64,000 nt of DNA from Phalacrocorax aristotelis. Lineage: Eukaryota; Chordata; Aves; Suliformes; Phalacrocoracidae. Below the pieces are notes generated by a model that made no database searches, was not told the DNA's origin, and saw only the letters and a program-made list of their open reading frames with translations. Numbering within the stretch: the stretch's first letter is position 1; every line of letters begins with the position of its first letter. Location of the stretch: the NCBI RefSeq assembly GCF_949628215.1, contig NW_027441236.1:310001-374000 (forward strand). Reading direction: 5' to 3'. The translations under genes and the position numbers were made by a program. This document shows positions 1-64,000 of the stretch, in pieces.

Positions 1-690
1 TGCCCTGTAGCCTGTAGCTTCTGTCCTTTCTCCATCTTGCTGTCTCTGGCTTCCCCGTGACCCTCTTTTAGAATTGTTTCTCTCTTCTCTCTGTACGCAT
101 TGCGATTCCTTTTGCTCTCCATCTCCCTTTGTTTTGGTGTTTTTTTTGTTGTTTTTCTGGCTCCCTGTCCCTAATTGTTAATTCTCTGCCTTCTCATGCT
201 CTGTACCACGTAGCCCCATGGTTTGTTTTGTGGTGTTCCCTCCCCGGCCCCTTCCCTCCGTCGCTGGCCGTCTCGGCTCCCTGTCCCCGTGGCTTCATTC
301 TTCCCTTTCTGCCCTGTTCTTGTCGCTTATCTTGTCTGTCTCCATCTCGCTCGGTCCAGCTTCCTGCCCCTGTTCTTCTTTCCTCCCTCGCTGTCGTGCT
401 GCCTGCCCCAGGTTCTTTGTGCGTCTCCAGCCTGCTCCTCATCCTTCTTTGTTGGTCTGTGTCCTGCTCTTCCCCTCTCTCTGCTGCTTTTATCTCCACC
501 TCCGTCAGGCTCCCTGTCCTCCTCTGGCCATCCTGTTCCCTGCCTCGTGCCTTCTCACTACACGCACACACGCCCCCCCACCCCCACCCCCCCCGCCCCC
601 CCCCCCAGCCGGGTGCCGCTCTTGTCTTCTCTCCTCCTACTGTCCTGTGCCCTGCTCCTCACCTTTGGTGGCCTCCCCCTCTGCCCAGCA
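1..690. repeat. Pyrimidine-rich degenerate minisatellite (copy 1, left part)
   Basis: The + strand is almost all C and T, with recurring phrases of the type CTCTCTGTCC-GCTCCCTGTCCC and CCTGTAGCC. These recur at roughly 80-100 bp with heavy divergence. A C/A-rich run lies at about 575-610. The long open frames across it come from low complexity and low stop density and have no recognisable domain. The same sequence recurs at 5056-5730. Confidence 0.7.
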
Positions 691-734
691 GCCCGTCGCT
701 CCAGGAGCCAGGCGACGGACGGTCCGTTCCCTGC

Positions 735-1320
735 CAAACCGGGACAAGCGCGTGCCGTGGCTTAGCCTCAGCTGGCAACTCTGCACCAGGGAGCTGCTTG
801 CTCGCTCCACCCTCAGTGGGCTGGGGGAGAGAGCTGGAAGGGTAAAAGTGAGAAAAATCATGGGTTGAGATCAAGACGGTTTAATAGGTAAAGCAAAAGC
901 TGTGCGTGGAAGCAAAGCAAGGAATTAATTCGCTCCTCCTTTTCGGCGGGCAGGTGTTGAGCTGTTTCTGGGAAAGCAGGGCTCTGTCATGTGTAACGGT
1001 TACTTAGGAAGAGAAATGCCGTAGCCCCCAAGGACTCCCCCTTCTTCCCCCAGCTGCGTGTGCTGAGCATGATGTCAAATGGTATGGAATATCCCTTTGG
1101 TCAGTTAGCTGGGAAAGCTTTCCCAGCTGTGTCCTCTCCCAGCCTACTTGCTGGTGGGGCACTGAGAGAACCAGAAGAGGCCCTGACTGTGGAAGCAGTG
1201 CTCAGCAAGAACCAAAACATCTCTACATTATTAACGGTGTTTTGAGCATAAATCCAAAACTTATCCCTTCCTAGCTACTCTGGAGAAAATGAGCACTATC
1301 CCAGCCAACACCAGCTCCGT
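735..1320. mobile_element. Dispersed avian endogenous-retrovirus-derived segment (copy 1)
   Basis: The stretch contains a phrase set I recognise as a widespread avian interspersed repeat of ERV origin: a GGGAGAGA...GGAAGGGTAAAAGTGAG block, GGTTTAATAGGTAAAGC, CTGAGCATGATGTC, GGAATATCCCTTTGGTCAG, AACCAAAACATCTCT and CTATCCCAGCCAACACCAG. It has no intact gene; the small open frame at 1060-1245 is a by-product. Family assignment is from memory of avian genomes, so the exact ends and orientation are uncertain. It abuts the CpG island directly, so ERV sequence forms the upstream edge of the promoter-like region. Confidence 0.6.
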
Positions 1321-3070
1321 GCGGCTGCGGCAACGGCGGCCGAGGTGGCCTTGGGGCAGTGGGAGCGTTGGGGACCCTGAGCCACGAATGGCTCCTGGGA
1401 CTTGTTACGCGTGTGCGCCTGCACAAACACCTGCCCTCTCCTTTGCCCTCAGGGCTGCGTTTGCGCTGCCTTTGCGTGGGGCAAGGGGCTGTGATGGAGC
1501 CCAGGGGAGGAGGTGGTGCACTGTGGGGGTGAGGGGAGGGGGTCCCCCGTTGCTGCTGTGCCTCAGCTGCGCGCGGGGGCTGGAGGAGCCCCAGGTGCGG
1601 GCAGTGGGGCTGATGGTGCCGGCTCCTCCCTGGAAAAGGGGTGGTGCCGTGCTCCGGGGGGCCAGTGTGAGCCGAGGGCGGAGCGGAGCGGAGCTGTGGC
1701 CGAGCGTCAGCGGGCTGCGACTGTAGCGAGGGAGAAGGTGAGCGGGGGCTGGGGGGTGGGCCGCTGGGTCCTGGGTAAAGCCCCGAGGAGGGCTGCGGCG
1801 GGGCAGCGCCGGGTCGGAGCGGAGCTGTGGGGAGAGCGAGGCTGTGGTGAGGGCTCGGTGGGGGTTCCGGGTGCATCGGCGGGAGGGACGGTGCCCCGCA
1901 GGGTCAGAGAGCGGGAGGGCGGGCTCGCGGCATTCCGGGAGCTGTGGTGGTGTGGCTGTGGGCTGGCCGGGCGGCCGTGTTGTGTCGCAGAGCATGCCGG
2001 GAGCTGCAGTCCTTGTGGCGCGCGGCTGCGGTGCGGCCGTGTTGTGGCGCAGAGCATGCCGGGAGGTGTAGTCCTTGCGGCGCGCGGCTGCCGGGCGGCC
2101 GTGTTGTGGCGCAGAGCATGCCGGGAGGTGTAGTCCAGGCGCAGTGGCTGCCGGCGCTGTCACGTGGTTCGCCGGGGCGTGGCGGGAGGCGCGGTCTTCC
2201 GGCGCTCGGGTGCCGGGCGGCCGTGCCGCGTACGGTACGCGCGGTGTATTTGGGGTTGGATTCGTGTTGATTTCTGGGGGCTTGCGGGTGCGGCCGCTCC
2301 CCGAGAAGCGGTGAGTTCCCCGGGAGCTGACAGAAGGGAAGAGGGAAAGGAGGAGGACGGTGACCTTTTCCCCGTGCCCAGGGCGCAGATGATGGCCGCC
2401 TCCCCGGCTCGCCGGAGCTCCCGCTCAGCCTCCCCTTGCCCCCCCCTTGCCCCGTGCGCCTGCCCCCAGCCCCGGCACCTCCCCTGCAGCGTGCCGCGTA
2501 GCCCTTGGCCGCCCCCAGGCCCTGTCGTGAAGGCAGCGAGCCGGCCCTCCTCGGCGCAGGGGCCCTTAGCAGTAGCGCGGGGAAGGGGCGCTGTGTCCAG
2601 AAGCCCCTGCGCAAGGAGAGGCTTTGGCCAGGGTCGATCGACGGTAATGACGGTCGCTGTTTCTTCTTTCCCTCTCCCAGAGACCGTGCTGAGGACGTGG
2701 TTGTCTGTCCTTCCCCCGGGGATGCCGTTGACTGCGGCCGTCTCAGGCTCGCGTGGCTTCTCTCTGCCCGGCCTCGCCGTCCTTGCAGCGCAGGGCCGAA
2801 AAGGGATAGACAAAGCCCTTCCCGGCTGTGGAGAGGAGCTGCCTCGGCTGAAGCTGGAGACGCCAACGAAAGGTAAAGCAGAAGAAACTGAAGGCGCTCT
2901 GGCTGCCAGCTGCTTTCCTGCTGCAGGCAAGAGAGAGCCTGTCCCTGCAGGTGAGGGAGGAAGGATCCCCCTTCATAGCCCGCAGCGGGCCAGGCCACCA
3001 ACGTGCACCGCAGGGTCTGTACGCGTAACCCGCAGTTCGGTACGGGCGTGTAGTGCACGAGCGAGCTAGG
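1320..3070 (+). promoter_or_regulatory. CpG island with promoter-like features (copy 1)
   Basis: This is a GC- and CpG-dense stretch unlike the flanking CT-rich satellite. It contains GGGGCGTGGCGGG (Sp1/KLF-like), CACGTG (E-box) near 2161, the 62-bp repeats with ZNF143-like motifs at 1930-2138, and GC-boxes. Strong donor-like sites follow on the + strand (GAAGCG|GTGAGT at 2310/2311 and GAGAAG|GTGAGC near 1738). No TATA box is seen, as is usual for CpG-island promoters. I infer a start site near 2180-2260 reading rightward; a divergent leftward start is also possible because ZNF143 promoters are often bidirectional. Confidence 0.6.
1930..2138 (-). repeat. 62-bp minisatellite with ZNF143/THAP11-like motifs (4 repeats)
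   Basis: Repeats begin at 1930, 1992, 2054 and 2116, exactly 62 bp apart; the last is truncated after about 23 bp. Read on the minus strand, the repeats at 2054 and 2116 contain ACTACACCTCCCGGCATGC followed by TCTGCG. This fits the ZNF143 (Staf)/THAP11 site: ACTACA, a core ending TCCCNNNATGC, then a GCG tail. The repeats at 1992 (ACTGCA) and 1930 (CCACCA, GCATTCC) are progressively degraded. Motif identity is from established knowledge; binding is inferred. Confidence 0.85.
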
Positions 3071-3240
3071 CTACGTGCCGAGGAAGCCTCATCTCGTAAG
3101 AGCTGTAAGACACCCCCGTGTTCTCTTCAGGTGGAGGTCGGCCTAGAGTCTGGAGCTGCAGAAGAGGCAGGGAGGAGAGGAGGGGAAAGAAGCATGTGAA
3201 CGGCTAAATTGTGCCAGCAGCGCTGAGAGCGAGAGTCGCG
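2681..3240 (+). other. Exon-like segments downstream of the CpG island (copy 1)
   Basis: Three segments are bounded by consensus-like splice sites: 2681-2872 (192 nt; TTTCCCTCTCCCAG before, GAAAG|GTAAAG after), 2927-2950 (24 nt; TGCTGCAG before, GCAG|GTGAGG after) and 3131-3240 (110 nt; TTCTCTTCAG before, CGCG|GTGAGT after). An upstream donor at 2310/2311 could close a first exon. If joined, one frame stays open from an ATG at 2722 to a TAA in the last segment, giving a basic peptide of about 80 residues with no recognisable domain. An open frame this short in GC-rich DNA is weak evidence of coding, so a noncoding 5' exon set is equally likely. Confidence 0.4.
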
Positions 3241-3289
3241 GTGAGTCCTGGGCCAGTGGGGCCCCGTTGCCTCTCTTGTACGTCCTGGG

Positions 3290-3577
3290 CCCTCCCTGTC
3301 TCTCCCCCGGCCCCCTCTCTTTCCTTACCTGCTGCAAAATTATTTTTTTTTTGCGCCCCCCCCCGCACCTTCTTTCTCCGTCTCGCTCTGAGTGGCTCCC
3401 TGCCTCCCCGTCTTTTCAGTCCTCCCTCTCTCTGTCCTGTAGCCTGTGGCTACTTGTTCTTTCTCCGCCTCTCTCTGCCTGGCTCTGGCTCCGTTTTTAT
3501 TTTTTTACTCCTCCTGCTCTGTCCTGTAGCCTGTCGGTATTTTTGTCTTTCTCTGGCACTCTCGGTCTGACTCCCTG
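3290..3577. repeat. Pyrimidine-rich degenerate minisatellite
   Basis: This CT-rich tract contains two clear repeats of CCTGTAGCCTGT about 86 bp apart (near 3440 and 3526), separated by TTTCTC...CTCTCTCTGCC phrases. It is interrupted at 3578 by an LTR. The corresponding tract of copy 2 is about 8440-8638. Confidence 0.65.
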
Positions 3578-4068
3578 TGTTACCGAAAAACGCGGTAAAA
3601 TAGGAAACAACTCCTCAAGACCAATTTAGTATTAAAGAGCAGGCATTCTTTATTCACGGCGCCGGATGCACGGGGGATCGCTCCTCCTGGCGTGCGTACC
3701 TCACGCACCTTTCCCGTTCAATTTGTAGATCAAAATTTTACGTATTCATACGTATTCATTATTGTCCTGTCTGCTGATTGGTACAAACTTGCTCGTTCCG
3801 TATGTAAATCGCTGCGCAGGCTCGGTGGTGGTCCGTGAGTCGGTGGTCGCGATCTCCCCCTGCCAGAATTGCCTTTTACCTTCTTGGCTGTTGATCTTGG
3901 CAGTCTTGGCTAGTTCTCTCAGTCCGCTCCACGAAACCGCGTTTTGTCGTCCTTTTCTGACAGAAGCACGTTGTCTGTTGTTCTGCTGACGTTAACGATC
4001 GCCTAGGGACTAAAATGCAGATCAACAGGTGCGCTGATTCGTACGCTCCATGTTCCCGTAATGGAACA
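3578..4068 (-). mobile_element. Probable solo LTR of an avian endogenous retrovirus
   Basis: This is a block of mixed composition inside a CT-rich satellite, bounded by TGTTACC at the left and GGAACA at the right (TGTT...AACA ends). On the minus strand it has an AATAAA signal (TTTATT near 3650 on the + strand) followed by a U5-like stretch running to ...GGTAACA. Repeat structure resumes on both sides. No exact target duplication is visible (CCCTG on the left, CCGTC on the right), so the ends may be off by a few bases or one flank may have mutated. Only one LTR and no internal coding region is present. Copy 2 of the 5-kb unit stops short of this point, so its presence there cannot be checked. 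Confidence 0.6.
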
Positions 4069-5730
4069 CCGTCTCTGGTTGGCTGATTTCATCGCTTTGG
4101 TTACACCTGTTCCTGTTGTTCAGTTTCTTCTTTTTTGGCTTTGTGTGATTCTCTCTGTGATTCTGTTTTTCTCTGCCTCGCTTTTCCCAGCTCCCCGTCC
4201 CTCACTTGGAATGCCCGTTGTCCTTCACCAGCTCACTCTCCCTTGGTTGCCATCCCCGTTTCTGAATTCCTCCTGCTTTGCCACGTAGCCCGTGACTTTT
4301 TTCTTAATCTCTCTCTGTCTGCCTCAACGCTCCCCCCGCGCTTTTTCATTCGTCTGCTCTGCTCTGCACCCTGCTACTGTTCTTGCCTTTCTGAGTTCTT
4401 CTCTGTCGAGCTCCCTTTCCCTATTTGTGGATTCCTGTTCTTCCTGCAGCCACCGCTGTTCCCTGTGACCTCCGTCTCTCTCTGTCCAGCTCCCTGTCCC
4501 TAGGTTTTAATCCCTGCCTCTGCCCGCTGTAGCCCGTCTAGGTTTTTCTCTCGGCCTCTCTCTCTGTCCGGCTCCCTCTCTCTGTGTTCTAAGTCCACGT
4601 TCTCTGTCACGTAGACCCGTGCTATTTGTTTGTCCTCATCTCTCTCTGTCCAGCTCCTTGCTGCGATGTTTTATTTCTTCCCTCTCTGTCTGTCTTTGTA
4701 GCCCGTTGCCGTTGTTGGTTTGTTTTTTTTTTTTTCCCACTTGTTTCTTCATGTGTCTCTGTCTGCCTCCCAGTGCCTGATCTTTAATTCCTCCTTCCCT
4801 GTAGGCCGCTGTTCCTTTTTTCCATTCTACATTGTGTTCTCTTTGGTCTGCTGTTCTTATTCATCGATTCCCTCCTCGCTGCCCTGTGGCTTGTCCCCAT
4901 TTATTGTTGCCTCTCTCTCCCTCTCTCTGGCTTCTTGCCCCTGTTTTTAAAATTCCTCCCTCTCTTCTCTCTTCCCTGTTGGCCGTGTGATCTTCAGCCT
5001 TTCTCCACCTCTTTCTGCCCAGCTCTCTGCGTCTATTCATTAATTCTTCCCTCTCTGCCCTGTAGCCTGTAGCTTCTGTCCTTTCTCCATCTTGCTGTCT
5101 CTGGCTTCCCCGTGACCCTCTTTTAGAATTGTTTCTCTCTTCTCTCTGTACGCATTGCGATTCCTTTTGCTCTCCATCTCCCTTTGTTTTGGTGTTTTTT
5201 TTGTTGTTTTTCTGGCTCCCTGTCCCTAATTGTTAATTCTCTGCCTTCTCATGCTCCGTACCACGTAGCCCCATGGTTTGTTTTGTGGTGTTCCCTCCCT
5301 GGCCCCTTCCCTCCGTCGTTGGCTGTCTCGGCTCCCTGTCCCCGTGGCTTCATTCTTCCCTTTCTGCCCTGTTCTTGTCGCTTATCTTGTCTGTCTCCAT
5401 CTCGCTCGGTCCAGCTTCCTGCCCCTGTTCTTCTTTCCTCCCTCGCTGTCGTGCTGCCTGCCCCAGGTTCTTTGTGCGTCTCCAGCCTGCTCCTCATCCT
5501 TCTTTGTTGGTCTGTGTCCTGCTCTTCCCCTCTCTCTGCTGCTTTTATCTCCACCTCCGTCAGGCTCCCTGTCCTCCTCTGGCCGTCCTGTTCCCTGCCT
5601 CGTGCCTTCTCACTACACGCACACACGCCCCCCCCGCCCCCGTCCAGCCGGATGCTGCTCTTCTCTCCTCCTACTGTCCTGTGCCCTGCTCCTCACCTTT
5701 GGTGGCCTCCCCCTCTGCTCAGCAGCCCGT
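4069..5730. repeat. Pyrimidine-rich degenerate minisatellite, period about 80-100 bp
   Basis: Recurring anchor phrases of the type TGTAGCCCGT/CACGTAGCCCGT occur near 4286, 4530, 4610, 4698, 4798, 4880, 4976 and 5060, that is, about every 80-100 bp (some intervals are doubled). Between them are CTCTCTCTGTCCAGCTCCCTGTCCC phrases split over variable lengths. The 5,055-bp unit boundary at 5056 falls inside this tract, which fits unequal exchange between minisatellite repeats as the origin of the tandem duplication. Confidence 0.7.
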
Positions 5731-5768
5731 CGCTCCAGGAGCCAGGCGACGGACGGTCCGTTCCCTGC

Positions 5769-6354
5769 CAAACCGGGACAAGCGCGTGCCGTGGCTTAGC
5801 CTCAGCTGGCAACTCTGCACCAGGGAGCTGCTTGCTCGCTCCACCCTCAGTGGGCTGGGGGAGAGAGCTGGAAGGGTAAAAGTGAGAAAAATCATGGGTT
5901 GAGATCAAGACGGTTTAATAGGTAAAGCAAAAGCTGTGCGTGGAAGCAAAGCAAGGAATTAATTCGCTCCTCCTTTTCGGCGGGCAGGTGTTGAGCTGTT
6001 TCTGGGAAAGCAGGGCTCTGTCATGTGTAACGGTTACTTAGGAAGAGAAATGCCGTAGCCCCCAAGGACTCCCCCTTCTTCCCCCAGCTGCGTGTGCTGA
6101 GCATGATGTCAAATGGTATGGATTATCCCTTTGGTCAGTTAGCTGGGAAAGCTTTCCCAGCTGTGTCCTCTCCCAGCCTACTTGCTGGTGGGGCACTGAG
6201 AGAACCAGAAGAGGCCCTGACTGTGGAAGCAGTGCTCAGCAAGAACCAAAACATCTCTACATTATTAACGGTGTTTTGAGCATAAATCCAAAACTTATCC
6301 CTTCCTAGCTACTCTGGAGAAAATGAGCACTATCGCAGCCAACACCAGCTCCGT
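5769..6354. mobile_element. Dispersed avian endogenous-retrovirus-derived segment (copy 2)
   Basis: This is the duplicate of 735-1320, with only isolated base differences (for example GGAATATCCC in copy 1 against GGATTATCCC here). It was carried along with the 5-kb tandem duplication and is not a separate insertion, because both flanks match as well. Confidence 0.6.
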
Positions 6355-8230
6355 GCGGCTGCGGCAACGGCGGCCGAGGTGGCCTTGGGGCAGTGGGAGC
6401 GTTGGGGACCCTGAGCCACGAATGGCTCCTGGGACTTGTTACGCGTGTGCGCCTGCACAAACACCTGCCCTCTCCTTTGCCCTCAGGGCTGCGTTTGCGC
6501 TGCCTTTGCGTGGGGCAAGGGGCTGTGATGGAGCCCAGGGGAGGAGGTGGTGCACTGTGGGGGTGAGGGGAGGGGGCCCCCCGTTGCTGCTGTGCCTCAG
6601 CTGCGCGCGGGGGCTGGAGGAGCCCCAGGTGCGGGCAGTGGGGCTGATGGTGCCGGCTCCTCCCTGGAAAAGGGGTGGTGCCGTGCTCCGGGGGGCCAGT
6701 GTGAGCCGAGGGCGGAGCGGAGCGGAGCTGTGGCCGAGCGTCAGCGGGCTGCGACTGTAGCGAGGGAGAAGGTGAGCGGGGGCTGGGGGGTGGGCCGCTG
6801 GGTCCCGGGTAAAGCCCCGAGGAGGGCTGCGGCGGGGCAGCACCGGGTCGGAGCGGAGCTGTGGGGAGAGCGAGGCTGTGGTGAGGGCTCGGTGGGGGTT
6901 CCGGGTGCATCGGCGGGAGGGACGGTGCCCCGCAGGGTCAGAGAGCGGGAGGGCGGGCTCGCGGCATTCCGGGAGCTGTGGTGGTGCGCCTGGCGGCTGG
7001 CCGTGCGGCCGTGTTGTGTCGCAGAGCATGCCGGGAGCTGTGGTGGTGCGGCTGTGGGCTGGCCGGGCGGCCGTGTTGTGTCGCAGAGCATGCCGGGAGC
7101 TGCAGTCCTTGTGGCGCGCGGCTGCGGTGCGGCCGTGTTGTGGCGCAGAGCATGCCGGGAGGTGTAGTCCTTGCGGCGCGCGGCTGCCGGGCGGCCGTGT
7201 TGTGGCGCAGAGCATGCCGGGAGGTGTAGTCCTTGCGGCGCGCGGCTGCCGGGCGGCCGTGTTGTGGCGCAGAGCATGCCGGGAGGTGTAGTCCAGGCGC
7301 AGTGGCTGCCGGCGCTGTCACGTGGTTCGCCGGGGCGTGGCGGGAGGCGCGGTCTTCCGGCGCTCGGGTGCCGGGCGGCCGTGCCGCGTACGGTACGCGC
7401 GGTGTATTTGGGGTTGGATTCGTGTTGATTTCTGGGGGCTTGCGGGTGCGGCCGCTCCCCGAGAAGCGGTGAGTTCCCCGGGAGCTGACAGAAGGGAAGA
7501 GGGAAAGGAGGAGGACGGTGACCTTTTCCCCGTGCCCAGGGCGCAGATGATGGCCGCCTCCCCGGCTCGCCGGAGCTCCCGCTCAGCCTCCCCTTGCCCC
7601 CCCCTTGCCCCGTGCGCCTGCCCCCAGCCCCGGCACCTCCCCTGCAGCGTGCCGCGTAGCCCTTGGCCGCCCCCAGGCCCTGTCGTGAAGGCAGCGAGCC
7701 GGCCCTCCTCGGCGCAGGGGCCCTTAGCAGTAGCGCGGGGAAGGGGCGCTGTGTCCAGAAGCCCCTGCGCAAGGAGAGGCTTTGGCCAGGGTCGATCGAC
7801 GGTAATGACGGTCGCTGTTTCTTCTTTCCCTCTCCCAGAGACCGTGCTGAGGACGTGGTTGTCTGTCCTTCCCCCGGGGATGCCGTTGACTGCGGCCGTC
7901 TCAGGCTCGCGTGGCTTCTCTCTGCCCGGCCTCGCCGTCCTTGCAGCGCAGGGCCGAAAAGGGATAGACAAAGCCCTTCCCGGCTGTGGAGAGGAGCTGC
8001 CTCGGCTGAAGCTGGAGACGCCAACGAAAGGTAAAGCAGAAGAAACTGAAGGCGCTCTGGCTGCCAGCTGCTTTCCTGCTGCAGGCAAGAGAGAGCCTGT
8101 CCCTGCAGGTGAGGGAGGAAGGATCCCCCTTCATAGCCCGCAGCGGGCCAGGCCACCAACGTGCACCGCAGGGTCTGTACGCGTAACCCGCAGTTCGGTA
8201 CGGGCGTGTAGTGCACGAGCGAGCTAGGCT
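6354..8230 (+). promoter_or_regulatory. CpG island with promoter-like features (copy 2)
   Basis: This is the duplicate of the island at 1320-3070, with the same E-box (near 7320), GC-rich boxes and donor-like site (GT at 7469-7470). It differs mainly in having six 62-bp repeats at 6964-7296 where copy 1 has four. If the island is a promoter, this window carries two in tandem, both facing the satellite array. Confidence 0.58.
6964..7296 (-). repeat. 62-bp minisatellite with ZNF143/THAP11-like motifs (6 repeats)
   Basis: Repeats begin at 6964, 7026, 7088, 7150, 7212 and 7274, all 62 bp apart. Those at 7150, 7212 and 7274 carry the full ACTACA...TCCCGGCATGC...GCG site on the minus strand. The one at 7088 has ACTGCA, and the two at the left lack the ACTACA part. 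Two repeats more than in copy 1 account for the 124-bp length difference between the two 5-kb copies, so this minisatellite has changed in copy number since the duplication. Confidence 0.85.
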
Positions 8231-8398
8231 ACGTGCCGAGGAAGCCTCATCTCGTAAGAGCTGTAAGACACCCCCGTGTTCTCTTCAGGTGGAGGTCGGC
8301 CTAGAGTCTGGAGCTGCAGAAGAGGCAGGGAGGAGAGGAGGGGAAAGAAGCATGTGAACGGCTAAATTGTGCCAGCAGCGCTGAGAGCGAGAGTCGCG
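7839..8398 (+). other. Exon-like segments downstream of the CpG island (copy 2)
   Basis: These are exact counterparts of the copy 1 segments at 7839-8030, 8085-8108 and 8289-8398. All acceptor and donor dinucleotides and the joined open frame are preserved. Because the whole 5-kb unit is nearly identical between copies, this preservation is not independent evidence of function. Confidence 0.4.
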
Positions 8399-8639
8399 GT
8401 GAGTCCTGGGCCAGTGGGGCCCCGTTGCCTCTCTTGTGCGTCCTGGGCCCTCCCTGTCTCTCCCCCGGCCCCCTCTCTTTCCTTACCTGCTGCAAAATTT
8501 TTTTTTTTTTGCACCCCCACCGCACCTTCTTTCTCCGTCTCGCTCTGAGTGGCTCCCTGCCTCCCCGTCTTTTCAGTCCTCCCTCTCTCTTTCCTGTAGC
8601 CTGTGGCTACTTTTCCTTTCTCTGCCTCTCTCTGCCTGC

Positions 8640-8815
8640 AGTGGATTCCCCCTCAGTGCTGGGGCCCTTGGCAGTAGCGCGGGGAAGGAGCGGTGTGTCC
8701 AGAAGCCCCTGCGGAAGGAGAGGCTTTGGTCTGGGTCGATCTGCGGTAATAACGGTTGCTGTTTCCTCTTTCCCTCTCCCAGAGGCTGTGCTCAGGATGG
8801 GGTTGTCTGTCCTTC
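8640..8815 (+). repeat. Third, diverged piece of the 5-kb unit
   Basis: This piece aligns with about 2548-2720: GGGGCCCTTGGCAGTAGCGCGGGGAAGG, AGAAGCCCCTGCG, GGTCGATC and the TTTCCCTCTCCCAGAG acceptor are all recognisable with scattered differences. It is more diverged than copies 1 and 2 are from each other. CT-rich tract flanks it on both sides, so it looks like a remnant of an older duplication of the same unit. Confidence 0.75.
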
Positions 8816-9470
8816 CTGTTCGTCTCTTCCTCTCTCTATTCCTTTGCACTGGTCCCTCTCCCTATTGTTTATTGTTTTGCTTCTCTGAACCTTTTTTTTA
8901 TTCCCAGCATTTTCCCGTGACAGGAGCGGCGAAGAAGGGAGCAGAGTATCGGGGTATCTGTGGAGAGAGCATCGGGTGTTCTCCTGTCTTTGCGGGGCTG
9001 ACCCTGAGGAAGCGTGGCACGTGGGTCGATAGCATGAATATATATATTTTGTGGGTGCACAAATCCTTTTCAGAGTGTCAGAGGGGTAAGGGTTTTGTTC
9101 TGTTCAGCGTAAACATTGTTCTGTTTGGTGTATTTGTCGAAGACGAGAGTTTAGTGGGGGAGGAAGTCAGCTCTCTAGCTGGTTTGAGGTGGGCTATACG
9201 TGTTTGTCGGTCATCTCTCTCCTGCCAGATGTTTTGAACTAGTTGTATCTGGTTTTCCTAGGGAGTCACAAAGGGGTTTGGGGCTCCCCGGTGGCGGGTG
9301 CTGTGGCCAAAAGAGAAAGCAGGGTCACAGAGTGCTTCATTTACGGGGCTGGCCTCGGACATCTCCTGCACAAACTTCTGGTATGTAGTGATCGGGATTC
9401 GATTTCCTGAAGAAGGAGAGGATGATGGAGCTCATTATAAGAGCATAATCATTTTCTCTTCCTTTGGCAG
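8816..9470. other. Unassigned transition sequence
   Basis: The first 100 bp are CT-rich satellite. After about 8910 the composition changes to mixed and G-richer, with a short ATATATAT run near 9038. No recognisable gene, LTR or LINE is seen. A polypyrimidine tract ending CTTTGGCAG closes the region at 9470 and could act as a splice acceptor for the next segment. Confidence 0.4.
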
Positions 9471-9772
9471 TACGGGCACCCGAGGGCCAGCCTGCTTTTG
9501 AGGAACAGCATGAGGATGTCGGTGTCGACGCTCAGCAGTGGAAGGAAGCTTCTTTTGGAGGCCAAGAAGATGAAGTAGAGTGCGTATTTGTTGTGTTTGA
9601 TTTTCATTGCGGGGATGGGGAGGGGTGGGACATGGAAAACGCGGTCCCGGGCAGGGGAGGTGTCTATGATGTGGGAGGCCGTGAGAGAGATCATGGACGC
9701 TGCTGGACAGGCGTTAGAACCCGTTGCTCAGGTTGGACGGACCCGGCAGAACCACCGCACCATCTTAAGTAA
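9471..9772 (+). other. Candidate exon with an acidic open frame
   Basis: This segment follows a good acceptor (TTCTCTTCCTTTGGCAG, ending 9470). The frame starting two bases in stays open for about 100 codons to a TAA at 9770. The first 36 or so residues are rich in E, D and Q (for example EGQPAFEEQHEDVG and GGQEDEVE), unlike the arginine- and proline-rich by-product frames elsewhere. I recognise no domain and no clear donor follows. It could be an exon relic of the gene from which the locus arose, a lncRNA exon, or chance. Confidence 0.3.
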
Positions 9773-10094
9773 TGCCTGCTCACGTACTGAGATTTTAGTA
9801 GTTGCCCCCGCATCAGCTTTGGCTTTTCCTCGTCGAGCTTGTGTTTTGGCAAGAAGCGTCTTTCGTTAAGCATTTGGGTCTAAGGGGTGTCCGTGAGGCT
9901 ACGTGGTGCCCATCCCCATGAGATTTTGTGACCATCAAGTGATATTCAGCATCCATCTTATGCCCGTCTCCTGTAACTACTCTGCAGTTTTCGCTTAAGG
10001 CTTGATAGCGCAGCGTTAGCTGAGGGCGGCATTTACCCCGCTGGCCCCTCCACGCCGATGGCGTTTCCCCTGCCGGCCGCTGTCCGTTCCCTGT

Positions 10095-11150
10095 AACTGT
10101 GACTCTTGTCCCGGCAGAACCTTTGCCAAAGCCACCTTTGTGCTCCGCAGCAGTCTGTTTTCTGTCTCGAGTATGTTTCTTTTCGGTATCCGATACCCCA
10201 GAGCTGTGTACCGTTGGCTCAGGTCTCTCCTTGAGCTTCTGCGAGAAGAGAGAGCCTTCATCTGTTTTTATCCATGTGTCTCCTGGGGTGTTTTTTTGTT
10301 GTCCTTTACAATTTAGTTTTGCCCCAGCTACTGAGGTGTTAATTTAGCTGCTTCATACGGTTCCCGATACGCTTGTGTATTTCCACGTTTCTTTTCATGT
10401 TTTTTGTCCTTTGAGACTGATCCAGTTCTGTTAAGGGACTGAGCGAGAGAGAGCGTTGAGGTGACTCCGAATGGTTGATGGTTTTACAGTAAATGATTGA
10501 CTTTATAACCAGAGATATTTTTTGAGAAGGGGTTCTTAAAAAATTTCATTCTGCTTTGCCATTCCGCTGGCGTAGATGAGCCCCAGCCTTTTTTCGGGAG
10601 GCTCATTCTGCTCCTGGGCTTCTCTGGTACTGTTCCTTGAGTTGGTTGCAGGTTTTGAGCTGTCTAAGATCTTTGGGTAGGTGTGTTTTGACATTCAGAG
10701 ATGGGGAGGTTTCTGGCTGAGGTAAGAGATTAAGGAGCAGTCAAAGTTGAGCAGCAGATATATATTAGAAAGTACACTTGTACGAGCTTTTGTTTTTCCT
10801 TGGGTCAGTAAGTTTGTGTTGGGTGTTCAGGGGTAGCAAGATGGTCTGATAGATTGTTTTGGATTATTTGGTTTTGTGGGGGTGTTATGGTTTTGTCTGG
10901 GTTTTTTTGTTTGTGGTTTGTTGTTCTTTTGTGTGTGTGGTAGGTTTTTTTGTTTGGTTGTTTTGTTTTCCCGGAATTTTATGACTTGACCAAAGGTAGA
11001 AGCTTATATTTTTTCCACCGGTTTTGCCTGTGTGTTGTGCAAGTTGTTGACGTTATCTCTCAATAGGACTGACGGTGAGATGCTGCGGTAGGGGTTAGGG
11101 TGAGCGTGTTGTACGTGTCTGTATATGGAGCTCTAGCCTTCCTTCAGAAA
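10095..11150. repeat. Paralogous block B, CpG-richer copy
   Basis: This block aligns in the same orientation with about 29630-30990. Shared anchors are GCAGAACCTTT.CCAAAGCCA, CTCCGCAG.A, GTATGTTTCTTTT...GATACCCC, GGTTTTGAGCTGT.TAA followed by GGTAGGTGTGTTTTGA, and GGGGTTAGGGTGAG. The copy here keeps CG dinucleotides at several places where the other has TG or CA. It has no gene content that I can recognise. The + strand becomes strongly G/T-rich toward 10,800-11,000. Confidence 0.75.
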
Positions 11151-12000
11151 GCAGCAGGGGCGTAATGCATAGTGTGTGTCGGGTTACGGAACTGCTCGTC
11201 GCCTTTCCCGATTGCCCGCAGAGTACCACGTTGTCCCGAGAACCTCTGCAGCTTGCGGCAGGTCCCTCGTAGATTATAAGCATCAGGGCTTCCGTTATTT
11301 TGTGGGCCTGTAGAGAGCACAGAGTCTGCGGGAAGCCGGAAGGTGGGAGGTGCTCGCAGAACGCGGGGCAGAGGTGGGAAGGGCGGCTCCCGAGGAGCGG
11401 CTGACAGAGGGGCTTTAGGGGTGCAAATACAGGGCAGGAGCTGTCGGGAAGGAGTGAGGTTCCTTCCCTAACAGTTCAGGAGGAGAGGAGGGGTTTTTGA
11501 AGTCTTGGTACCGGGGGATGGTTGGGAAAGGGGTGTTTAAGTGTTAGCTAATGGCCGCGTTCTGTGTGCAAGCAGCCTCCGGTAGCCCAGTCTCCTTCCC
11601 CGTATGTGTCAGCGCGGCCACTCGAGCGTGCTGTCTGCCGAGAGGTTCTCCACCCAGCTGTTCATGGAGTCGCTCAGGAGTGAGTTACCTACAAAGGGAG
11701 TGTGTGTCACTACACCAGCCATGCCCGTTTGCTTCCCGTATTGCTTTTGGCATTTGCCCTATCGGTGTCCGCCTGTGCTTGAGTCATCTGACACGAACTG
11801 TAATTTTTGTGTGTTGCGTGGTTTGACTTTTTCTTGCAGCTCAAGTAATAGGTCTAGGGTTAAGCAGGACAATTGAGTGAGGCGTGACAGCAAAGGCGAG
11901 CAGATGGCGTCGTGTGCTGTGACGGGGCAGGCTGTGAGGTCACTCGTCTGGGATTTCTGCCTTTGGGGTCTCTGTGTTGCCGAACAAGTCAGTCAAAAGG
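11150..12000. other. Unassigned G-rich intergenic sequence
   Basis: This is mixed sequence between block B and the first degenerate macrosatellite monomer. The + strand is G/T-rich. A CTTTTTCTTGCAG acceptor-like site lies near 11,840. No conserved reading frame, RNA gene or transposable element is recognised. Confidence 0.35.
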
Positions 12001-13962
12001 ATTTGTTTGTTTTGCGTGGTGAGCTCTTGCTTTTGGAAAGCAGTGTCTAATATCTGTGTGCCTCTCCGTATTTCCCCAGAAGTGGGCCCAGCATTGAAGG
12101 TGACGGTTCCCCAGCCATCGGGGACGGACCGAGTACGTGAGCAGGCACCTGACGTGGCCACTGACCCGGGAGGCACGGATCGGGAGGTGAGGGAACCGTG
12201 TTGGCATGGCAGGGGAAAGGATGAGTCTGGAATGTGGCTGTTGGTGGAGATGCATGGCAGGGAGCCGGACACGGGAGGGAGGGGGCGAACAGAGCATCGT
12301 GAGAAGGTAGGTCAGCACGTGACAACGGAGGGGTCGTGCAGTGCGAGCACCTATGTGACTAGTTAATGAAGGGACTCACAAAACTATATGCAAAGCGGGA
12401 TGTCTGCCCCGAGCTCATCGGGCAAGGTGAGCGATGAACAGGAAACCGTAGCAGCTGTTATTTTTGAGGTGTGGAATTGTTTGTGAGCGGGCGGCCGCTT
12501 CCAGGCGCAGCGGTCACCTTGTCTCTCTGGTTCTTTAGGCACCGTAGGTGGCGGCGGCCACGACATCCAGCCTCATTAGAGCGTGGGGGAGCGGAAGTTC
12601 ACGGCGCTTCCGAGGAGGCTGTTGTTGCGGAAGTGGCCGGCGTTGAGTGGTGTGACACTGAGTGATGGCACCGCACATTTGGAGATGAAGAGTATCCGTG
12701 TGACCACAGCCCCATCCTACATAGCCTGTGTGGCCTTCTTAAAGGATGGCTTTTGAGCCCCCGGATTTGGAAGGGAAGCTGAGGGGCCGATGCTGTCTTT
12801 GTGCAGGTGGCCGGTCGGTTGGGGGAAGCGCAGGTGGGGCAGGCAAGGGTTGTAAAATCAGTGGAGGGTACCGTTCAGAGACCGGACATGTTTGGGCCGA
12901 GGGAGGTTGTGGTGTCCTTTCTGCAAAACAGAAGCATCTGCCAGGCAGGGGAGTTCCTGCCTGTGCTTGTGCTGTTGTGTGGATTTTGTAGTCTGTTCCT
13001 TACTGTACTTGGGTCTCGATGTGTCTGTTGTTCTCCGTGCTGAGCAGGCACCTAGGTAGCAATATTGAGGGTTTTGCAAGCCCTGGCTCATCGGCATAAT
13101 GGTAACCGAGAGCTTCCTTTCTCGCATTTTAAGTCTACTGCATAGATTTGTCTTGTGTCTGAAATATTAGACCTTTATAGAAGGTCATCTTTTTGCGGCG
13201 GTGATTAAGGCGGCCTCAGTACTGCTGCTGAAGAGCAGTCTGAATACGCAGGGCCCTTTTCTGGGACCTGTTCCCTGCACCTGTACGTTCTGAGGTCTTT
13301 AAGAGTGGCTTGTCGCTCGTGCATCGTCCTAGTTGTGGGTATATGGTTTCATCGCAGGTGATGATGGTACGTGACTTCTCTGCGGATGCTATAGCTTCTT
13401 CCTCGCTGCCGTATAGATCTTCTCGCCCGGTGGCATCTCTGGGCCGGAAGTCCGTCGTCTCGGTGAGAGTTTTCTTAGGTGCCTCGATCGCGTCGCTTGT
13501 AGTATTTGTGAGCGGTGTCGGTCCGTGCACGTCGATGCCTGTGTCAGAGCTGCTCCGCCTGGGGGTGTAGCAATGGTAGAGCGGGGGAAAGAATAGCAAT
13601 AAGAGTATATGGTTAATGTTAATATGCATAGACTGTTCTGGCAACGCCTGTACAACCCTCGTCGGAGCGAGTGGCCGTTGGCAGCGGGCGAGGACGGTAA
13701 TTTCCGGGGCGTTTTGTGGGTGCCGAGGGGATGACCGTAGCTGCCTGGGAGAGGCAGCTAGAGTGCTAGCTGAGCAGAGGGCACCTCTCAGCTGTTCAAG
13801 CTTGTACGTGCGTGGGGCTTAGCATTTGATTGAAGGTATTTCCTTTAATGGCATGCAGTAGTTGGGCTCTAGATGGTATTCCTACGTGGAAGCAAGACCT
13901 GTGGAATGGTTAAGCTGTTGCTGTGCGTCCAGGTGACTTGTTCTATCATGCTGTTCTTGCAG
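12000..13962 (+). repeat. Degenerate macrosatellite monomer Ma
   Basis: This stretch aligns with the 2.15-kb array unit but is heavily diverged. 12,655-13,070 matches the part from exon-like segment F through the GGGGAAGG landmark to the GAGCCAGGCAGGTGCCT acceptor region (here GAGCAGGCACCTAGG). 13,310-13,470 matches the GTCCGTCGTCTCGGT...GTGAGAG region, and 13,735-13,790 matches the GAGGGAGCTAGAG.CTTAGCTGAGC region. An exon-like segment at 12,080-12,186 lies between TTTCCCCAG and GGGAG|GTGAGG. Ma lies outside the homogeneous array and so preserves an older state of the unit. Confidence 0.7.
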
Positions 13963-15900
13963 AGGATGAAGATGGAGCTGTGCAGGGTGACAGAGCAGAG
14001 CTGAGTAGAGCACACTAAGGCGGCGGGTCCGTGTGCAGGATTAAAGGGAAGATGCGACTGAAGGCTATTTGAGGAGCATTTCAGGCGAGCTGGGTCGCAG
14101 TGAGGGGGCGCATGGGGCTGGTGACTTTGTTCTCTTTGCTCTCAGGAGCACAGCGCTATCCCTAGGGGCTGGCAAGGTTCTAATTGTGGGGCCGGCGCCC
14201 ATCGGGTGCTTCTTTTTGCGTTACAGTTTAAAGCGTGGATCGCTCTGATGTTTGAGGAGTTTCTGGGCAGTTGTCGTCTGCGGCGTCGTTCCCAGATGCG
14301 TGAACAGCTCTGCTCTGTCGCTGTCTGTTTTCAGGGAGCGTGATTTCTTTCCTGCATCCTTACATTCTTAGGTCTTGTAGCTGGGCTTCTTGTGCCTCCT
14401 CCCTCTCAGTTTTGAGAGGAACTTCTTGTCACGGGCCCTGACGCTCTTCTAATCTTTTTGGATCGCGTTAGGGCCTCCTTGCGTCACTGTCAGGGTTCTG
14501 CAGGTCTTGTTGCTGGACGAGCTCTTCCGTCCAGTTGTCTCTGTGTTTGCCGAGAGCGTTCTCTCGTCTCGGAGGCGCGCAGTTTGTAGTGTTTCTCATA
14601 GCATTGGTGTGTGCGTTTGAGTTTGTCTCGGACCGCCTTGTTGGCCGTGTAGAGTCGGGTAGGTGGCACAGCGATGAGAGGTTAGGGTTCATCTGTTGCT
14701 GTGCCAAGGCTGTTGGGGGAAAAGGTCGTACCGTCATCTCAGATTGAGTGGCCCTCCTCAGCGGGCGAGGACCGTTTTGTGGGCTCGGAGGCCGTGACCG
14801 TGGCTATCTGGGAGAGGCAGCTAGAGTTCAGCTGAGCAGATTACCTCTGCAGGGTGTTCAAGCTTGTACGTGCGTAGGGCTTCATGTTTGATGTCATATG
14901 TTTGTTTTTAATGGCAGGTTATAGTCGGTCTTCAGGAACCGTTAAGGTACTGCTGTGCAACCAGGCGACTTGTTTGGTATTGGTTTTGGAGATGCTGAGG
15001 GACGAGTCGTGCAGGGCGACGGAGGGGAACTGAGGGGACCGATGTAAGCGGGTGAGTCGGTGCGTGGTGTATATAGAGGGAAGATGTGACCGATGGCTCT
15101 ATGACTCCGTTGCTCCTTGCGTTTGTCTTTTGTTTTGGTTTTGAAGTAGCGTAGCAATGAGCAAAGGAGGCAAGTCGAGCAAGGCGAGTGGTGATTGGTG
15201 GGCTGAAGTAGCAGCTCTTCTGAGGTGTTGTGTTGCTGGGGAAGTTATAAGCAACGCGCGTTGTTCGGGTGTTACGGACGGCGGGCGAGGTGCCGTGTTC
15301 AGCTGCAAGTGACGTAGGCCGGGTGGGAGGCTGTCGAGGGAAAGGGGTGCGAGACGGGGATCGGTGCGGGCAGGCTGTGGCATCGGGCAGCATCTCAGGA
15401 GGTGCCTTTTCGCTTGGCTTTTTGCAGGTGCCGCTGGCAGGCTCGGAGCGGTGCTGCCGCATGCCTATGAGAGGTCTGAGAAGGTGGGGCAGCGGCCAGC
15501 ATCTAAGACCAGAGAATGCTGTGGTCCGTCGTCGAGCTCTTCAGTTTTGTAGGTAACACGTGGGCCGTCTTTGGAACGGCGTATGAGCATTAGAAGTGAG
15601 CTGGGTAGTAATGAGGAAGTCATGGGGCGGTGATTTCTCACGAGCGTAACGGTAGTTTACTGTGTGTTCATACATTTGGTGCCACAAGCGATGACGGAAG
15701 CGGGGTGTGATGCTGGAATCTGTGCAGAGCAGGTGAGCCGATGGGCATGTTCGTTTTGATGAGGGGGGTGCTCTGGTAGAGATCTGTGTTGACCTGTGTG
15801 ATACTTATTGCTGGCCCTGGTGTTTTTTGGGTTTTTTTTTTGTTTTTTTTTTTATTTTTTTTTCCACGTGATGAAGAGGCACCTGGCCACTGCGAGAATA
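13963..15900 (+). repeat. Degenerate macrosatellite monomer Mb
   Basis: This is a second diverged copy of the array unit. Matches in array order include the GGCGCCCATCGGGTGCTTCT block near 14,190; the CAGCTCTGCTCTGTCGCTGT segment near 14,310; the CTTGTCACGGGCC block near 14,430; exon-like segment A at 14,992-15,051 with donor GTGAGT; the GTGGGCTGAAG block near 15,200; exon-like segment C from 15,429; and segment F (GTGATGAAGAGGCACCTGGCC) near 15,868. A further segment A copy begins at 13,963 after TTCTTGCAG. The join near 14,100 lacks part of a unit, so there has been an internal deletion. Confidence 0.75.
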
Positions 15901-16935
15901 TCCTGGTTAGCTGGTGTGTTTCTTGTTGTGAAAGGATTCATAATCTGGCCCATCTGAAAGCCCCGCAGTGTGACTTTTGTTAGGAAGAGATTTTATAAAA
16001 TTGAGATATTTCTTATTCAGTGAGGTTGCATTCTATGAACTTGCCATCAGAGTGCATCTTAGAGACAGTGTCTTTGTCAGCAGAACTCATCAGCACAAGA
16101 CTTGCAAAGTATTGCTTTTTTTTTTTAAGATAAAAAAATCAATGGTCCTTGCGGAGATCCAAGCACAGCACATACTCCAGATGTTGATGGCATTGGTAGT
16201 GCTTGGGTTCCCAGTTGTAACAGTCGAGATACCATAAAAATACGGTTCCCCTGTATGCTTCGGTACAGCCGAACGCATTAGCAGGTCTGCCGGTCCTTCT
16301 TGGTAGCCCCGTGTATTGCAACACTGGGGATTTGATTTGCGTGTTTTTTTTGTTGTGGTATTTTTTTTCCCCAAAAAAAGTAAAACCGTATCGGGGATCT
16401 CTTCACGCACCGATTCTTCTGTCATAAATGAAAGTTTAAAAAAAGCTAACAGTGTCTGATTTACGACGTGACTTGCGCTGTTTCAGCTGTAACTGCCAAG
16501 CAGATGTAGGGTACGATTTGTTAGGTGTACTTAAGCGCAGGTAGGTATTTGTTGTGAATATTTAATGAGGGGCGACTGAATGTTGGGGGGCGGGGGGGTT
16601 TCCTGCCGGTATTTTGAGGGAGCGCTCTTAAGTATTTTATTTCAGTCTCGCTTTCGACGCGCGTTTCCCTGGCAGTTCAGCAGCACCTCTTGGGCGGGGC
16701 AGCTGGGCGGACGTCCCTCCCGACTCCGTAACACGCCAAAACCCCCCAGTCACGTTGCTGCTGTGTATTTTGGAGATAGATAATCTTATGGCGGGCGTGA
16801 ACGGCTGTGCGAGTTAAATGAACGCAGAAGGAAAATGGAAAGCTTTTATAGCCTAGACGCTCATATTGGATGTGCGTAAACACGCGCCCGCCTTCTCAGC
16901 ACAAAGTGAATTACTGAGACTTATTCTTAATTTTT
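15901..16935. other. Unassigned sequence between monomer Mb and block A
   Basis: This region has poly-T/A runs near 15,830-15,870, 16,115-16,140 and 16,345-16,380. A G-run lies near 16,585, and there is a GC-richer stretch (16,650-16,750) with several CpGs. No gene, LTR ends or LINE similarity is recognised. The short frames on either strand are unremarkable. Confidence 0.35.
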
Positions 16936-17864
16936 TACGTTACTCTTTCAAGTTTGACGCTTCACTTCAGGCTTCGTGGAGCCAGGCAGCAAGACGTGCG
17001 GCGGCAGGGCGAGGGCTGTAGCTGCTGCGGTGGATCTGTAAGCGGAGGTTCCGGTACAACTTTGCCCCGCAGCCTCACGGGGTTATCTCCCCGCAGCGGT
17101 GCCGTAAGGAAGGGATGAGACGTTTTCCAGCACCAGCCAGAGCGTTCAGTGTTACACGAAGAATCTGTTCAAAATGGTATCGGTTAGTCTTAATACCGTT
17201 TTCAAGCGTTCCAATCACTCTAGCTTTTAAAGGATGTGTTGTGTTTTGAGATGACCTGTTTGCCTAGGATCTTGCTGCGGCTCAATTTCCTTCCTATCCC
17301 TTAGGCTGACTGAGCTCCTCCGTTTTCTTCTGTGCTATTTTATTAACGTGCTGAAATATAGTTTGGGATTTCTGTTTTTCAGATGTCTTCTAAGTGTCTC
17401 GTGATGCTCAAGAGATGCCCCCCGGCCCGGGTTTGCCTGCTGGTCGTTAAGCGTGGTGAAGGTAAGGGGCCATCCCTCTGCCTGGAGGCTCCCGGCTCTG
17501 TCTCCAGCAGGTGCCCCGCAGGTGCGGCCGCAAGGGGTGCCTGGAGGGGAGAGTCGGGGCCCCCAGGGACCGGGGCTGTTTGTTGCCCCAGGGAGCCCGT
17601 CCCAGAGCGGTAACAGAGTGGGAGCATGGCCGAGCAGAGCCTGAGAGAGATGTGACACTGTCCTCTGGCAGGCTCCCGCTCCGCTGTGGGGTGGCCGCCA
17701 GCCTGCGGACAGGGGCTGGGGGGGCTGCCCCACCTTTTAGATATTAGCAGAGCTCCCCTTTTTTGGGGGGGTGGGTGGGGTGGGTGTGTGTACCTTTGTA
17801 AATGACACTATTAATGAGCTGCAGGTTGGAGCAGATTCCCTTGTTTAGTGCCCTTCTTGGGGTT

Positions 17865-17918
17865 GAATCACAGATTCTTAGGTTGGAAGGGACCTCAGGG
17901 ATCACCTAGTCCAACCTT
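17865..17918 (-). mobile_element. CR1 LINE 3'-end fragment
   Basis: The stretch contains TTAGGTTGGAAGGGACCT and GATCACCTAGTCCAACC, the reverse complement of the conserved CR1 3' end. It is only about 55 bp long, so it is a severely 5'-truncated copy. It sits just before the AT-rich tract. The CR1 fragment in the paralogous block (22,000-22,045) lies at a different place, so the two are separate insertions. Confidence 0.85.
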
Positions 17919-18059
17919 ACTATAATAAAATAGGGGGAGTCCTGGGCGGGTGATGATGTCATGCAGGGCACCCCAGTGTCAATGGGGGAGCTGATAATGC
18001 ATCAGAGGAGCAGGTCAGTGTGTGTGAGTCATCTAGGGGTTCCCCCCCCTCAAAAAGGG

Positions 18060-18700
18060 GGGTTGCAGCCCAAAAATGCCAGAAAATTCAGGGGGCTATT
18101 AAGAAAAATATTTTAAGAAGCAAACGTGGGTGTGAGGCACTGAATTAGAGAAAACCTCTTATTTTATATATATTGAAAAGTATTATTACTTTATAGATGT
18201 ATAAAGGGATTTTAGGATAGAAAGAATTCTACATTGAGATACGGGATTTTAAAATACAAAAGTAACTCGCCTGTCTACATATATTTAAAATAAAAAATAA
18301 AGGCGTTTAAAATGAAGAAAAAGGATTTATGAAGGAATTCAAAATAGAAGGAAGTCTGACTAGAGCGAGCATCTACACTTACTGTGTATTACATAGTCTA
18401 AGTAGATGTCTAAATAGAGAAGTTGAAAAAGATTCAAGTGTCAGAAAAGTATAAGTAAGCAGATAGCTAGTCTAAATAGGTGTTCTATGTATGTATTGAT
18501 ATGTAAGTCTAAACAGGTATGTGGAAATAGCTATTCTGTGTAAGTGTAAATAGTCTAAATAGATGTGTAAAATATATGTATTCCATAAGCATATGGATGT
18601 GTAAGTACACACATAAGTGTAAATGTCTATGCTATATAAGGTTTTTAAAATGCAAAGAAACCCTATTTATACATAGGATTTATAAATTGGACAACGCCCC
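18060..18700. repeat. AT-rich degenerate tandem tract in block A copy 1
   Basis: This is a strongly A/T-rich tract in which phrases such as AGTCTAAATAGATGTGTAA and GTGTAAATAGTC recur at irregular short spacing. It contrasts sharply with its GC-rich neighbours. The paralogous tract is at 21,650-22,410. Confidence 0.6.
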
Positions 18701-19063
18701 TCAACTCCCCCCATCAACTCAAGACACAAATGTGCTTTCAAATGCTGCCCCTCTCGCCTTCTCCTTTTCCTATCCCAGTGTGGGCCTGATTCCCCCAAAT
18801 GGGGATTTTCCCCTATGGGGCCGCATATGCGGAGTGGGAGCTGCTGCCAGGGTACAAAAGAACCCCAAACCTTTTGAGTCTGGGTCTGCAGTGGTGGGGG
18901 GTGGTGGAACCAAAGCAAACTGGAAGAGTCAACTCCAGGTGGATTTGTGCAGCTGGAAAGCAAGAAAATGGCTGGGGGCTATGAAAGGGGGAAGGGGCTC
19001 TTAAGATGCAAAACCAGAAGTTAACTGTTCTATCTCTGAATGCTTATCCAGCTGAAAGTTAAT

Positions 19064-19560
19064 TGTTGCGGAACGCTTGTCTAGCCACTGTGTAAAATAA
19101 TTAGCAAGGAGGCCTGGAATCCACTTGCGAAGGACAAATTCCTGAGAAGGATGGAAAATTGTCTAAAGAACCAGGTAAAACAGTAGTTTAGACAAGTGTC
19201 AAGAGATAACTGAGTCTGCGCAAAACCAAAAGGTTACTAGCGGTGATGAAGAGGAGCCAGCAGCCTTCATCTTTACTACCCCCGATCACCACCACGAGGA
19301 GGCACTGCGCAAGCTCAGTTGGGAAAGATTTATGGAAACTACTTTTTTGGCTAATTTTAATACGACGTGGGGAAAGGTCATGCATATCTATAGGCGTATT
19401 GGGAAATTGTATGTATCTGTAATGCTTTACTATATAAATGGAAGACAAACTATCACAGAGGTGCGCATGACTTTGGTGGGACTACCCCCCGTGCTGCCCA
19501 GCACTGAATAAACATACCTACTTCACAATCTTACAGATTGTGGAGTCCGCTTTCCGCACA
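19064..19560 (+). mobile_element. Solo LTR of an avian endogenous retrovirus
   Basis: The element starts TGTTGCGGAA and ends TTCCGCACA, which form near-perfect terminal inverted repeats with TG...CA ends. It has TATATAAA at 19,431-19,438 and AATAAA at 19,507-19,512, in the right order and spacing for U3, R and U5. It is 497 bp long with no internal region beside it. No target-site duplication is seen (AGTTAAT against TCAGGTA). The sequence just upstream (from about 19,018) resembles the first 40 or so bases of the LTR, so the left edge may have been rearranged. Confidence 0.78.
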
Positions 19561-20500
19561 TCAGGTAGGTGGGCTGGGGAGTGACAAAACAAACACACAC
19601 CACAAAAAAAAAAACCTACAAAAAACTCCAAATGAAGAAAACCCATGGACCAGCCACTCTCATCCACAAAACATAAACTGAAAATCAGCAATTCTTGTGG
19701 TTCAAAAACACAAACCCCCCCACTTTATACAATGTTTTTGAAAAAAAAAACCCAGTTTTTATATTAAAAAAAAAAGGACTCAAAACACAAATCCCCAAGA
19801 AACCCAGCAAAATGGAAAACAACACAACCCAAAGATAAAAAAAAACCCCTCCAAAGCAATAATTGACCAACCCAACCCTATAAAAAAAAAAACTATGAAA
19901 ATCCTGTTTTGGGGATTACTAGGTGTGAAACACCTGCATTTGGAAGGGCATTTCTGGGGCTTGTCTGGAATGGATTCTCCGCAGTGGGTCAGTTATCTGG
20001 AGCGGATCATCATCTGCAGGTTATCCCAGGTGAGTTGCCCGTTGTGGATTATCCTGGGGGGACCCCCTGGTGTCAGTCATCCCCATGCATGTTCCCCATG
20101 GAGTGTCTGCCCAGACATTCCCCCATCCAGCAGTGTCTGTCTCCTCCCCCACCCTTCCTCTCCATGTGTCTCTGCCCTCCCTTCCACTGAAATGGGCCTC
20201 CTGCATGAGGTTTTCTCCTGTGTGGGTTTTTTCTTGGTGACATGCCCTCACTTACCCTGGCCTCCTGTTCTGTGCTCGCTGAAGCCTTGTGCTTATGCAG
20301 GATGAGCAGAGCAGGGTCCTGGCAGTGCAGAGGCGAGGCGAGGTGCTGACAAGCCAATGAAGGCCAAGGCTCAGCAGCGCACAACTCCTTTGCAGGTCAG
20401 CCACTGGCATCTGGTCTGCCTGGCTGCCCTGTGCCCTGACGCACAGCTGCCCCCATCACCCCAAGCAGCCTGCCTTCAGAAGGGCAGCTGTGTTCCCCTG
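19561..20500. other. A-rich low-complexity sequence and unassigned DNA
   Basis: 19,585-19,890 is A-rich with many AAAAAAAACCC and CAAAACA runs, probably a decayed poly-A-like or simple-sequence region. 19,900-20,500 is mixed and CT-rich with TGTCTGCCTCC-type phrases like the pyrimidine minisatellite elsewhere. No gene or RNA is recognised. Confidence 0.4.
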
Positions 20501-21097
20501 ATTTTACTCCTTTAGGTTTGGCACTTTGGGCTTCATTGAGTAAGCATGATGTGCAGCAGCAGCAGTGAAAGAGCTGTAGCTGTGGTGGTGAATCGGTAAG
20601 CATAGGTTCTTGGTACGCTATAGCATTGCCCTGCAGTCTCATAGGGTTATCTCCCTGCGGCAGTGCCGTAAGGAAGGGATGAGGCTTTTTCTAACACCAG
20701 CAAGAATGTTTAGTGTGGTACCATTTTGGTCAGATTTTTAGTATAAATAGCTGTTAATAGTTTTTTAAGTGTTCTACTCACTTAAGCTGTAAAGGATATG
20801 TTGTGTTTCAAGCTGATTCATTTACTTAGAAACCTCCTTTGACTGAACTGTTAGACTATGCCTTAGGCTGACAACAGTTTGTATTTTCATCTGCTCCCAT
20901 TTTTTTAATATGGTGACATATAGTTAGATTTTTGTTTTTCCAACATCTTGATGAAAGCATCTCGGTATGCTCAGTAAATACGTCCCCACCCATGCTTGCT
21001 TCCTGTTACTCGGGGCACACTAATGTCACTATGGGTGGGGAAATGATGCAGCAGAGCAGCAGGTGAGGGGGGATGGTGCGTGAGGGATTTTAGATGG

Positions 21098-21618
21098 TGG
21101 TCAGTGTAGGGCCACAGTGGAAGAATCACAAGCTGAACACAGCTGTGAGAACGCAACCTCCAAGGGGGGAAGCGGGAGGAATGTCATTGCACAATATGTT
21201 GTTGCAACCCCAGAACCGCCGTTAGCTGGCAGAGCACGTACCCGGCAGGCCTTGTTGCATGCGCCGGCCACGCGTGCAGCAACGTCTAGGCAGTACTTTT
21301 GCCTTGAATCTGCTGAGGGTATAAAAAGGGGCGGCTCAAAGCAGAGCGGGGGGGAGACAGAGCACGCTCTGGGAACCACAGGGGACACCCTGAAGGTGCC
21401 ACGCCTACCTCCCTTCTCCATGATGACCTTGCTCACGGTCACCCTCCTGCTCGGCGGTGTCTCGGGCATAGTCAGGTTGGTCAGACTCCGATGAGGGGAA
21501 AACAATATGCTAGTAACTGCTTCTGCAAGGCTCTAACAGAGCAATAAATACTGTTGTGCTTTTGAAATATCATATGTTGGGTGAATTTTGTACATAGGAA
21601 TCCTGCTAACCTGTTACA
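21098..21618 (+). mobile_element. Solo LTR with 5-bp target-site duplication
   Basis: The element is flanked by GATGG on both sides (21,093-21,097 and 21,619-21,623), begins TGGTCAG and ends TTACA. It has TATAAAAA at 21,320-21,327 and AATAAA at 21,543-21,548. Its length of 521 bp fits a complete LTR. The surrounding block is continuous with its paralogue across the insertion. A 5-bp duplication is typical of several avian ERV groups; I do not assign a family. A short open frame inside it is incidental. Confidence 0.85.
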
Positions 21619-21649
21619 GATGGGGGTGTAACGGGGGGTCCCTCCCCAA

Positions 21650-22410
21650 AGAGTCGTGGGGGGATTATTACATATTATAAACTATAAGTATGGGTGTGTG
21701 ACATTGCAATAAAGGAAAAGGGTTTTTTTTCTATTTTGAATTCCTTCCTCTATATAGAGTTTAAAATGCACAAAAAAATTATGTCTATACAAGTTTTTTA
21801 TATTTTAAGAGCCTGTACATGTTTCTACTTTAAAATAAACTTTTTACCTACTGTATAGTACAAAGAACTTGGAATATAAAAAATTTAAAGTTTTTTCTTT
21901 ATTTATAAGTTAATATTGGTTTTCAAAATATATAAGAAGTCGTCTGCCTGGATAAAGCTATCTGAATTTAGTGTGTGTTCTATAATAAGCCTACCGCAGG
22001 GTCACAGGTTGGAAGGTTCTCAGGGATCATCTAGTCCAACCCTTCTGTTAGATATTCTATGTAATCTAAATAAAGATAATAAAATAAGTGTAAACAGGTA
22101 TAGAGATAAGTAGATATCTCAGTCTAAATAGAGAAGTGTAAAATTAGTGATGATATATGTAAGTTTAAACAGATAGCTAAATAGAAGTTCTGATAAAAGT
22201 GTTGATCGGTATGTCTAAATAGATGCATAAATATTCTATAGATGTATATAGATATAGTCACAATAGATAATATCTGTTTACACTAAGTTATAAAACATCT
22301 ATGTATTCCCTGAATATACATATATTTAGGTAGATACTTCAGTGTTAAAATATCTGCTATATAGGGTTTTTACAACACTAAGAAAAACACTATTTATAGA
22401 ACGGTTTCAG
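21650..22410. repeat. AT-rich degenerate tandem tract in block A copy 2
   Basis: This tract has the same character as 18,060-18,700, with recurring TCTAAATAGA and GTAAGTTTAAACAG phrases. It ends in the shared GCTATATAGGGTTTTTA...CTATTTATA block before the sequence returns to CT- and GC-richer DNA. Confidence 0.6.
22000..22045 (-). mobile_element. CR1 LINE 3'-end fragment
   Basis: The stretch contains CACAGGTTGGAAGGTTCT and GGGATCATCTAGTCCAACCC, the reverse complement of the CR1 3' end. About 45 bp remain. It lies inside the AT-rich tract, unlike the fragment in the other block. Confidence 0.82.
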
Positions 22411-22619
22411 AAGCTCAACCCCCCCCTTCATACGTACTGAAGTTATAAAAGCGCTTTCTAAAGCTGCCCCTTATCCCTTTTCCGCTCCAAGTCAGGGCCC
22501 ATCCTCCCAGTTGGTGACTTGCTCCTGCAGGGCTGCGCTTGCAGAGCGAGAGCTGCTGCCACAGCACTAATGCATCCCCAAATCCCCGATTCTGGTCCAC
22601 CTACCTCTCTGGTGCCCCA

Positions 22620-24008
22620 AAAGTTGTTGCTCTTTTGCCAGTTCTGCCCTGTACGCTTCACCTCTTTGTTTCTGGTTCCCATGTGCCTTGTTCCAGCTCT
22701 TTCCTCTGTCCTTCCTCCCTATTTATTCTTTTTCCTCTGTCACACTGCTTTTGGGTGCTGACCCTGGTAGCCAGCTCACTGCAACCATATCTGACGCGTG
22801 TGAAGGGACAAGGCTTCGCTGCTTCCTGCGCATTCCCAGATGCGTTTGCAGCCCCTGGGCTTCGGGGTGAGTGCCTGCAGCTGGGTCCAAGGGAGAAGAT
22901 GATGTGCTGTTGGATGCAGCCGGTGAGTCTGAGGACAGGGCTGGCCCTGCTGTGCCAAGGGGCTCTAGCTGGGGAGAGGGCTGCCTGGACACTCCTGCCT
23001 GCAGGAGCTGGCTGAGGAGTGAAAGGAAGGGTGTTCCACAAGGCAGGTGCCTCCAGCAAGGAACAGCGTGTAGTTGAGCAAGGAAGGATCTGTCCCGGCC
23101 AGAGCACGCCACCAGCACAAGGTAACAGGATATCAGCAGCTCTGTTGGCTATGTGCGTTGGCCCCCGTGTGTCCAGGAAACACGGTCAGAGAGGAGTCTC
23201 GGGGCACCCGCCTCCTGCTCCGGGAGGGGCATGGTTTGGGCAGCCAGCACTGTGGAGGGGGAAGGGGCAGAGGGAGAGAGAGAAACCTCAGGGCTGTGAA
23301 GGTGTCCTGCCCACAACAGGAGCTGCAGTGAGTCGCACAGCTCCTCCCATGCATCTGGGCCTATCCCTGCTATGCTTTTCCCAGTGTCTGTCTGCCTCCT
23401 TGCCTGTCCCTGCCTCTGTCTCCTTCTCAGGCTGCACAGCTCACCAAAGCTTTTTGGTCTTCTGCCAACACTGCCCTGCACCCCATCGCCTTCTATGTGT
23501 CCTTTCTATACCTCTCCTTTTCTGGCTCCACTCCTGCTATTTTTTTCTTCCCTATTACTTGTAAAAATTGCATTTCTAGGTCTGCCTCTACCCAGCGACC
23601 TATCTCCATTTCAGTGACTGACTCTGCTCTGCCCCGGCTTGCTCTTCCTACATCCTTTCTCTGTGGCCATCTATCTGTCTCCCTCTCTTGATATTTAACT
23701 TCTACCCACATGGCCAGAACCCCGTTGATTTTTACATTTGCGCTGTCTGTCTACGTTCAGTTCCGCGTCCACGTTTGTTTCTTCCTGCTTGTCCTCAACT
23801 AAATCACTTTTCCAATTTTGTTTGTCTTCATTGATTTAGTTTGCGGTCCCTATTTCTTACTTTTTCCTGTCTGACCCTTACTCCATTGCTTTTAAAATTC
23901 TCTTTCTAGGTTTAGTTTTACGAAGCTGCCAATCCCTAATTTTAAGGGTTATTTGTTGCTCATGCACCCCATTGCTTTTAAAATATTTTATCAAGGTGAC
24001 TTTTTTTT
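22620..24008. repeat. CT-rich degenerate satellite with unassigned G-rich insert
   Basis: 22,620-22,760 and 23,340-24,000 are CT-rich and carry phrases like those at 1-5.7 kb (GTTCTGCCCTGTA, CTGTCTGCCTCC) and like those at 27-28.5 kb (TTGCTTTTAAAAT near 23,888 and 23,970). Between them, 22,780-23,335 is G-richer with donor-like GTGAGT sites near 22,868 and 22,922. No gene is recognised. Confidence 0.45.
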
Positions 24009-24481
24009 TTAATAGAGTTAATAAGGTTGGAAAAGGCCTGTGGTATCATTGAGTCCAATCATCAACCCAACACTACGGTGCCTCCTACAGCGCCACGTAT
24101 ACGCATCTTTTGAACGCCTCCACGGAGGGCAACTGCCCCACCTCTCTGGACAGCCTGTTCCAATACCTGACGACTCTTTGGGTAAAGAAATTTTTCCTAA
24201 TACCCTCTCTGATCATTCCCTGATGGAACTCGACACCATTTCCTCTTGTCCAATCGCTAGCTCGTTGGGAAAAGGAACCTACACCCAGTTTACTACAACC
24301 TCCTCTGAGCCTCCTCTTCTGCAGACTTAAACAACCCCAGTTCCCTCAGCCGCTCTTCATAAGACTTGTTTTCCAGACCCTTCCCCAAGCTTTGTTGCCC
24401 TTCTCTGGACATACTCCAACTACTCAATGTCCTTTTTGTCCTGAAGGGCCTGAAAGGGAACACAATACTCAAGGTGCGGCC

Positions 24482-24871
24482 TCACCAGTGCCAAGTCAGG
24501 GGTACGATCACTTCCCTACTCCTGCTGGCCACGCTATTTCTGATACAAGGCAGGACCCCATTGGCCTCCTTGCCAACCCAGGCAGACCGCCGCCTCACGT
24601 TCAGCCGGCTGTCAACCGGCACCCCCGGGTCCTTCTCTGCCGCACAGTTTTCCAGTCGCTCTTCCCCAAGCCTGTAGCATTGCATGGGGTCGTTGTGACC
24701 CGAGCACAGGACCCGGCACTCAGCCTTGTTAATTCTCATAGAGTTGACGTCAGGCCATGGGTCCAGCCTGTCCAGATCCCTCTGCAGAGCCTTCCTACCC
24801 TCGAGCAGATGAACACTCCCGCCCAACTTGGTATCATCTGCAAACTTACTGAAGGCACACTGTCCCCTCAT
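24482..24871 (-). pseudogene. CR1 reverse transcriptase fragment
   Basis: This 129-codon frame contains FADDTKLGG, the CR1 version of the catalytic (Y/F)xDD motif of reverse transcriptase. It continues into the palm/thumb part, ending around [12 protein letters not shown] complete CR1 ORF2 product is on the order of 900-1000 residues, so this is a small part. Upstream RT motifs are lost to stops and frame changes. Confidence 0.88.
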
Positions 24872-25694
24872 TCAGAGCATTGATATAGACATGGAACAAG
24901 ACTAGTCCTAAAGTTGACCCCTGGGGAACAGCGCTCATGACCAGCCACAAATTTGGTTTAACCTCTGTCACCACTACTCTTTGGGCTCAGCCATCCAGCT
25001 AGTTTTGTACTCAAGGAGTACACCTGTCCAAGCTAGGAACCACCAGCTTCTCCAGGAGAATGCTGTGGGAGACAGTGTCAAAGGCTTTACTGAAGTACAG
25101 GTAGATAACATCCACGGCCCTTCCCTCATCCACTAGGTGGGTCACCTGGTCATAGAAGAAGACTGGGTTGGTCAGGCAGAACCTGCGGTGTCTGGGCCTG
25201 ATCCCCTGGTCATCCTGTACATGCCTGGTGAGCGCACTGAAGGTGAACCATTACTACCCTGGTGATAAACAGCCAGTCTACTAGAGACTGAGGCCAAGAA
25301 GGCCTCAAGTACCTCAGTCTAGTCCTCAGTGGCAGCATTCCCCACCCCAGCCCCCAGTAGAGGCTGGAGAGTCTCTTTGGCTCTCTTTCTGTTAGCATAT
25401 ATGTAAAAGCATGTTTTGTCATCTCTAATAACAGTGGCCAGTTGAGTTCTAGCTGGGCTTTTGCCTTCCTGGTTTGCATAACAAGCTCTGTGTTCTGTTC
25501 CTGACTTGCCTACCCATTCTTCAAAAGCAGTAAACTCTCCTTTCCCTGCCCCCCCGAGCCACCACAAAAGCTCTCTGTTCAGCCAGGCCTGTCATCTTCC
25601 TGCCCGTTTGTCTTACTGCACACAGGGACAACCTGGTTCTGCACCTTCCAGATTTCCTTCTTCAACGTCCAGCCTTCCAGGACCCCTTAGCCCT

Positions 25695-26172
25695 TCAGGA
25701 CTTCATCCCAAGGAACCCTTTCAACCAGTGTCCCAAAGAGTCCAAAGCCTGCCCTCCGCAAGTCCACAGTATATATTTTGCCAGCCCCCCCTTCCTTATT
25801 TTGCCAGGCATCAGGAATTCTATCAGGGTGCAGTTGCTAGGCGCAAAATGGCTTCCAACCCCCACATCTCCCACCGGTCCTTCTGTTTCTAAAGAGCAGG
25901 TCAGTCGAGGCACCTCCCCAGTAGGCTCATTTACCAGCTGCATCAGGAAGTTACCTTCCACGTGCTCCATGAACCTCCTAGACAGTTTCCTCTGCTGCGT
26001 TTTCTTTCCAGCAGACATCTGGTAAGTTCAAGTGCCCCATGAGAATAAGGGGTAGCAACTGGGAGAGTTCTGCCAGCTGCCTGTAGAATTCTTCAGCTAC
26101 TTCTTCATTGCAGTCAGGTGGTCTACAGCAGACCCCCAGCTGGATAGCTGCCTCGTTGGCCTTTCCCCTCAT
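25695..26172 (-). pseudogene. CR1 endonuclease fragments
   Basis: Two overlapping frames, 25,978-26,172 and 25,695-26,018, together cover the C-terminal part of the AP-like endonuclease. Recognisable pieces are GVCCRPPD, LILMGHLNLPDVCW (the usual MGDFN-type motif has lost its Asp, now His) and EGNFLMQLVNEPT. The frame shift between them and the lost acidic residue show it is dead. Confidence 0.85.
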
Positions 26173-26389
26173 CCTTACCCATAAGCCGTCAACCTCATCC
26201 TCCCAATCATTGAGCTCTCTACAACCGAAACACTACCTAACGTACAGAGCCACCCCACCACATCTCCTTCCTTGCCTAACCCTTCGTAAGAGATTAGAGC
26301 CATCCATCGCAGCACTCGAATTGTACGAGGCATCCCACCGCATCTGGTGAGAAACCGTACTAGGAGCAGCTAAAGTCACTTGGTTTATT

Positions 26390-26745
26390 AAGCCTAGAGA
26401 CAGGGAGACCTCATCTCAGTCTGCAGCTTCCTCACAAGGGGTGGAGGAGGCACAGGCGCCGATCATTTTTCTCCGGTGACCAACAATAGGACCTGAGGGA
26501 ACAGCAGGAGGATGGTCCAGGGGAGGTTTAGGGTGGGTATTAGGAAAAGTTTTTTCACTCAGAGGGCCACGGAACAGGCTCCCCAGGGAAGCAGGCACAG
26601 CGCCAAGCCTGACAATAATCAAGTAGCACTAGGGCAACACCATCAGAGGCATGGGGTGAATTTGGGGCTGTCCTGTGCAGGGAAAGGAGTTGGACTCTAA
26701 TCCTCGTGGGTCCCTTCCGACCCAGAACGTTCTATGATTCTGCGA
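26390..26745 (+). mobile_element. CR1 LINE 3' end inserted in the minus-strand CR1
   Basis: The plus strand reads GGGAGACCTCATCTCAG, CCAGGGGAGGTTTAGG, TATTAGGAAAAG, GAACAGGCT and CCCAGGGAAG, then GGGTCCCTTCCGACCCAGAA and TTCTATGATTCTGCGATG. This is the CR1 3' region and its short terminal repeat. The minus-strand CR1 resumes directly after it, so it is nested. The left boundary is uncertain within about 40 bp. Confidence 0.85.
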
Positions 26746-27015
26746 TGTCTGCGATGGCAAGAAAATCAAAGCTATCCCGCTGCACAACAGCTTCTATCTC
26801 CTGCCTTACGGCATCTATGCTGTGTGCATTGGGGTAGACCTGCTCAAGGTGGGATATTGATTTCACCCTCGAGCTCGGCACGCCGCCCCTAGGCTCTTCT
26901 TTAGCGAGCCTGGCTATATCCCTTCCCCTCCAAGTCTCCCTTAAAGCCGCCTCCCCGAGCCCTGCAAATTCCCAAGGAAGAATGCTTTTCCCCCTTTGAG
27001 ATAGATGAACTCCTT
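26745..27015 (-). mobile_element. CR1 LINE, 5' continuation of the interrupted copy
   Basis: The + strand phrases AGCTATCCCGCTGCACAACAGCTTC, CTATGCTGTGTGCATTGGGGTAGA and CCCCCTTTGAGATAG (each from one continuous stretch) match the antisense of the CR1 region upstream of the part at 26,350. This shows the two minus-strand pieces were once one element. Confidence 0.75.
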
Positions 27016-27019
27016 ATTC

Positions 27020-28500
27020 AATCCCTTTTAATTTTTTTCCAGCGGTACCCTAACCACCCTTGCGTTTATCGTGTTCTTTTTGTGTACTATTATCACCTTT
27101 ACTGTGGTCATTTGTTCATTTTCAGCTCTTTCCTTAGCACCATCGCTTTTAAAATTTTATGTCTGTGTTTTATTTCTATTACTATTTTTTAGTTGTTATT
27201 GTCTCTTAATCCCTCGGCTTTTAAACTTTCCTACTTTTGTCTCGTTCGCTGGTGTTACTTCTCAATTATTTTTCATAGCGCTCTCGCTTTTTACATTTCC
27301 TTTTCACGTCTGTTTTGGGTCACTGTCCTTATTGCATAAGATTGTCTTTATTTCCTAATACGCACTGCTGGCTAGGCTTTCTTTCTACAGCAACCTCAGT
27401 TCTCTTTGCTGTCTTTGCAAAATTATTTCTCATCTCTCTTTAGCGCCCTTGCTTTTTCCATTTCCTTTCTACCTCCCTTCTAGGTTACAGTCTCTGTTTT
27501 AATTTTTTCTTTTATTTCCCTACAAGCCCTTCCTTTTTAAATGTTATTTATAAGTTAACTCTCATTCCTTTGGAAGTTTAAAAAGTTATTTCTTCTATTT
27601 CACTAATGACCTTGCTTTTTCCACTTACTTTCTACATTTCCATTTTACTTGACCGTTGCTATTTTTAATTTTTTCCCTCATTTCTTGAATCGTATTTTCC
27701 TCTAAAATTTTGTACAATTTTATCTGGTGTCTTTGTTTTAGTTATTTCTTGTCCTTAGTAGCAGTACCTTTGCTGTTTTAATAATAGGGATGGAAAATAG
27801 AAAAATATTATTAGTTTGCTCTAGGTTTCCCTAATCCCTGACACTTTTTAGATTTCTTCCTTTAGCCCGTTTCCTGTGCTTATTTTGCTCTGTTTTCTTT
27901 CAAGTATATGTCTTCCCTTAACACCATCACTTCACCAGTTTTCTTCATCCATCTGTTTGCTGTCCCTATGTTTTAAATTTTATCTTTAGTTCCATAATCC
28001 CCCTTGCTTTTTAAACCTTTTCTATGCCAATTTTTCTCCCTTTGCTGTCTTTTTAAAATTATTTCTTCTCTTCCCTTAGCGTCACAGCTTTTAAAATTTG
28101 CTGTCTCTTTTAGATGGCTGTCCCTATCTATTTTTGCCCTTCCTTTTCCTAATCTCTTGCTTCCTAAATGTTCTGTCTACTTTTATTCCCTTTGCTGTTT
28201 CTCAGAATTATTTCTTGTCTTTCATTAGTACTGCTGCATTTTAACTTTCTTTCCGCTCCCGTTTCAGTTTCCTGTCCGTCTTTTCATTTTTCTCTTTGTT
28301 TTTCTAACATCCCGCACTTGATTTTTTTTTTCCCCTACATCTCCAAGTCACTTGGCCTTTGGTGTTTTATGTTTTTCCCTATTTCTTTACTATCAGTTTT
28401 TAACTCCTCTGCCTAATGTTATCCATTGGCTCTATTAGCACTTGAATAATTTCTTGTCTTTTGTTAGTGTCGCAGCTTTTAAAATGTCATCTTTTACCTC
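27020..28500. repeat. CT-rich degenerate satellite, period about 150-157 bp
   Basis: The anchor AATTATTTCT(T/C)...TTAGCG/TTAGTA followed by GCTTTTAAA-like sequence recurs near 27,262, 27,419, 27,590, 27,741, 28,055, 28,202 and 28,445. Most intervals are 147-171 bp and one is 314 bp (two periods). Sub-repeats of about 72 bp are seen at 27,145 and 27,217. The + strand is almost purine-free for long stretches. No gene is present. Confidence 0.65.
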
Positions 28501-29630
28501 ATAGGCCTTTTACCTCACCGCCTTAGACGTTCCCCAGCAGCACATTGTTGTCACAATCGCACCTCTCCAAGACATCTGTTCCCAAAAAAGAGCAATCTTT
28601 TTCTTTTCTATGCCATCTAGGATGCCTCCCGAGACCTTCCCTGTGCTCCACAGCATTTTGGTAGCATTTACTCTCCTTTTCAATCTCTTATCCCGCGAGC
28701 CTTTTGTGACCCCTCCGCTCCCAGTCACCGTGTGTCCAGAGAGCCCCTTTTCGTCCCACAACCCTGTTTTAGCTCAGTAGCAGGCTTTGGTCTTCCCTTG
28801 TTATCTCTGAACCCAGTCTTCGGGTTTGCTTGTGCCTCGGAGCGCTCTTAGCATACCGTCTGCTGACTACGGTACCTCCAGCCGGTCCCCAGCTCCTGAG
28901 GAGATCTGTAATCTGGTCACACCCCTCCAGACTGTATCCTCCTTTCCCAGAGCATTCTTTTGTCTCTGCGCCTCACCCAGGACCCCTCAGGGCGCCGCAA
29001 CACCTACCGGCCCCTTTGAGGTCACATTCTGCGCACTTTTAGCTTTGCCGTGGCACTCACACCCCTCTCTCACCATCTGAAGATTTTCTGAGTCTGTATA
29101 TGCTGCGCACAGCAGTCATTCTGTCCTTTCTTCCTTCTGTTTGTGCCTCTATTTGTTCCCTGGCTTTCTCATGTTGCGTTTACTGAGCTCAGATGCCCTC
29201 TGGATGTAATTGTCACATCCCCAAATACTTTTCTGTCTCTCTGCCTTCCTCAGGACATCTTCTATCCTAGTCACAGTCCTTTCCTAGACTCTCCTCAGGC
29301 TCCAGCTCCAAGGCTGCTTTGGTGTCTTGGGCTCCCTCGGGACTCCTCTGCTCCATTTGCTGAGTTCCCACGAGACATCCCCTCATAGAGATAGCCCAGG
29401 GCCCTGTTCTAGCTCAGAAGGGCACTTTTCACTCCTCTTTACCCTCCAGCTCTATTCCTGAGTCGGTATCTGTTACCCCGATCACTTTTTTCTTTCCTCA
29501 ATTCTTTGCCGCCCCCCGTTCCAGCTCCCCCGAGAATATCTGTTAGTTTGGTCAATTCCCTTTTGAGCTTCCTGCATTCTCACCACTGCTTTAGTTTCTC
29601 TGGTCCATTACAAACTATTCCTATCCCTGT
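28500..29630. repeat. Degenerate CT-rich repeats, weakly periodic
   Basis: Related phrases recur irregularly: CTCCTGAGGAGATCTGTAATCTGGTCAC near 28,894 (in two overlapping parts), GTCGGTATCTGTTACCCCGATCAC near 29,463 and CCCCGAGAATATCTGTTAGTTTGGTCA near 29,530. They resemble the GTATCCGATACCCCAGAG phrase in block B. The + strand is pyrimidine-rich. I see no gene. Confidence 0.4.
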
Positions 29631-30990
29631 GACAACGCCTCTTGTTCTGCCAGAACCTTTCCTAAAGCCATCTTTGTACTCCGCAGTAATTAATTTGTTT
29701 TCTGTCTTATAGTATGTTTCTCTTTGCTATCTGGTACCCCAAAAATATCTACGGGTGGCTCTGATCTTCTCTTGAGCTTCTTGGAGAATCAATAGCCTGG
29801 ATCTATTTTTAGCAACACATGTCTCAATGAGTTTTTATTACACTTCCCCTTTTATTCTTTATTTAGCTGCTTATATGCTCATTAGGACACTTCATATAAC
29901 TTTTGATACCGTTCCTGTATTTCCCTTTTTAAATTTTTGTCCTTTGAGACTGCTATCAGTCTCTTAAGGAAATCAGAGTGTCAAAATTACTCTGAATTAT
30001 CAGTGATTTATAGAAAATAATTTCATTTGAACCAGAGATTTAATTCACTTTGCCATTCAGTCATATCTAGACTATAGCTCTGCTAGTATGTAGATAGTAT
30101 GTGTGGTTTTGCTAGAAATGAACCATAATTGTATAACTCTTCTGTTTTACAGAAAAGTAAAACATACAACTAATGGTCATAATAGTGCTATTATAATCCA
30201 GGAGGTGCTCTTCTATATAAATTAGTAAGACATGGTTTTTCCCTGTATACATCCTAGGAAAATGAAGTTTAATTTCTTACCTGGCCACATTGCTGATGCA
30301 ATACATGTAGGTGAAGAAAAACAAATAGTAGTACAATTACAGTAAGAACCACTCTTTTTGTCTTTTTCCATGCTGTTAACATAAAGCACTTGAGAAAACT
30401 CCCTGCTGTTCCTTCAGCTGCCTTTATACCCTGTGGTGGTTCACCCCTCCCCTTTCCCAGGTGATTGTGGGAAGGTTGGTGGGCAGGGCCCGGGGTATAT
30501 GAGCCACAGCCTCTGGTGAGGGAGCTCCCTTCCCTCCTGGCTTTCTCCAGTGTGGGTGCTTTGGTGTTCCTGTACTTAATTGTAAGTTTTGAGCTGTTTA
30601 AATATTTTTGGATAGGTATGTTTTGATATTTAAAGACATGCAGATGCTTGTGAGAGGTAAGGCTTTTAGAACTCAATAAGGGTTGGTGGCATTTAAATTT
30701 GAAAGATCATTTGTGTCTAAACTTATATGTTTTTCCTTATTTAATACTGCATTGGAGGTTCAGGTGTGGTAAGATGGCTTGATAGTATGTTGTTCTGTTA
30801 TTTTTTTCTTTTTAGTTTTGAGTATGTTTCTTTTTATTATTGGAATTCTCTATTGAATCAAAATTATTTTCATAAACTCTCTTGCGTAATCTAGAAGGTG
30901 TTGACATTAACTGTTAAGGGTATTGATAAGATGTGGTTGGGGTTAGGGTGAGTGTTCTGTATGCATTTATGTATGGGAATTTATATATGC
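29630..30990. repeat. Paralogous block B, CpG-poor copy
   Basis: This is the counterpart of 10,095-11,150, with CG sites mostly turned into TG or CA and A/T-richer overall. Its middle (about 30,075-30,560) does not align and includes extra sequence. The alignment resumes at GTAAGTTTTGAGCTGTTTAAA and continues to GGTTGGGGTTAGGGTGAG near 30,940. Confidence 0.72.
30425..30560. mobile_element. Possible LTR remnant in block B copy 2
   Basis: The stretch contains CCCTGTGGTGGTTCACCCCTCC and GGGTATATGAGCC (each from one continuous stretch), resembling the promoter-proximal part of an avian LTR. It has no counterpart in the other block B copy. Ends, polyadenylation signal and target duplication are not identified. 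Confidence 0.25.
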
Positions 30991-31079
30991 AGTTTCTTTA
31001 AGAAAAGAAGAGCAATACAAGTGTATAGTTAATATCAATAGACTTCTGTAAAACCCTGTGTAGGCTTGTGCAGAGCCAA

Positions 31080-31848
31080 TAGCCAAAAGCAATGGGAAAG
31101 GTCAGTAACTTTAGTAGTATTTTGTAGATGTTAAGAAGATGACTGTAGCTGGCAGCTAGAGTGCTAGCTGAGAGTACATGCTAACGGTCTTCAGGTTTGT
31201 ACGTGTATAGGGTGTAATGCTTGAGTTAACGTATGTCCTTTAATGGCAGGTGGTAGTTGGGCTCTACATGGTATTCCTACATGAGAGCAAGACCTATGGA
31301 TCATTTAAGCTATTTCTGTGCATCCAGGTGACTTCTACCATGTCCTTTTTTTCCAGAGGCAGAGGAGGAGTTGTTCAGGGTGACATAGGAAAGCCGAGGA
31401 AATCCTGTAAGAAGGTAGGACGGTGTGTGGTATATAGAAGGAACATGTGACTGATGGCTGAATGACTCTGCAGTGTGTTTTGGGGAGTTAGAAGGCAGTA
31501 AGGAATGAGCCAAGTGTGAGCTGGACACAGGAGGGGAGTTGAGCTAGGTGATTGGTGTGCTGAAGTAGCAGTTCTTTCTGAGGTGTTGTGTTGATAGCGA
31601 AGGTAAAAGTGACCTCTGTTACTTGTGTGTTACAGATAATGGGTGAGCCTCAAAGTGGCAGCTGGAACTGACAGAGGCTGGGCAGGCAACCTGTCAAAGA
31701 AAAGATGTGTGAGAATGGGATTCGGCGTGGGTAGGTTGCTGTTCTGGGTAATATCGTAGCATGTATCTTGTTTCTTAAGTTTTTGCACGTTCCATGTAGG
31801 CTTTGCGGGAGAGACACAATGTGGTGATGAGACTTCAGAGAAGGCTAT
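31080..31848 (+). repeat. Degenerate macrosatellite monomer at the array edge
   Basis: This stretch aligns with the array unit from the GAGCTAGAG..TTAGCTGAG region (31,155) through segment A at 31,357-31,414 (TTTTTTTCCAG before, GAAG|GTAGGA after), the GTGTGCTGAAG block near 31,556, segment B near 31,634-31,684 and segment C near 31,788-31,840. It is strongly diverged and CpG-poor, and includes a duplicate of the 13.7-14.0 kb sequence. The homogeneous array begins abruptly at 31,849. Confidence 0.75.
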
Positions 31849-34821
31849 GGTGAGCGGTGACGGGTGGGCTGAAGCGTAGCGATTCGTCCTGAGGGGTCGT
31901 GTTGCAGGTGGTTGCGAGCAACGTGCGTTTGGCTCTTGCAGGTGGCGGGCGAGCCTCAAGACGGCAACCGGATCTGATGGAGGCCGGGCAGGTGAGCTGT
32001 CGAGGAAAAGGTGCGTGTCTGAGATGTCTGAGATGGGGGGTGGGGGGGTGGTGTTTGTGCGGGTATCCTGAGACTCCCGCAGCACCCGAGCGGGTCCTTT
32101 TTTGCTTGGGTTCTTGCAGGTGCCGCACGCAGGCTTCGGAGGGGAGACGCCGCGTGCCGACGAGAGGTCCGAGAGGTGAGGGGCTTGAAGGCCAGGCGGC
32201 TGCTTGAGAGCAAGGTGTCGTACGGCCACTCAGTTGAAGCGTTTGTCTCTGGTTTTGCAGGTTGTGCGCCGGCTGCCTTTGGGCCTGGATGCGCGTTTGA
32301 GGTGAGCTGGGTCGCAGAGGGGAGGGGCGCGGGGCTGGTGTGGTTCGTTCTTCCTTTTTTGGCGGAGCGACGGTAACTTTGTGTGCCCTGTGGTATCTCT
32401 AGGGGCCGCAGGGGATGGCGTTCGTCCTCGTCCGGAACGGGCACGGAGCAGCCGGGCGCGCGTGAGGTGGGGGGCGTTGCGGGGGTGGGTCCTTGTGGAG
32501 TGATGGGATGCCGGCTGACAGGGCTGCTGTGTGTGTATTGTTGTTGTTTTTGTTTAGGTGATGAAAAGGCACCTGGCCCGTGGAGGACCGATGCAGTGGG
32601 CTGACCGTGCGCTTGTTCTTCTGAAGGATGGGTGGACTGAGACTCTCGGCCCCTTGAAAGCTAAGTTGAGGCAACGGTGCTGGGGAAGGGGTTGGGGGAG
32701 GCAGGGGTTTTAAGGATGGTGCAGCGGAGCGGGCTGTCCGGGAAGCGGTCCCCTTTGAGAGCAGGGAAAAGGAGTGGGTTCCTCTTCAATGTGACGGGAA
32801 CGTGTGCCGGGCAGGGCGGTTCCAGGCTGTGTGCGTTATTGTGCAGTGTGTGTGTTTCGTGTTGGGTGTCTCCGACCTTCCTCGGGTCTCGGTTGCTGTC
32901 TTTGTTCTTTAGGAGCCAGGCAGGTGCCTCGGCAGCGTTAGTAGGGCCCGGCGAGGCCCTAGTCGTGGGCTCGGCGCCCGTCGGGCGCTTCTCTTTTGGC
33001 GTCGCAAGCTTCGGGCGTGGATCGTTTTGGCGTCTCGGACGGTCGTCTTGGGCGGCGTCGTTCCCGGCTGCGTGAGCAGCGCCGCTCTGTCGCTGTGAGT
33101 TTTTTGGGACTGGCGTTTCTTCCTTGCATCCTTAGGCGGTTAGGTCTTGAAGCTGGGCTGCTTGCACGTCCGTCGTCTCGGTTGTGAGAGGAAGCTCTTG
33201 TCACGGGCCGCGAAGCTGTCGGCGTGCTCTGGCGTTGCCGTAGGGCCTGCCGACGTCACCGTCGGGGTCCCGCAGGCGGTCTTGCCGGACGGGGGGTTTC
33301 CGTCTGGGTGTCGTCGTTCTCTCCGAGAGCTGCCTCTCATCCTTCGGGGCGCGTGGCCTGTAGCGTTCTGTGTAGCGTTGTTCTGTGTTTGTCTTGGAGC
33401 CGCCCTGCCCGGGGATGTAGAGTCAGGGCAAGGCGGGTGGTGCTGGCATCTCGGGATGCGCCCAGGCTGTGGCGGGGGTGGGGGGGAAGGAATTTTGCAG
33501 CCGTCTTGGATCGACTGGCTGTTGTCGGTGGGTGAGGGAAGTAATTCCTGTTGGGTTTTGTGGGCCCCCAGGGAACAACCGTAGGTGTCTGGGGGAGGGA
33601 GCTAGAGCCTTAGCTGAGCGGGTAGCGTGTCAAGGGTGTTCTGGCTTGTCTGTGTGCTGGGCTTACTGTTTGATGTATTGTGCTGATGTTTAAGAGCCGC
33701 CCTAGTTGGGCTCTCGAGGGGTGTTCCTACGTGCGATCGAGACCTGCGTCGTGGTTCAGCTGTCGCTGTGCATGCAGGTGACGTGTTTGGCATCGGTTTG
33801 GCAGGTGCCGAGGGAGGAGTCGTGCAGGGTGATGGAGGACGGCGCTGTAAGCAGGTGAGTTGGTGTGCGGTGTATCTGGAGGGAAGATGTGGCTGTTGGC
33901 TCTATGAGCCCGTTGTGGTAATTTTTCTTTGTGGACGCATGCGAGGAGCCGAGCGGGATCTGGGCACCGGAGGGGTGCCCAGGCACAGGGTGAGCGGTGA
34001 CGGGTGGGCTGAAGCGTAGCGATTCGTCCTGAGGGGTCGCGTTGCAGGTGGTTGCGAGCAATGTGCGTTTGGCTCTTGCAGGTGGCGGGCGAGCCTCAAG
34101 ACGGCAACCGGATCTGATGGAGGCCGGGCAGGTGAGCTGTCGAGGAAAAGGTGCGTGTCTGAGATGGGGGGTGGGGGGGTGTTTGTGCGGGTATCCTGAG
34201 ACTCCCGCAGCACCCGAGCGGGTCCTTTTTTGCTTGGGTTCTTGCAGGTGCCGCACGCAGGCTTCGGAGGGGAGACGCCGCGTGCCGACGAGAGGTCCGA
34301 GAGGTGAGGGGCTTGAAGGCCAGGCGGCTGTTTGAGAGCAAGGTGTCGTACGGCCACTCAGTTGAAGCGTTTGTCTCTGGTTTTGCAGGTTGTGCGCCGG
34401 CTGCCTTTGGGCCTGGATGCGCGTTTGAGGTGAGCTGGGTCGCAGAGGGGAGGGGCGCGGGGCTGGTGTGGTTCGTTCTTCCTTTTTTGGCGGAGCGACG
34501 GTAACTTTGTGTGCCCTGTGGTATCTCTAGGGGCCGCAGGGGATGGCGTTCGTCCTCGTCCGGAACGGGCACGGAGCAGCCGGGTGAGCGGAGCAGCCGG
34601 GCGCGCGTGAGGTGGGGGGCGTTGCCGGGGTGGGTCCTTGTGGAGTGATGGGATGCCGGCTGACAGGGCTGCTGTGTGTGTATTGTTGTTGTTTTTGTTT
34701 AGGTGATGAAAAGGCACCTGGCCCGTGGAGGACCGATGCAGTGGGCTGACCGTGCGCTTGTTCTTCTGAAGGATGGGTGGACTGAGACTCTCGGCCCCTT
34801 GAAAGCTAAGTTGAGGCAACG
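31849..34821 (+). repeat. First array segment: edge piece plus unit 1
   Basis: 31,849-32,676 is the first partial unit. It starts at GGTGAGCGGTGACGGG, equivalent to 36,134 in a complete unit. Unlike all later units it lacks a 17-bp duplication (TGAGCGGAGCAGCCGGG) after CACGGAGCAGCCGGG near 32,455, and its G-run is broken (GGGGGGGTGGTG). Unit 1 (32,677-34,821) carries the GCTGCTTGC variant. Edge units differing from the interior is usual where unequal exchange homogenises the middle. Confidence 0.85.
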
Positions 34822-35057
34822 GTGCTGGGGAAGGGGTTGGGGGAGGCAGGGGTTTTAAGGATGGTGCAGCGGAGCGGGCTGTCCGGGAAGCGGTCCCCTT
34901 TGAGAGCAGGGAAAAGGAGCGGGTTCCTCTTCAATGTGACGGGAACGTGTGCCGGGCAGGGCGGTTCCAGGCTGTGTGCGTTATTGTGCAGTGTGTGTGT
35001 TTCGTGTTGGGTGTCTCCGACCTTCCTCGGGTCTCGGTTGCTGTCTTTGTTCTTTAG

Positions 35058-36848
35058 GAGCCAGGCAGGTGCCTCGGCAGCGTTAGTAGGGCCCGGCGAG
35101 GCCCTAGTCGTGGGCTCGGCGCCCGTCGGGCGCTTCTCTTTTGGCGTCGCAAGCTTCGGGCGTGGATCGTTTTGGCGTCTCGGACGGTCGTCTTGGGCGG
35201 CGTCGTTCCCGGCTGCGTGAGCAGCGCCGCTCTGTCGCTGTGAGTTTTTTGGGACTGGCGTTTCTTCCTTGCATCCTTAGGCGGTTAGGTCTTGAAGCTG
35301 GGCTGGTTGCACGTCCGTCGTCCCGGTTGTGAGAGGAAGCTCTTGTCACGGGCCGCGAAGCTGTCGGCGTGCTCTGGCGTTGCCGTAGGGCCTGCCGACG
35401 TCACCGTCGGGGTCCCGCAGGCGGTCTTGCCGGACGGGGGGTTTCCGTCTGGGTGTCGTCGTTCTCTCCGAGAGCTGCCTCTCATCCTTCGGGGCGCGTG
35501 GCCTGTAGCGTTCTGTGTAGCGTTGTTCTGTGTTTGTCTTGGAGCCGCCCTGCCCGGGGATGTAGAGTCAGGGCAAGGCGGGTGGTGCTGGCATCTCGGG
35601 ATGCGCCCAGGCTGTGGCGGGGGTGGGGGGGAAGGAATTTTGCAGCCGTCTTGGATCGACTGGCTGTTGTCGGTGGGTGAGGGAAGTAATTCCTGTTGGG
35701 TTTTGTGGGCCCCCAGGGAACAACCGTAGGTGTCTGGGGGAGGGAGCTAGAGCCTTAGCTGAGCGGGTAGCGTGTCAAGGGTGTTCTGGCTTGTCTGTGT
35801 GCTGGGCTTACTGTTTGATGTATTGTGCTGATGTTTAAGAGCCGCCCTAGTTGGGCTCTCGAGGGGTGTTCCTACGTGCGATCGAGACCTGCGTCGTGGT
35901 TCAGCTGTCGCTGTGCATGCAGGTGACGTGTTTGGCATCGGTTTGGCAGGTGCCGAGGGAGGAGTCGTGCAGGGTGATGGAGGACGGCGCTGTAAGCAGG
36001 TGAGTTGGTGTGCGGTGTATCTGGAGGGAAGATGTGGCTGTTGGCTCTATGAGCCCGTTGTGGTAATTTTTCTTTGTGGACGCATGCGAGGAGCCGAGCG
36101 GGATCTGGGCACCGGAGGGGTGCCCAGGCACAGGGTGAGCGGTGACGGGTGGGCTGAAGCGTAGCGATTCGTCCTGAGGGGTCGCGTTGCAGGTGGTTGC
36201 GAGCAATGTGCGTTTGGCTCTTGCAGGTGGCGGGCGAGCCTCAAGACGGCAACCGGATCTGATGGAGGCCGGGCAGGTGAGCTGTCGAGGAAAAGGTGCG
36301 TGTCTGAGATGGGGGGTGGGGGGGTGTTTGTGCGGGTATCCTGAGACTCCCGCAGCACCCGAGCGGGTCCTTTTTTGCTTGGGTTCTTGCAGGTGCCGCA
36401 CGCAGGCTTCGGAGGGGAGACGCCGCGTGCCGACGAGAGGTCCGAGAGGTGAGGGGCTTGAAGGCCAGGCGGCTGTTTGAGAGCAAGGTGTCGTACGGCC
36501 ACTCAGTTGAAGCGTTTGTCTCTGGTTTTGCAGGTTGTGCGCCGGCTGCCTTTGGGCCTGGATGCGCGTTTGAGGTGAGCTGGGTCGCAGAGGGGAGGGG
36601 CGCGGGGCTGGTGTGGTTCGTTCTTCCTTTTTTGGCGGAGCGACGGTAACTTTGTGTGCCCTGTGGTATCTCTAGGGGCCGCAGGGGATGGCGTTCGTCC
36701 TCGTCCGGAACGGGCACGGAGCAGCCGGGTGAGCGGAGCAGCCGGGCGCGCGTGAGGTGGGGGGCGTTGCCGGGGTGGGTCCTTGTGGAGTGATGGGATG
36801 CCGGCTGACAGGGCTGCTGTGTGTGTATTGTTGTTGTTTTTGTTTAGG
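35058..36848 (+). other. Exon-like cassette of the array unit (unit 2 as example)
   Basis: Segments bounded by acceptor- and donor-like sites on the + strand are: 35,058-35,239 (182 nt; TTGTTCTTTAG before, GTGAGT after), A 35,950-35,999 (50 nt; GTTTGGCAG, GTGAGT), B 36,227-36,276 (50 nt; GCTCTTGCAG, GTGAGC), C 36,393-36,448 (56 nt; GGTTCTTGCAG, GTGAGG), D 36,534-36,574 (41 nt; TGGTTTTGCAG, GTGAGC), E 36,676-36,728 (53 nt; GGTATCTCTAG, GTGAGC) and F from 36,848 (TTTTTGTTTAG; no clear donor). Gaps between A-F are 85-227 bp. Every unit repeats this. Splicing is inferred. All bounded segments listed are 2 mod 3 in length, so they are not frame-neutral if coding. Confidence 0.6.
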
Positions 36849-38464
36849 TGATGAAAAGGCACCTGGCCCGTGGAGGACCGATGCAGTGGGCTGACCGTGC
36901 GCTTGTTCTTCTGAAGGATGGGTGGACTGAGACTCTCGGCCCCTTGAAAGCTAAGTTGAGGCAACGGTGCTGGGGAAGGGGTTGGGGGAGGCAGGGGTTT
37001 TAAGGATGGTGCAGCGGAGCGGGCTGTCCGGGAAGCGGTCCCCTTTGAGAGCAGGGAAAAGGAGCGGGTTCCTCTTCAATGTGACGGGAACGTGTGCCGG
37101 GCAGGGCGGTTCCAGGCTGTGTGCGTTATTGTGCAGTGTGTGTGTTTCGTGTTGGGTGTCTCCGACCTTCCTCGGGTCTCGGTTGCTGTCTTTGTTCTTT
37201 AGGAGCCAGGCAGGTGCCTCGGCAGCGTTAGTAGGGCCCGGCGAGGCCCTAGTCGTGGGCTCGGCGCCCGTCGGGCGCTTCTCTTTTGGCGTCGCAAGCT
37301 TCGGGCGTGGATCGTTTTGGCGTCTCGGACGGTCGTCTTGGGCGGCGTCGTTCCCGGCTGCGTGAGCAGCGCCGCTCTGTCGCTGTGAGTTTTTTGGGAC
37401 TGGCGTTTCTTCCTTGCATCCTTAGGCGGTTAGGTCTTGAAGCTGGGCTGGTTGCACGTCCGTCGTCCCGGTTGTGAGAGGAAGCTCTTGTCACGGGCCG
37501 CGAAGCTGTCGGCGTGCTCTGGCGTTGCCGTAGGGCCTGCCGACGTCACCGTCGGGGTCCCGCAGGCGGTCTTGCCGGACGGGGGGTTTCCGTCTGGGTG
37601 TCGTCGTTCTCTCCGAGAGCTGCCTCTCATCCTTCGGGGCGCGTGGCCTGTAGCGTTCTGTGTAGCGTTGTTCTGTGTTTGTCTTGGAGCCGCCCTGCCC
37701 GGGGATGTAGAGTCAGGGCAAGGCGGGTGGTGCTGGCATCTCGGGATGCGCCCAGGCTGTGGCGGGGGTGGGGGGGAAGGAATTTTGCAGCCGTCTTGGA
37801 TCGACTGGCTGTTGTCGGTGGGTGAGGGAAGTAATTCCTGTTGGGTTTTGTGGGCCCCCAGGGAACAACCGTAGGTGTCTGGGGGAGGGAGCTAGAGCCT
37901 TAGCTGAGCGGGTAGCGTGTCAAGGGTGTTCTGGCTTGTCTGTGTGCTGGGCTTACTGTTTGATGTATTGTGCTGATGTTTAAGAGCCGCCCTAGTTGGG
38001 CTCTCGAGGGGTGTTCCTACGTGCGATCGAGACCTGCGTCGTGGTTCAGCTGTCGCTGTGCATGCAGGTGACGTGTTTGGCATCGGTTTGGCAGGTGCCG
38101 AGGGAGGAGTCGTGCAGGGTGATGGAGGACGGCGCTGTAAGCAGGTGAGTTGGTGTGCGGTGTATCTGGAGGGAAGATGTGGCTGTTGGCTCTATGAGCC
38201 CGTTGTGGTAATTTTTCTTTGTGGACGCATGCGAGGAGCCGAGCGGGATCTGGGCACCGGAGGGGTGCCCAGGCACAGGGTGAGCGGTGACGGGTGGGCT
38301 GAAGCGTAGCGATTCGTCCTGAGGGGTCGCGTTGCAGGTGGTTGCGAGCAACGTGCGTTTGGCTCTTGCAGGTGGCGGGCGAGCCTCAAGACGGCAAGCG
38401 GATCTGATGGAGGCCGGGCAGGTGAGCTGTCGAGGAAAAGGTGCGTGTCTGAGATGTCTGAGAT

Positions 38465-38482
38465 GGGGGGTGGGGGGGGGGG
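38465..38482 (+). repeat. Variable G-run in the array unit (example)
   Basis: Each unit has GGGGGGT followed by a second G-run. The second run is 7 in short units, 9 in several later units (followed by TGTGTTTG), 10 near 40,631 and 11 here, near 44,932 and near 47,091. The final unit has GGGGGGGCGG near 62,203. With nearby GGG and GGGT groups the + strand could form a G-quadruplex in DNA or RNA. Length could also be affected by assembly error in homopolymers. Confidence 0.7.
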
Positions 38483-41282
38483 TGTTTGTGCGGGTATCCT
38501 GAGACTCCCGCAGCACCCGAGCGGGTCCTTTTTTGCTTGGGTTCTTGCAGGTGCCGCACGCAGGCTTCGGAGGGGAGACGCCGCGTGCCGACGAGAGGTC
38601 CGAGAGGTGAGGGGCTTGAAGGCCAGGCGGCTGTTTGAGAGCAAGGTGTCGTACGGCCACTCAGTTGAAGCGTTTGTCTCTGGTTTTGCAGGTTGTGCGC
38701 CGGCTGCCTTTGGGCCTGGATGCGCGTTTGAGGTGAGCTGGGTCGCAGAGGGGAGGGGCGCGGGGCTGGTGTGGTTCGTTCTTCCTTTTTTGGCGGAGCG
38801 ACGGTAACTTTGTGTGCCCTGTGGTATCTCTAGGGGCCGCAGGGGATGGCGTTCGTCCTCGTCCGGAACGGGCACGGAGCAGCCGGGTGAGCGGAGCAGC
38901 CGGGCGCGCGTGAGGTGGGGGGCGTTGCGGGGGTGGGTCCTTGTGGAGTGATGGGATGCCGGCTGACAGGGCTGCTGTGTGTGTATTGTTGTTGTTTTTG
39001 TTTAGGTGATGAAAAGGCACCTGGCCCGTGGAGGACCGATGCAGTGGGCTGACCGTGCGCTTGTTCTTCTGAAGGATGGGTGGACTGAGACTCTCGGCCC
39101 CTTGAAAGCTAAGTTGAGGCAACGGTGCTGGGGAAGGGGTTGGGGGAGGCAGGGGTTTTAAGGATGGTGCAGCGGAGCGGGCTGTCCGGGAAGCGGTCCC
39201 CTTTGAGAGCAGGGAAAAGGAGCGGGTTCCTCTTCAATGTGACGGGAACGTGTGCCGGGCAGGGCGGTTCCAGGCTGTGTGCGTTATTGTGCAGTGTGTG
39301 TGTTTCGTGTTGGGTGTCTCCGACCTTCCTCGGGTCTCGGTTGCTGTCTTTGTTCTTTAGGAGCCAGGCAGGTGCCTCGGCAGCGTTAGTAGGGCCCGGC
39401 GAGGCCCTAGTCGTGGGCTCGGCGCCCGTCGGGCGCTTCTCTTTTGGCGTCGCAAGCTTCGGGCGTGGATCGTTTTGGCGTCTCGGACGGTTGTCTTGGG
39501 CGGCGTCGTTCCCGGCTGCGTGAGCAGCGCCGCTCTGTCGCTGTGAGTTTTTTGGGACTGGCGTTTCTTCCTTGCATCCTTAGGCGGTTAGGTCTTGAAG
39601 CTGGGCTGCTTGCACGTCCGTCGTCTCGGTTGTGAGAGGAAGCTCTTGTCACGGGCCGCGAAGCTGTCGGCGTGCTCTGGCGTTGCCGTAGGGCCTGCCG
39701 ACGTCACCGTCGGGGTCCCGCAGGCGGTCTTGCCGGACGGGGGGTTTCCGTCTGGGTGTCGTCGTTCTCTCCGAGAGCTGCCTCTCATCCTTCGGGGCGC
39801 GTGGCCTGTAGCGTTCTGTGTAGCGTTGTTCTGTGTTTGTCTTGGAGCCGCCCTGCCCGGGGATGTAGAGTCAGGGCAAGGCGGGTGGTGCTGGCATCTC
39901 GGGATGCGCCCAGGCTGTGGCGGGGGTGGGGGGGAAGGAATTTTGCAGCCGTCTTGGATCGACTGGCTGTTGTCGGTGGGTGAGGGAAGTAATTCCTGTT
40001 GGGTTTTGTGGGCCCCCAGGGAACAACCGTAGGTGTCTGGGGGAGGGAGCTAGAGCCTTAGCTGAGCGGGTAGCGTGTCAAGGGTGTTCTGGCTTGTCTG
40101 TGTGCTGGGCTTACTGTTTGATGTATTGTGCTGATGTTTAAGAGCCGCCCTAGTTGGGCTCTCGAGGGGTGTTCCTACGTGCGATCGAGACCTGCGTCGT
40201 GGTTCAGCTGTCGCTGTGCATGCAGGTGACGTGTTTGGCATCGGTTTGGCAGGTGCCGAGGGAGGAGTCGTGCAGGGTGATGGAGGACGGCGCTGTAAGC
40301 AGGTGAGTTGGTGTGCGGTGTATCTGGAGGGAAGATGTGGCTGTTGGCTCTATGAGCCCGTTGTGGTAATTTTTCTTTGTGGACGCATGCGAGGAGCCGA
40401 GCGGGATCTGGGCACCGGAGGGGTGCCCAGGCACAGGGTGAGCGGTGACGGGTGGGCTGAAGCGTAGCGATTCGTCCTGAGGGGTCGCGTTGCAGGTGGT
40501 TGCGAGCAACGTGCGTTTGGCTCTTGCAGGTGGCGGGCGAGCCTCAAGACGGCAAGCGGATCTGATGGAGGCCGGGCAGGTGAGCTGTCGAGGAAAAGGT
40601 GCGTGTCTGAGATGTCTGAGATGGGGGGTGGGGGGGGGGATGTTTGTGCGGGTATCCTGAGACTCCCGCAGCACCCGAGCGGGTCCTTTTTTGCTTGGGT
40701 TCTTGCAGGTGCCGCACGCAGGCTTCGGAGGGGAGACGCCGCGTGCCGACGAGAGGTCCGAGAGGTGAGGGGCTTGAAGGCCAGGCGGCTGTTTGAGAGC
40801 AAGGTGTCGTACGGCCACTCAGTTGAAGCGTTTGTCTCTGGTTTTGCAGGTTGTGCGCCGGCTGCCTTTGGGCCTGGATGCGCGTTTGAGGTGAGCTGGG
40901 TCGCAGAGGGGAGGGGCGCGGGGCTGGTGTGGTTCGTTCTTCCTTTTTTGGCGGAGCGACGGTAACTTTGTGTGCCCTGTGGTATCTCTAGGGGCCGCAG
41001 GGGATGGCGTTCGTCCTCGTCCGGAACGGGCACGGAGCAGCCGGGTGAGCGGAGCAGCCGGGCGCGCGTGAGGTGGGGGGCGTTGCGGGGGTGGGTCCTT
41101 GTGGAGTGATGGGATGCCGGCTGACAGGGCTGCTGTGTGTGTATTGTTGTTGTTTTTGTTTAGGTGATGAAAAGGCACCTGGCCCGTGGAGGACCGATGC
41201 AGTGGGCTGACCGTGCGCTTGTTCTTCTGAAGGATGGGTGGACTGAGACTCTCGGCCCCTTGAAAGCTAAGTTGAGGCAACG

Positions 41283-44200
41283 GTGCTGGGGAAGGGGTTG
41301 GGGGAGGCAGGGGTTTTAAGGATGGTGCAGCGGAGCGGGCTGTCCGGGAAGCGGTCCCCTTTGAGAGCAGGGAAAAGGAGCGGGTTCCTCTTCAATGTGA
41401 CGGGAACGTGTGCCGGGCAGGGCGGTTCCAGGCTGTGTGCGTTATTGTGCAGTGTGTGTGTTTCGTGTTGGGTGTCTCCGACCTTCCTCGGGTCTCGGTT
41501 GCTGTCTTTGTTCTTTAGGAGCCAGGCAGGTGCCTCGGCAGCGTTAGTAGGGCCCGGCGAGGCCCTAGTCGTGGGCTCGGCGCCCGTCGGGCGCTTCTCT
41601 TTTGGCGTCGCAAGCTTCGGGCGTGGATCGTTTTGGCGTCTCGGACGGTCGTCTTGGGCGGCGTCGTTCCCGGCTGCGTGAGCAGCGCCGCTCTGTCGCT
41701 GTGAGTTTTTTGGGACTGGCGTTTCTTCCTTGCATCCTTAGGCGGTTAGGTCTTGAAGCTGGGCTGGTTGCACGTCCGTCGTCCCGGTTGTGAGAGGAAG
41801 CTCTTGTCACGGGCCGCGAAGCTGTCGGCGTGCTCTGGCGTTGCCGTAGGGCCTGCCGACGTCACCGTCGGGGTCCCGCAGGCGGTCTTGCCGGACGGGG
41901 GGTTTCCGTCTGGGTGTCGTCGTTCTCTCCGAGAGCTGCCTCTCATCCTTCGGGGCGCGTGGCCTGTAGCGTTCTGTGTAGCGTTGTTCTGTGTTTGTCT
42001 TGGAGCCGCCCTGCCCGGGGATGTAGAGTCAGGGCAAGGCGGGTGGTGCTGGCATCTAGGGATGCGCCCAGGCTGTGGCGTGGGTGGGGGGGAAGGAATT
42101 TTGCAGCCGTCTTGGATCGACTGGCTGTTGTCGGTGGGTGAGGGAAGTAATTCCTGTTGGGTTTTGTGGGCCCCCAGGGAACAACCGTAGGTGTCTGGGG
42201 GAGGGAGCTAGAGCCTTAGCTGAGCGGGTAGCGTGTCAAGGGTGTTCTGGCTTGTCTGTGTGCTGGGCTTACTGTTTGATGTATTGTGCTGATGTTTAAG
42301 AGCCGCCCTAGTTGGGCTCTCGAGGGGTGTTCCTACGTGCGATCGAGACCTGCGTCGTGGTTCAGCTGTCGCTGTGCATGCAGGTGACGTGTTTGGCATC
42401 GGTTTGGCAGGTGCCGAGGGAGGAGTCGTGCAGGGTGATGGAGGACGGCGCTGTAAGCAGGTGAGTTGGTGTGCGGTGTATCTGGAGGGAAGATGTGGCT
42501 GTTGGCTCTATGAGCCCGTTGTGGTAATTTTTCTTTGTGGACGCATGCGAGGAGCCGAGCGGGATCTGGGCACCGGAGGGGTGCCCAGGCACAGGGTGAG
42601 CGGTGACGGGTGGGCTGAAGCGTAGCGATTCGTCCTGAGGGGTCGCGTTGCAGGTGGTTGCGAGCAATGTGCGTTTGGCTCTTGCAGGTGGCGGGCGAGC
42701 CTCAAGACGGCAACCGGATCTGATGGAGGCCGGGCAGGTGAGCTGTCGAGGAAAAGGTGCGTGTCTGAGATGGGGGGTGGGGGGGTGTTTGTGCGGGTAT
42801 CCTGAGACTCCCGCAGCACCCGAGCGGGTCCTTTTTTGCTTGGGTTCTTGCAGGTGCCGCACGCAGGCTTCGGAGGGGAGACGCCGCGTGCCGACGAGAG
42901 GTCCGAGAGGTGAGGGGCTTGAAGGCCAGGCGGCTGTTTGAGAGCAAGGTGTCGTACGGCCACTCAGTTGAAGCGTTTGTCTCTGGTTTTGCAGGTTGTG
43001 CGCCGGCTGCCTTTGGGCCTGGATGCGCGTTTGAGGTGAGCTGGGTCGCAGAGGGGAGGGGCGCGGGGCTGGTGTGGTTCGTTCTTCCTTTTTTGGCGGA
43101 GCGACGGTAACTTTGTGTGCCCTGTGGTATCTCTAGGGGCCGCAGGGGATGGCGTTCGTCCTCGTCCGGAACGGGCACGGAGCAGCCGGGTGAGCGGAGC
43201 AGCCGGGCGCGCGTGAGGTGGGGGGCGTTGCCGGGGTGGGTCCTTGTGGAGTGATGGGATGCCGGCTGACAGGGCTGCTGTGTGTGTATTGTTGTTGTTT
43301 TTGTTTAGGTGATGAAAAGGCACCTGGCCCGTGGAGGACCGATGCAGTGGGCTGACCGTGCGCTTGTTCTTCTGAAGGATGGGTGGACTGAGACTCTCGG
43401 CCCCTTGAAAGCTAAGTTGAGGCAACGGTGCTGGGGAAGGGGTTGGGGGAGGCAGGGGTTTTAAGGATGGTGCAGCGGAGCGGGCTGTCCGGGAAGCGGT
43501 CCCCTTTGAGAGCAGGGAAAAGGAGCGGGTTCCTCTTCAATGTGACGGGAACGTGTGCCGGGCAGGGCGGTTCCAGGCTGTGTGCGTTATTGTGCAGTGT
43601 GTGTGTTTCGTGTTGGGTGTCTCCGACCTTCCTCGGGTCTCGGTTGCTGTCTTTGTTCTTTAGGAGCCAGGCAGGTGCCTCGGCAGCGTTAGTAGGGCCC
43701 GGCGAGGCCCTAGTCGTGGGCTCGGCGCCCGTCGGGCGCTTCTCTTTTGGCGTCGCAAGCTTCGGGCGTGGATCGTTTTGGCGTCTCGGACGGTCGTCTT
43801 GGGCGGCGTCGTTCCCGGCTGCGTGAGCAGCGCCGCTCTGTCGCTGTGAGTTTTTTGGGACTGGCGTTTCTTCCTTGCATCCTTAGGCGGTTAGGTCTTG
43901 AAGCTGGGCTGGTTGCACGTCCGTCGTCCCGGTTGTGAGAGGAAGCTCTTGTCACGGGCCGCGAAGCTGTCGGCGTGCTCTGGCGTTGCCGTAGGGCCTG
44001 CCGACGTCACCGTCGGGGTCCCGCAGGCGGTCTTGCCGGACGGGGGGTTTCCGTCTGGGTGTCGTCGTTCTCTCCGAGAGCTGCCTCTCATCCTTCGGGG
44101 CGCGTGGCCTGTAGCGTTCTGTGTAGCGTTGTTCTGTGTTTGTCTTGGAGCCGCCCTGCCCGGGGATGTAGAGTCAGGGCAAGGCGGGTGGTGCTGGCAT

Positions 44201-47200
44201 CTCGGGATGCGCCCAGGCTGTGGCGGGGGTGGGGGGGAAGGAATTTTGCAGCCGTCTTGGATCGACTGGCTGTTGTCGGTGGGTGAGGGAAGTAATTCCT
44301 GTTGGGTTTTGTGGGCCCCCAGGGAACAACCGTAGGTGTCTGGGGGAGGGAGCTAGAGCCTTAGCTGAGCGGGTAGCGTGTCAAGGGTGTTCTGGCTTGT
44401 CTGTGTGCTGGGCTTACTGTTTGATGTATTGTGCTGATGTTTAAGAGCCGCCCTAGTTGGGCTCTCGAGGGGTGTTCCTACGTGCGATCGAGACCTGCGT
44501 CGTGGTTCAGCTGTCGCTGTGCATGCAGGTGACGTGTTTGGCATCGGTTTGGCAGGTGCCGAGGGAGGAGTCGTGCAGGGTGATGGAGGACGGCGCTGTA
44601 AGCAGGTGAGTTGGTGTGCGGTGTATCTGGAGGGAAGATGTGGCTGTTGGCTCTATGAGCCCGTTGTGGTAATTTTTCTTTGTGGACGCATGCGAGGAGC
44701 CGAGCGGGATCTGGGCACCGGAGGGGTGCCCAGGCACAGGGTGAGCGGTGACGGGTGGGCTGAAGCGTAGCGATTCGTCCTGAGGGGTCGCGTTGCAGGT
44801 GGTTGCGAGCAACGTGCGTTTGGCTCTTGCAGGTGGCGGGCGAGCCTCAAGACGGCAAGCGGATCTGATGGAGGCCGGGCAGGTGAGCTGTCGAGGAAAA
44901 GGTGCGTGTCTGAGATGTCTGAGATGGGGGGTGGGGGGGGGGGTGTTTGTGCGGGTATCCTGAGACTCCCGCAGCACCCGAGCGGGTCCTTTTTTGCTTG
45001 GGTTCTTGCAGGTGCCGCACGCAGGCTTCGGAGGGGAGACGCCGCGTGCCGACGAGAGGTCCGAGAGGTGAGGGGCTTGAAGGCCAGGCGGCTGTTTGAG
45101 AGCAAGGTGTCGTACGGCCACTCAGTTGAAGCGTTTGTCTCTGGTTTTGCAGGTTGTGCGCCGGCTGCCTTTGGGCCTGGATGCGCGTTTGAGGTGAGCT
45201 GGGTCGCAGAGGGGAGGGGCGCGGGGCTGGTGTGGTTCGTTCTTCCTTTTTTGGCGGAGCGACGGTAACTTTGTGTGCCCTGTGGTATCTCTAGGGGCCG
45301 CAGGGGATGGCGTTCGTCCTCGTCCGGAACGGGCACGGAGCAGCCGGGTGAGCGGAGCAGCCGGGCGCGCGTGAGGTGGGGGGCGTTGCGGGGGTGGGTC
45401 CTTGTGGAGTGATGGGATGCCGGCTGACAGGGCTGCTGTGTGTGTATTGTTGTTGTTTTTGTTTAGGTGATGAAAAGGCACCTGGCCCGTGGAGGACCGA
45501 TGCAGTGGGCTGACCGTGCGCTTGTTCTTCTGAAGGATGGGTGGACTGAGACTCTCGGCCCCTTGAAAGCTAAGTTGAGGCAACGGTGCTGGGGAAGGGG
45601 TTGGGGGAGGCAGGGGTTTTAAGGATGGTGCAGCGGAGCGGGCTGTCCGGGAAGCGGTCCCCTTTGAGAGCAGGGAAAAGGAGCGGGTTCCTCTTCAATG
45701 TGACGGGAACGTGTGCCGGGCAGGGCGGTTCCAGGCTGTGTGCGTTATTGTGCAGTGTGTGTGTTTCGTGTTGGGTGTCTCCGACCTTCCTCGGGTCTCG
45801 GTTGCTCTCTTTGTTCTTTAGGAGCCAGGCAGGTGCCTCGGCAGCGTTAGTAGGGCCCGGCGAGGCCCTAGTCGTGGGCTGGGCGCCCGTCGGGCGCTTC
45901 TCTTTTGGCGTCGCAAGCTTCGGGCGTGGATCGTTTTGGCGTCTCGGACGGTCGTCTTGGGCGGCGTCGTTCCCGGCTGCGTGAGCAGCGCCGCTCTGTC
46001 GCTGTGAGTTTTTTGGGACTGGCGTTTTTTCCTTGCATCCTTAGGCGGTTAGGTCTTGAAGCTGGGCTGCTTGCACGTCCGTCGTCTCGGTTGTGAGAGG
46101 AAGCTCTTGTCACGGGCCGCGAAGCTGTCGGCGTGCTCTGGCGTTGCCGTAGGGCCTGCCGACGTCACCGTCGGGGTCCCGCAGGCGGTCTTGCCGGACG
46201 GGGGGTTTCCGTCTGGGTGTCGTCGTTCTCTCCGAGAGCTGCCTCTCATCCTTCGGGGCGCGTGGCCTGTAGCGTTCTGTGTAGCGTTGTTCTGTGTTTG
46301 TCTTGGAGCCGCCCTGCCCGGGGATGTAGAGTCAGGGCAAGGCGGGTGGTGCTGGCATCTCGGGATGCGCCCAGGCTGTGGCGGGGGTGGGGGGGAAGGA
46401 ATTTTGCAGCCGTCTTGGATCGACTGGCTGTTGTCGGTGGGTGAGGGAAGTAATTCCTGTTGGGTTTTGTGGGCCCCCAGGGAACAACCGTAGGTGTCTG
46501 GGGGAGGGAGCTAGAGCCTTAGCTGAGCGGGTAGCGTGTCAAGGGTGTTCTGGCTTGTCTGTGTGCTGGGCTTACTGTTTGATGTATTGTGCTGATGTTT
46601 AAGAGCCGCCCTAGTTGGGCTCTCGAGGGGTGTTCCTACGTGCGATCGAGACCTGCGTCGTGGTTCAGCTGTCGCTGTGCATGCAGGTGACGTGTTTGGC
46701 ATCGGTTTGGCAGGTGCCGAGGGAGGAGTCGTGCAGGGTGATGGAGGACGGCGCTGTAAGCAGGTGAGTTGGTGTGCGGTGTATCTGGAGGGAAGATGTG
46801 GCTGTTGGCTCTATGAGCCCGTTGTGGTAATTTTTCTTTGTGGACGCATGCGAGGAGCCGAGCGGGATCTGGGCACCGGAGGGGTGCCCAGGCACAGGGT
46901 GAGCGGTGACGGGTGGGCTGAAGCGTAGCGATTCGTCCTGAGGGGTCGCGTTGCAGGTGGTTGCGAGCAACGTGCGTTTGGCTCTTGCAGGTGGCGGGCG
47001 AGCCTCAAGACGGCAAGCGGATCTGATGGAGGCCGGGCAGGTGAGCTGTCGAGGAAAAGGTGCGTGTCTGAGATGTCTGAGATGGGGGGTGGGGGGGGGG
47101 GTGTTTGTGCGGGTATCCTGAGACTCCCGCAGCACCCGAGCGGGTCCTTTTTTGCTTGGGTTCTTGCAGGTGCCGCACGCAGGCTTCGGAGGGGAGACGC

Positions 47201-47743
47201 CGCGTGCCGACGAGAGGTCCGAGAGGTGAGGGGCTTGAAGGCCAGGCGGCTGTTTGAGAGCAAGGTGTCGTACGGCCACTCAGTTGAAGCGTTTGTCTCT
47301 GGTTTTGCAGGTTGTGCGCCGGCTGCCTTTGGGCCTGGATGCGCGTTTGAGGTGAGCTGGGTCGCAGAGGGGAGGGGCGCGGGGCTGGTGTGGTTCGTTC
47401 TTCCTTTTTTGGCGGAGCGACGGTAACTTTGTGTGCCCTGTGGTATCTCTAGGGGCCGCAGGGGATGGCGTTCGTCCTCGTCCGGAACGGGCACGGAGCA
47501 GCCGGGTGAGCGGAGCAGCCGGGCGCGCGTGAGGTGGGGGGCGTTGCCGGGGTGGGTCCTTGTGGAGTGATGGGATGCCGGCTGACAGGGCTGCTGTGTG
47601 TGTATTGTTGTTGTTTTTGTTTAGGTGATGAAAAGGCACCTGGCCCGTGGAGGACCGATGCAGTGGGCTGACCGTGCGCTTGTTCTTCTGAAGGATGGGT
47701 GGACTGAGACTCTCGGCCCCTTGAAAGCTAAGTTGAGGCAACG
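41283..47743 (+). repeat. Trimeric higher-order repeat, copy 2 (6,461 bp)
   Basis: The spacing (2,145, 2,158, 2,158) and the GCTGGTTGC, GCTGGTTGC, GCTGCTTGC order match the first trimer. Private differences include CATCTAGGG for CATCTCGGG near 42,055, GGGCTGGGCGCC near 45,880 and GCGTTTTTTCC near 46,023, all in single units. The trimer was therefore duplicated as a block and then picked up point changes. Confidence 0.8.
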
Positions 47744-50700
47744 GTGCTGGGGAAGGGGTTGGGGGAGGCAGGGGTTTTAAGGATGGTGCAGCGGAGCGGG
47801 CTGTCCGGGAAGCGGTCCCCTTTGAGAGCAGGGAAAAGGAGCGGGTTCCTCTTCAATGTGACGGGAACGTGTGCCGGGCAGGGCGGTTCCAGGCTGTGTG
47901 CGTTATTGTGCAGTGTGTGTGTTTCGTGTTGGGTGTCTCCGACCTTCCTCGGGTCTCGGTTGCTCTCTTTGTTCTTTAGGAGCCAGGCAGGTGCCTCGGC
48001 AGCGTTAGTAGGGCCCGGCGAGGCCCTAGTCGTGGGCTCGGCGCCCGTCGGGCGCTTCTCTTTTGGCGTCGCAAGCTTCGGGCGTGGATCGTTTTGGCGT
48101 CTCGGACGGTCGTCTTGGGCGGCGTCGTTCCCGGCTGCGTGAGCAGCGCCGCTCTGTCGCTGTGAGTTTTTTTGGGACTGGCGTTTCTTCCTTGCATCCT
48201 TAGGCGGTTAGGTCTTGAAGCTGGGCTGCTTGCACGTCCGTCGTCCCGGTTGTGAGAGGAAGCTCTTGTCACGGGCCGCGAAGCTGTCGGCGTGCTCTGG
48301 CGTTGCCGTAGGGCCTGCCGACGTCACCGTCGGGGTCCCGCAGGCGGTCTTGCCGGACGGGGGGTTTCCGTCTGGGTGTCGTCGTTCTCTCCGAGAGCTG
48401 CCTCTCATCCTTCGGGGCGCGTGGCCTGTAGCGTTCTGTGTAGCGTTGTTCTGTGTTTGTCTTGGAGCCGCCCTGCCCGGGGATGTAGAGTCAGGGCAAG
48501 GCGGGTGGTGCTGGCATCTCGGGATGCGCCCAGGCTGTGGCGGGGGTGGGGGGGAAGGAATTTTGCAGCCGTCTTGGATCGACTGGCTGTTGTCGGTGGG
48601 TGAGGGAAGTAATTCCTGTTGGGTTTTGTGGGCCCCCAGGGAACAACCGTAGGTGTCTGGGGGAGGGAGCTAGAGCCTTAGCTGAGCGGGTAGCGTGTCA
48701 AGGGTGTTCTGGCTTGTCTGTGTGCTGGGCTTACTGTTTGATGTATTGTGCTGATGTTTAAGAGCCGCCCTAGTTGGGCTCTCGAGGGGTGTTCCTACGT
48801 GCGATCGAGACCTGCGTCGTGGTTCAGCTGTCGCTGTGCATGCAGGTGACGTGTTTGGCATCGGTTTGGCAGGTGCCGAGGGAGGAGTCGTGCAGGGTGA
48901 TGGAGGACGGCGCTGTAAGCAGGTGAGTTGGTGTGCGGTGTATCTGGAGGGAAGATGTGGCTGTTGGCTCTATGAGCCCGTTGTGGTAATTTTTCTTTGT
49001 GGACGCATGCGAGGAGCCGAGCGGGATCTGGGCACCGGAGGGGTGCCCAGGCACAGGGTGAGCGGTGACGGGTGGGCTGAAGCGTAGCGATTCGTCCTGA
49101 GGGGTCGCGTTGCAGGTGGTTGCGAGCAACGTGCGTTTGGCTCTTGCAGGTGGCGGGCGAGCCTCAAGACGGCAAGCGGATCTGATGGAGGCCGGGCAGG
49201 TGAGCTGTCGAGGAAAAGGTGCGTGTCTGAGATGTCTGAGATGGGGGGTGGGGGGGGGTGTGTTTGTGCGGGTATCCTGAGACTCCCGCAGCACCCGAGC
49301 GGGTCCTTTTTTGCTTGGGTTCTTGCAGGTGCCGCACGCAGGCTTCGGAGGGGAGACGCCGCGTGCCGACGAGAGGTCCGAGAGGTGAGGGGCTTGAAGG
49401 CCAGGCGGCTGTTTGAGAGCAAGGTGTCGTACGGCCACTCAGTTGAAGCGTTTGTCTCTGGTTTTGCAGGTTGTGCGCCGGCTGCCTTTGGGCCTGGATG
49501 CGCGTTTGAGGTGAGCTGGGTCGCAGAGGGGAGGGGCGCGGGGCTGGTGTGGTTCGTTCTTCCTTTTTTGGCGGAGCGACGGTAACTTTGTGTGCCCTGT
49601 GGTATCTCTAGGGGCCGCAGGGGATGGCGTTCGTCCTCGTCCGGAACGGGCACGGAGCAGCCGGGTGAGCGGAGCAGCCGGGCGCGCGTGAGGTGGGGGG
49701 CGTTGCGGGGGTGGGTCCTTGTGGAGTGATGGGATGCCGGCTGACAGGGCTGCTGTGTGTGTATTGTTGTTGTTTTTGTTTAGGTGATGAAAAGGCACCT
49801 GGCCCGTGGAGGACCGATGCAGTGGGCTGACCGTGCGCTTGTTCTTCTGAAGGATGGGTGGACTGAGACTCTCGGCCCCTTGAAAGCTAAGTTGAGGCAA
49901 CGGTGCTGGGGAAGGGGTTGGGGGAGGCAGGGGTTTTAAGGATGGTGCAGCGGAGCGGGCTGTCCGGGAAGCGGTCCCCTTTGAGAGCAGGGAAAAGGAG
50001 CGGGTTCCTCTTCAATGTGACGGGAACGTGTGCCGGGCAGGGCGGTTCCAGGCTGTGTGCGTTATTGTGCAGTGTGTGTGTTTCGTGTTGGGTGTCTCCG
50101 ACCTTCCTCGGGTCTCGGTTGCTCTCTTTGTTCTTTAGGAGCCAGGCAGGTGCCTCGGCAGCGTTAGTAGGGCCCGGCGAGGCCCTAGTCGTGGGCTCGG
50201 CGCCCGTCGGGCGCTTCTCTTTTGGCGTCGCAAGCTTCGGGCGTGGATCGTTTTGGCGTCTCGGACGGTCGTCTTGGGCGGCGTCGTTCCCGGCTGCGTG
50301 AGCAGCGCCGCTCTGTCGCTGTGAGTTTTTTTGGGACTGGCGTTTCTTCCTTGCATCCTTAGGCGGTTAGGTCTTGAAGCTGGGCTGCTTGCACGTCCGT
50401 CGTCTCGGTTGTGAGAGGAAGCTCTTGTCACGGGCCGCGAAGCTGTCGGCGTGCTCTGGCGTTGCCGTAGGGCCTGCCGACGTCACCGTCGGGGTCCCGC
50501 AGGCGGTCTTGCCGGACGGGGGGTTTCCGTCTGGGTGTCGTCGTTCTCTCCGAGAGCTGCCTCTCATCCTTCGGGGCGCGTGGCCTGTAGCGTTCTGTGT
50601 AGCGTTGTTCTGTGTTTGTCTTGGAGCCGCCCTGCCCGGGGATGTAGAGTCAGGGCAAGGCGGGTGGTGCTGGCATCTCGGGATGCGCCCAGGCTGTGGC

Positions 50701-53700
50701 GGGGGTGGGGGGGAAGGAATTTTGCGGCCGTCTTGGATCGACTGGCTGTTGTCGGTGGGTGAGGGAAGTAATTCCTGTTGGGTTTTGTGGGCCCCCAGGG
50801 AACAACCGTAGGTGTCTGGGGGAGGGAGCTAGAGCCTTAGCTGAGCGGGTAGCGTGTCAAGGGTGTTCTGGCTTGTCTGTGTGCTGGGCTTACTGTTTGA
50901 TGTATTGTGCTGATGTTTAAGAGCCGCCCTAGTTGGGCTCTCGAGGGGTGTTCCTACGTGCGATCGAGACCTGCGTCGTGGTTCAGCTGTCGCTGTGCAT
51001 GCAGGTGACGTGTTTGGCATCGGTTTGGCAGGTGCCGAGGGAGGAGTCGTGCAGGGTGATGGAGGACGGCGCTGTAAGCAGGTGAGTTGGTGTGCGGTGT
51101 ATCTGGAGGGAAGATGTGGCTGTTGGCTCTATGAGCCCGTTGTGGTAATTTTTCTTTGTGGACGCATGCGAGGAGCCGAGCGGGATCTGGGCACCGGAGG
51201 GGTGCCCAGGCACAGGGTGAGCGGTGACGGGTGGGCTGAAGCGTAGCGATTCGTCCTGAGGGGTCGCGTTGCAGGTGGTTGCGAGCAACGTGCGTTTGGC
51301 TCTTGCAGGTGGCGGGCGAGCCTCAAGACGGCAAGCGGATCTGATGGAGGCCGGGCAGGTGAGCTGTCGAGGAAAAGGTGCGTGTCTGAGATGTCTGAGA
51401 TGGGGGGTGGGGGGGGGTGTGTTTGTGCGGGTATCCTGAGACTCCCGCAGCACCCGAGCGGGTCCTTTTTTGCTTGGGTTCTTGCAGGTGCCGCACGCAG
51501 GCTTCGGAGGGGAGACGCCGCGTGCCGACGAGAGGTCCGAGAGGTGAGGGGCTTGAAGGCCAGGCGGCTGTTTGAGAGCAAGGTGTCGTACGGCCACTCA
51601 GTTGAAGCGTTTGTCTCTGGTTTTGCAGGTTGTGCGCCGGCTGCCTTTGGGCCTGGATGCGCGTTTGAGGTGAGCTGGGTCGCAGAGGGGAGGGGCGCGG
51701 GGCTGGTGTGGTTCGTTCTTCCTTTTTTGGCGGAGCGACGGTAACTTTGTGTGCCCTGTGGTATCTCTAGGGGCCGCAGGGGATGGCGTTCGTCCTCGTC
51801 CGGAACGGGCACGGAGCAGCCGGGTGAGCGGAGCAGCCGGGCGCGCGTGAGGTGGGGGGCGTTGCGGGGGTGGGTCCTTGTGGAGTGATGGGATGCCGGC
51901 TGACAGGGCTGCTGTGTGTGTATTGTTGTTGTTTTTGTTTAGGTGATGAAAAGGCACCTGGCCCGTGGAGGACCGATGCAGTGGGCTGACCGTGCGCTTG
52001 TTCTTCTGAAGGATGGGTGGACTGAGACTCTCGGCCCCTTGAAAGCTAAGTTGAGGCAACGGTGCTGGGGAAGGGGTTGGGGGAGGCAGGGGTTTTAAGG
52101 ATGGTGCAGCGGAGCGGGCTGTCCGGGAAGCGGTCCCCTTTGAGAGCAGGGAAAAGGAGCGGGTTCCTCTTCAATGTGACGGGAACGTGTGCCGGGCAGG
52201 GCGGTTCCAGGCTGTGTGCGTTATTGTGCAGTGTGTGTGTTTCGTGTTGGGTGTCTCCGACCTTCCTCGGGTCTCGGTTGCTGTCTTTGTTCTTTAGGAG
52301 CCAGGCAGGTGCCTCGGCAGCGTTAGTAGGGCCCGGCGAGGCCCTAGTCGTGGGCTCGGCGCCCGTCGGGCGCTTCTCTTTTGGCGTCGCAAGCTTCGGG
52401 CGTGGATCGTTTTGGCGTCTCGGACGGTCGTCTTGGGCGGCGTCGTTCCCGGCTGCGTGAGCAGCGCCGCTCTGTCGCTGTGAGTTTTTTGGGACTGGCG
52501 TTTCTTCCTTGCATCCTTAGGCGGTTAGGTCTTGAAGCTGGGCTGCTTGCACGTCCGTCGTCTCGGTTGTGAGAGGAAGCTCTTGTCACGGGCCGCGAAG
52601 CTGTCGGCGTGCTCTGGCGTTGCCGTAGGGCCTGCCGACGTCACCGTCGGGGTCCCGCAGGCGGTCTTGCCGGACGGGGGGTTTCCGTCTGGGTGTCGTC
52701 GTTCTCTCCGAGAGCTGCCTCTCATCCTTCGGGGCGCGTGGCCTGTAGCGTTCTGTGTAGCGTTGTTCTGTGTTTGTCTTGGAGCCGCCCTGCCCGGGGA
52801 TGTAGAGTCAGGGCAAGGCGGGTGGTGCTGGCATCTCGGGATGCGCCCAGGCTGTGGCGGGGGTGGGGGGGAAGGAATTTTGCGGCCGTCTTGGATCGAC
52901 TGGCTGTTGTCGGTGGGTGAGGGAAGTAATTCCTGTTGGGTTTTGTGGGCCCCCAGGGAACAACCGTAGGTGTCTGGGGGAGGGAGCTAGAGCCTTAGCT
53001 GAGCGGGTAGCGTGTCAAGGGTGTTCTGGCTTGTCTGTGTGCTGGGCTTACTGTTTGATGTATTGTGCTGATGTTTAAGAGCCGCCCTAGTTGGGCTCTC
53101 GAGGGGTGTTCCTACGTGCGATCGAGACCTGCGTCGTGGTTCAGCTGTCGCTGTGCATGCAGGTGACGTGTTTGGCATCGGTTTGGCAGGTGCCGAGGGA
53201 GGAGTCGTGCAGGGTGATGGAGGACGGCGCTGTAAGCAGGTGAGTTGGTGTGCGGTGTATCTGGAGGGAAGATGTGGCTGTTGGCTCTATGAGCCCGTTG
53301 TGGTAATTTTTCTTTGTGGACGCATGCGAGGAGCCGAGCGGGATCTGGGCACCGGAGGGGTGCCCAGGCACAGGGTGAGCGGTGACGGGTGGGCTGAAGC
53401 GTAGCGATTCGTCCTGAGGGGTCGCGTTGCAGGTGGTTGCGAGCAACGTGCGTTTGGCTCTTGCAGGTGGCGGGCGAGCCTCAAGACGGCAAGCGGATCT
53501 GATGGAGGCCGGGCAGGTGAGCTGTCGAGGAAAAGGTGCGTGTCTGAGATGTCTGAGATGGGGGGTGGGGGGGGGTGTGTTTGTGCGGGTATCCTGAGAC
53601 TCCCGCAGCACCCGAGCGGGTCCTTTTTTGCTTGGGTTCTTGCAGGTGCCGCACGCAGGCTTCGGAGGGGAGACGCCGCGTGCCGACGAGAGGTCCGAGA

Positions 53701-56700
53701 GGTGAGGGGCTTGAAGGCCAGGCGGCTGTTTGAGAGCAAGGTGTCGTACGGCCACTCAGTTGAAGCGTTTGTCTCTGGTTTTGCAGGTTGTGCGCCGGCT
53801 GCCTTTGGGCCTGGATGCGCGTTTGAGGTGAGCTGGGTCGCAGAGGGGAGGGGCGCGGGGCTGGTGTGGTTCGTTCTTCCTTTTTTGGCGGAGCGACGGT
53901 AACTTTGTGTGCCCTGTGGTATCTCTAGGGGCCGCAGGGGATGGCGTTCGTCCTCGTCCGGAACGGGCACGGAGCAGCCGGGTGAGCGGAGCAGCCGGGC
54001 GCGCGTGAGGTGGGGGGCGTTGCGGGGGTGGGTCCTTGTGGAGTGATGGGATGCCGGCTGACAGGGCTGCTGTGTGTGTATTGTTGTTGTTTTTGTTTAG
54101 GTGATGAAAAGGCACCTGGCCCGTGGAGGACCGATGCAGTGGGCTGACCGTGCGCTTGTTCTTCTGAAGGATGGGTGGACTGAGACTCTCGGCCCCTTGA
54201 AAGCTAAGTTGAGGCAACGGTGCTGGGGAAGGGGTTGGGGGAGGCAGGGGTTTTAAGGATGGTGCAGCGGAGCGGGCTGTCCGGGAAGCGGTCCCCTTTG
54301 AGAGCAGGGAAAAGGAGCGGGTTCCTCTTCAATGTGACGGGAACGTGTGCCGGGCAGGGCGGTTCCAGGCTGTGTGCGTTATTGTGCAGTGTGTGTGTTT
54401 CGTGTTGGGTGTCTCCGACCTTCCTCGGGTCTCGGTTGCTCTCTTTGTTCTTTAGGAGCCAGGCAGGTGCCTCGGCAGCGTTAGTAGGGCCCGGCGAGGC
54501 CCTAGTCGTGGGCTCGGCGCCCGTCGGGCGCTTCTCTTTTGGCGTCGCAAGCTTCGGGCGTGGATCGTTTTGGCGTCTCGGACGGTCGTCTTGGGCGGCG
54601 TCGTTCCCGGCTGCGTGAGCAGCGCCGCTCTGTCGCTGTGAGTTTTTTTGGGACTGGCGTTTCTTCCTTGCATCCTTAGGCGGTTAGGTCTTGAAGCTGG
54701 GCTGCTTGCACGTCCGTCGTCTCGGTTGTGAGAGGAAGCTCTTGTCACGGGCCGCGAAGCTGTCGGCGTGCTCTGGCGTTGCCGTAGGGCCTGCCGACGT
54801 CACCGTCGGGGTCCCGCAGGCGGTCTTGCCGGACGGGGGGTTTCCGTCTGGGTGTCGTCGTTCTCTCCGAGAGCTGCCTCTCATCCTTCGGGGCGCGTGG
54901 CCTGTAGCGTTCTGTGTAGCGTTGTTCTGTGTTTGTCTTGGAGCCGCCCTGCCCGGGGATGTAGAGTCAGGGCAAGGCGGGTGGTGCTGGCATCTCGGGA
55001 TGCGCCCAGGCTGTGGCGGGGGTGGGGGGGAAGGAATTTTGCGGCCGTCTTGGATCGACTGGCTGTTGTCGGTGGGTGAGGGAAGTAATTCCTGTTGGGT
55101 TTTGTGGGCCCCCAGGGAACAACCGTAGGTGTCTGGGGGAGGGAGCTAGAGCCTTAGCTGAGCGGGTAGCGTGTCAAGGGTGTTCTGGCTTGTCTGTGTG
55201 CTGGGCTTACTGTTTGATGTATTGTGCTGATGTTTAAGAGCCGCCCTAGTTGGGCTCTCGAGGGGTGTTCCTACGTGCGATCGAGACCTGCGTCGTGGTT
55301 CAGCTGTCGCTGTGCATGCAGGTGACGTGTTTGGCATCGGTTTGGCAGGTGCCGAGGGAGGAGTCGTGCAGGGTGATGGAGGACGGCGCTGTAAGCAGGT
55401 GAGTTGGTGTGCGGTGTATCTGGAGGGAAGATGTGGCTGTTGGCTCTATGAGCCCGTTGTGGTAATTTTTCTTTGTGGACGCATGCGAGGAGCCGAGCGG
55501 GATCTGGGCACCGGAGGGGTGCCCAGGCACAGGGTGAGCGGTGACGGGTGGGCTGAAGCGTAGCGATTCGTCCTGAGGGGTCGCGTTGCAGGTGGTTGCG
55601 AGCAACGTGCGTTTGGCTCTTGCAGGTGGCGGGCGAGCCTCAAGACGGCAAGCGGATCTGATGGAGGCCGGGCAGGTGAGCTGTCGAGGAAAAGGTGCGT
55701 GTCTGAGATGTCTGAGATGGGGGGTGGGGGGGGGTGTGTTTGTGCGGGTATCCTGAGACTCCCGCAGCACCCGAGCGGGTCCTTTTTTGCTTGGGTTCTT
55801 GCAGGTGCCGCACGCAGGCTTCGGAGGGGAGACGCCGCGTGCCGACGAGAGGTCCGAGAGGTGAGGGGCTTGAAGGCCAGGCGGCTGTTTGAGAGCAAGG
55901 TGTCGTACGGCCACTCAGTTGAAGCGTTTGTCTCTGGTTTTGCAGGTTGTGCGCCGGCTGCCTTTGGGCCTGGATGCGCGTTTGAGGTGAGCTGGGTCGC
56001 AGAGGGGAGGGGCGCGGGGCTGGTGTGGTTCGTTCTTCCTTTTTTGGCGGAGCGACGGTAACTTTGTGTGCCCTGTGGTATCTCTAGGGGCCGCAGGGGA
56101 TGGCGTTCGTCCTCGTCCGGAACGGGCACGGAGCAGCCGGGTGAGCGGAGCAGCCGGGCGCGCGTGAGGTGGGGGGCGTTGCGGGGGTGGGTCCTTGTGG
56201 AGTGATGGGATGCCGGCTGACAGGGCTGCTGTGTGTGTATTGTTGTTGTTTTTGTTTAGGTGATGAAAAGGCACCTGGCCCGTGGAGGACCGATGCAGTG
56301 GGCTGACCGTGCGCTTGTTCTTCTGAAGGATGGGTGGACTGAGACTCTCGGCCCCTTGAAAGCTAAGTTGAGGCAACGGTGCTGGGGAAGGGGTTGGGGG
56401 AGGCAGGGGTTTTAAGGATGGTGCAGCGGAGCGGGCTGTCCGGGAAGCGGTCCCCTTTGAGAGCAGGGAAAAGGAGCGGGTTCCTCTTCAATGTGACGGG
56501 AACGTGTGCCGGGCAGGGCGGTTCCAGGCTGTGTGCGTTATTGTGCAGTGTGTGTGTTTCGTGTTGGGTGTCTCCGACCTTCCTCGGGTCTCGGTTGCTG
56601 TCTTTGTTCTTTAGGAGCCAGGCAGGTGCCTCGGCAGCGTTAGTAGGGCCCGGCGAGGCCCTAGTCGTGGGCTCGGCGCCCGTCGGGCGCTTCTCTTTTG

Positions 56701-59700
56701 GCGTCGCAAGCTTCGGGCGTGGATCGTTTTGGCGTCTCGGACGGTCGTCTTGGGCGGCGTCGTTCCCGGCTGCGTGAGCAGCGCCGCTCTGTCGCTGTGA
56801 GTTTTTTTGGGACTGGCGTTTCTTCCTTGCATCCTTAGGCGGTTAGGTCTTGAAGCTGGGCTGCTTGCACGTCCGTCGTCCCGGTTGTGAGAGGAAGCTC
56901 TTGTCACGGGCCGCGAAGCTGTCGGCGTGCTCTGGCGTTGCCGTAGGGCCTGCCGACGTCACCGTCGGGGTCCCGCAGGCGGTCTTGCCGGACGGGGGGT
57001 TTCCGTCTGGGTGTCGTCGTTCTCTCCGAGAGCTGCCTCTCATCCTTCGGGGCGCGTGGCCTGTAGCGTTCTGTGTAGCGTTGTTCTGTGTTTGTCTTGG
57101 AGCCGCCCTGCCCGGGGATGTAGAGTCAGGGCAAGGCGGGTGGTGCTGGCATCTCGGGATGCGCCCAGGCTGTGGCGGGGGTGGGGGGGAAGGAATTTTG
57201 CAGCCGTCTTGGATCGACTGGCTGTTGTCGGTGGGTGAGGGAAGTAATTCCTGTTGGGTTTTGTGGGCCCCCAGGGAACAACCGTAGGTGTCTGGGGGAG
57301 GGAGCTAGAGCCTTAGCTGAGCGGGTAGCGTGTCAAGGGTGTTCTGGCTTGTCTGTGTGCTGGGCTTACTGTTTGATGTATTGTGCTGATGTTTAAGAGC
57401 CGCCCTAGTTGGGCTCTCGAGGGGTGTTCCTACGTGCGATCGAGACCTGCGTCGTGGTTCAGCTGTCGCTGTGCATGCAGGTGACGTGTTTGGCATCGGT
57501 TTGGCAGGTGCCGAGGGAGGAGTCGTGCAGGGTGATGGAGGACGGCGCTGTAAGCAGGTGAGTTGGTGTGCGGTGTATCTGGAGGGAAGATGTGGCTGTT
57601 GGCTCTATGAGCCCGTTGTGGTAATTTTTCTTTGTGGACGCATGCGAGGAGCCGAGCGGGATCTGGGCACCGGAGGGGTGCCCAGGCACAGGGTGAGCGG
57701 TGACGGGTGGGCTGAAGCGTAGCGATTCGTCCTGAGGGGTCGCGTTGCAGGTGGTTGCGAGCAACGTGCGTTTGGCTCTTGCAGGTGGCGGGCGAGCCTC
57801 AAGACGGCAAGCGGATCTGATGGAGGCCGGGCAGGTGAGCTGTCGAGGAAAAGGTGCGTGTCTGAGATGTCTGAGATGGGGGGTGGGGGGGGGGGTGTTT
57901 GTGCGGGTATCCTGAGACTCCCGCAGCACCCGAGCGGGTCCTTTTTTGCTTGGGTTCTTGCAGGTGCCGCACGCAGGCTTCGGAGGGGAGACGCCGCGTG
58001 CCGACGAGAGGTCCGAGAGGTGAGGGGCTTGAAGGCCAGGCGGCTGTTTGAGAGCAAGGTGTCGTACGGCCACTCAGTTGAAGCGTTTGTCTCTGGTTTT
58101 GCAGGTTGTGCGCCGGCTGCCTTTGGGCCTGGATGCGCGTTTGAGGTGAGCTGGGTCGCAGAGGGGAGGGGCGCGGGGCTGGTGTGGTTCGTTCTTCCTT
58201 TTTTGGCGGAGCGACGGTAACTTTGTGTGCCCTGTGGTATCTCTAGGGGCCGCAGGGGATGGCGTTCGTCCTCGTCCGGAACGGGCACGGAGCAGCCGGG
58301 TGAGCGGAGCAGCCGGGCGCGCGTGAGGTGGGGGGCGTTGCCGGGGTGGGTCCTTGTGGAGTGATGGGATGCCGGCTGACAGGGCTGCTGTGTGTGTATT
58401 GTTGTTGTTTTTGTTTAGGTGATGAAAAGGCACCTGGCCCGTGGAGGACCGATGCAGTGGGCTGACCGTGCGCTTGTTCTTCTGAAGGATGGGTGGACTG
58501 AGACTCTCGGCCCCTTGAAAGCTAAGTTGAGGCAACGGTGCTGGGGAAGGGGTTGGGGGAGGCAGGGGTTTTAAGGATGGTGCAGCGGAGCGGGCTGTCC
58601 GGGAAGCGGTCCCCTTTGAGAGCAGGGAAAAGGAGCGGGTTCCTCTTCAATGTGACGGGAACGTGTGCCGGGCAGGGCGGTTCCAGGCTGTGTGCGTTAT
58701 TGTGCAGTGTGTGTGTTTCGTGTTGGGTGTCTCCGACCTTCCTCGGGTCTCGGTTGCTCTCTTTGTTCTTTAGGAGCCAGGCAGGTGCCTCGGCAGCGTT
58801 AGTAGGGCCCGGCGAGGCCCTAGTCGTGGGCTCGGCGCCCGTCGGGCGCTTCTCTTTTGGCGTCGCAAGCTTCGGGCGTGGATCGTTTTGGCGTCTCGGA
58901 CGGTCGTCTTGGGCGGCGTCGTTCCCGGCTGCGTGAGCAGCGCCGCTCTGTCGCTGTGAGTTTTTTGGGACTGGCGTTTCTTCCTTGCATCCTTAGGCGG
59001 TTAGGTCTTGAAGCTGGGCTGCTTGCACGTCCGTCGTCCCGGTTGTGAGAGGAAGCTCTTGTCACGGGCCGCGAAGCTGTCGGCGTGCTCTGGCGTTGCC
59101 GTAGGGCCTGCCGACGTCACCGTCGGGGTCCCGCAGGCGGTCTTGCCGGACGGGGGGTTTCCGTCTGGGTGTCGTCGTTCTCTCCGAGAGCTGCCTCTCA
59201 TCCTTCGGGGCGCGTGGCCTGTAGCGTTCTGTGTAGCGTTGTTCTGTGTTTGTCTTGGAGCCGCCCTGCCCGGGGATGTAGAGTCAGGGCAAGGCGGGTG
59301 GTGCTGGCATCTCGGGATGCGCCCAGGCTGTGGCGGGGGTGGGGGGGAAGGAATTTTGCAGCCGTCTTGGATCGACTGGCTGTTGTCGGTGGGTGAGGGA
59401 AGTAATTCCTGTTGGGTTTTGTGGGCCCCCAGGGAACAACCGTAGGTGTCTGGGGGAGGGAGCTAGAGCCTTAGCTGAGCGGGTAGCGTGTCAAGGGTGT
59501 TCTGGCTTGTCTGTGTGCTGGGCTTACTGTTTGATGTATTGTGCTGATGTTTAAGAGCCGCCCTAGTTGGGCTCTCGAGGGGTGTTCCTACGTGCGATCG
59601 AGACCTGCGTCGTGGTTCAGCTGTCGCTGTGCATGCAGGTGACGTGTTTGGCATCGGTTTGGCAGGTGCCGAGGGAGGAGTCGTGCAGGGTGATGGAGGA

Positions 59701-62700
59701 CGGCGCTGTAAGCAGGTGAGTTGGTGTGCGGTGTATCTGGAGGGAAGATGTGGCTGTTGGCTCTATGAGCCCGTTGTGGTAATTTTTCTTTGTGGACGCA
59801 TGCGAGGAGCCGAGCGGGATCTGGGCACCGGAGGGGTGCCCAGGCACAGGGTGAGCGGTGACGGGTGGGCTGAAGCGTAGCGATTCGTCCTGAGGGGTCG
59901 CGTTGCAGGTGGTTGCGAGCAACGTGCGTTTGGCTCTTGCAGGTGGCGGGCGAGCCTCAAGACGGCAAGCGGATCTGATGGAGGCCGGGCAGGTGAGCTG
60001 TCGAGGAAAAGGTGCGTGTCTGAGATGTCTGAGATGGGGGGTGGGGGGGGGTGTGTTTGTGCGGGTATCCTGAGACTCCCGCAGCACCCGAGCGGGTCCT
60101 TTTTTGCTTGGGTTCTTGCAGGTGCCGCACGCAGGCTTCGGAGGGGAGACGCCGCGTGCCGACGAGAGGTCCGAGAGGTGAGGGGCTTGAAGGCCAGGCG
60201 GCTGTTTGAGAGCAAGGTGTCGTACGGCCACTCAGTTGAAGCGTTTGTCTCTGGTTTTGCAGGTTGTGCGCCGGCTGCCTTTGGGCCTGGATGCGCGTTT
60301 GAGGTGAGCTGGGTCGCAGAGGGGAGGGGCGCGGGGCTGGTGTGGTTCGTTCTTCCTTTTTTGGCGGAGCGACGGTAACTTTGTGTGCCCTGTGGTATCT
60401 CTAGGGGCCGCAGGGGATGGCGTTCGTCCTCGTCCGGAACGGGCACGGAGCAGCCGGGTGAGCGGAGCAGCCGGGCGCGCGTGAGGTGGGGGGCGTTGCG
60501 GGGGTGGGTCCTTGTGGAGTGATGGGATGCCGGCTGACAGGGCTGCTGTGTGTGTATTGTTGTTGTTTTTGTTTAGGTGATGAAAAGGCACCTGGCCCGT
60601 GGAGGACCGATGCAGTGGGCTGACCGTGCGCTTGTTCTTCTGAAGGATGGGTGGACTGAGACTCTCGGCCCCTTGAAAGCTAAGTTGAGGCAACGGTGCT
60701 GGGGAAGGGGTTGGGGGAGGCAGGGGTTTTAAGGATGGTGCAGCGGAGCGGGCTGTCCGGGAAGCGGTCCCCTTTGAGAGCAGGGAAAAGGAGCGGGTTC
60801 CTCTTCAATGTGACGGGAACGTGTGCCGGGCAGGGCGGTTCCAGGCTGTGTGCGTTATTGTGCAGTGTGTGTGTTTCGTGTTGGGTGTCTCCGACCTTCC
60901 TCGGGTCTCGGTTGCTGTCTTTGTTCTTTAGGAGCCAGGCAGGTGCCTCGGCAGCGTTAGTAGGGCCCGGCGAGGCCCTAGTCGTGGGCTCGGCGCCCGT
61001 CGGGCGCTTCTCTTTTGGCGTCGCAAGCTTCGGGCGTGGATCGTTTTGGCGTCTCGGACGGTCGTCTTGGGCGGCGTCGTTCCCGGCTGCGTGAGCAGCG
61101 CCGCTCTGTCGCTGTGAGTTTTTTGGGACTGGCGTTTCTTCCTTGCATCCTTAGGCGGTTAGGTCTTGAAGCTGGGCTGCTTGCACGTCCGTCGTCCCGG
61201 TTGTGAGAGGAAGCTCTTGTCACGGGCCGCGAAGCTGTCGGCGTGCTCTGGCGTTGCCGTAGGGCCTGCCGACGTCACCGTCGGGGTCCCGCAGGCGGTC
61301 TTGCCGGACGGGGGGTTTCCGTCTGGGTGTCGTCGTTCTCTCCGAGAGCTGCCTCTCATCCTTCGGGGCGCGTGGCCTGTAGCGTTCTGTGTAGCGTTGT
61401 TCTGTGTTTGTCTTGGAGCCGCCCTGCCCGGGGATGTAGAGTCAGGGCAAGGCGGGTGGTGCTGGCATCTCGGGATGCGCCCAGGCTGTGGCGGGGGTGG
61501 GGGGGAAGGAATTTTGCGGCCGTCTTGGATCGACTGGCTGTTGTCGGTGGGTGAGGGAAGTAATTCCTGTTGGGTTTTGTGGGCCCCCAGGGAACAACCG
61601 TAGGTGTCTGGGGGAGGGAGCTAGAGCCTTAGCTGAGCGGGTAGCGTGTCAAGGGTGTTCTGGCTTGTCTGTGTGCTGGGCTTACTGTTTGATGTATTGT
61701 GCTGATGTTTAAGAGCCGCCCTAGTTGGGCTCTCGAGGGGTGTTCCTACGTGCGATCGAGACCTGCGTCGTGGTTCAGCTGTCGCTGTGCATGCAGGTGA
61801 CGTGTTTGGCATCGGTTTGGCAGGTGCCGAGGGAGGAGTCGTGCAGGGTGATGGAGGACGGCGCTGTAAGCAGGTGAGTTGGTGTGCGGTGTATCTGGAG
61901 GGAAGATGTGGCTGTTGGCTCTATGAGCCCGTTGTGGTAATTTTTCTTTGTGGACGCATGCGAGGAGCCGAGCGGGATCTGGGCACCGGAGGGGTGCCCA
62001 GGCACAGGGTGAGCGGTGACGGGTGGGCTGAAGCGTAGCGATTCGTCCTGAGGGGTCGCATTGCAGGTGGTTGCGAGCAACGTGCGTTTGGCTCTTGCAG
62101 GTGGCGGGCGAGCCTCAAGACGGCAAGCGGATCTGATGGAGGCCGGGCAGGTGAGCTGTCGAGGAAAAGGTGCGTGTCTGAGATGTCTGAGATGGGGGGT
62201 GGGGGGGCGGTGTGTTTGTGCGGGTATCCTGAGACTCCCGCAGCACCCGAGCGGGTCCTTTTTTGCTTGGGTTCTTGCAGGTGCCGCACGCAGGCTTCGG
62301 AGGGGAGACGCCGCGTGCCGACGAGAGGTCCGAGAGGTGAGGGGCTTGAAGGCCAGGCGGCTGTTTGAGAGCAAGGTGTCGTACGGCCACTCAGTTGAAG
62401 CGTTTGTCTCTGGTTTTGCAGGTTGTGCGCCGGCTGCCTTTGGGCCTGGATGCGCGTTTGAGGTGAGCTGGGTCGCAGAGGGGAGGGGCGCGGGGCTGGT
62501 GTGGTTCGTTCTTCCTTTTTTGGCGGAGCGACGGTAACTTTGTGTGCCCTGTGGTATCTCTAGGGGCCGCAGGGGATGGCGTTCGTCCTCGTCCGGAACG
62601 GGCACGGAGCAGCCGGGTGAGCGGAGCAGCCGGGCGCGCGTGAGGTGGGGGGCGTTGCGGGGGTGGGTCCTTGTGGAGTGATGGGATGCCGGCTGACAGG

Positions 62701-64000
62701 GCTGCTGTGTGTGTATTGTTGTTGTTTTTGTTTAGGTGATGAAAAGGCACCTGGCCCGTGGAGGACCGATGCAGTGGGCTGACCGTGCGCTTGTTCTTCT
62801 GAAGGATGGGTGGACTGAGACTCTCGGCCCCTTGAAAGCTAAGTTGAGGCAACGGTGCTGGGGAAGGGGTTGGGGGAGGCAGGGGTTTTAAGGATGGTGC
62901 AGCGGAGCGGGCTGTCCGGGAAGCGGTCCCCTTTGAGAGCAGGGAAAAGGAGCGGGTTCCTCTTCAATGTGACGGGAACGTGTGCCGGGCAGGGCGGTTC
63001 CAGGCTGTGTGCGTTATTGTGCAGTGTGTGTGTTTCGTGTTGGGTGTCTCCGACCTTCCTCGGGTCTCGGTTGCTCTCTTTGTTCTTTAGGAGCCAGGCA
63101 GGTGCCTCGGCAGCGTTAGTAGGGCCCGGCGAGGCCCTAGTCGTGGGCTCGGCGCCCGTCGGGCGCTTCTCTTTTGGCGTCGCAAGCTTCGGGCGTGGAT
63201 CGTTTTGGCGTCTCGGACGGTCGTCTTGGGCGGCGTCGTTCCCGGCTGCGTGAGCAGCGCCGCTCTGTCGCTGTGAGTTTTTTTGGGACTGGCGTTTCTT
63301 CCTTGCATCCTTAGGCGGTTAGGTCTTGAAGCTGGGCTGCTTGCACGTCCGTCGTCCCGGTTGTGAGAGGAAGCTCTTGTCACGGGCCGCGAAGCTGTCG
63401 GCGTGCTCTGGCGTTGCCGTAGGGCCTGCCGACGTCACCGTCGGGGTCCCGCAGGCGGTCTTGCCGGACGGGGGGTTTCCGTCTGGGTGTCGTCGTTCTC
63501 TCCGAGAGCTGCCTCTCATCCTTCGGGGCGCGTGGCCTGTAGCGTTCTGTGTAGCGTTGTTCTGTGTTTGTCTTGGAGCCGCCCTGCCCGGGGATGTAGA
63601 GTCAGGGCAAGGCGGGTGGTGCTGGCATCTCGGGATGCGCCCAGGCTGTGGCGGGGGTGGGGGGGAAGGAATTTTGCAGCCGTCTTGGATCGACTGGCTG
63701 TTGTCGGTGGGTGAGGGAAGTAATTCCTGTTGGGTTTTGTGGGCCCCCAGGGAACAACCGTAGGTGTCTGGGGGAGGGAGCTAGAGCCTTAGCTGAGCGG
63801 GTAGCGTGTCAAGGGTGTTCTGGCTTGTCTGTGTGCTGGGCTTACTGTTTGATGTATTGTGCTGATGTTTAAGAGCCGCCCTAGTTGGGCTCTCGAGGGG
63901 TGTTCCTACGTGCGATCGAGACCTGCGTCGTGGTTCAGCTGTCGCTGTGCATGCAGGTGACGTGTTTGGCATCGGTTTGGCAGGTGCCGAGGGAGGAGTC
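47744..64000 (+). repeat. Units 8-15: homogeneous monomeric part with mosaic variants
   Basis: All carry GCTGCTTGC and the 9-bp duplication. Four variable sites reassort between units: TTGCTCTCTTT or TTGCTGTCTTT, six or seven T after GTGAG, GTCGTCTCGG or GTCGTCCCGG, and TTTTGCAGCC or TTTTGCGGCC. Units 8 and 15 share one combination and units 9 and 11 another, while neighbours differ. This pattern suggests gene conversion or unequal exchange and not simple serial duplication. Confidence 0.78.

Follow-up and report, generated by a model that had tools for sequence, protein, structure and literature searches.

A subtelomeric macrosatellite with splice-competent-looking mini-exons in Phalacrocorax aristotelis and its unexpanded relative on another contig

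The window analysed here, a stretch of 64,000 nt from Phalacrocorax aristotelis, ends in a tandem array whose units bear five good mini-exons (A-E) on the + strand. Our best explanation, which we hold with moderate confidence from the sequence, is that this subtelomeric macrosatellite arose when the portion of a spliced noncoding transcription unit that bears the mini-exons was amplified in tandem; that transcription unit, originally single-copy, would be located at chromosome ends and directed toward the telomere. The array (31849..64000, + strand) starts at 31849 and reaches the window end, with units mostly of 2,145-2,159 bp and a spacing range of 2,128-2,159 bp. An anchor at the exon-A donor occurs in 14 copies and four other anchors in 15 copies each. 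The 13 whole units compared share 99.5-100% identity. These data bear out the claim of the earlier note that a satellite with a 2.15-kb unit runs for at least 14 periods, and the kilobase unit, the long uninterrupted head-to-tail array and the near-identical copies are those of a macrosatellite. The array has 62% GC and a CpG o/e of about 0.9, compared with about 0.3-0.5 in the flank at 18-31 kb.

Beyond the window, the array continues in the same scaffold (C181) to about base 509,568 of 518,696, as followed through the whole sequence to 444 kb and then at five sampled places farther on, which gives about 78 units if it is unbroken. The scaffold terminus is (TTAGGG)n on the + strand, so that the mini-exons are oriented toward the telomere, which the array adjoins within a few kb; two sampled stretches between the array end and the terminus consist of N. 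The same module is present on two further scaffolds, C124 and C37, and a genome search for relatives of the unit, in which 40 were scored among 1,100 candidates, placed all of them on C181, C124 and C37. No match was obtained in the viral and prokaryote sequence collections searched for relatives.

Concerning the splice sites, scoring was based on matrices of vertebrate frequencies. In the reference unit, mini-exon A (35950..35999) is preceded by AG and followed by GT, with a weak acceptor of 5.6 bits and a donor of 12.5 bits (GTGAGT). The same borders enclose B (36227..36276; acceptor 8.5 bits, donor GTGAGC, 11.2 bits), C (36393..36448; acceptor 10.8 bits, donor GTGAGG, 10.2 bits), D (36534..36574; acceptor 12.6 bits, donor GTGAGC, 10.2 bits) and E (36676..36728; modest acceptor of 6.3 bits, donor GTGAGC, 9.0 bits, with an alternative donor at 36757), all on the + strand. 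The four junctions 35999/36227, 36276/36393, 36448/36534 and 36574/36676, which the earlier note had proposed, are correctly bordered by AG and GT in the sequence, and the gaps of 227, 116, 85 and 101 bp agree with its range of 85-227 bp. Its description of AG acceptors and GTGAG donors on one strand holds, with the correction that the acceptor of A is weak and that of E modest, and of its six segments per unit five stand as good exons. The uncertain segment at 36848..37384 (+ strand) has acceptors F at 36848 (10.9 bits) and G at 37203 (11.3 bits), and no donor of at least 5.5 bits follows F up to 37385. The 182-nt piece at 37203-37384, perhaps the sixth exon meant before, ends in a weak donor of 5.7 bits which is lost in the relative on contig C1, described below, and the F/G segment is a poor exon candidate. 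Strict branch-point patterns were found in the unit before F only. The first unit of the array is without 17 bases which hold the E donor (at 32442), and it is the one unit with this deletion among the 48 of C181:341849-444000.

The + strand is rich in G and T (skews of 0.30 for G over C and 0.33 for T over A), and splice-like motifs could arise by chance in a satellite of this composition, an explanation which would also suit an acceptor density only about twice that of other DNA of the genome. Dinucleotide shuffles disfavour it. The + strand of the reference unit has five donors and five acceptors of at least 10 bits, where the shuffle means are 0.72 and 0.40 and none of 300 shuffles reached either count, whereas the - strand has no donor and one acceptor at that score. 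Mini-exons numbered four in the array unit against a shuffle mean of 0.50, and six in a 3-kb stretch at the C1 locus against 0.98 (0 of 400 shuffles in both cases). A genomic control of ten other 4-kb pieces read on both strands (80 kb, four of the ten being the upstream satellite of these loci) gave, per 2,145 bases, 0.59 donors, 2.63 acceptors and 0.16 acceptor-donor pairs, compared with 5, 5 and 2 in the unit; donors and pairs are therefore more distinctive than acceptors. As all eight B-E sites are also retained on C1, we regard an origin by chance as very improbable. Skews of G over C and T over A have the sign of the sense strand in germ-line transcription.

The right end of the 219-Mb contig C1 carries matching flanks with one unexpanded copy of the unit. 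The order there is window 29651-30937 (at 93%), 30939-31847 (at 92%), unit positions 143-1735 once, and a distal flank in which AATAAA comes after an F-type acceptor. The eight B-E sites score nearly the same as those of the array, and for the distal E and F sites C1 has higher scores (9.8, 12.5 and 11.2) than C124 (7.6, 10.9 and 6.9). Since this lone copy keeps the exon borders, the array appears to be a piece of a noncoding gene that became a satellite. Identity between array and C1 is 93-94% in the block 36134-36728 and 82% in the remaining unit. The splice windows are better kept than the whole unit (P 0.001) and no better than the rest of the conserved block (P 0.50), conservation is no higher in exons than in introns, and upkeep of the block could be due to gene conversion or to another function. 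Further unexpanded founder copies, beyond that of C1, may exist elsewhere in the genome.

Retention in a single copy would also suit a fossil, in which the sites were inherited from the founder gene, the array is silent and at most the single-copy locus is transcribed. The 99.5-100% identity of the units points to recent copying of the sites, so that those of the array need no selection to persist; invariance of the sites among array units was rejected as a test of selection, the units being homogenised and those that differ at the A donor having been dropped when the array was cut at the exact A-donor motif. Against a silent array, its CpG o/e of about 0.9, where the flank has about 0.3-0.5, suggests an unmethylated germ-line state, though the same ratio is expected from a young expansion of CpG-rich DNA. 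We consider the fossil possible, though on balance rather unlikely.

Upstream of the array, a candidate promoter and first exon would lie at 30380..30656 on the + strand, with TATATGAG near 30495 and a donor of 10.4 bits at 30657. Both the promoter-like block and the first-exon-like donor are kept on C1, and the donor is kept also in a paralogue at 10722. Additionally, the region holds older material on the + strand: delta, a diverged and CpG-poor edge copy (30900..31848) with an A-type exon at 31357-31414 (acceptor 12.9, donor 8.3); older diverged unit copies at 13588..15960, namely beta (13588-14066) and gamma (about 14070-15960); and alpha (11900..13120), weakly aligned and possibly a very diverged further copy. 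Neither gamma alone nor alpha-beta alone has an excess of mini-exons over shuffles. Splice-site retention in the older copies, with homology allowed for, gave P values from <0.0005 to 0.17 over nine settings, and summed splice scores gave P 0.029; tests of this kind are weak to moderate, and conservation in the older copies is not taken as proof of selection. A circular-shift test of retention (15 of 32 sites against 3.3) was dropped as evidence because it ignores homology.

Regarding coding potential, the 15 substitutions in B-E between array and C1 fall 5/5/5 on the three codon positions, which makes a noncoding product probable. No Pfam family was found at cut-off for six array peptides, nor for ten open reading frames from the window's left half. 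A protein-coding multi-exon gene was rejected on the lack of both a Pfam family and a codon-position bias. No known structured RNA reached the gathering score across the window; one match (E 0.4, - strand, one unit) is far under the cut-off. Alternatively, the units could be short multi-exon genes in their own right, each with a promoter of its own, like PRR20-type macrosatellites or DUX4. PRR20 units do carry a three-exon gene (PMC3018141), the array units are CpG-rich, a 98-codon frame is open across spliced A-F, and one reading frame stays open in B-E relative to C1. However, the Pfam and substitution results speak against separate genes, as does the absence of AATAAA, ATTAAA and eleven variant hexamers from the + strand of the unit, although in an A-poor unit this absence is weak evidence of read-through, and we judge separate genes unlikely.

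Under the preferred reading of an amplified transcription unit, RNA polymerase II would start near 30.4-30.6 kb, or within the CpG-rich units, and proceed telomere-ward across many units, while the spliceosome would join A-B-C-D-E unit by unit. The RNA would end in the distal flank, where AATAAA comes after an F-type acceptor. The predicted product is the 250 nt of A-E over and over, reaching about 19 kb at most if every unit is read. That the array is transcribed and spliced into such a repeat-exon RNA is plausible, while any role of the predicted RNA at the chromosome end is guesswork. The fullest version, in which a single polymerase pass would yield a mature transcript, about 19 kb at most, with the five-exon set some 78 times, running telomere-ward and functioning at germ-line chromosome ends, its single-copy ancestor still on another chromosome, is doubtful and is offered tentatively.

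FIRRE is a lncRNA with a repeated exonic segment whose repeats are inexact and lie within one gene, whereas the repeating element of the present near-identical satellite is a complete set of exons and introns. The MHM repeat of chicken is a Z-linked BamHI repeat beside DMRT1, with tandem units of about 2.2 kb. Its similar unit size and CpG-rich tandem array in a bird genome could suggest a relation to our array, and MHM gives a female-specific noncoding RNA (PMC1386693). However, the window has BamHI sites at 2963 and 8121 only, both outside the array, and four published MHM primers (PMC1386693) match it with 5-8 mismatches, compared with 5-9 for reversed controls. The place also differs, since MHM maps close to the centromere on Zp (PMC2375040) and this locus is at chromosome ends, C1 included, so that kinship with MHM is hardly credible.

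Closer likeness is found with the macrosatellites SST1, PRR20, D4Z4/DUX4 and DXZ4, which have GC-rich kilobase units in tens of near-identical tandem copies (for SST1, 2.4-2.5 kb, 64% GC and 14-154 copies; PMC3018141). Macrosatellites are restricted to one or a few chromosomal places and differ in copy number from one individual to another; the present counts come from one assembly. In contrast to them, the units here bear five tiny exons without a recognised protein, a single-copy founder persists on another contig, and the orientation is toward a telomere a few kb off. Tandem repeats near avian chromosome ends, PO41 and the chicken Z-macrosatellite on lampbrush chromosomes, have been reported as transcribed (PMC4301066, PMC7397634). 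The present array likewise lies near a chromosome end, next to the telomere. The period of PO41 is 41 bp as opposed to about 2.15 kb, no 41-bp period occurs among the 11 TRF rows of the window, and the available parts of the two reports describe no splicing of PO41 or Z-macrosatellite RNA. The array may also resemble TERRA, an RNA with UUAGGG repeats, in its sense direction toward TTAGGG repeats and its CpG-rich subtelomeric repeats upstream. Human TERRA promoters consist of 61-29-37-bp repeats with NRF1 sites (PMC6600276), and a promoter of this type was rejected here, as a search of the whole window for NRF1 sites, allowing one mismatch, found none. The interpretation in the earlier note is partly supported: its one-stranded, splice-competent-looking and probably noncoding mini-exons stand, but its "undescribed system" is too strong, given that multi-exon-gene macrosatellites and transcribed avian subtelomeric repeats are already on record (PMC3018141, PMC4301066, PMC7397634).

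The locus lets one ask whether splicing outlives conversion into satellite. If the RNA is absent, it would be a warning that intact splice sites of a satellite can be pure inheritance; if it is made, the ends of vertebrate chromosomes would have an uncommon transcript of repeated exons, one on which the function of subtelomeric RNA could be tested. Here a satellite coexists with a relative of its founder that is still single-copy, which opens the path from gene piece to subtelomeric satellite to direct study.

The tandem array that the earlier note had placed from 31,849 to the end of the window is present, its anchors recurring 14-15 times at 2,128-2,159 bp and identity among 13 complete units being 99.5-100%. 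In C181, the contig that holds the window at bases 310,001-374,000, it extends to about base 509,568, which would amount to ~78 units in an uninterrupted array (the sequence of 374-444 kb was covered completely, and five places beyond it were sampled). At 518,696 the scaffold terminates in + strand (TTAGGG)n; of the sequence separating this telomere from the array, two stretches were sampled and both are partly N. A search of the assembly (1.279 Gb, 352 contigs) gave 40 scored matches, of 1,100 candidates, all on C181 and two further contigs, C124 (array from 176,902 to about 299,287, sampled) and C37 (array on the other strand, beginning with the contig and reaching 95,866, sampled). Module flanks common to the three have 98.5-99.75% identity, and the copies may represent three chromosome ends or, in part, haplotypes.

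By structure the array is a macrosatellite. Published accounts give 2.4-2.5-kb units, 64% GC and 14-154 copies for SST1 and a three-exon gene within PRR20 units (PMC3018141), describe DXZ4 as transcribed (PMC3081327), and report transcribed subtelomeric tandem repeats in birds (PMC4301066, PMC7397634) and HINT1W as a 5.6-kb tandem array in the complete chicken genome (PMC9974502). No bird satellite is described as both spliced and subtelomeric in the literature covered, largely from outside the subscription journals, so that novelty is unproven. The locus has the same orientation as TERRA; no NRF1 sites (at most one mismatch) occur within the window. A relationship of the array to MHM was not supported.

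Splice sites were scored with matrices of vertebrate splice-site frequencies. The reference unit carries five donors and five acceptors of at least 10 bits on the + strand, against means of 0.72 and 0.40 in dinucleotide-preserving shuffles, none of 300 matching either count. On the - strand, lowering the threshold to 6 bits still yields no donor. Compared per unit length with ten 4-kb genome pieces on both strands (four of them upstream satellite of these loci), the unit has 5 vs. 0.59 donors, 5 vs. 2.63 acceptors and 2 vs. 0.16 pairs, hence donors and pairs are exceptional and acceptors less so. The proposed mini-exons follow in the order A (35,950-35,999; 50 nt), 227 bp, B (36,227-36,276; 50 nt), 116 bp, C (36,393-36,448; 56 nt), 85 bp, D (36,534-36,574; 41 nt), 101 bp, E (36,676-36,728; 53 nt), 119 bp and the F acceptor (36,848). 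The four junctions named in the earlier note are exact. Five good exons (A-E) stand against the six segments claimed there; F is without a donor, and the donor of the 182-nt segment G (37,203-37,384) is weak. The A acceptor is weak (5.6 bits) and that of E modest (6.3), strict branch-point patterns were found in the unit only before F, and AATAAA is absent. Across 63 units (46 from C181, 12 from C124, 5 from C37), none of 52 SNP columns touches the AG or GT at the borders of B-E or the acceptor AG of A; the donor of A is fixed because units were cut at its exact motif. A 17-base segment bearing the E donor is absent from one of 48 units of C181:341849-444000, namely the first, and from one of nine near the C124 array start. 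The homogeneity of the units would mask any selection within the array.

The right end of the 219-Mb contig C1 (C1:219229501-219236223) bears the whole locus unexpanded. It matches window positions 29,651-30,937 at 93% and 30,939-31,847 at 92%, followed by unit positions 143-1735 once, the edge corresponding to epsilon (a diverged copy at the distal array edge on C124 and C181) and the distal flank, within which the assembled end stops before any telomere repeats, such repeats being present at the left end of C1. We infer that this single copy is the older state. Donors of B-E are the same on C1 as in the array (11.2, 10.2, 10.2 and 9.0 bits) and their acceptors nearly so (8.5 to 8.2, 10.8 to 10.8, 12.6 to 12.6 and 6.3 to 6.6). 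C1 also retains the donor of A2, the acceptors of F, G and H, both sites of the edge exon A (12.9 and 8.6) and, two bases away from its aligned place, the donor of B2 (9.5). The donors of E2 and G and the acceptor of F2 score lower there or are gone. For the distal E and F sites, scores on C1 (9.8, 12.5, 11.2) exceed those on C124 (7.6, 10.9, 6.9). Counting non-overlapping mini-exons (acceptor at least 6, donor at least 8 bits), we found six in the 3-kb C1 locus vs. a shuffle mean of 0.98 and four in the array unit vs. 0.50 (each 0/400), with none on either - strand. At two other pairs of thresholds, 1/400 shuffles reached the C1 count each time, and 0 and 1 reached the array count. Both strands of six 4-kb chromosomal pieces yielded 0.5-1.2 per 3 kb (maximum 4 per piece).

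Splice windows differ from C1 less than the whole unit would predict (5 mismatches vs. 14.9, P = 0.001), but within the block 36,134-36,740 they are not better kept than the rest (5 vs. 5.6 expected, P = 0.50), and conservation of this block could reflect gene conversion or another function. Relative to introns, exons show no clear gain in conservation (92.5% in exons vs. 94.0% in introns on C1). The same holds for the older diverged copies gamma (78.1 vs. 73.5%) and beta (68.8 vs. 74.0%), together at 13.6-15.96 kb, delta (71.7 vs. 70.3%), a CpG-poor copy at the array edge (71% over aligned columns; 30.9-31.85 kb), and epsilon (76.2 vs. 78.2%); a further copy, alpha (11.9-13.1 kb), is weak. 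When substitutions were permuted between columns sharing base and CpG class, splice-site retention in beta, gamma, delta and epsilon gave P = 0.029 for summed scores, 0.03 for delta, 0.17 for gamma, 0.23 for beta and 0.60 for epsilon, and from below 0.0005 to 0.17 over nine threshold/window settings, which is suggestive only. Mini-exon excess in gamma or alpha-beta alone was not significant at any threshold setting. Spliced A-F contains a 98-codon open reading frame, which over B-E is uninterrupted on C1 as well. Since the 200 exon bases differ from C1 by 15 changes that fall 5/5/5 by codon position, and eight peptides (six from the array) matched no Pfam family at cut-off, we take the product to be noncoding.

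In the proximal flank, positions 30,380-30,489 show one mismatch to C1 in 110 aligned bases, the adjoining TATATGAG is kept there, and the donor at 30,657 is shared with C1 and with the paralogue at 10,722. Segments 10,083-14,066 and 29,619-31,459 are paralogous in part (63-74%), and duplication of the locus therefore preceded growth of the array. Distally, C1 and C124 each have AATAAA ~0.65 kb past the F acceptor; the flank at C124:299670-301000 contains a ~550 bp duplication, partly present on C181 too, in which AATAAA motifs are spaced 549 bp. Another satellite, GC-rich and with units of 3.06 and 5.1 kb, was present upstream in every place sampled (window 1-8,638; C181:60001-64000, 150001-154000 and 280001-310000). 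Its internal 62-bp subrepeat contains GCATGCYGGGARNTGTAGT, presumably the reverse of the ZNF143/THAP11 motif (8 matches at no more than one mismatch, 0 in 100 shuffles). CpG o/e is about 0.3-0.5 at 18,000-31,000 and about 0.5-0.9 in the satellites either side, and this low value between two CpG-rich satellites suggests separate methylation histories. What we take to be a CR1-like 3' end, in keeping with a bird genome, lies near 17.88-17.93 kb, 24,012-24,304 is probably a dispersed repeat (68% match near the start of another contig, C5), and 27,000-28,500 is pyrimidine-rich from short degenerate internal repeats.

Most likely, the array was preceded by a noncoding gene that lay at chromosome ends and comprised a first exon, exon A, four clustered tiny exons and a terminal exon on the distal side, and its middle part would have been amplified to a macrosatellite at some of these ends. 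Transcription, from a putative promoter, could enter from the proximal flank and read through the array in the direction of the telomere, with splicing repeated in every unit, giving the long repetitive RNA proposed in the earlier note; such splicing is possible because each unit has ordered acceptors and donors and no AATAAA.
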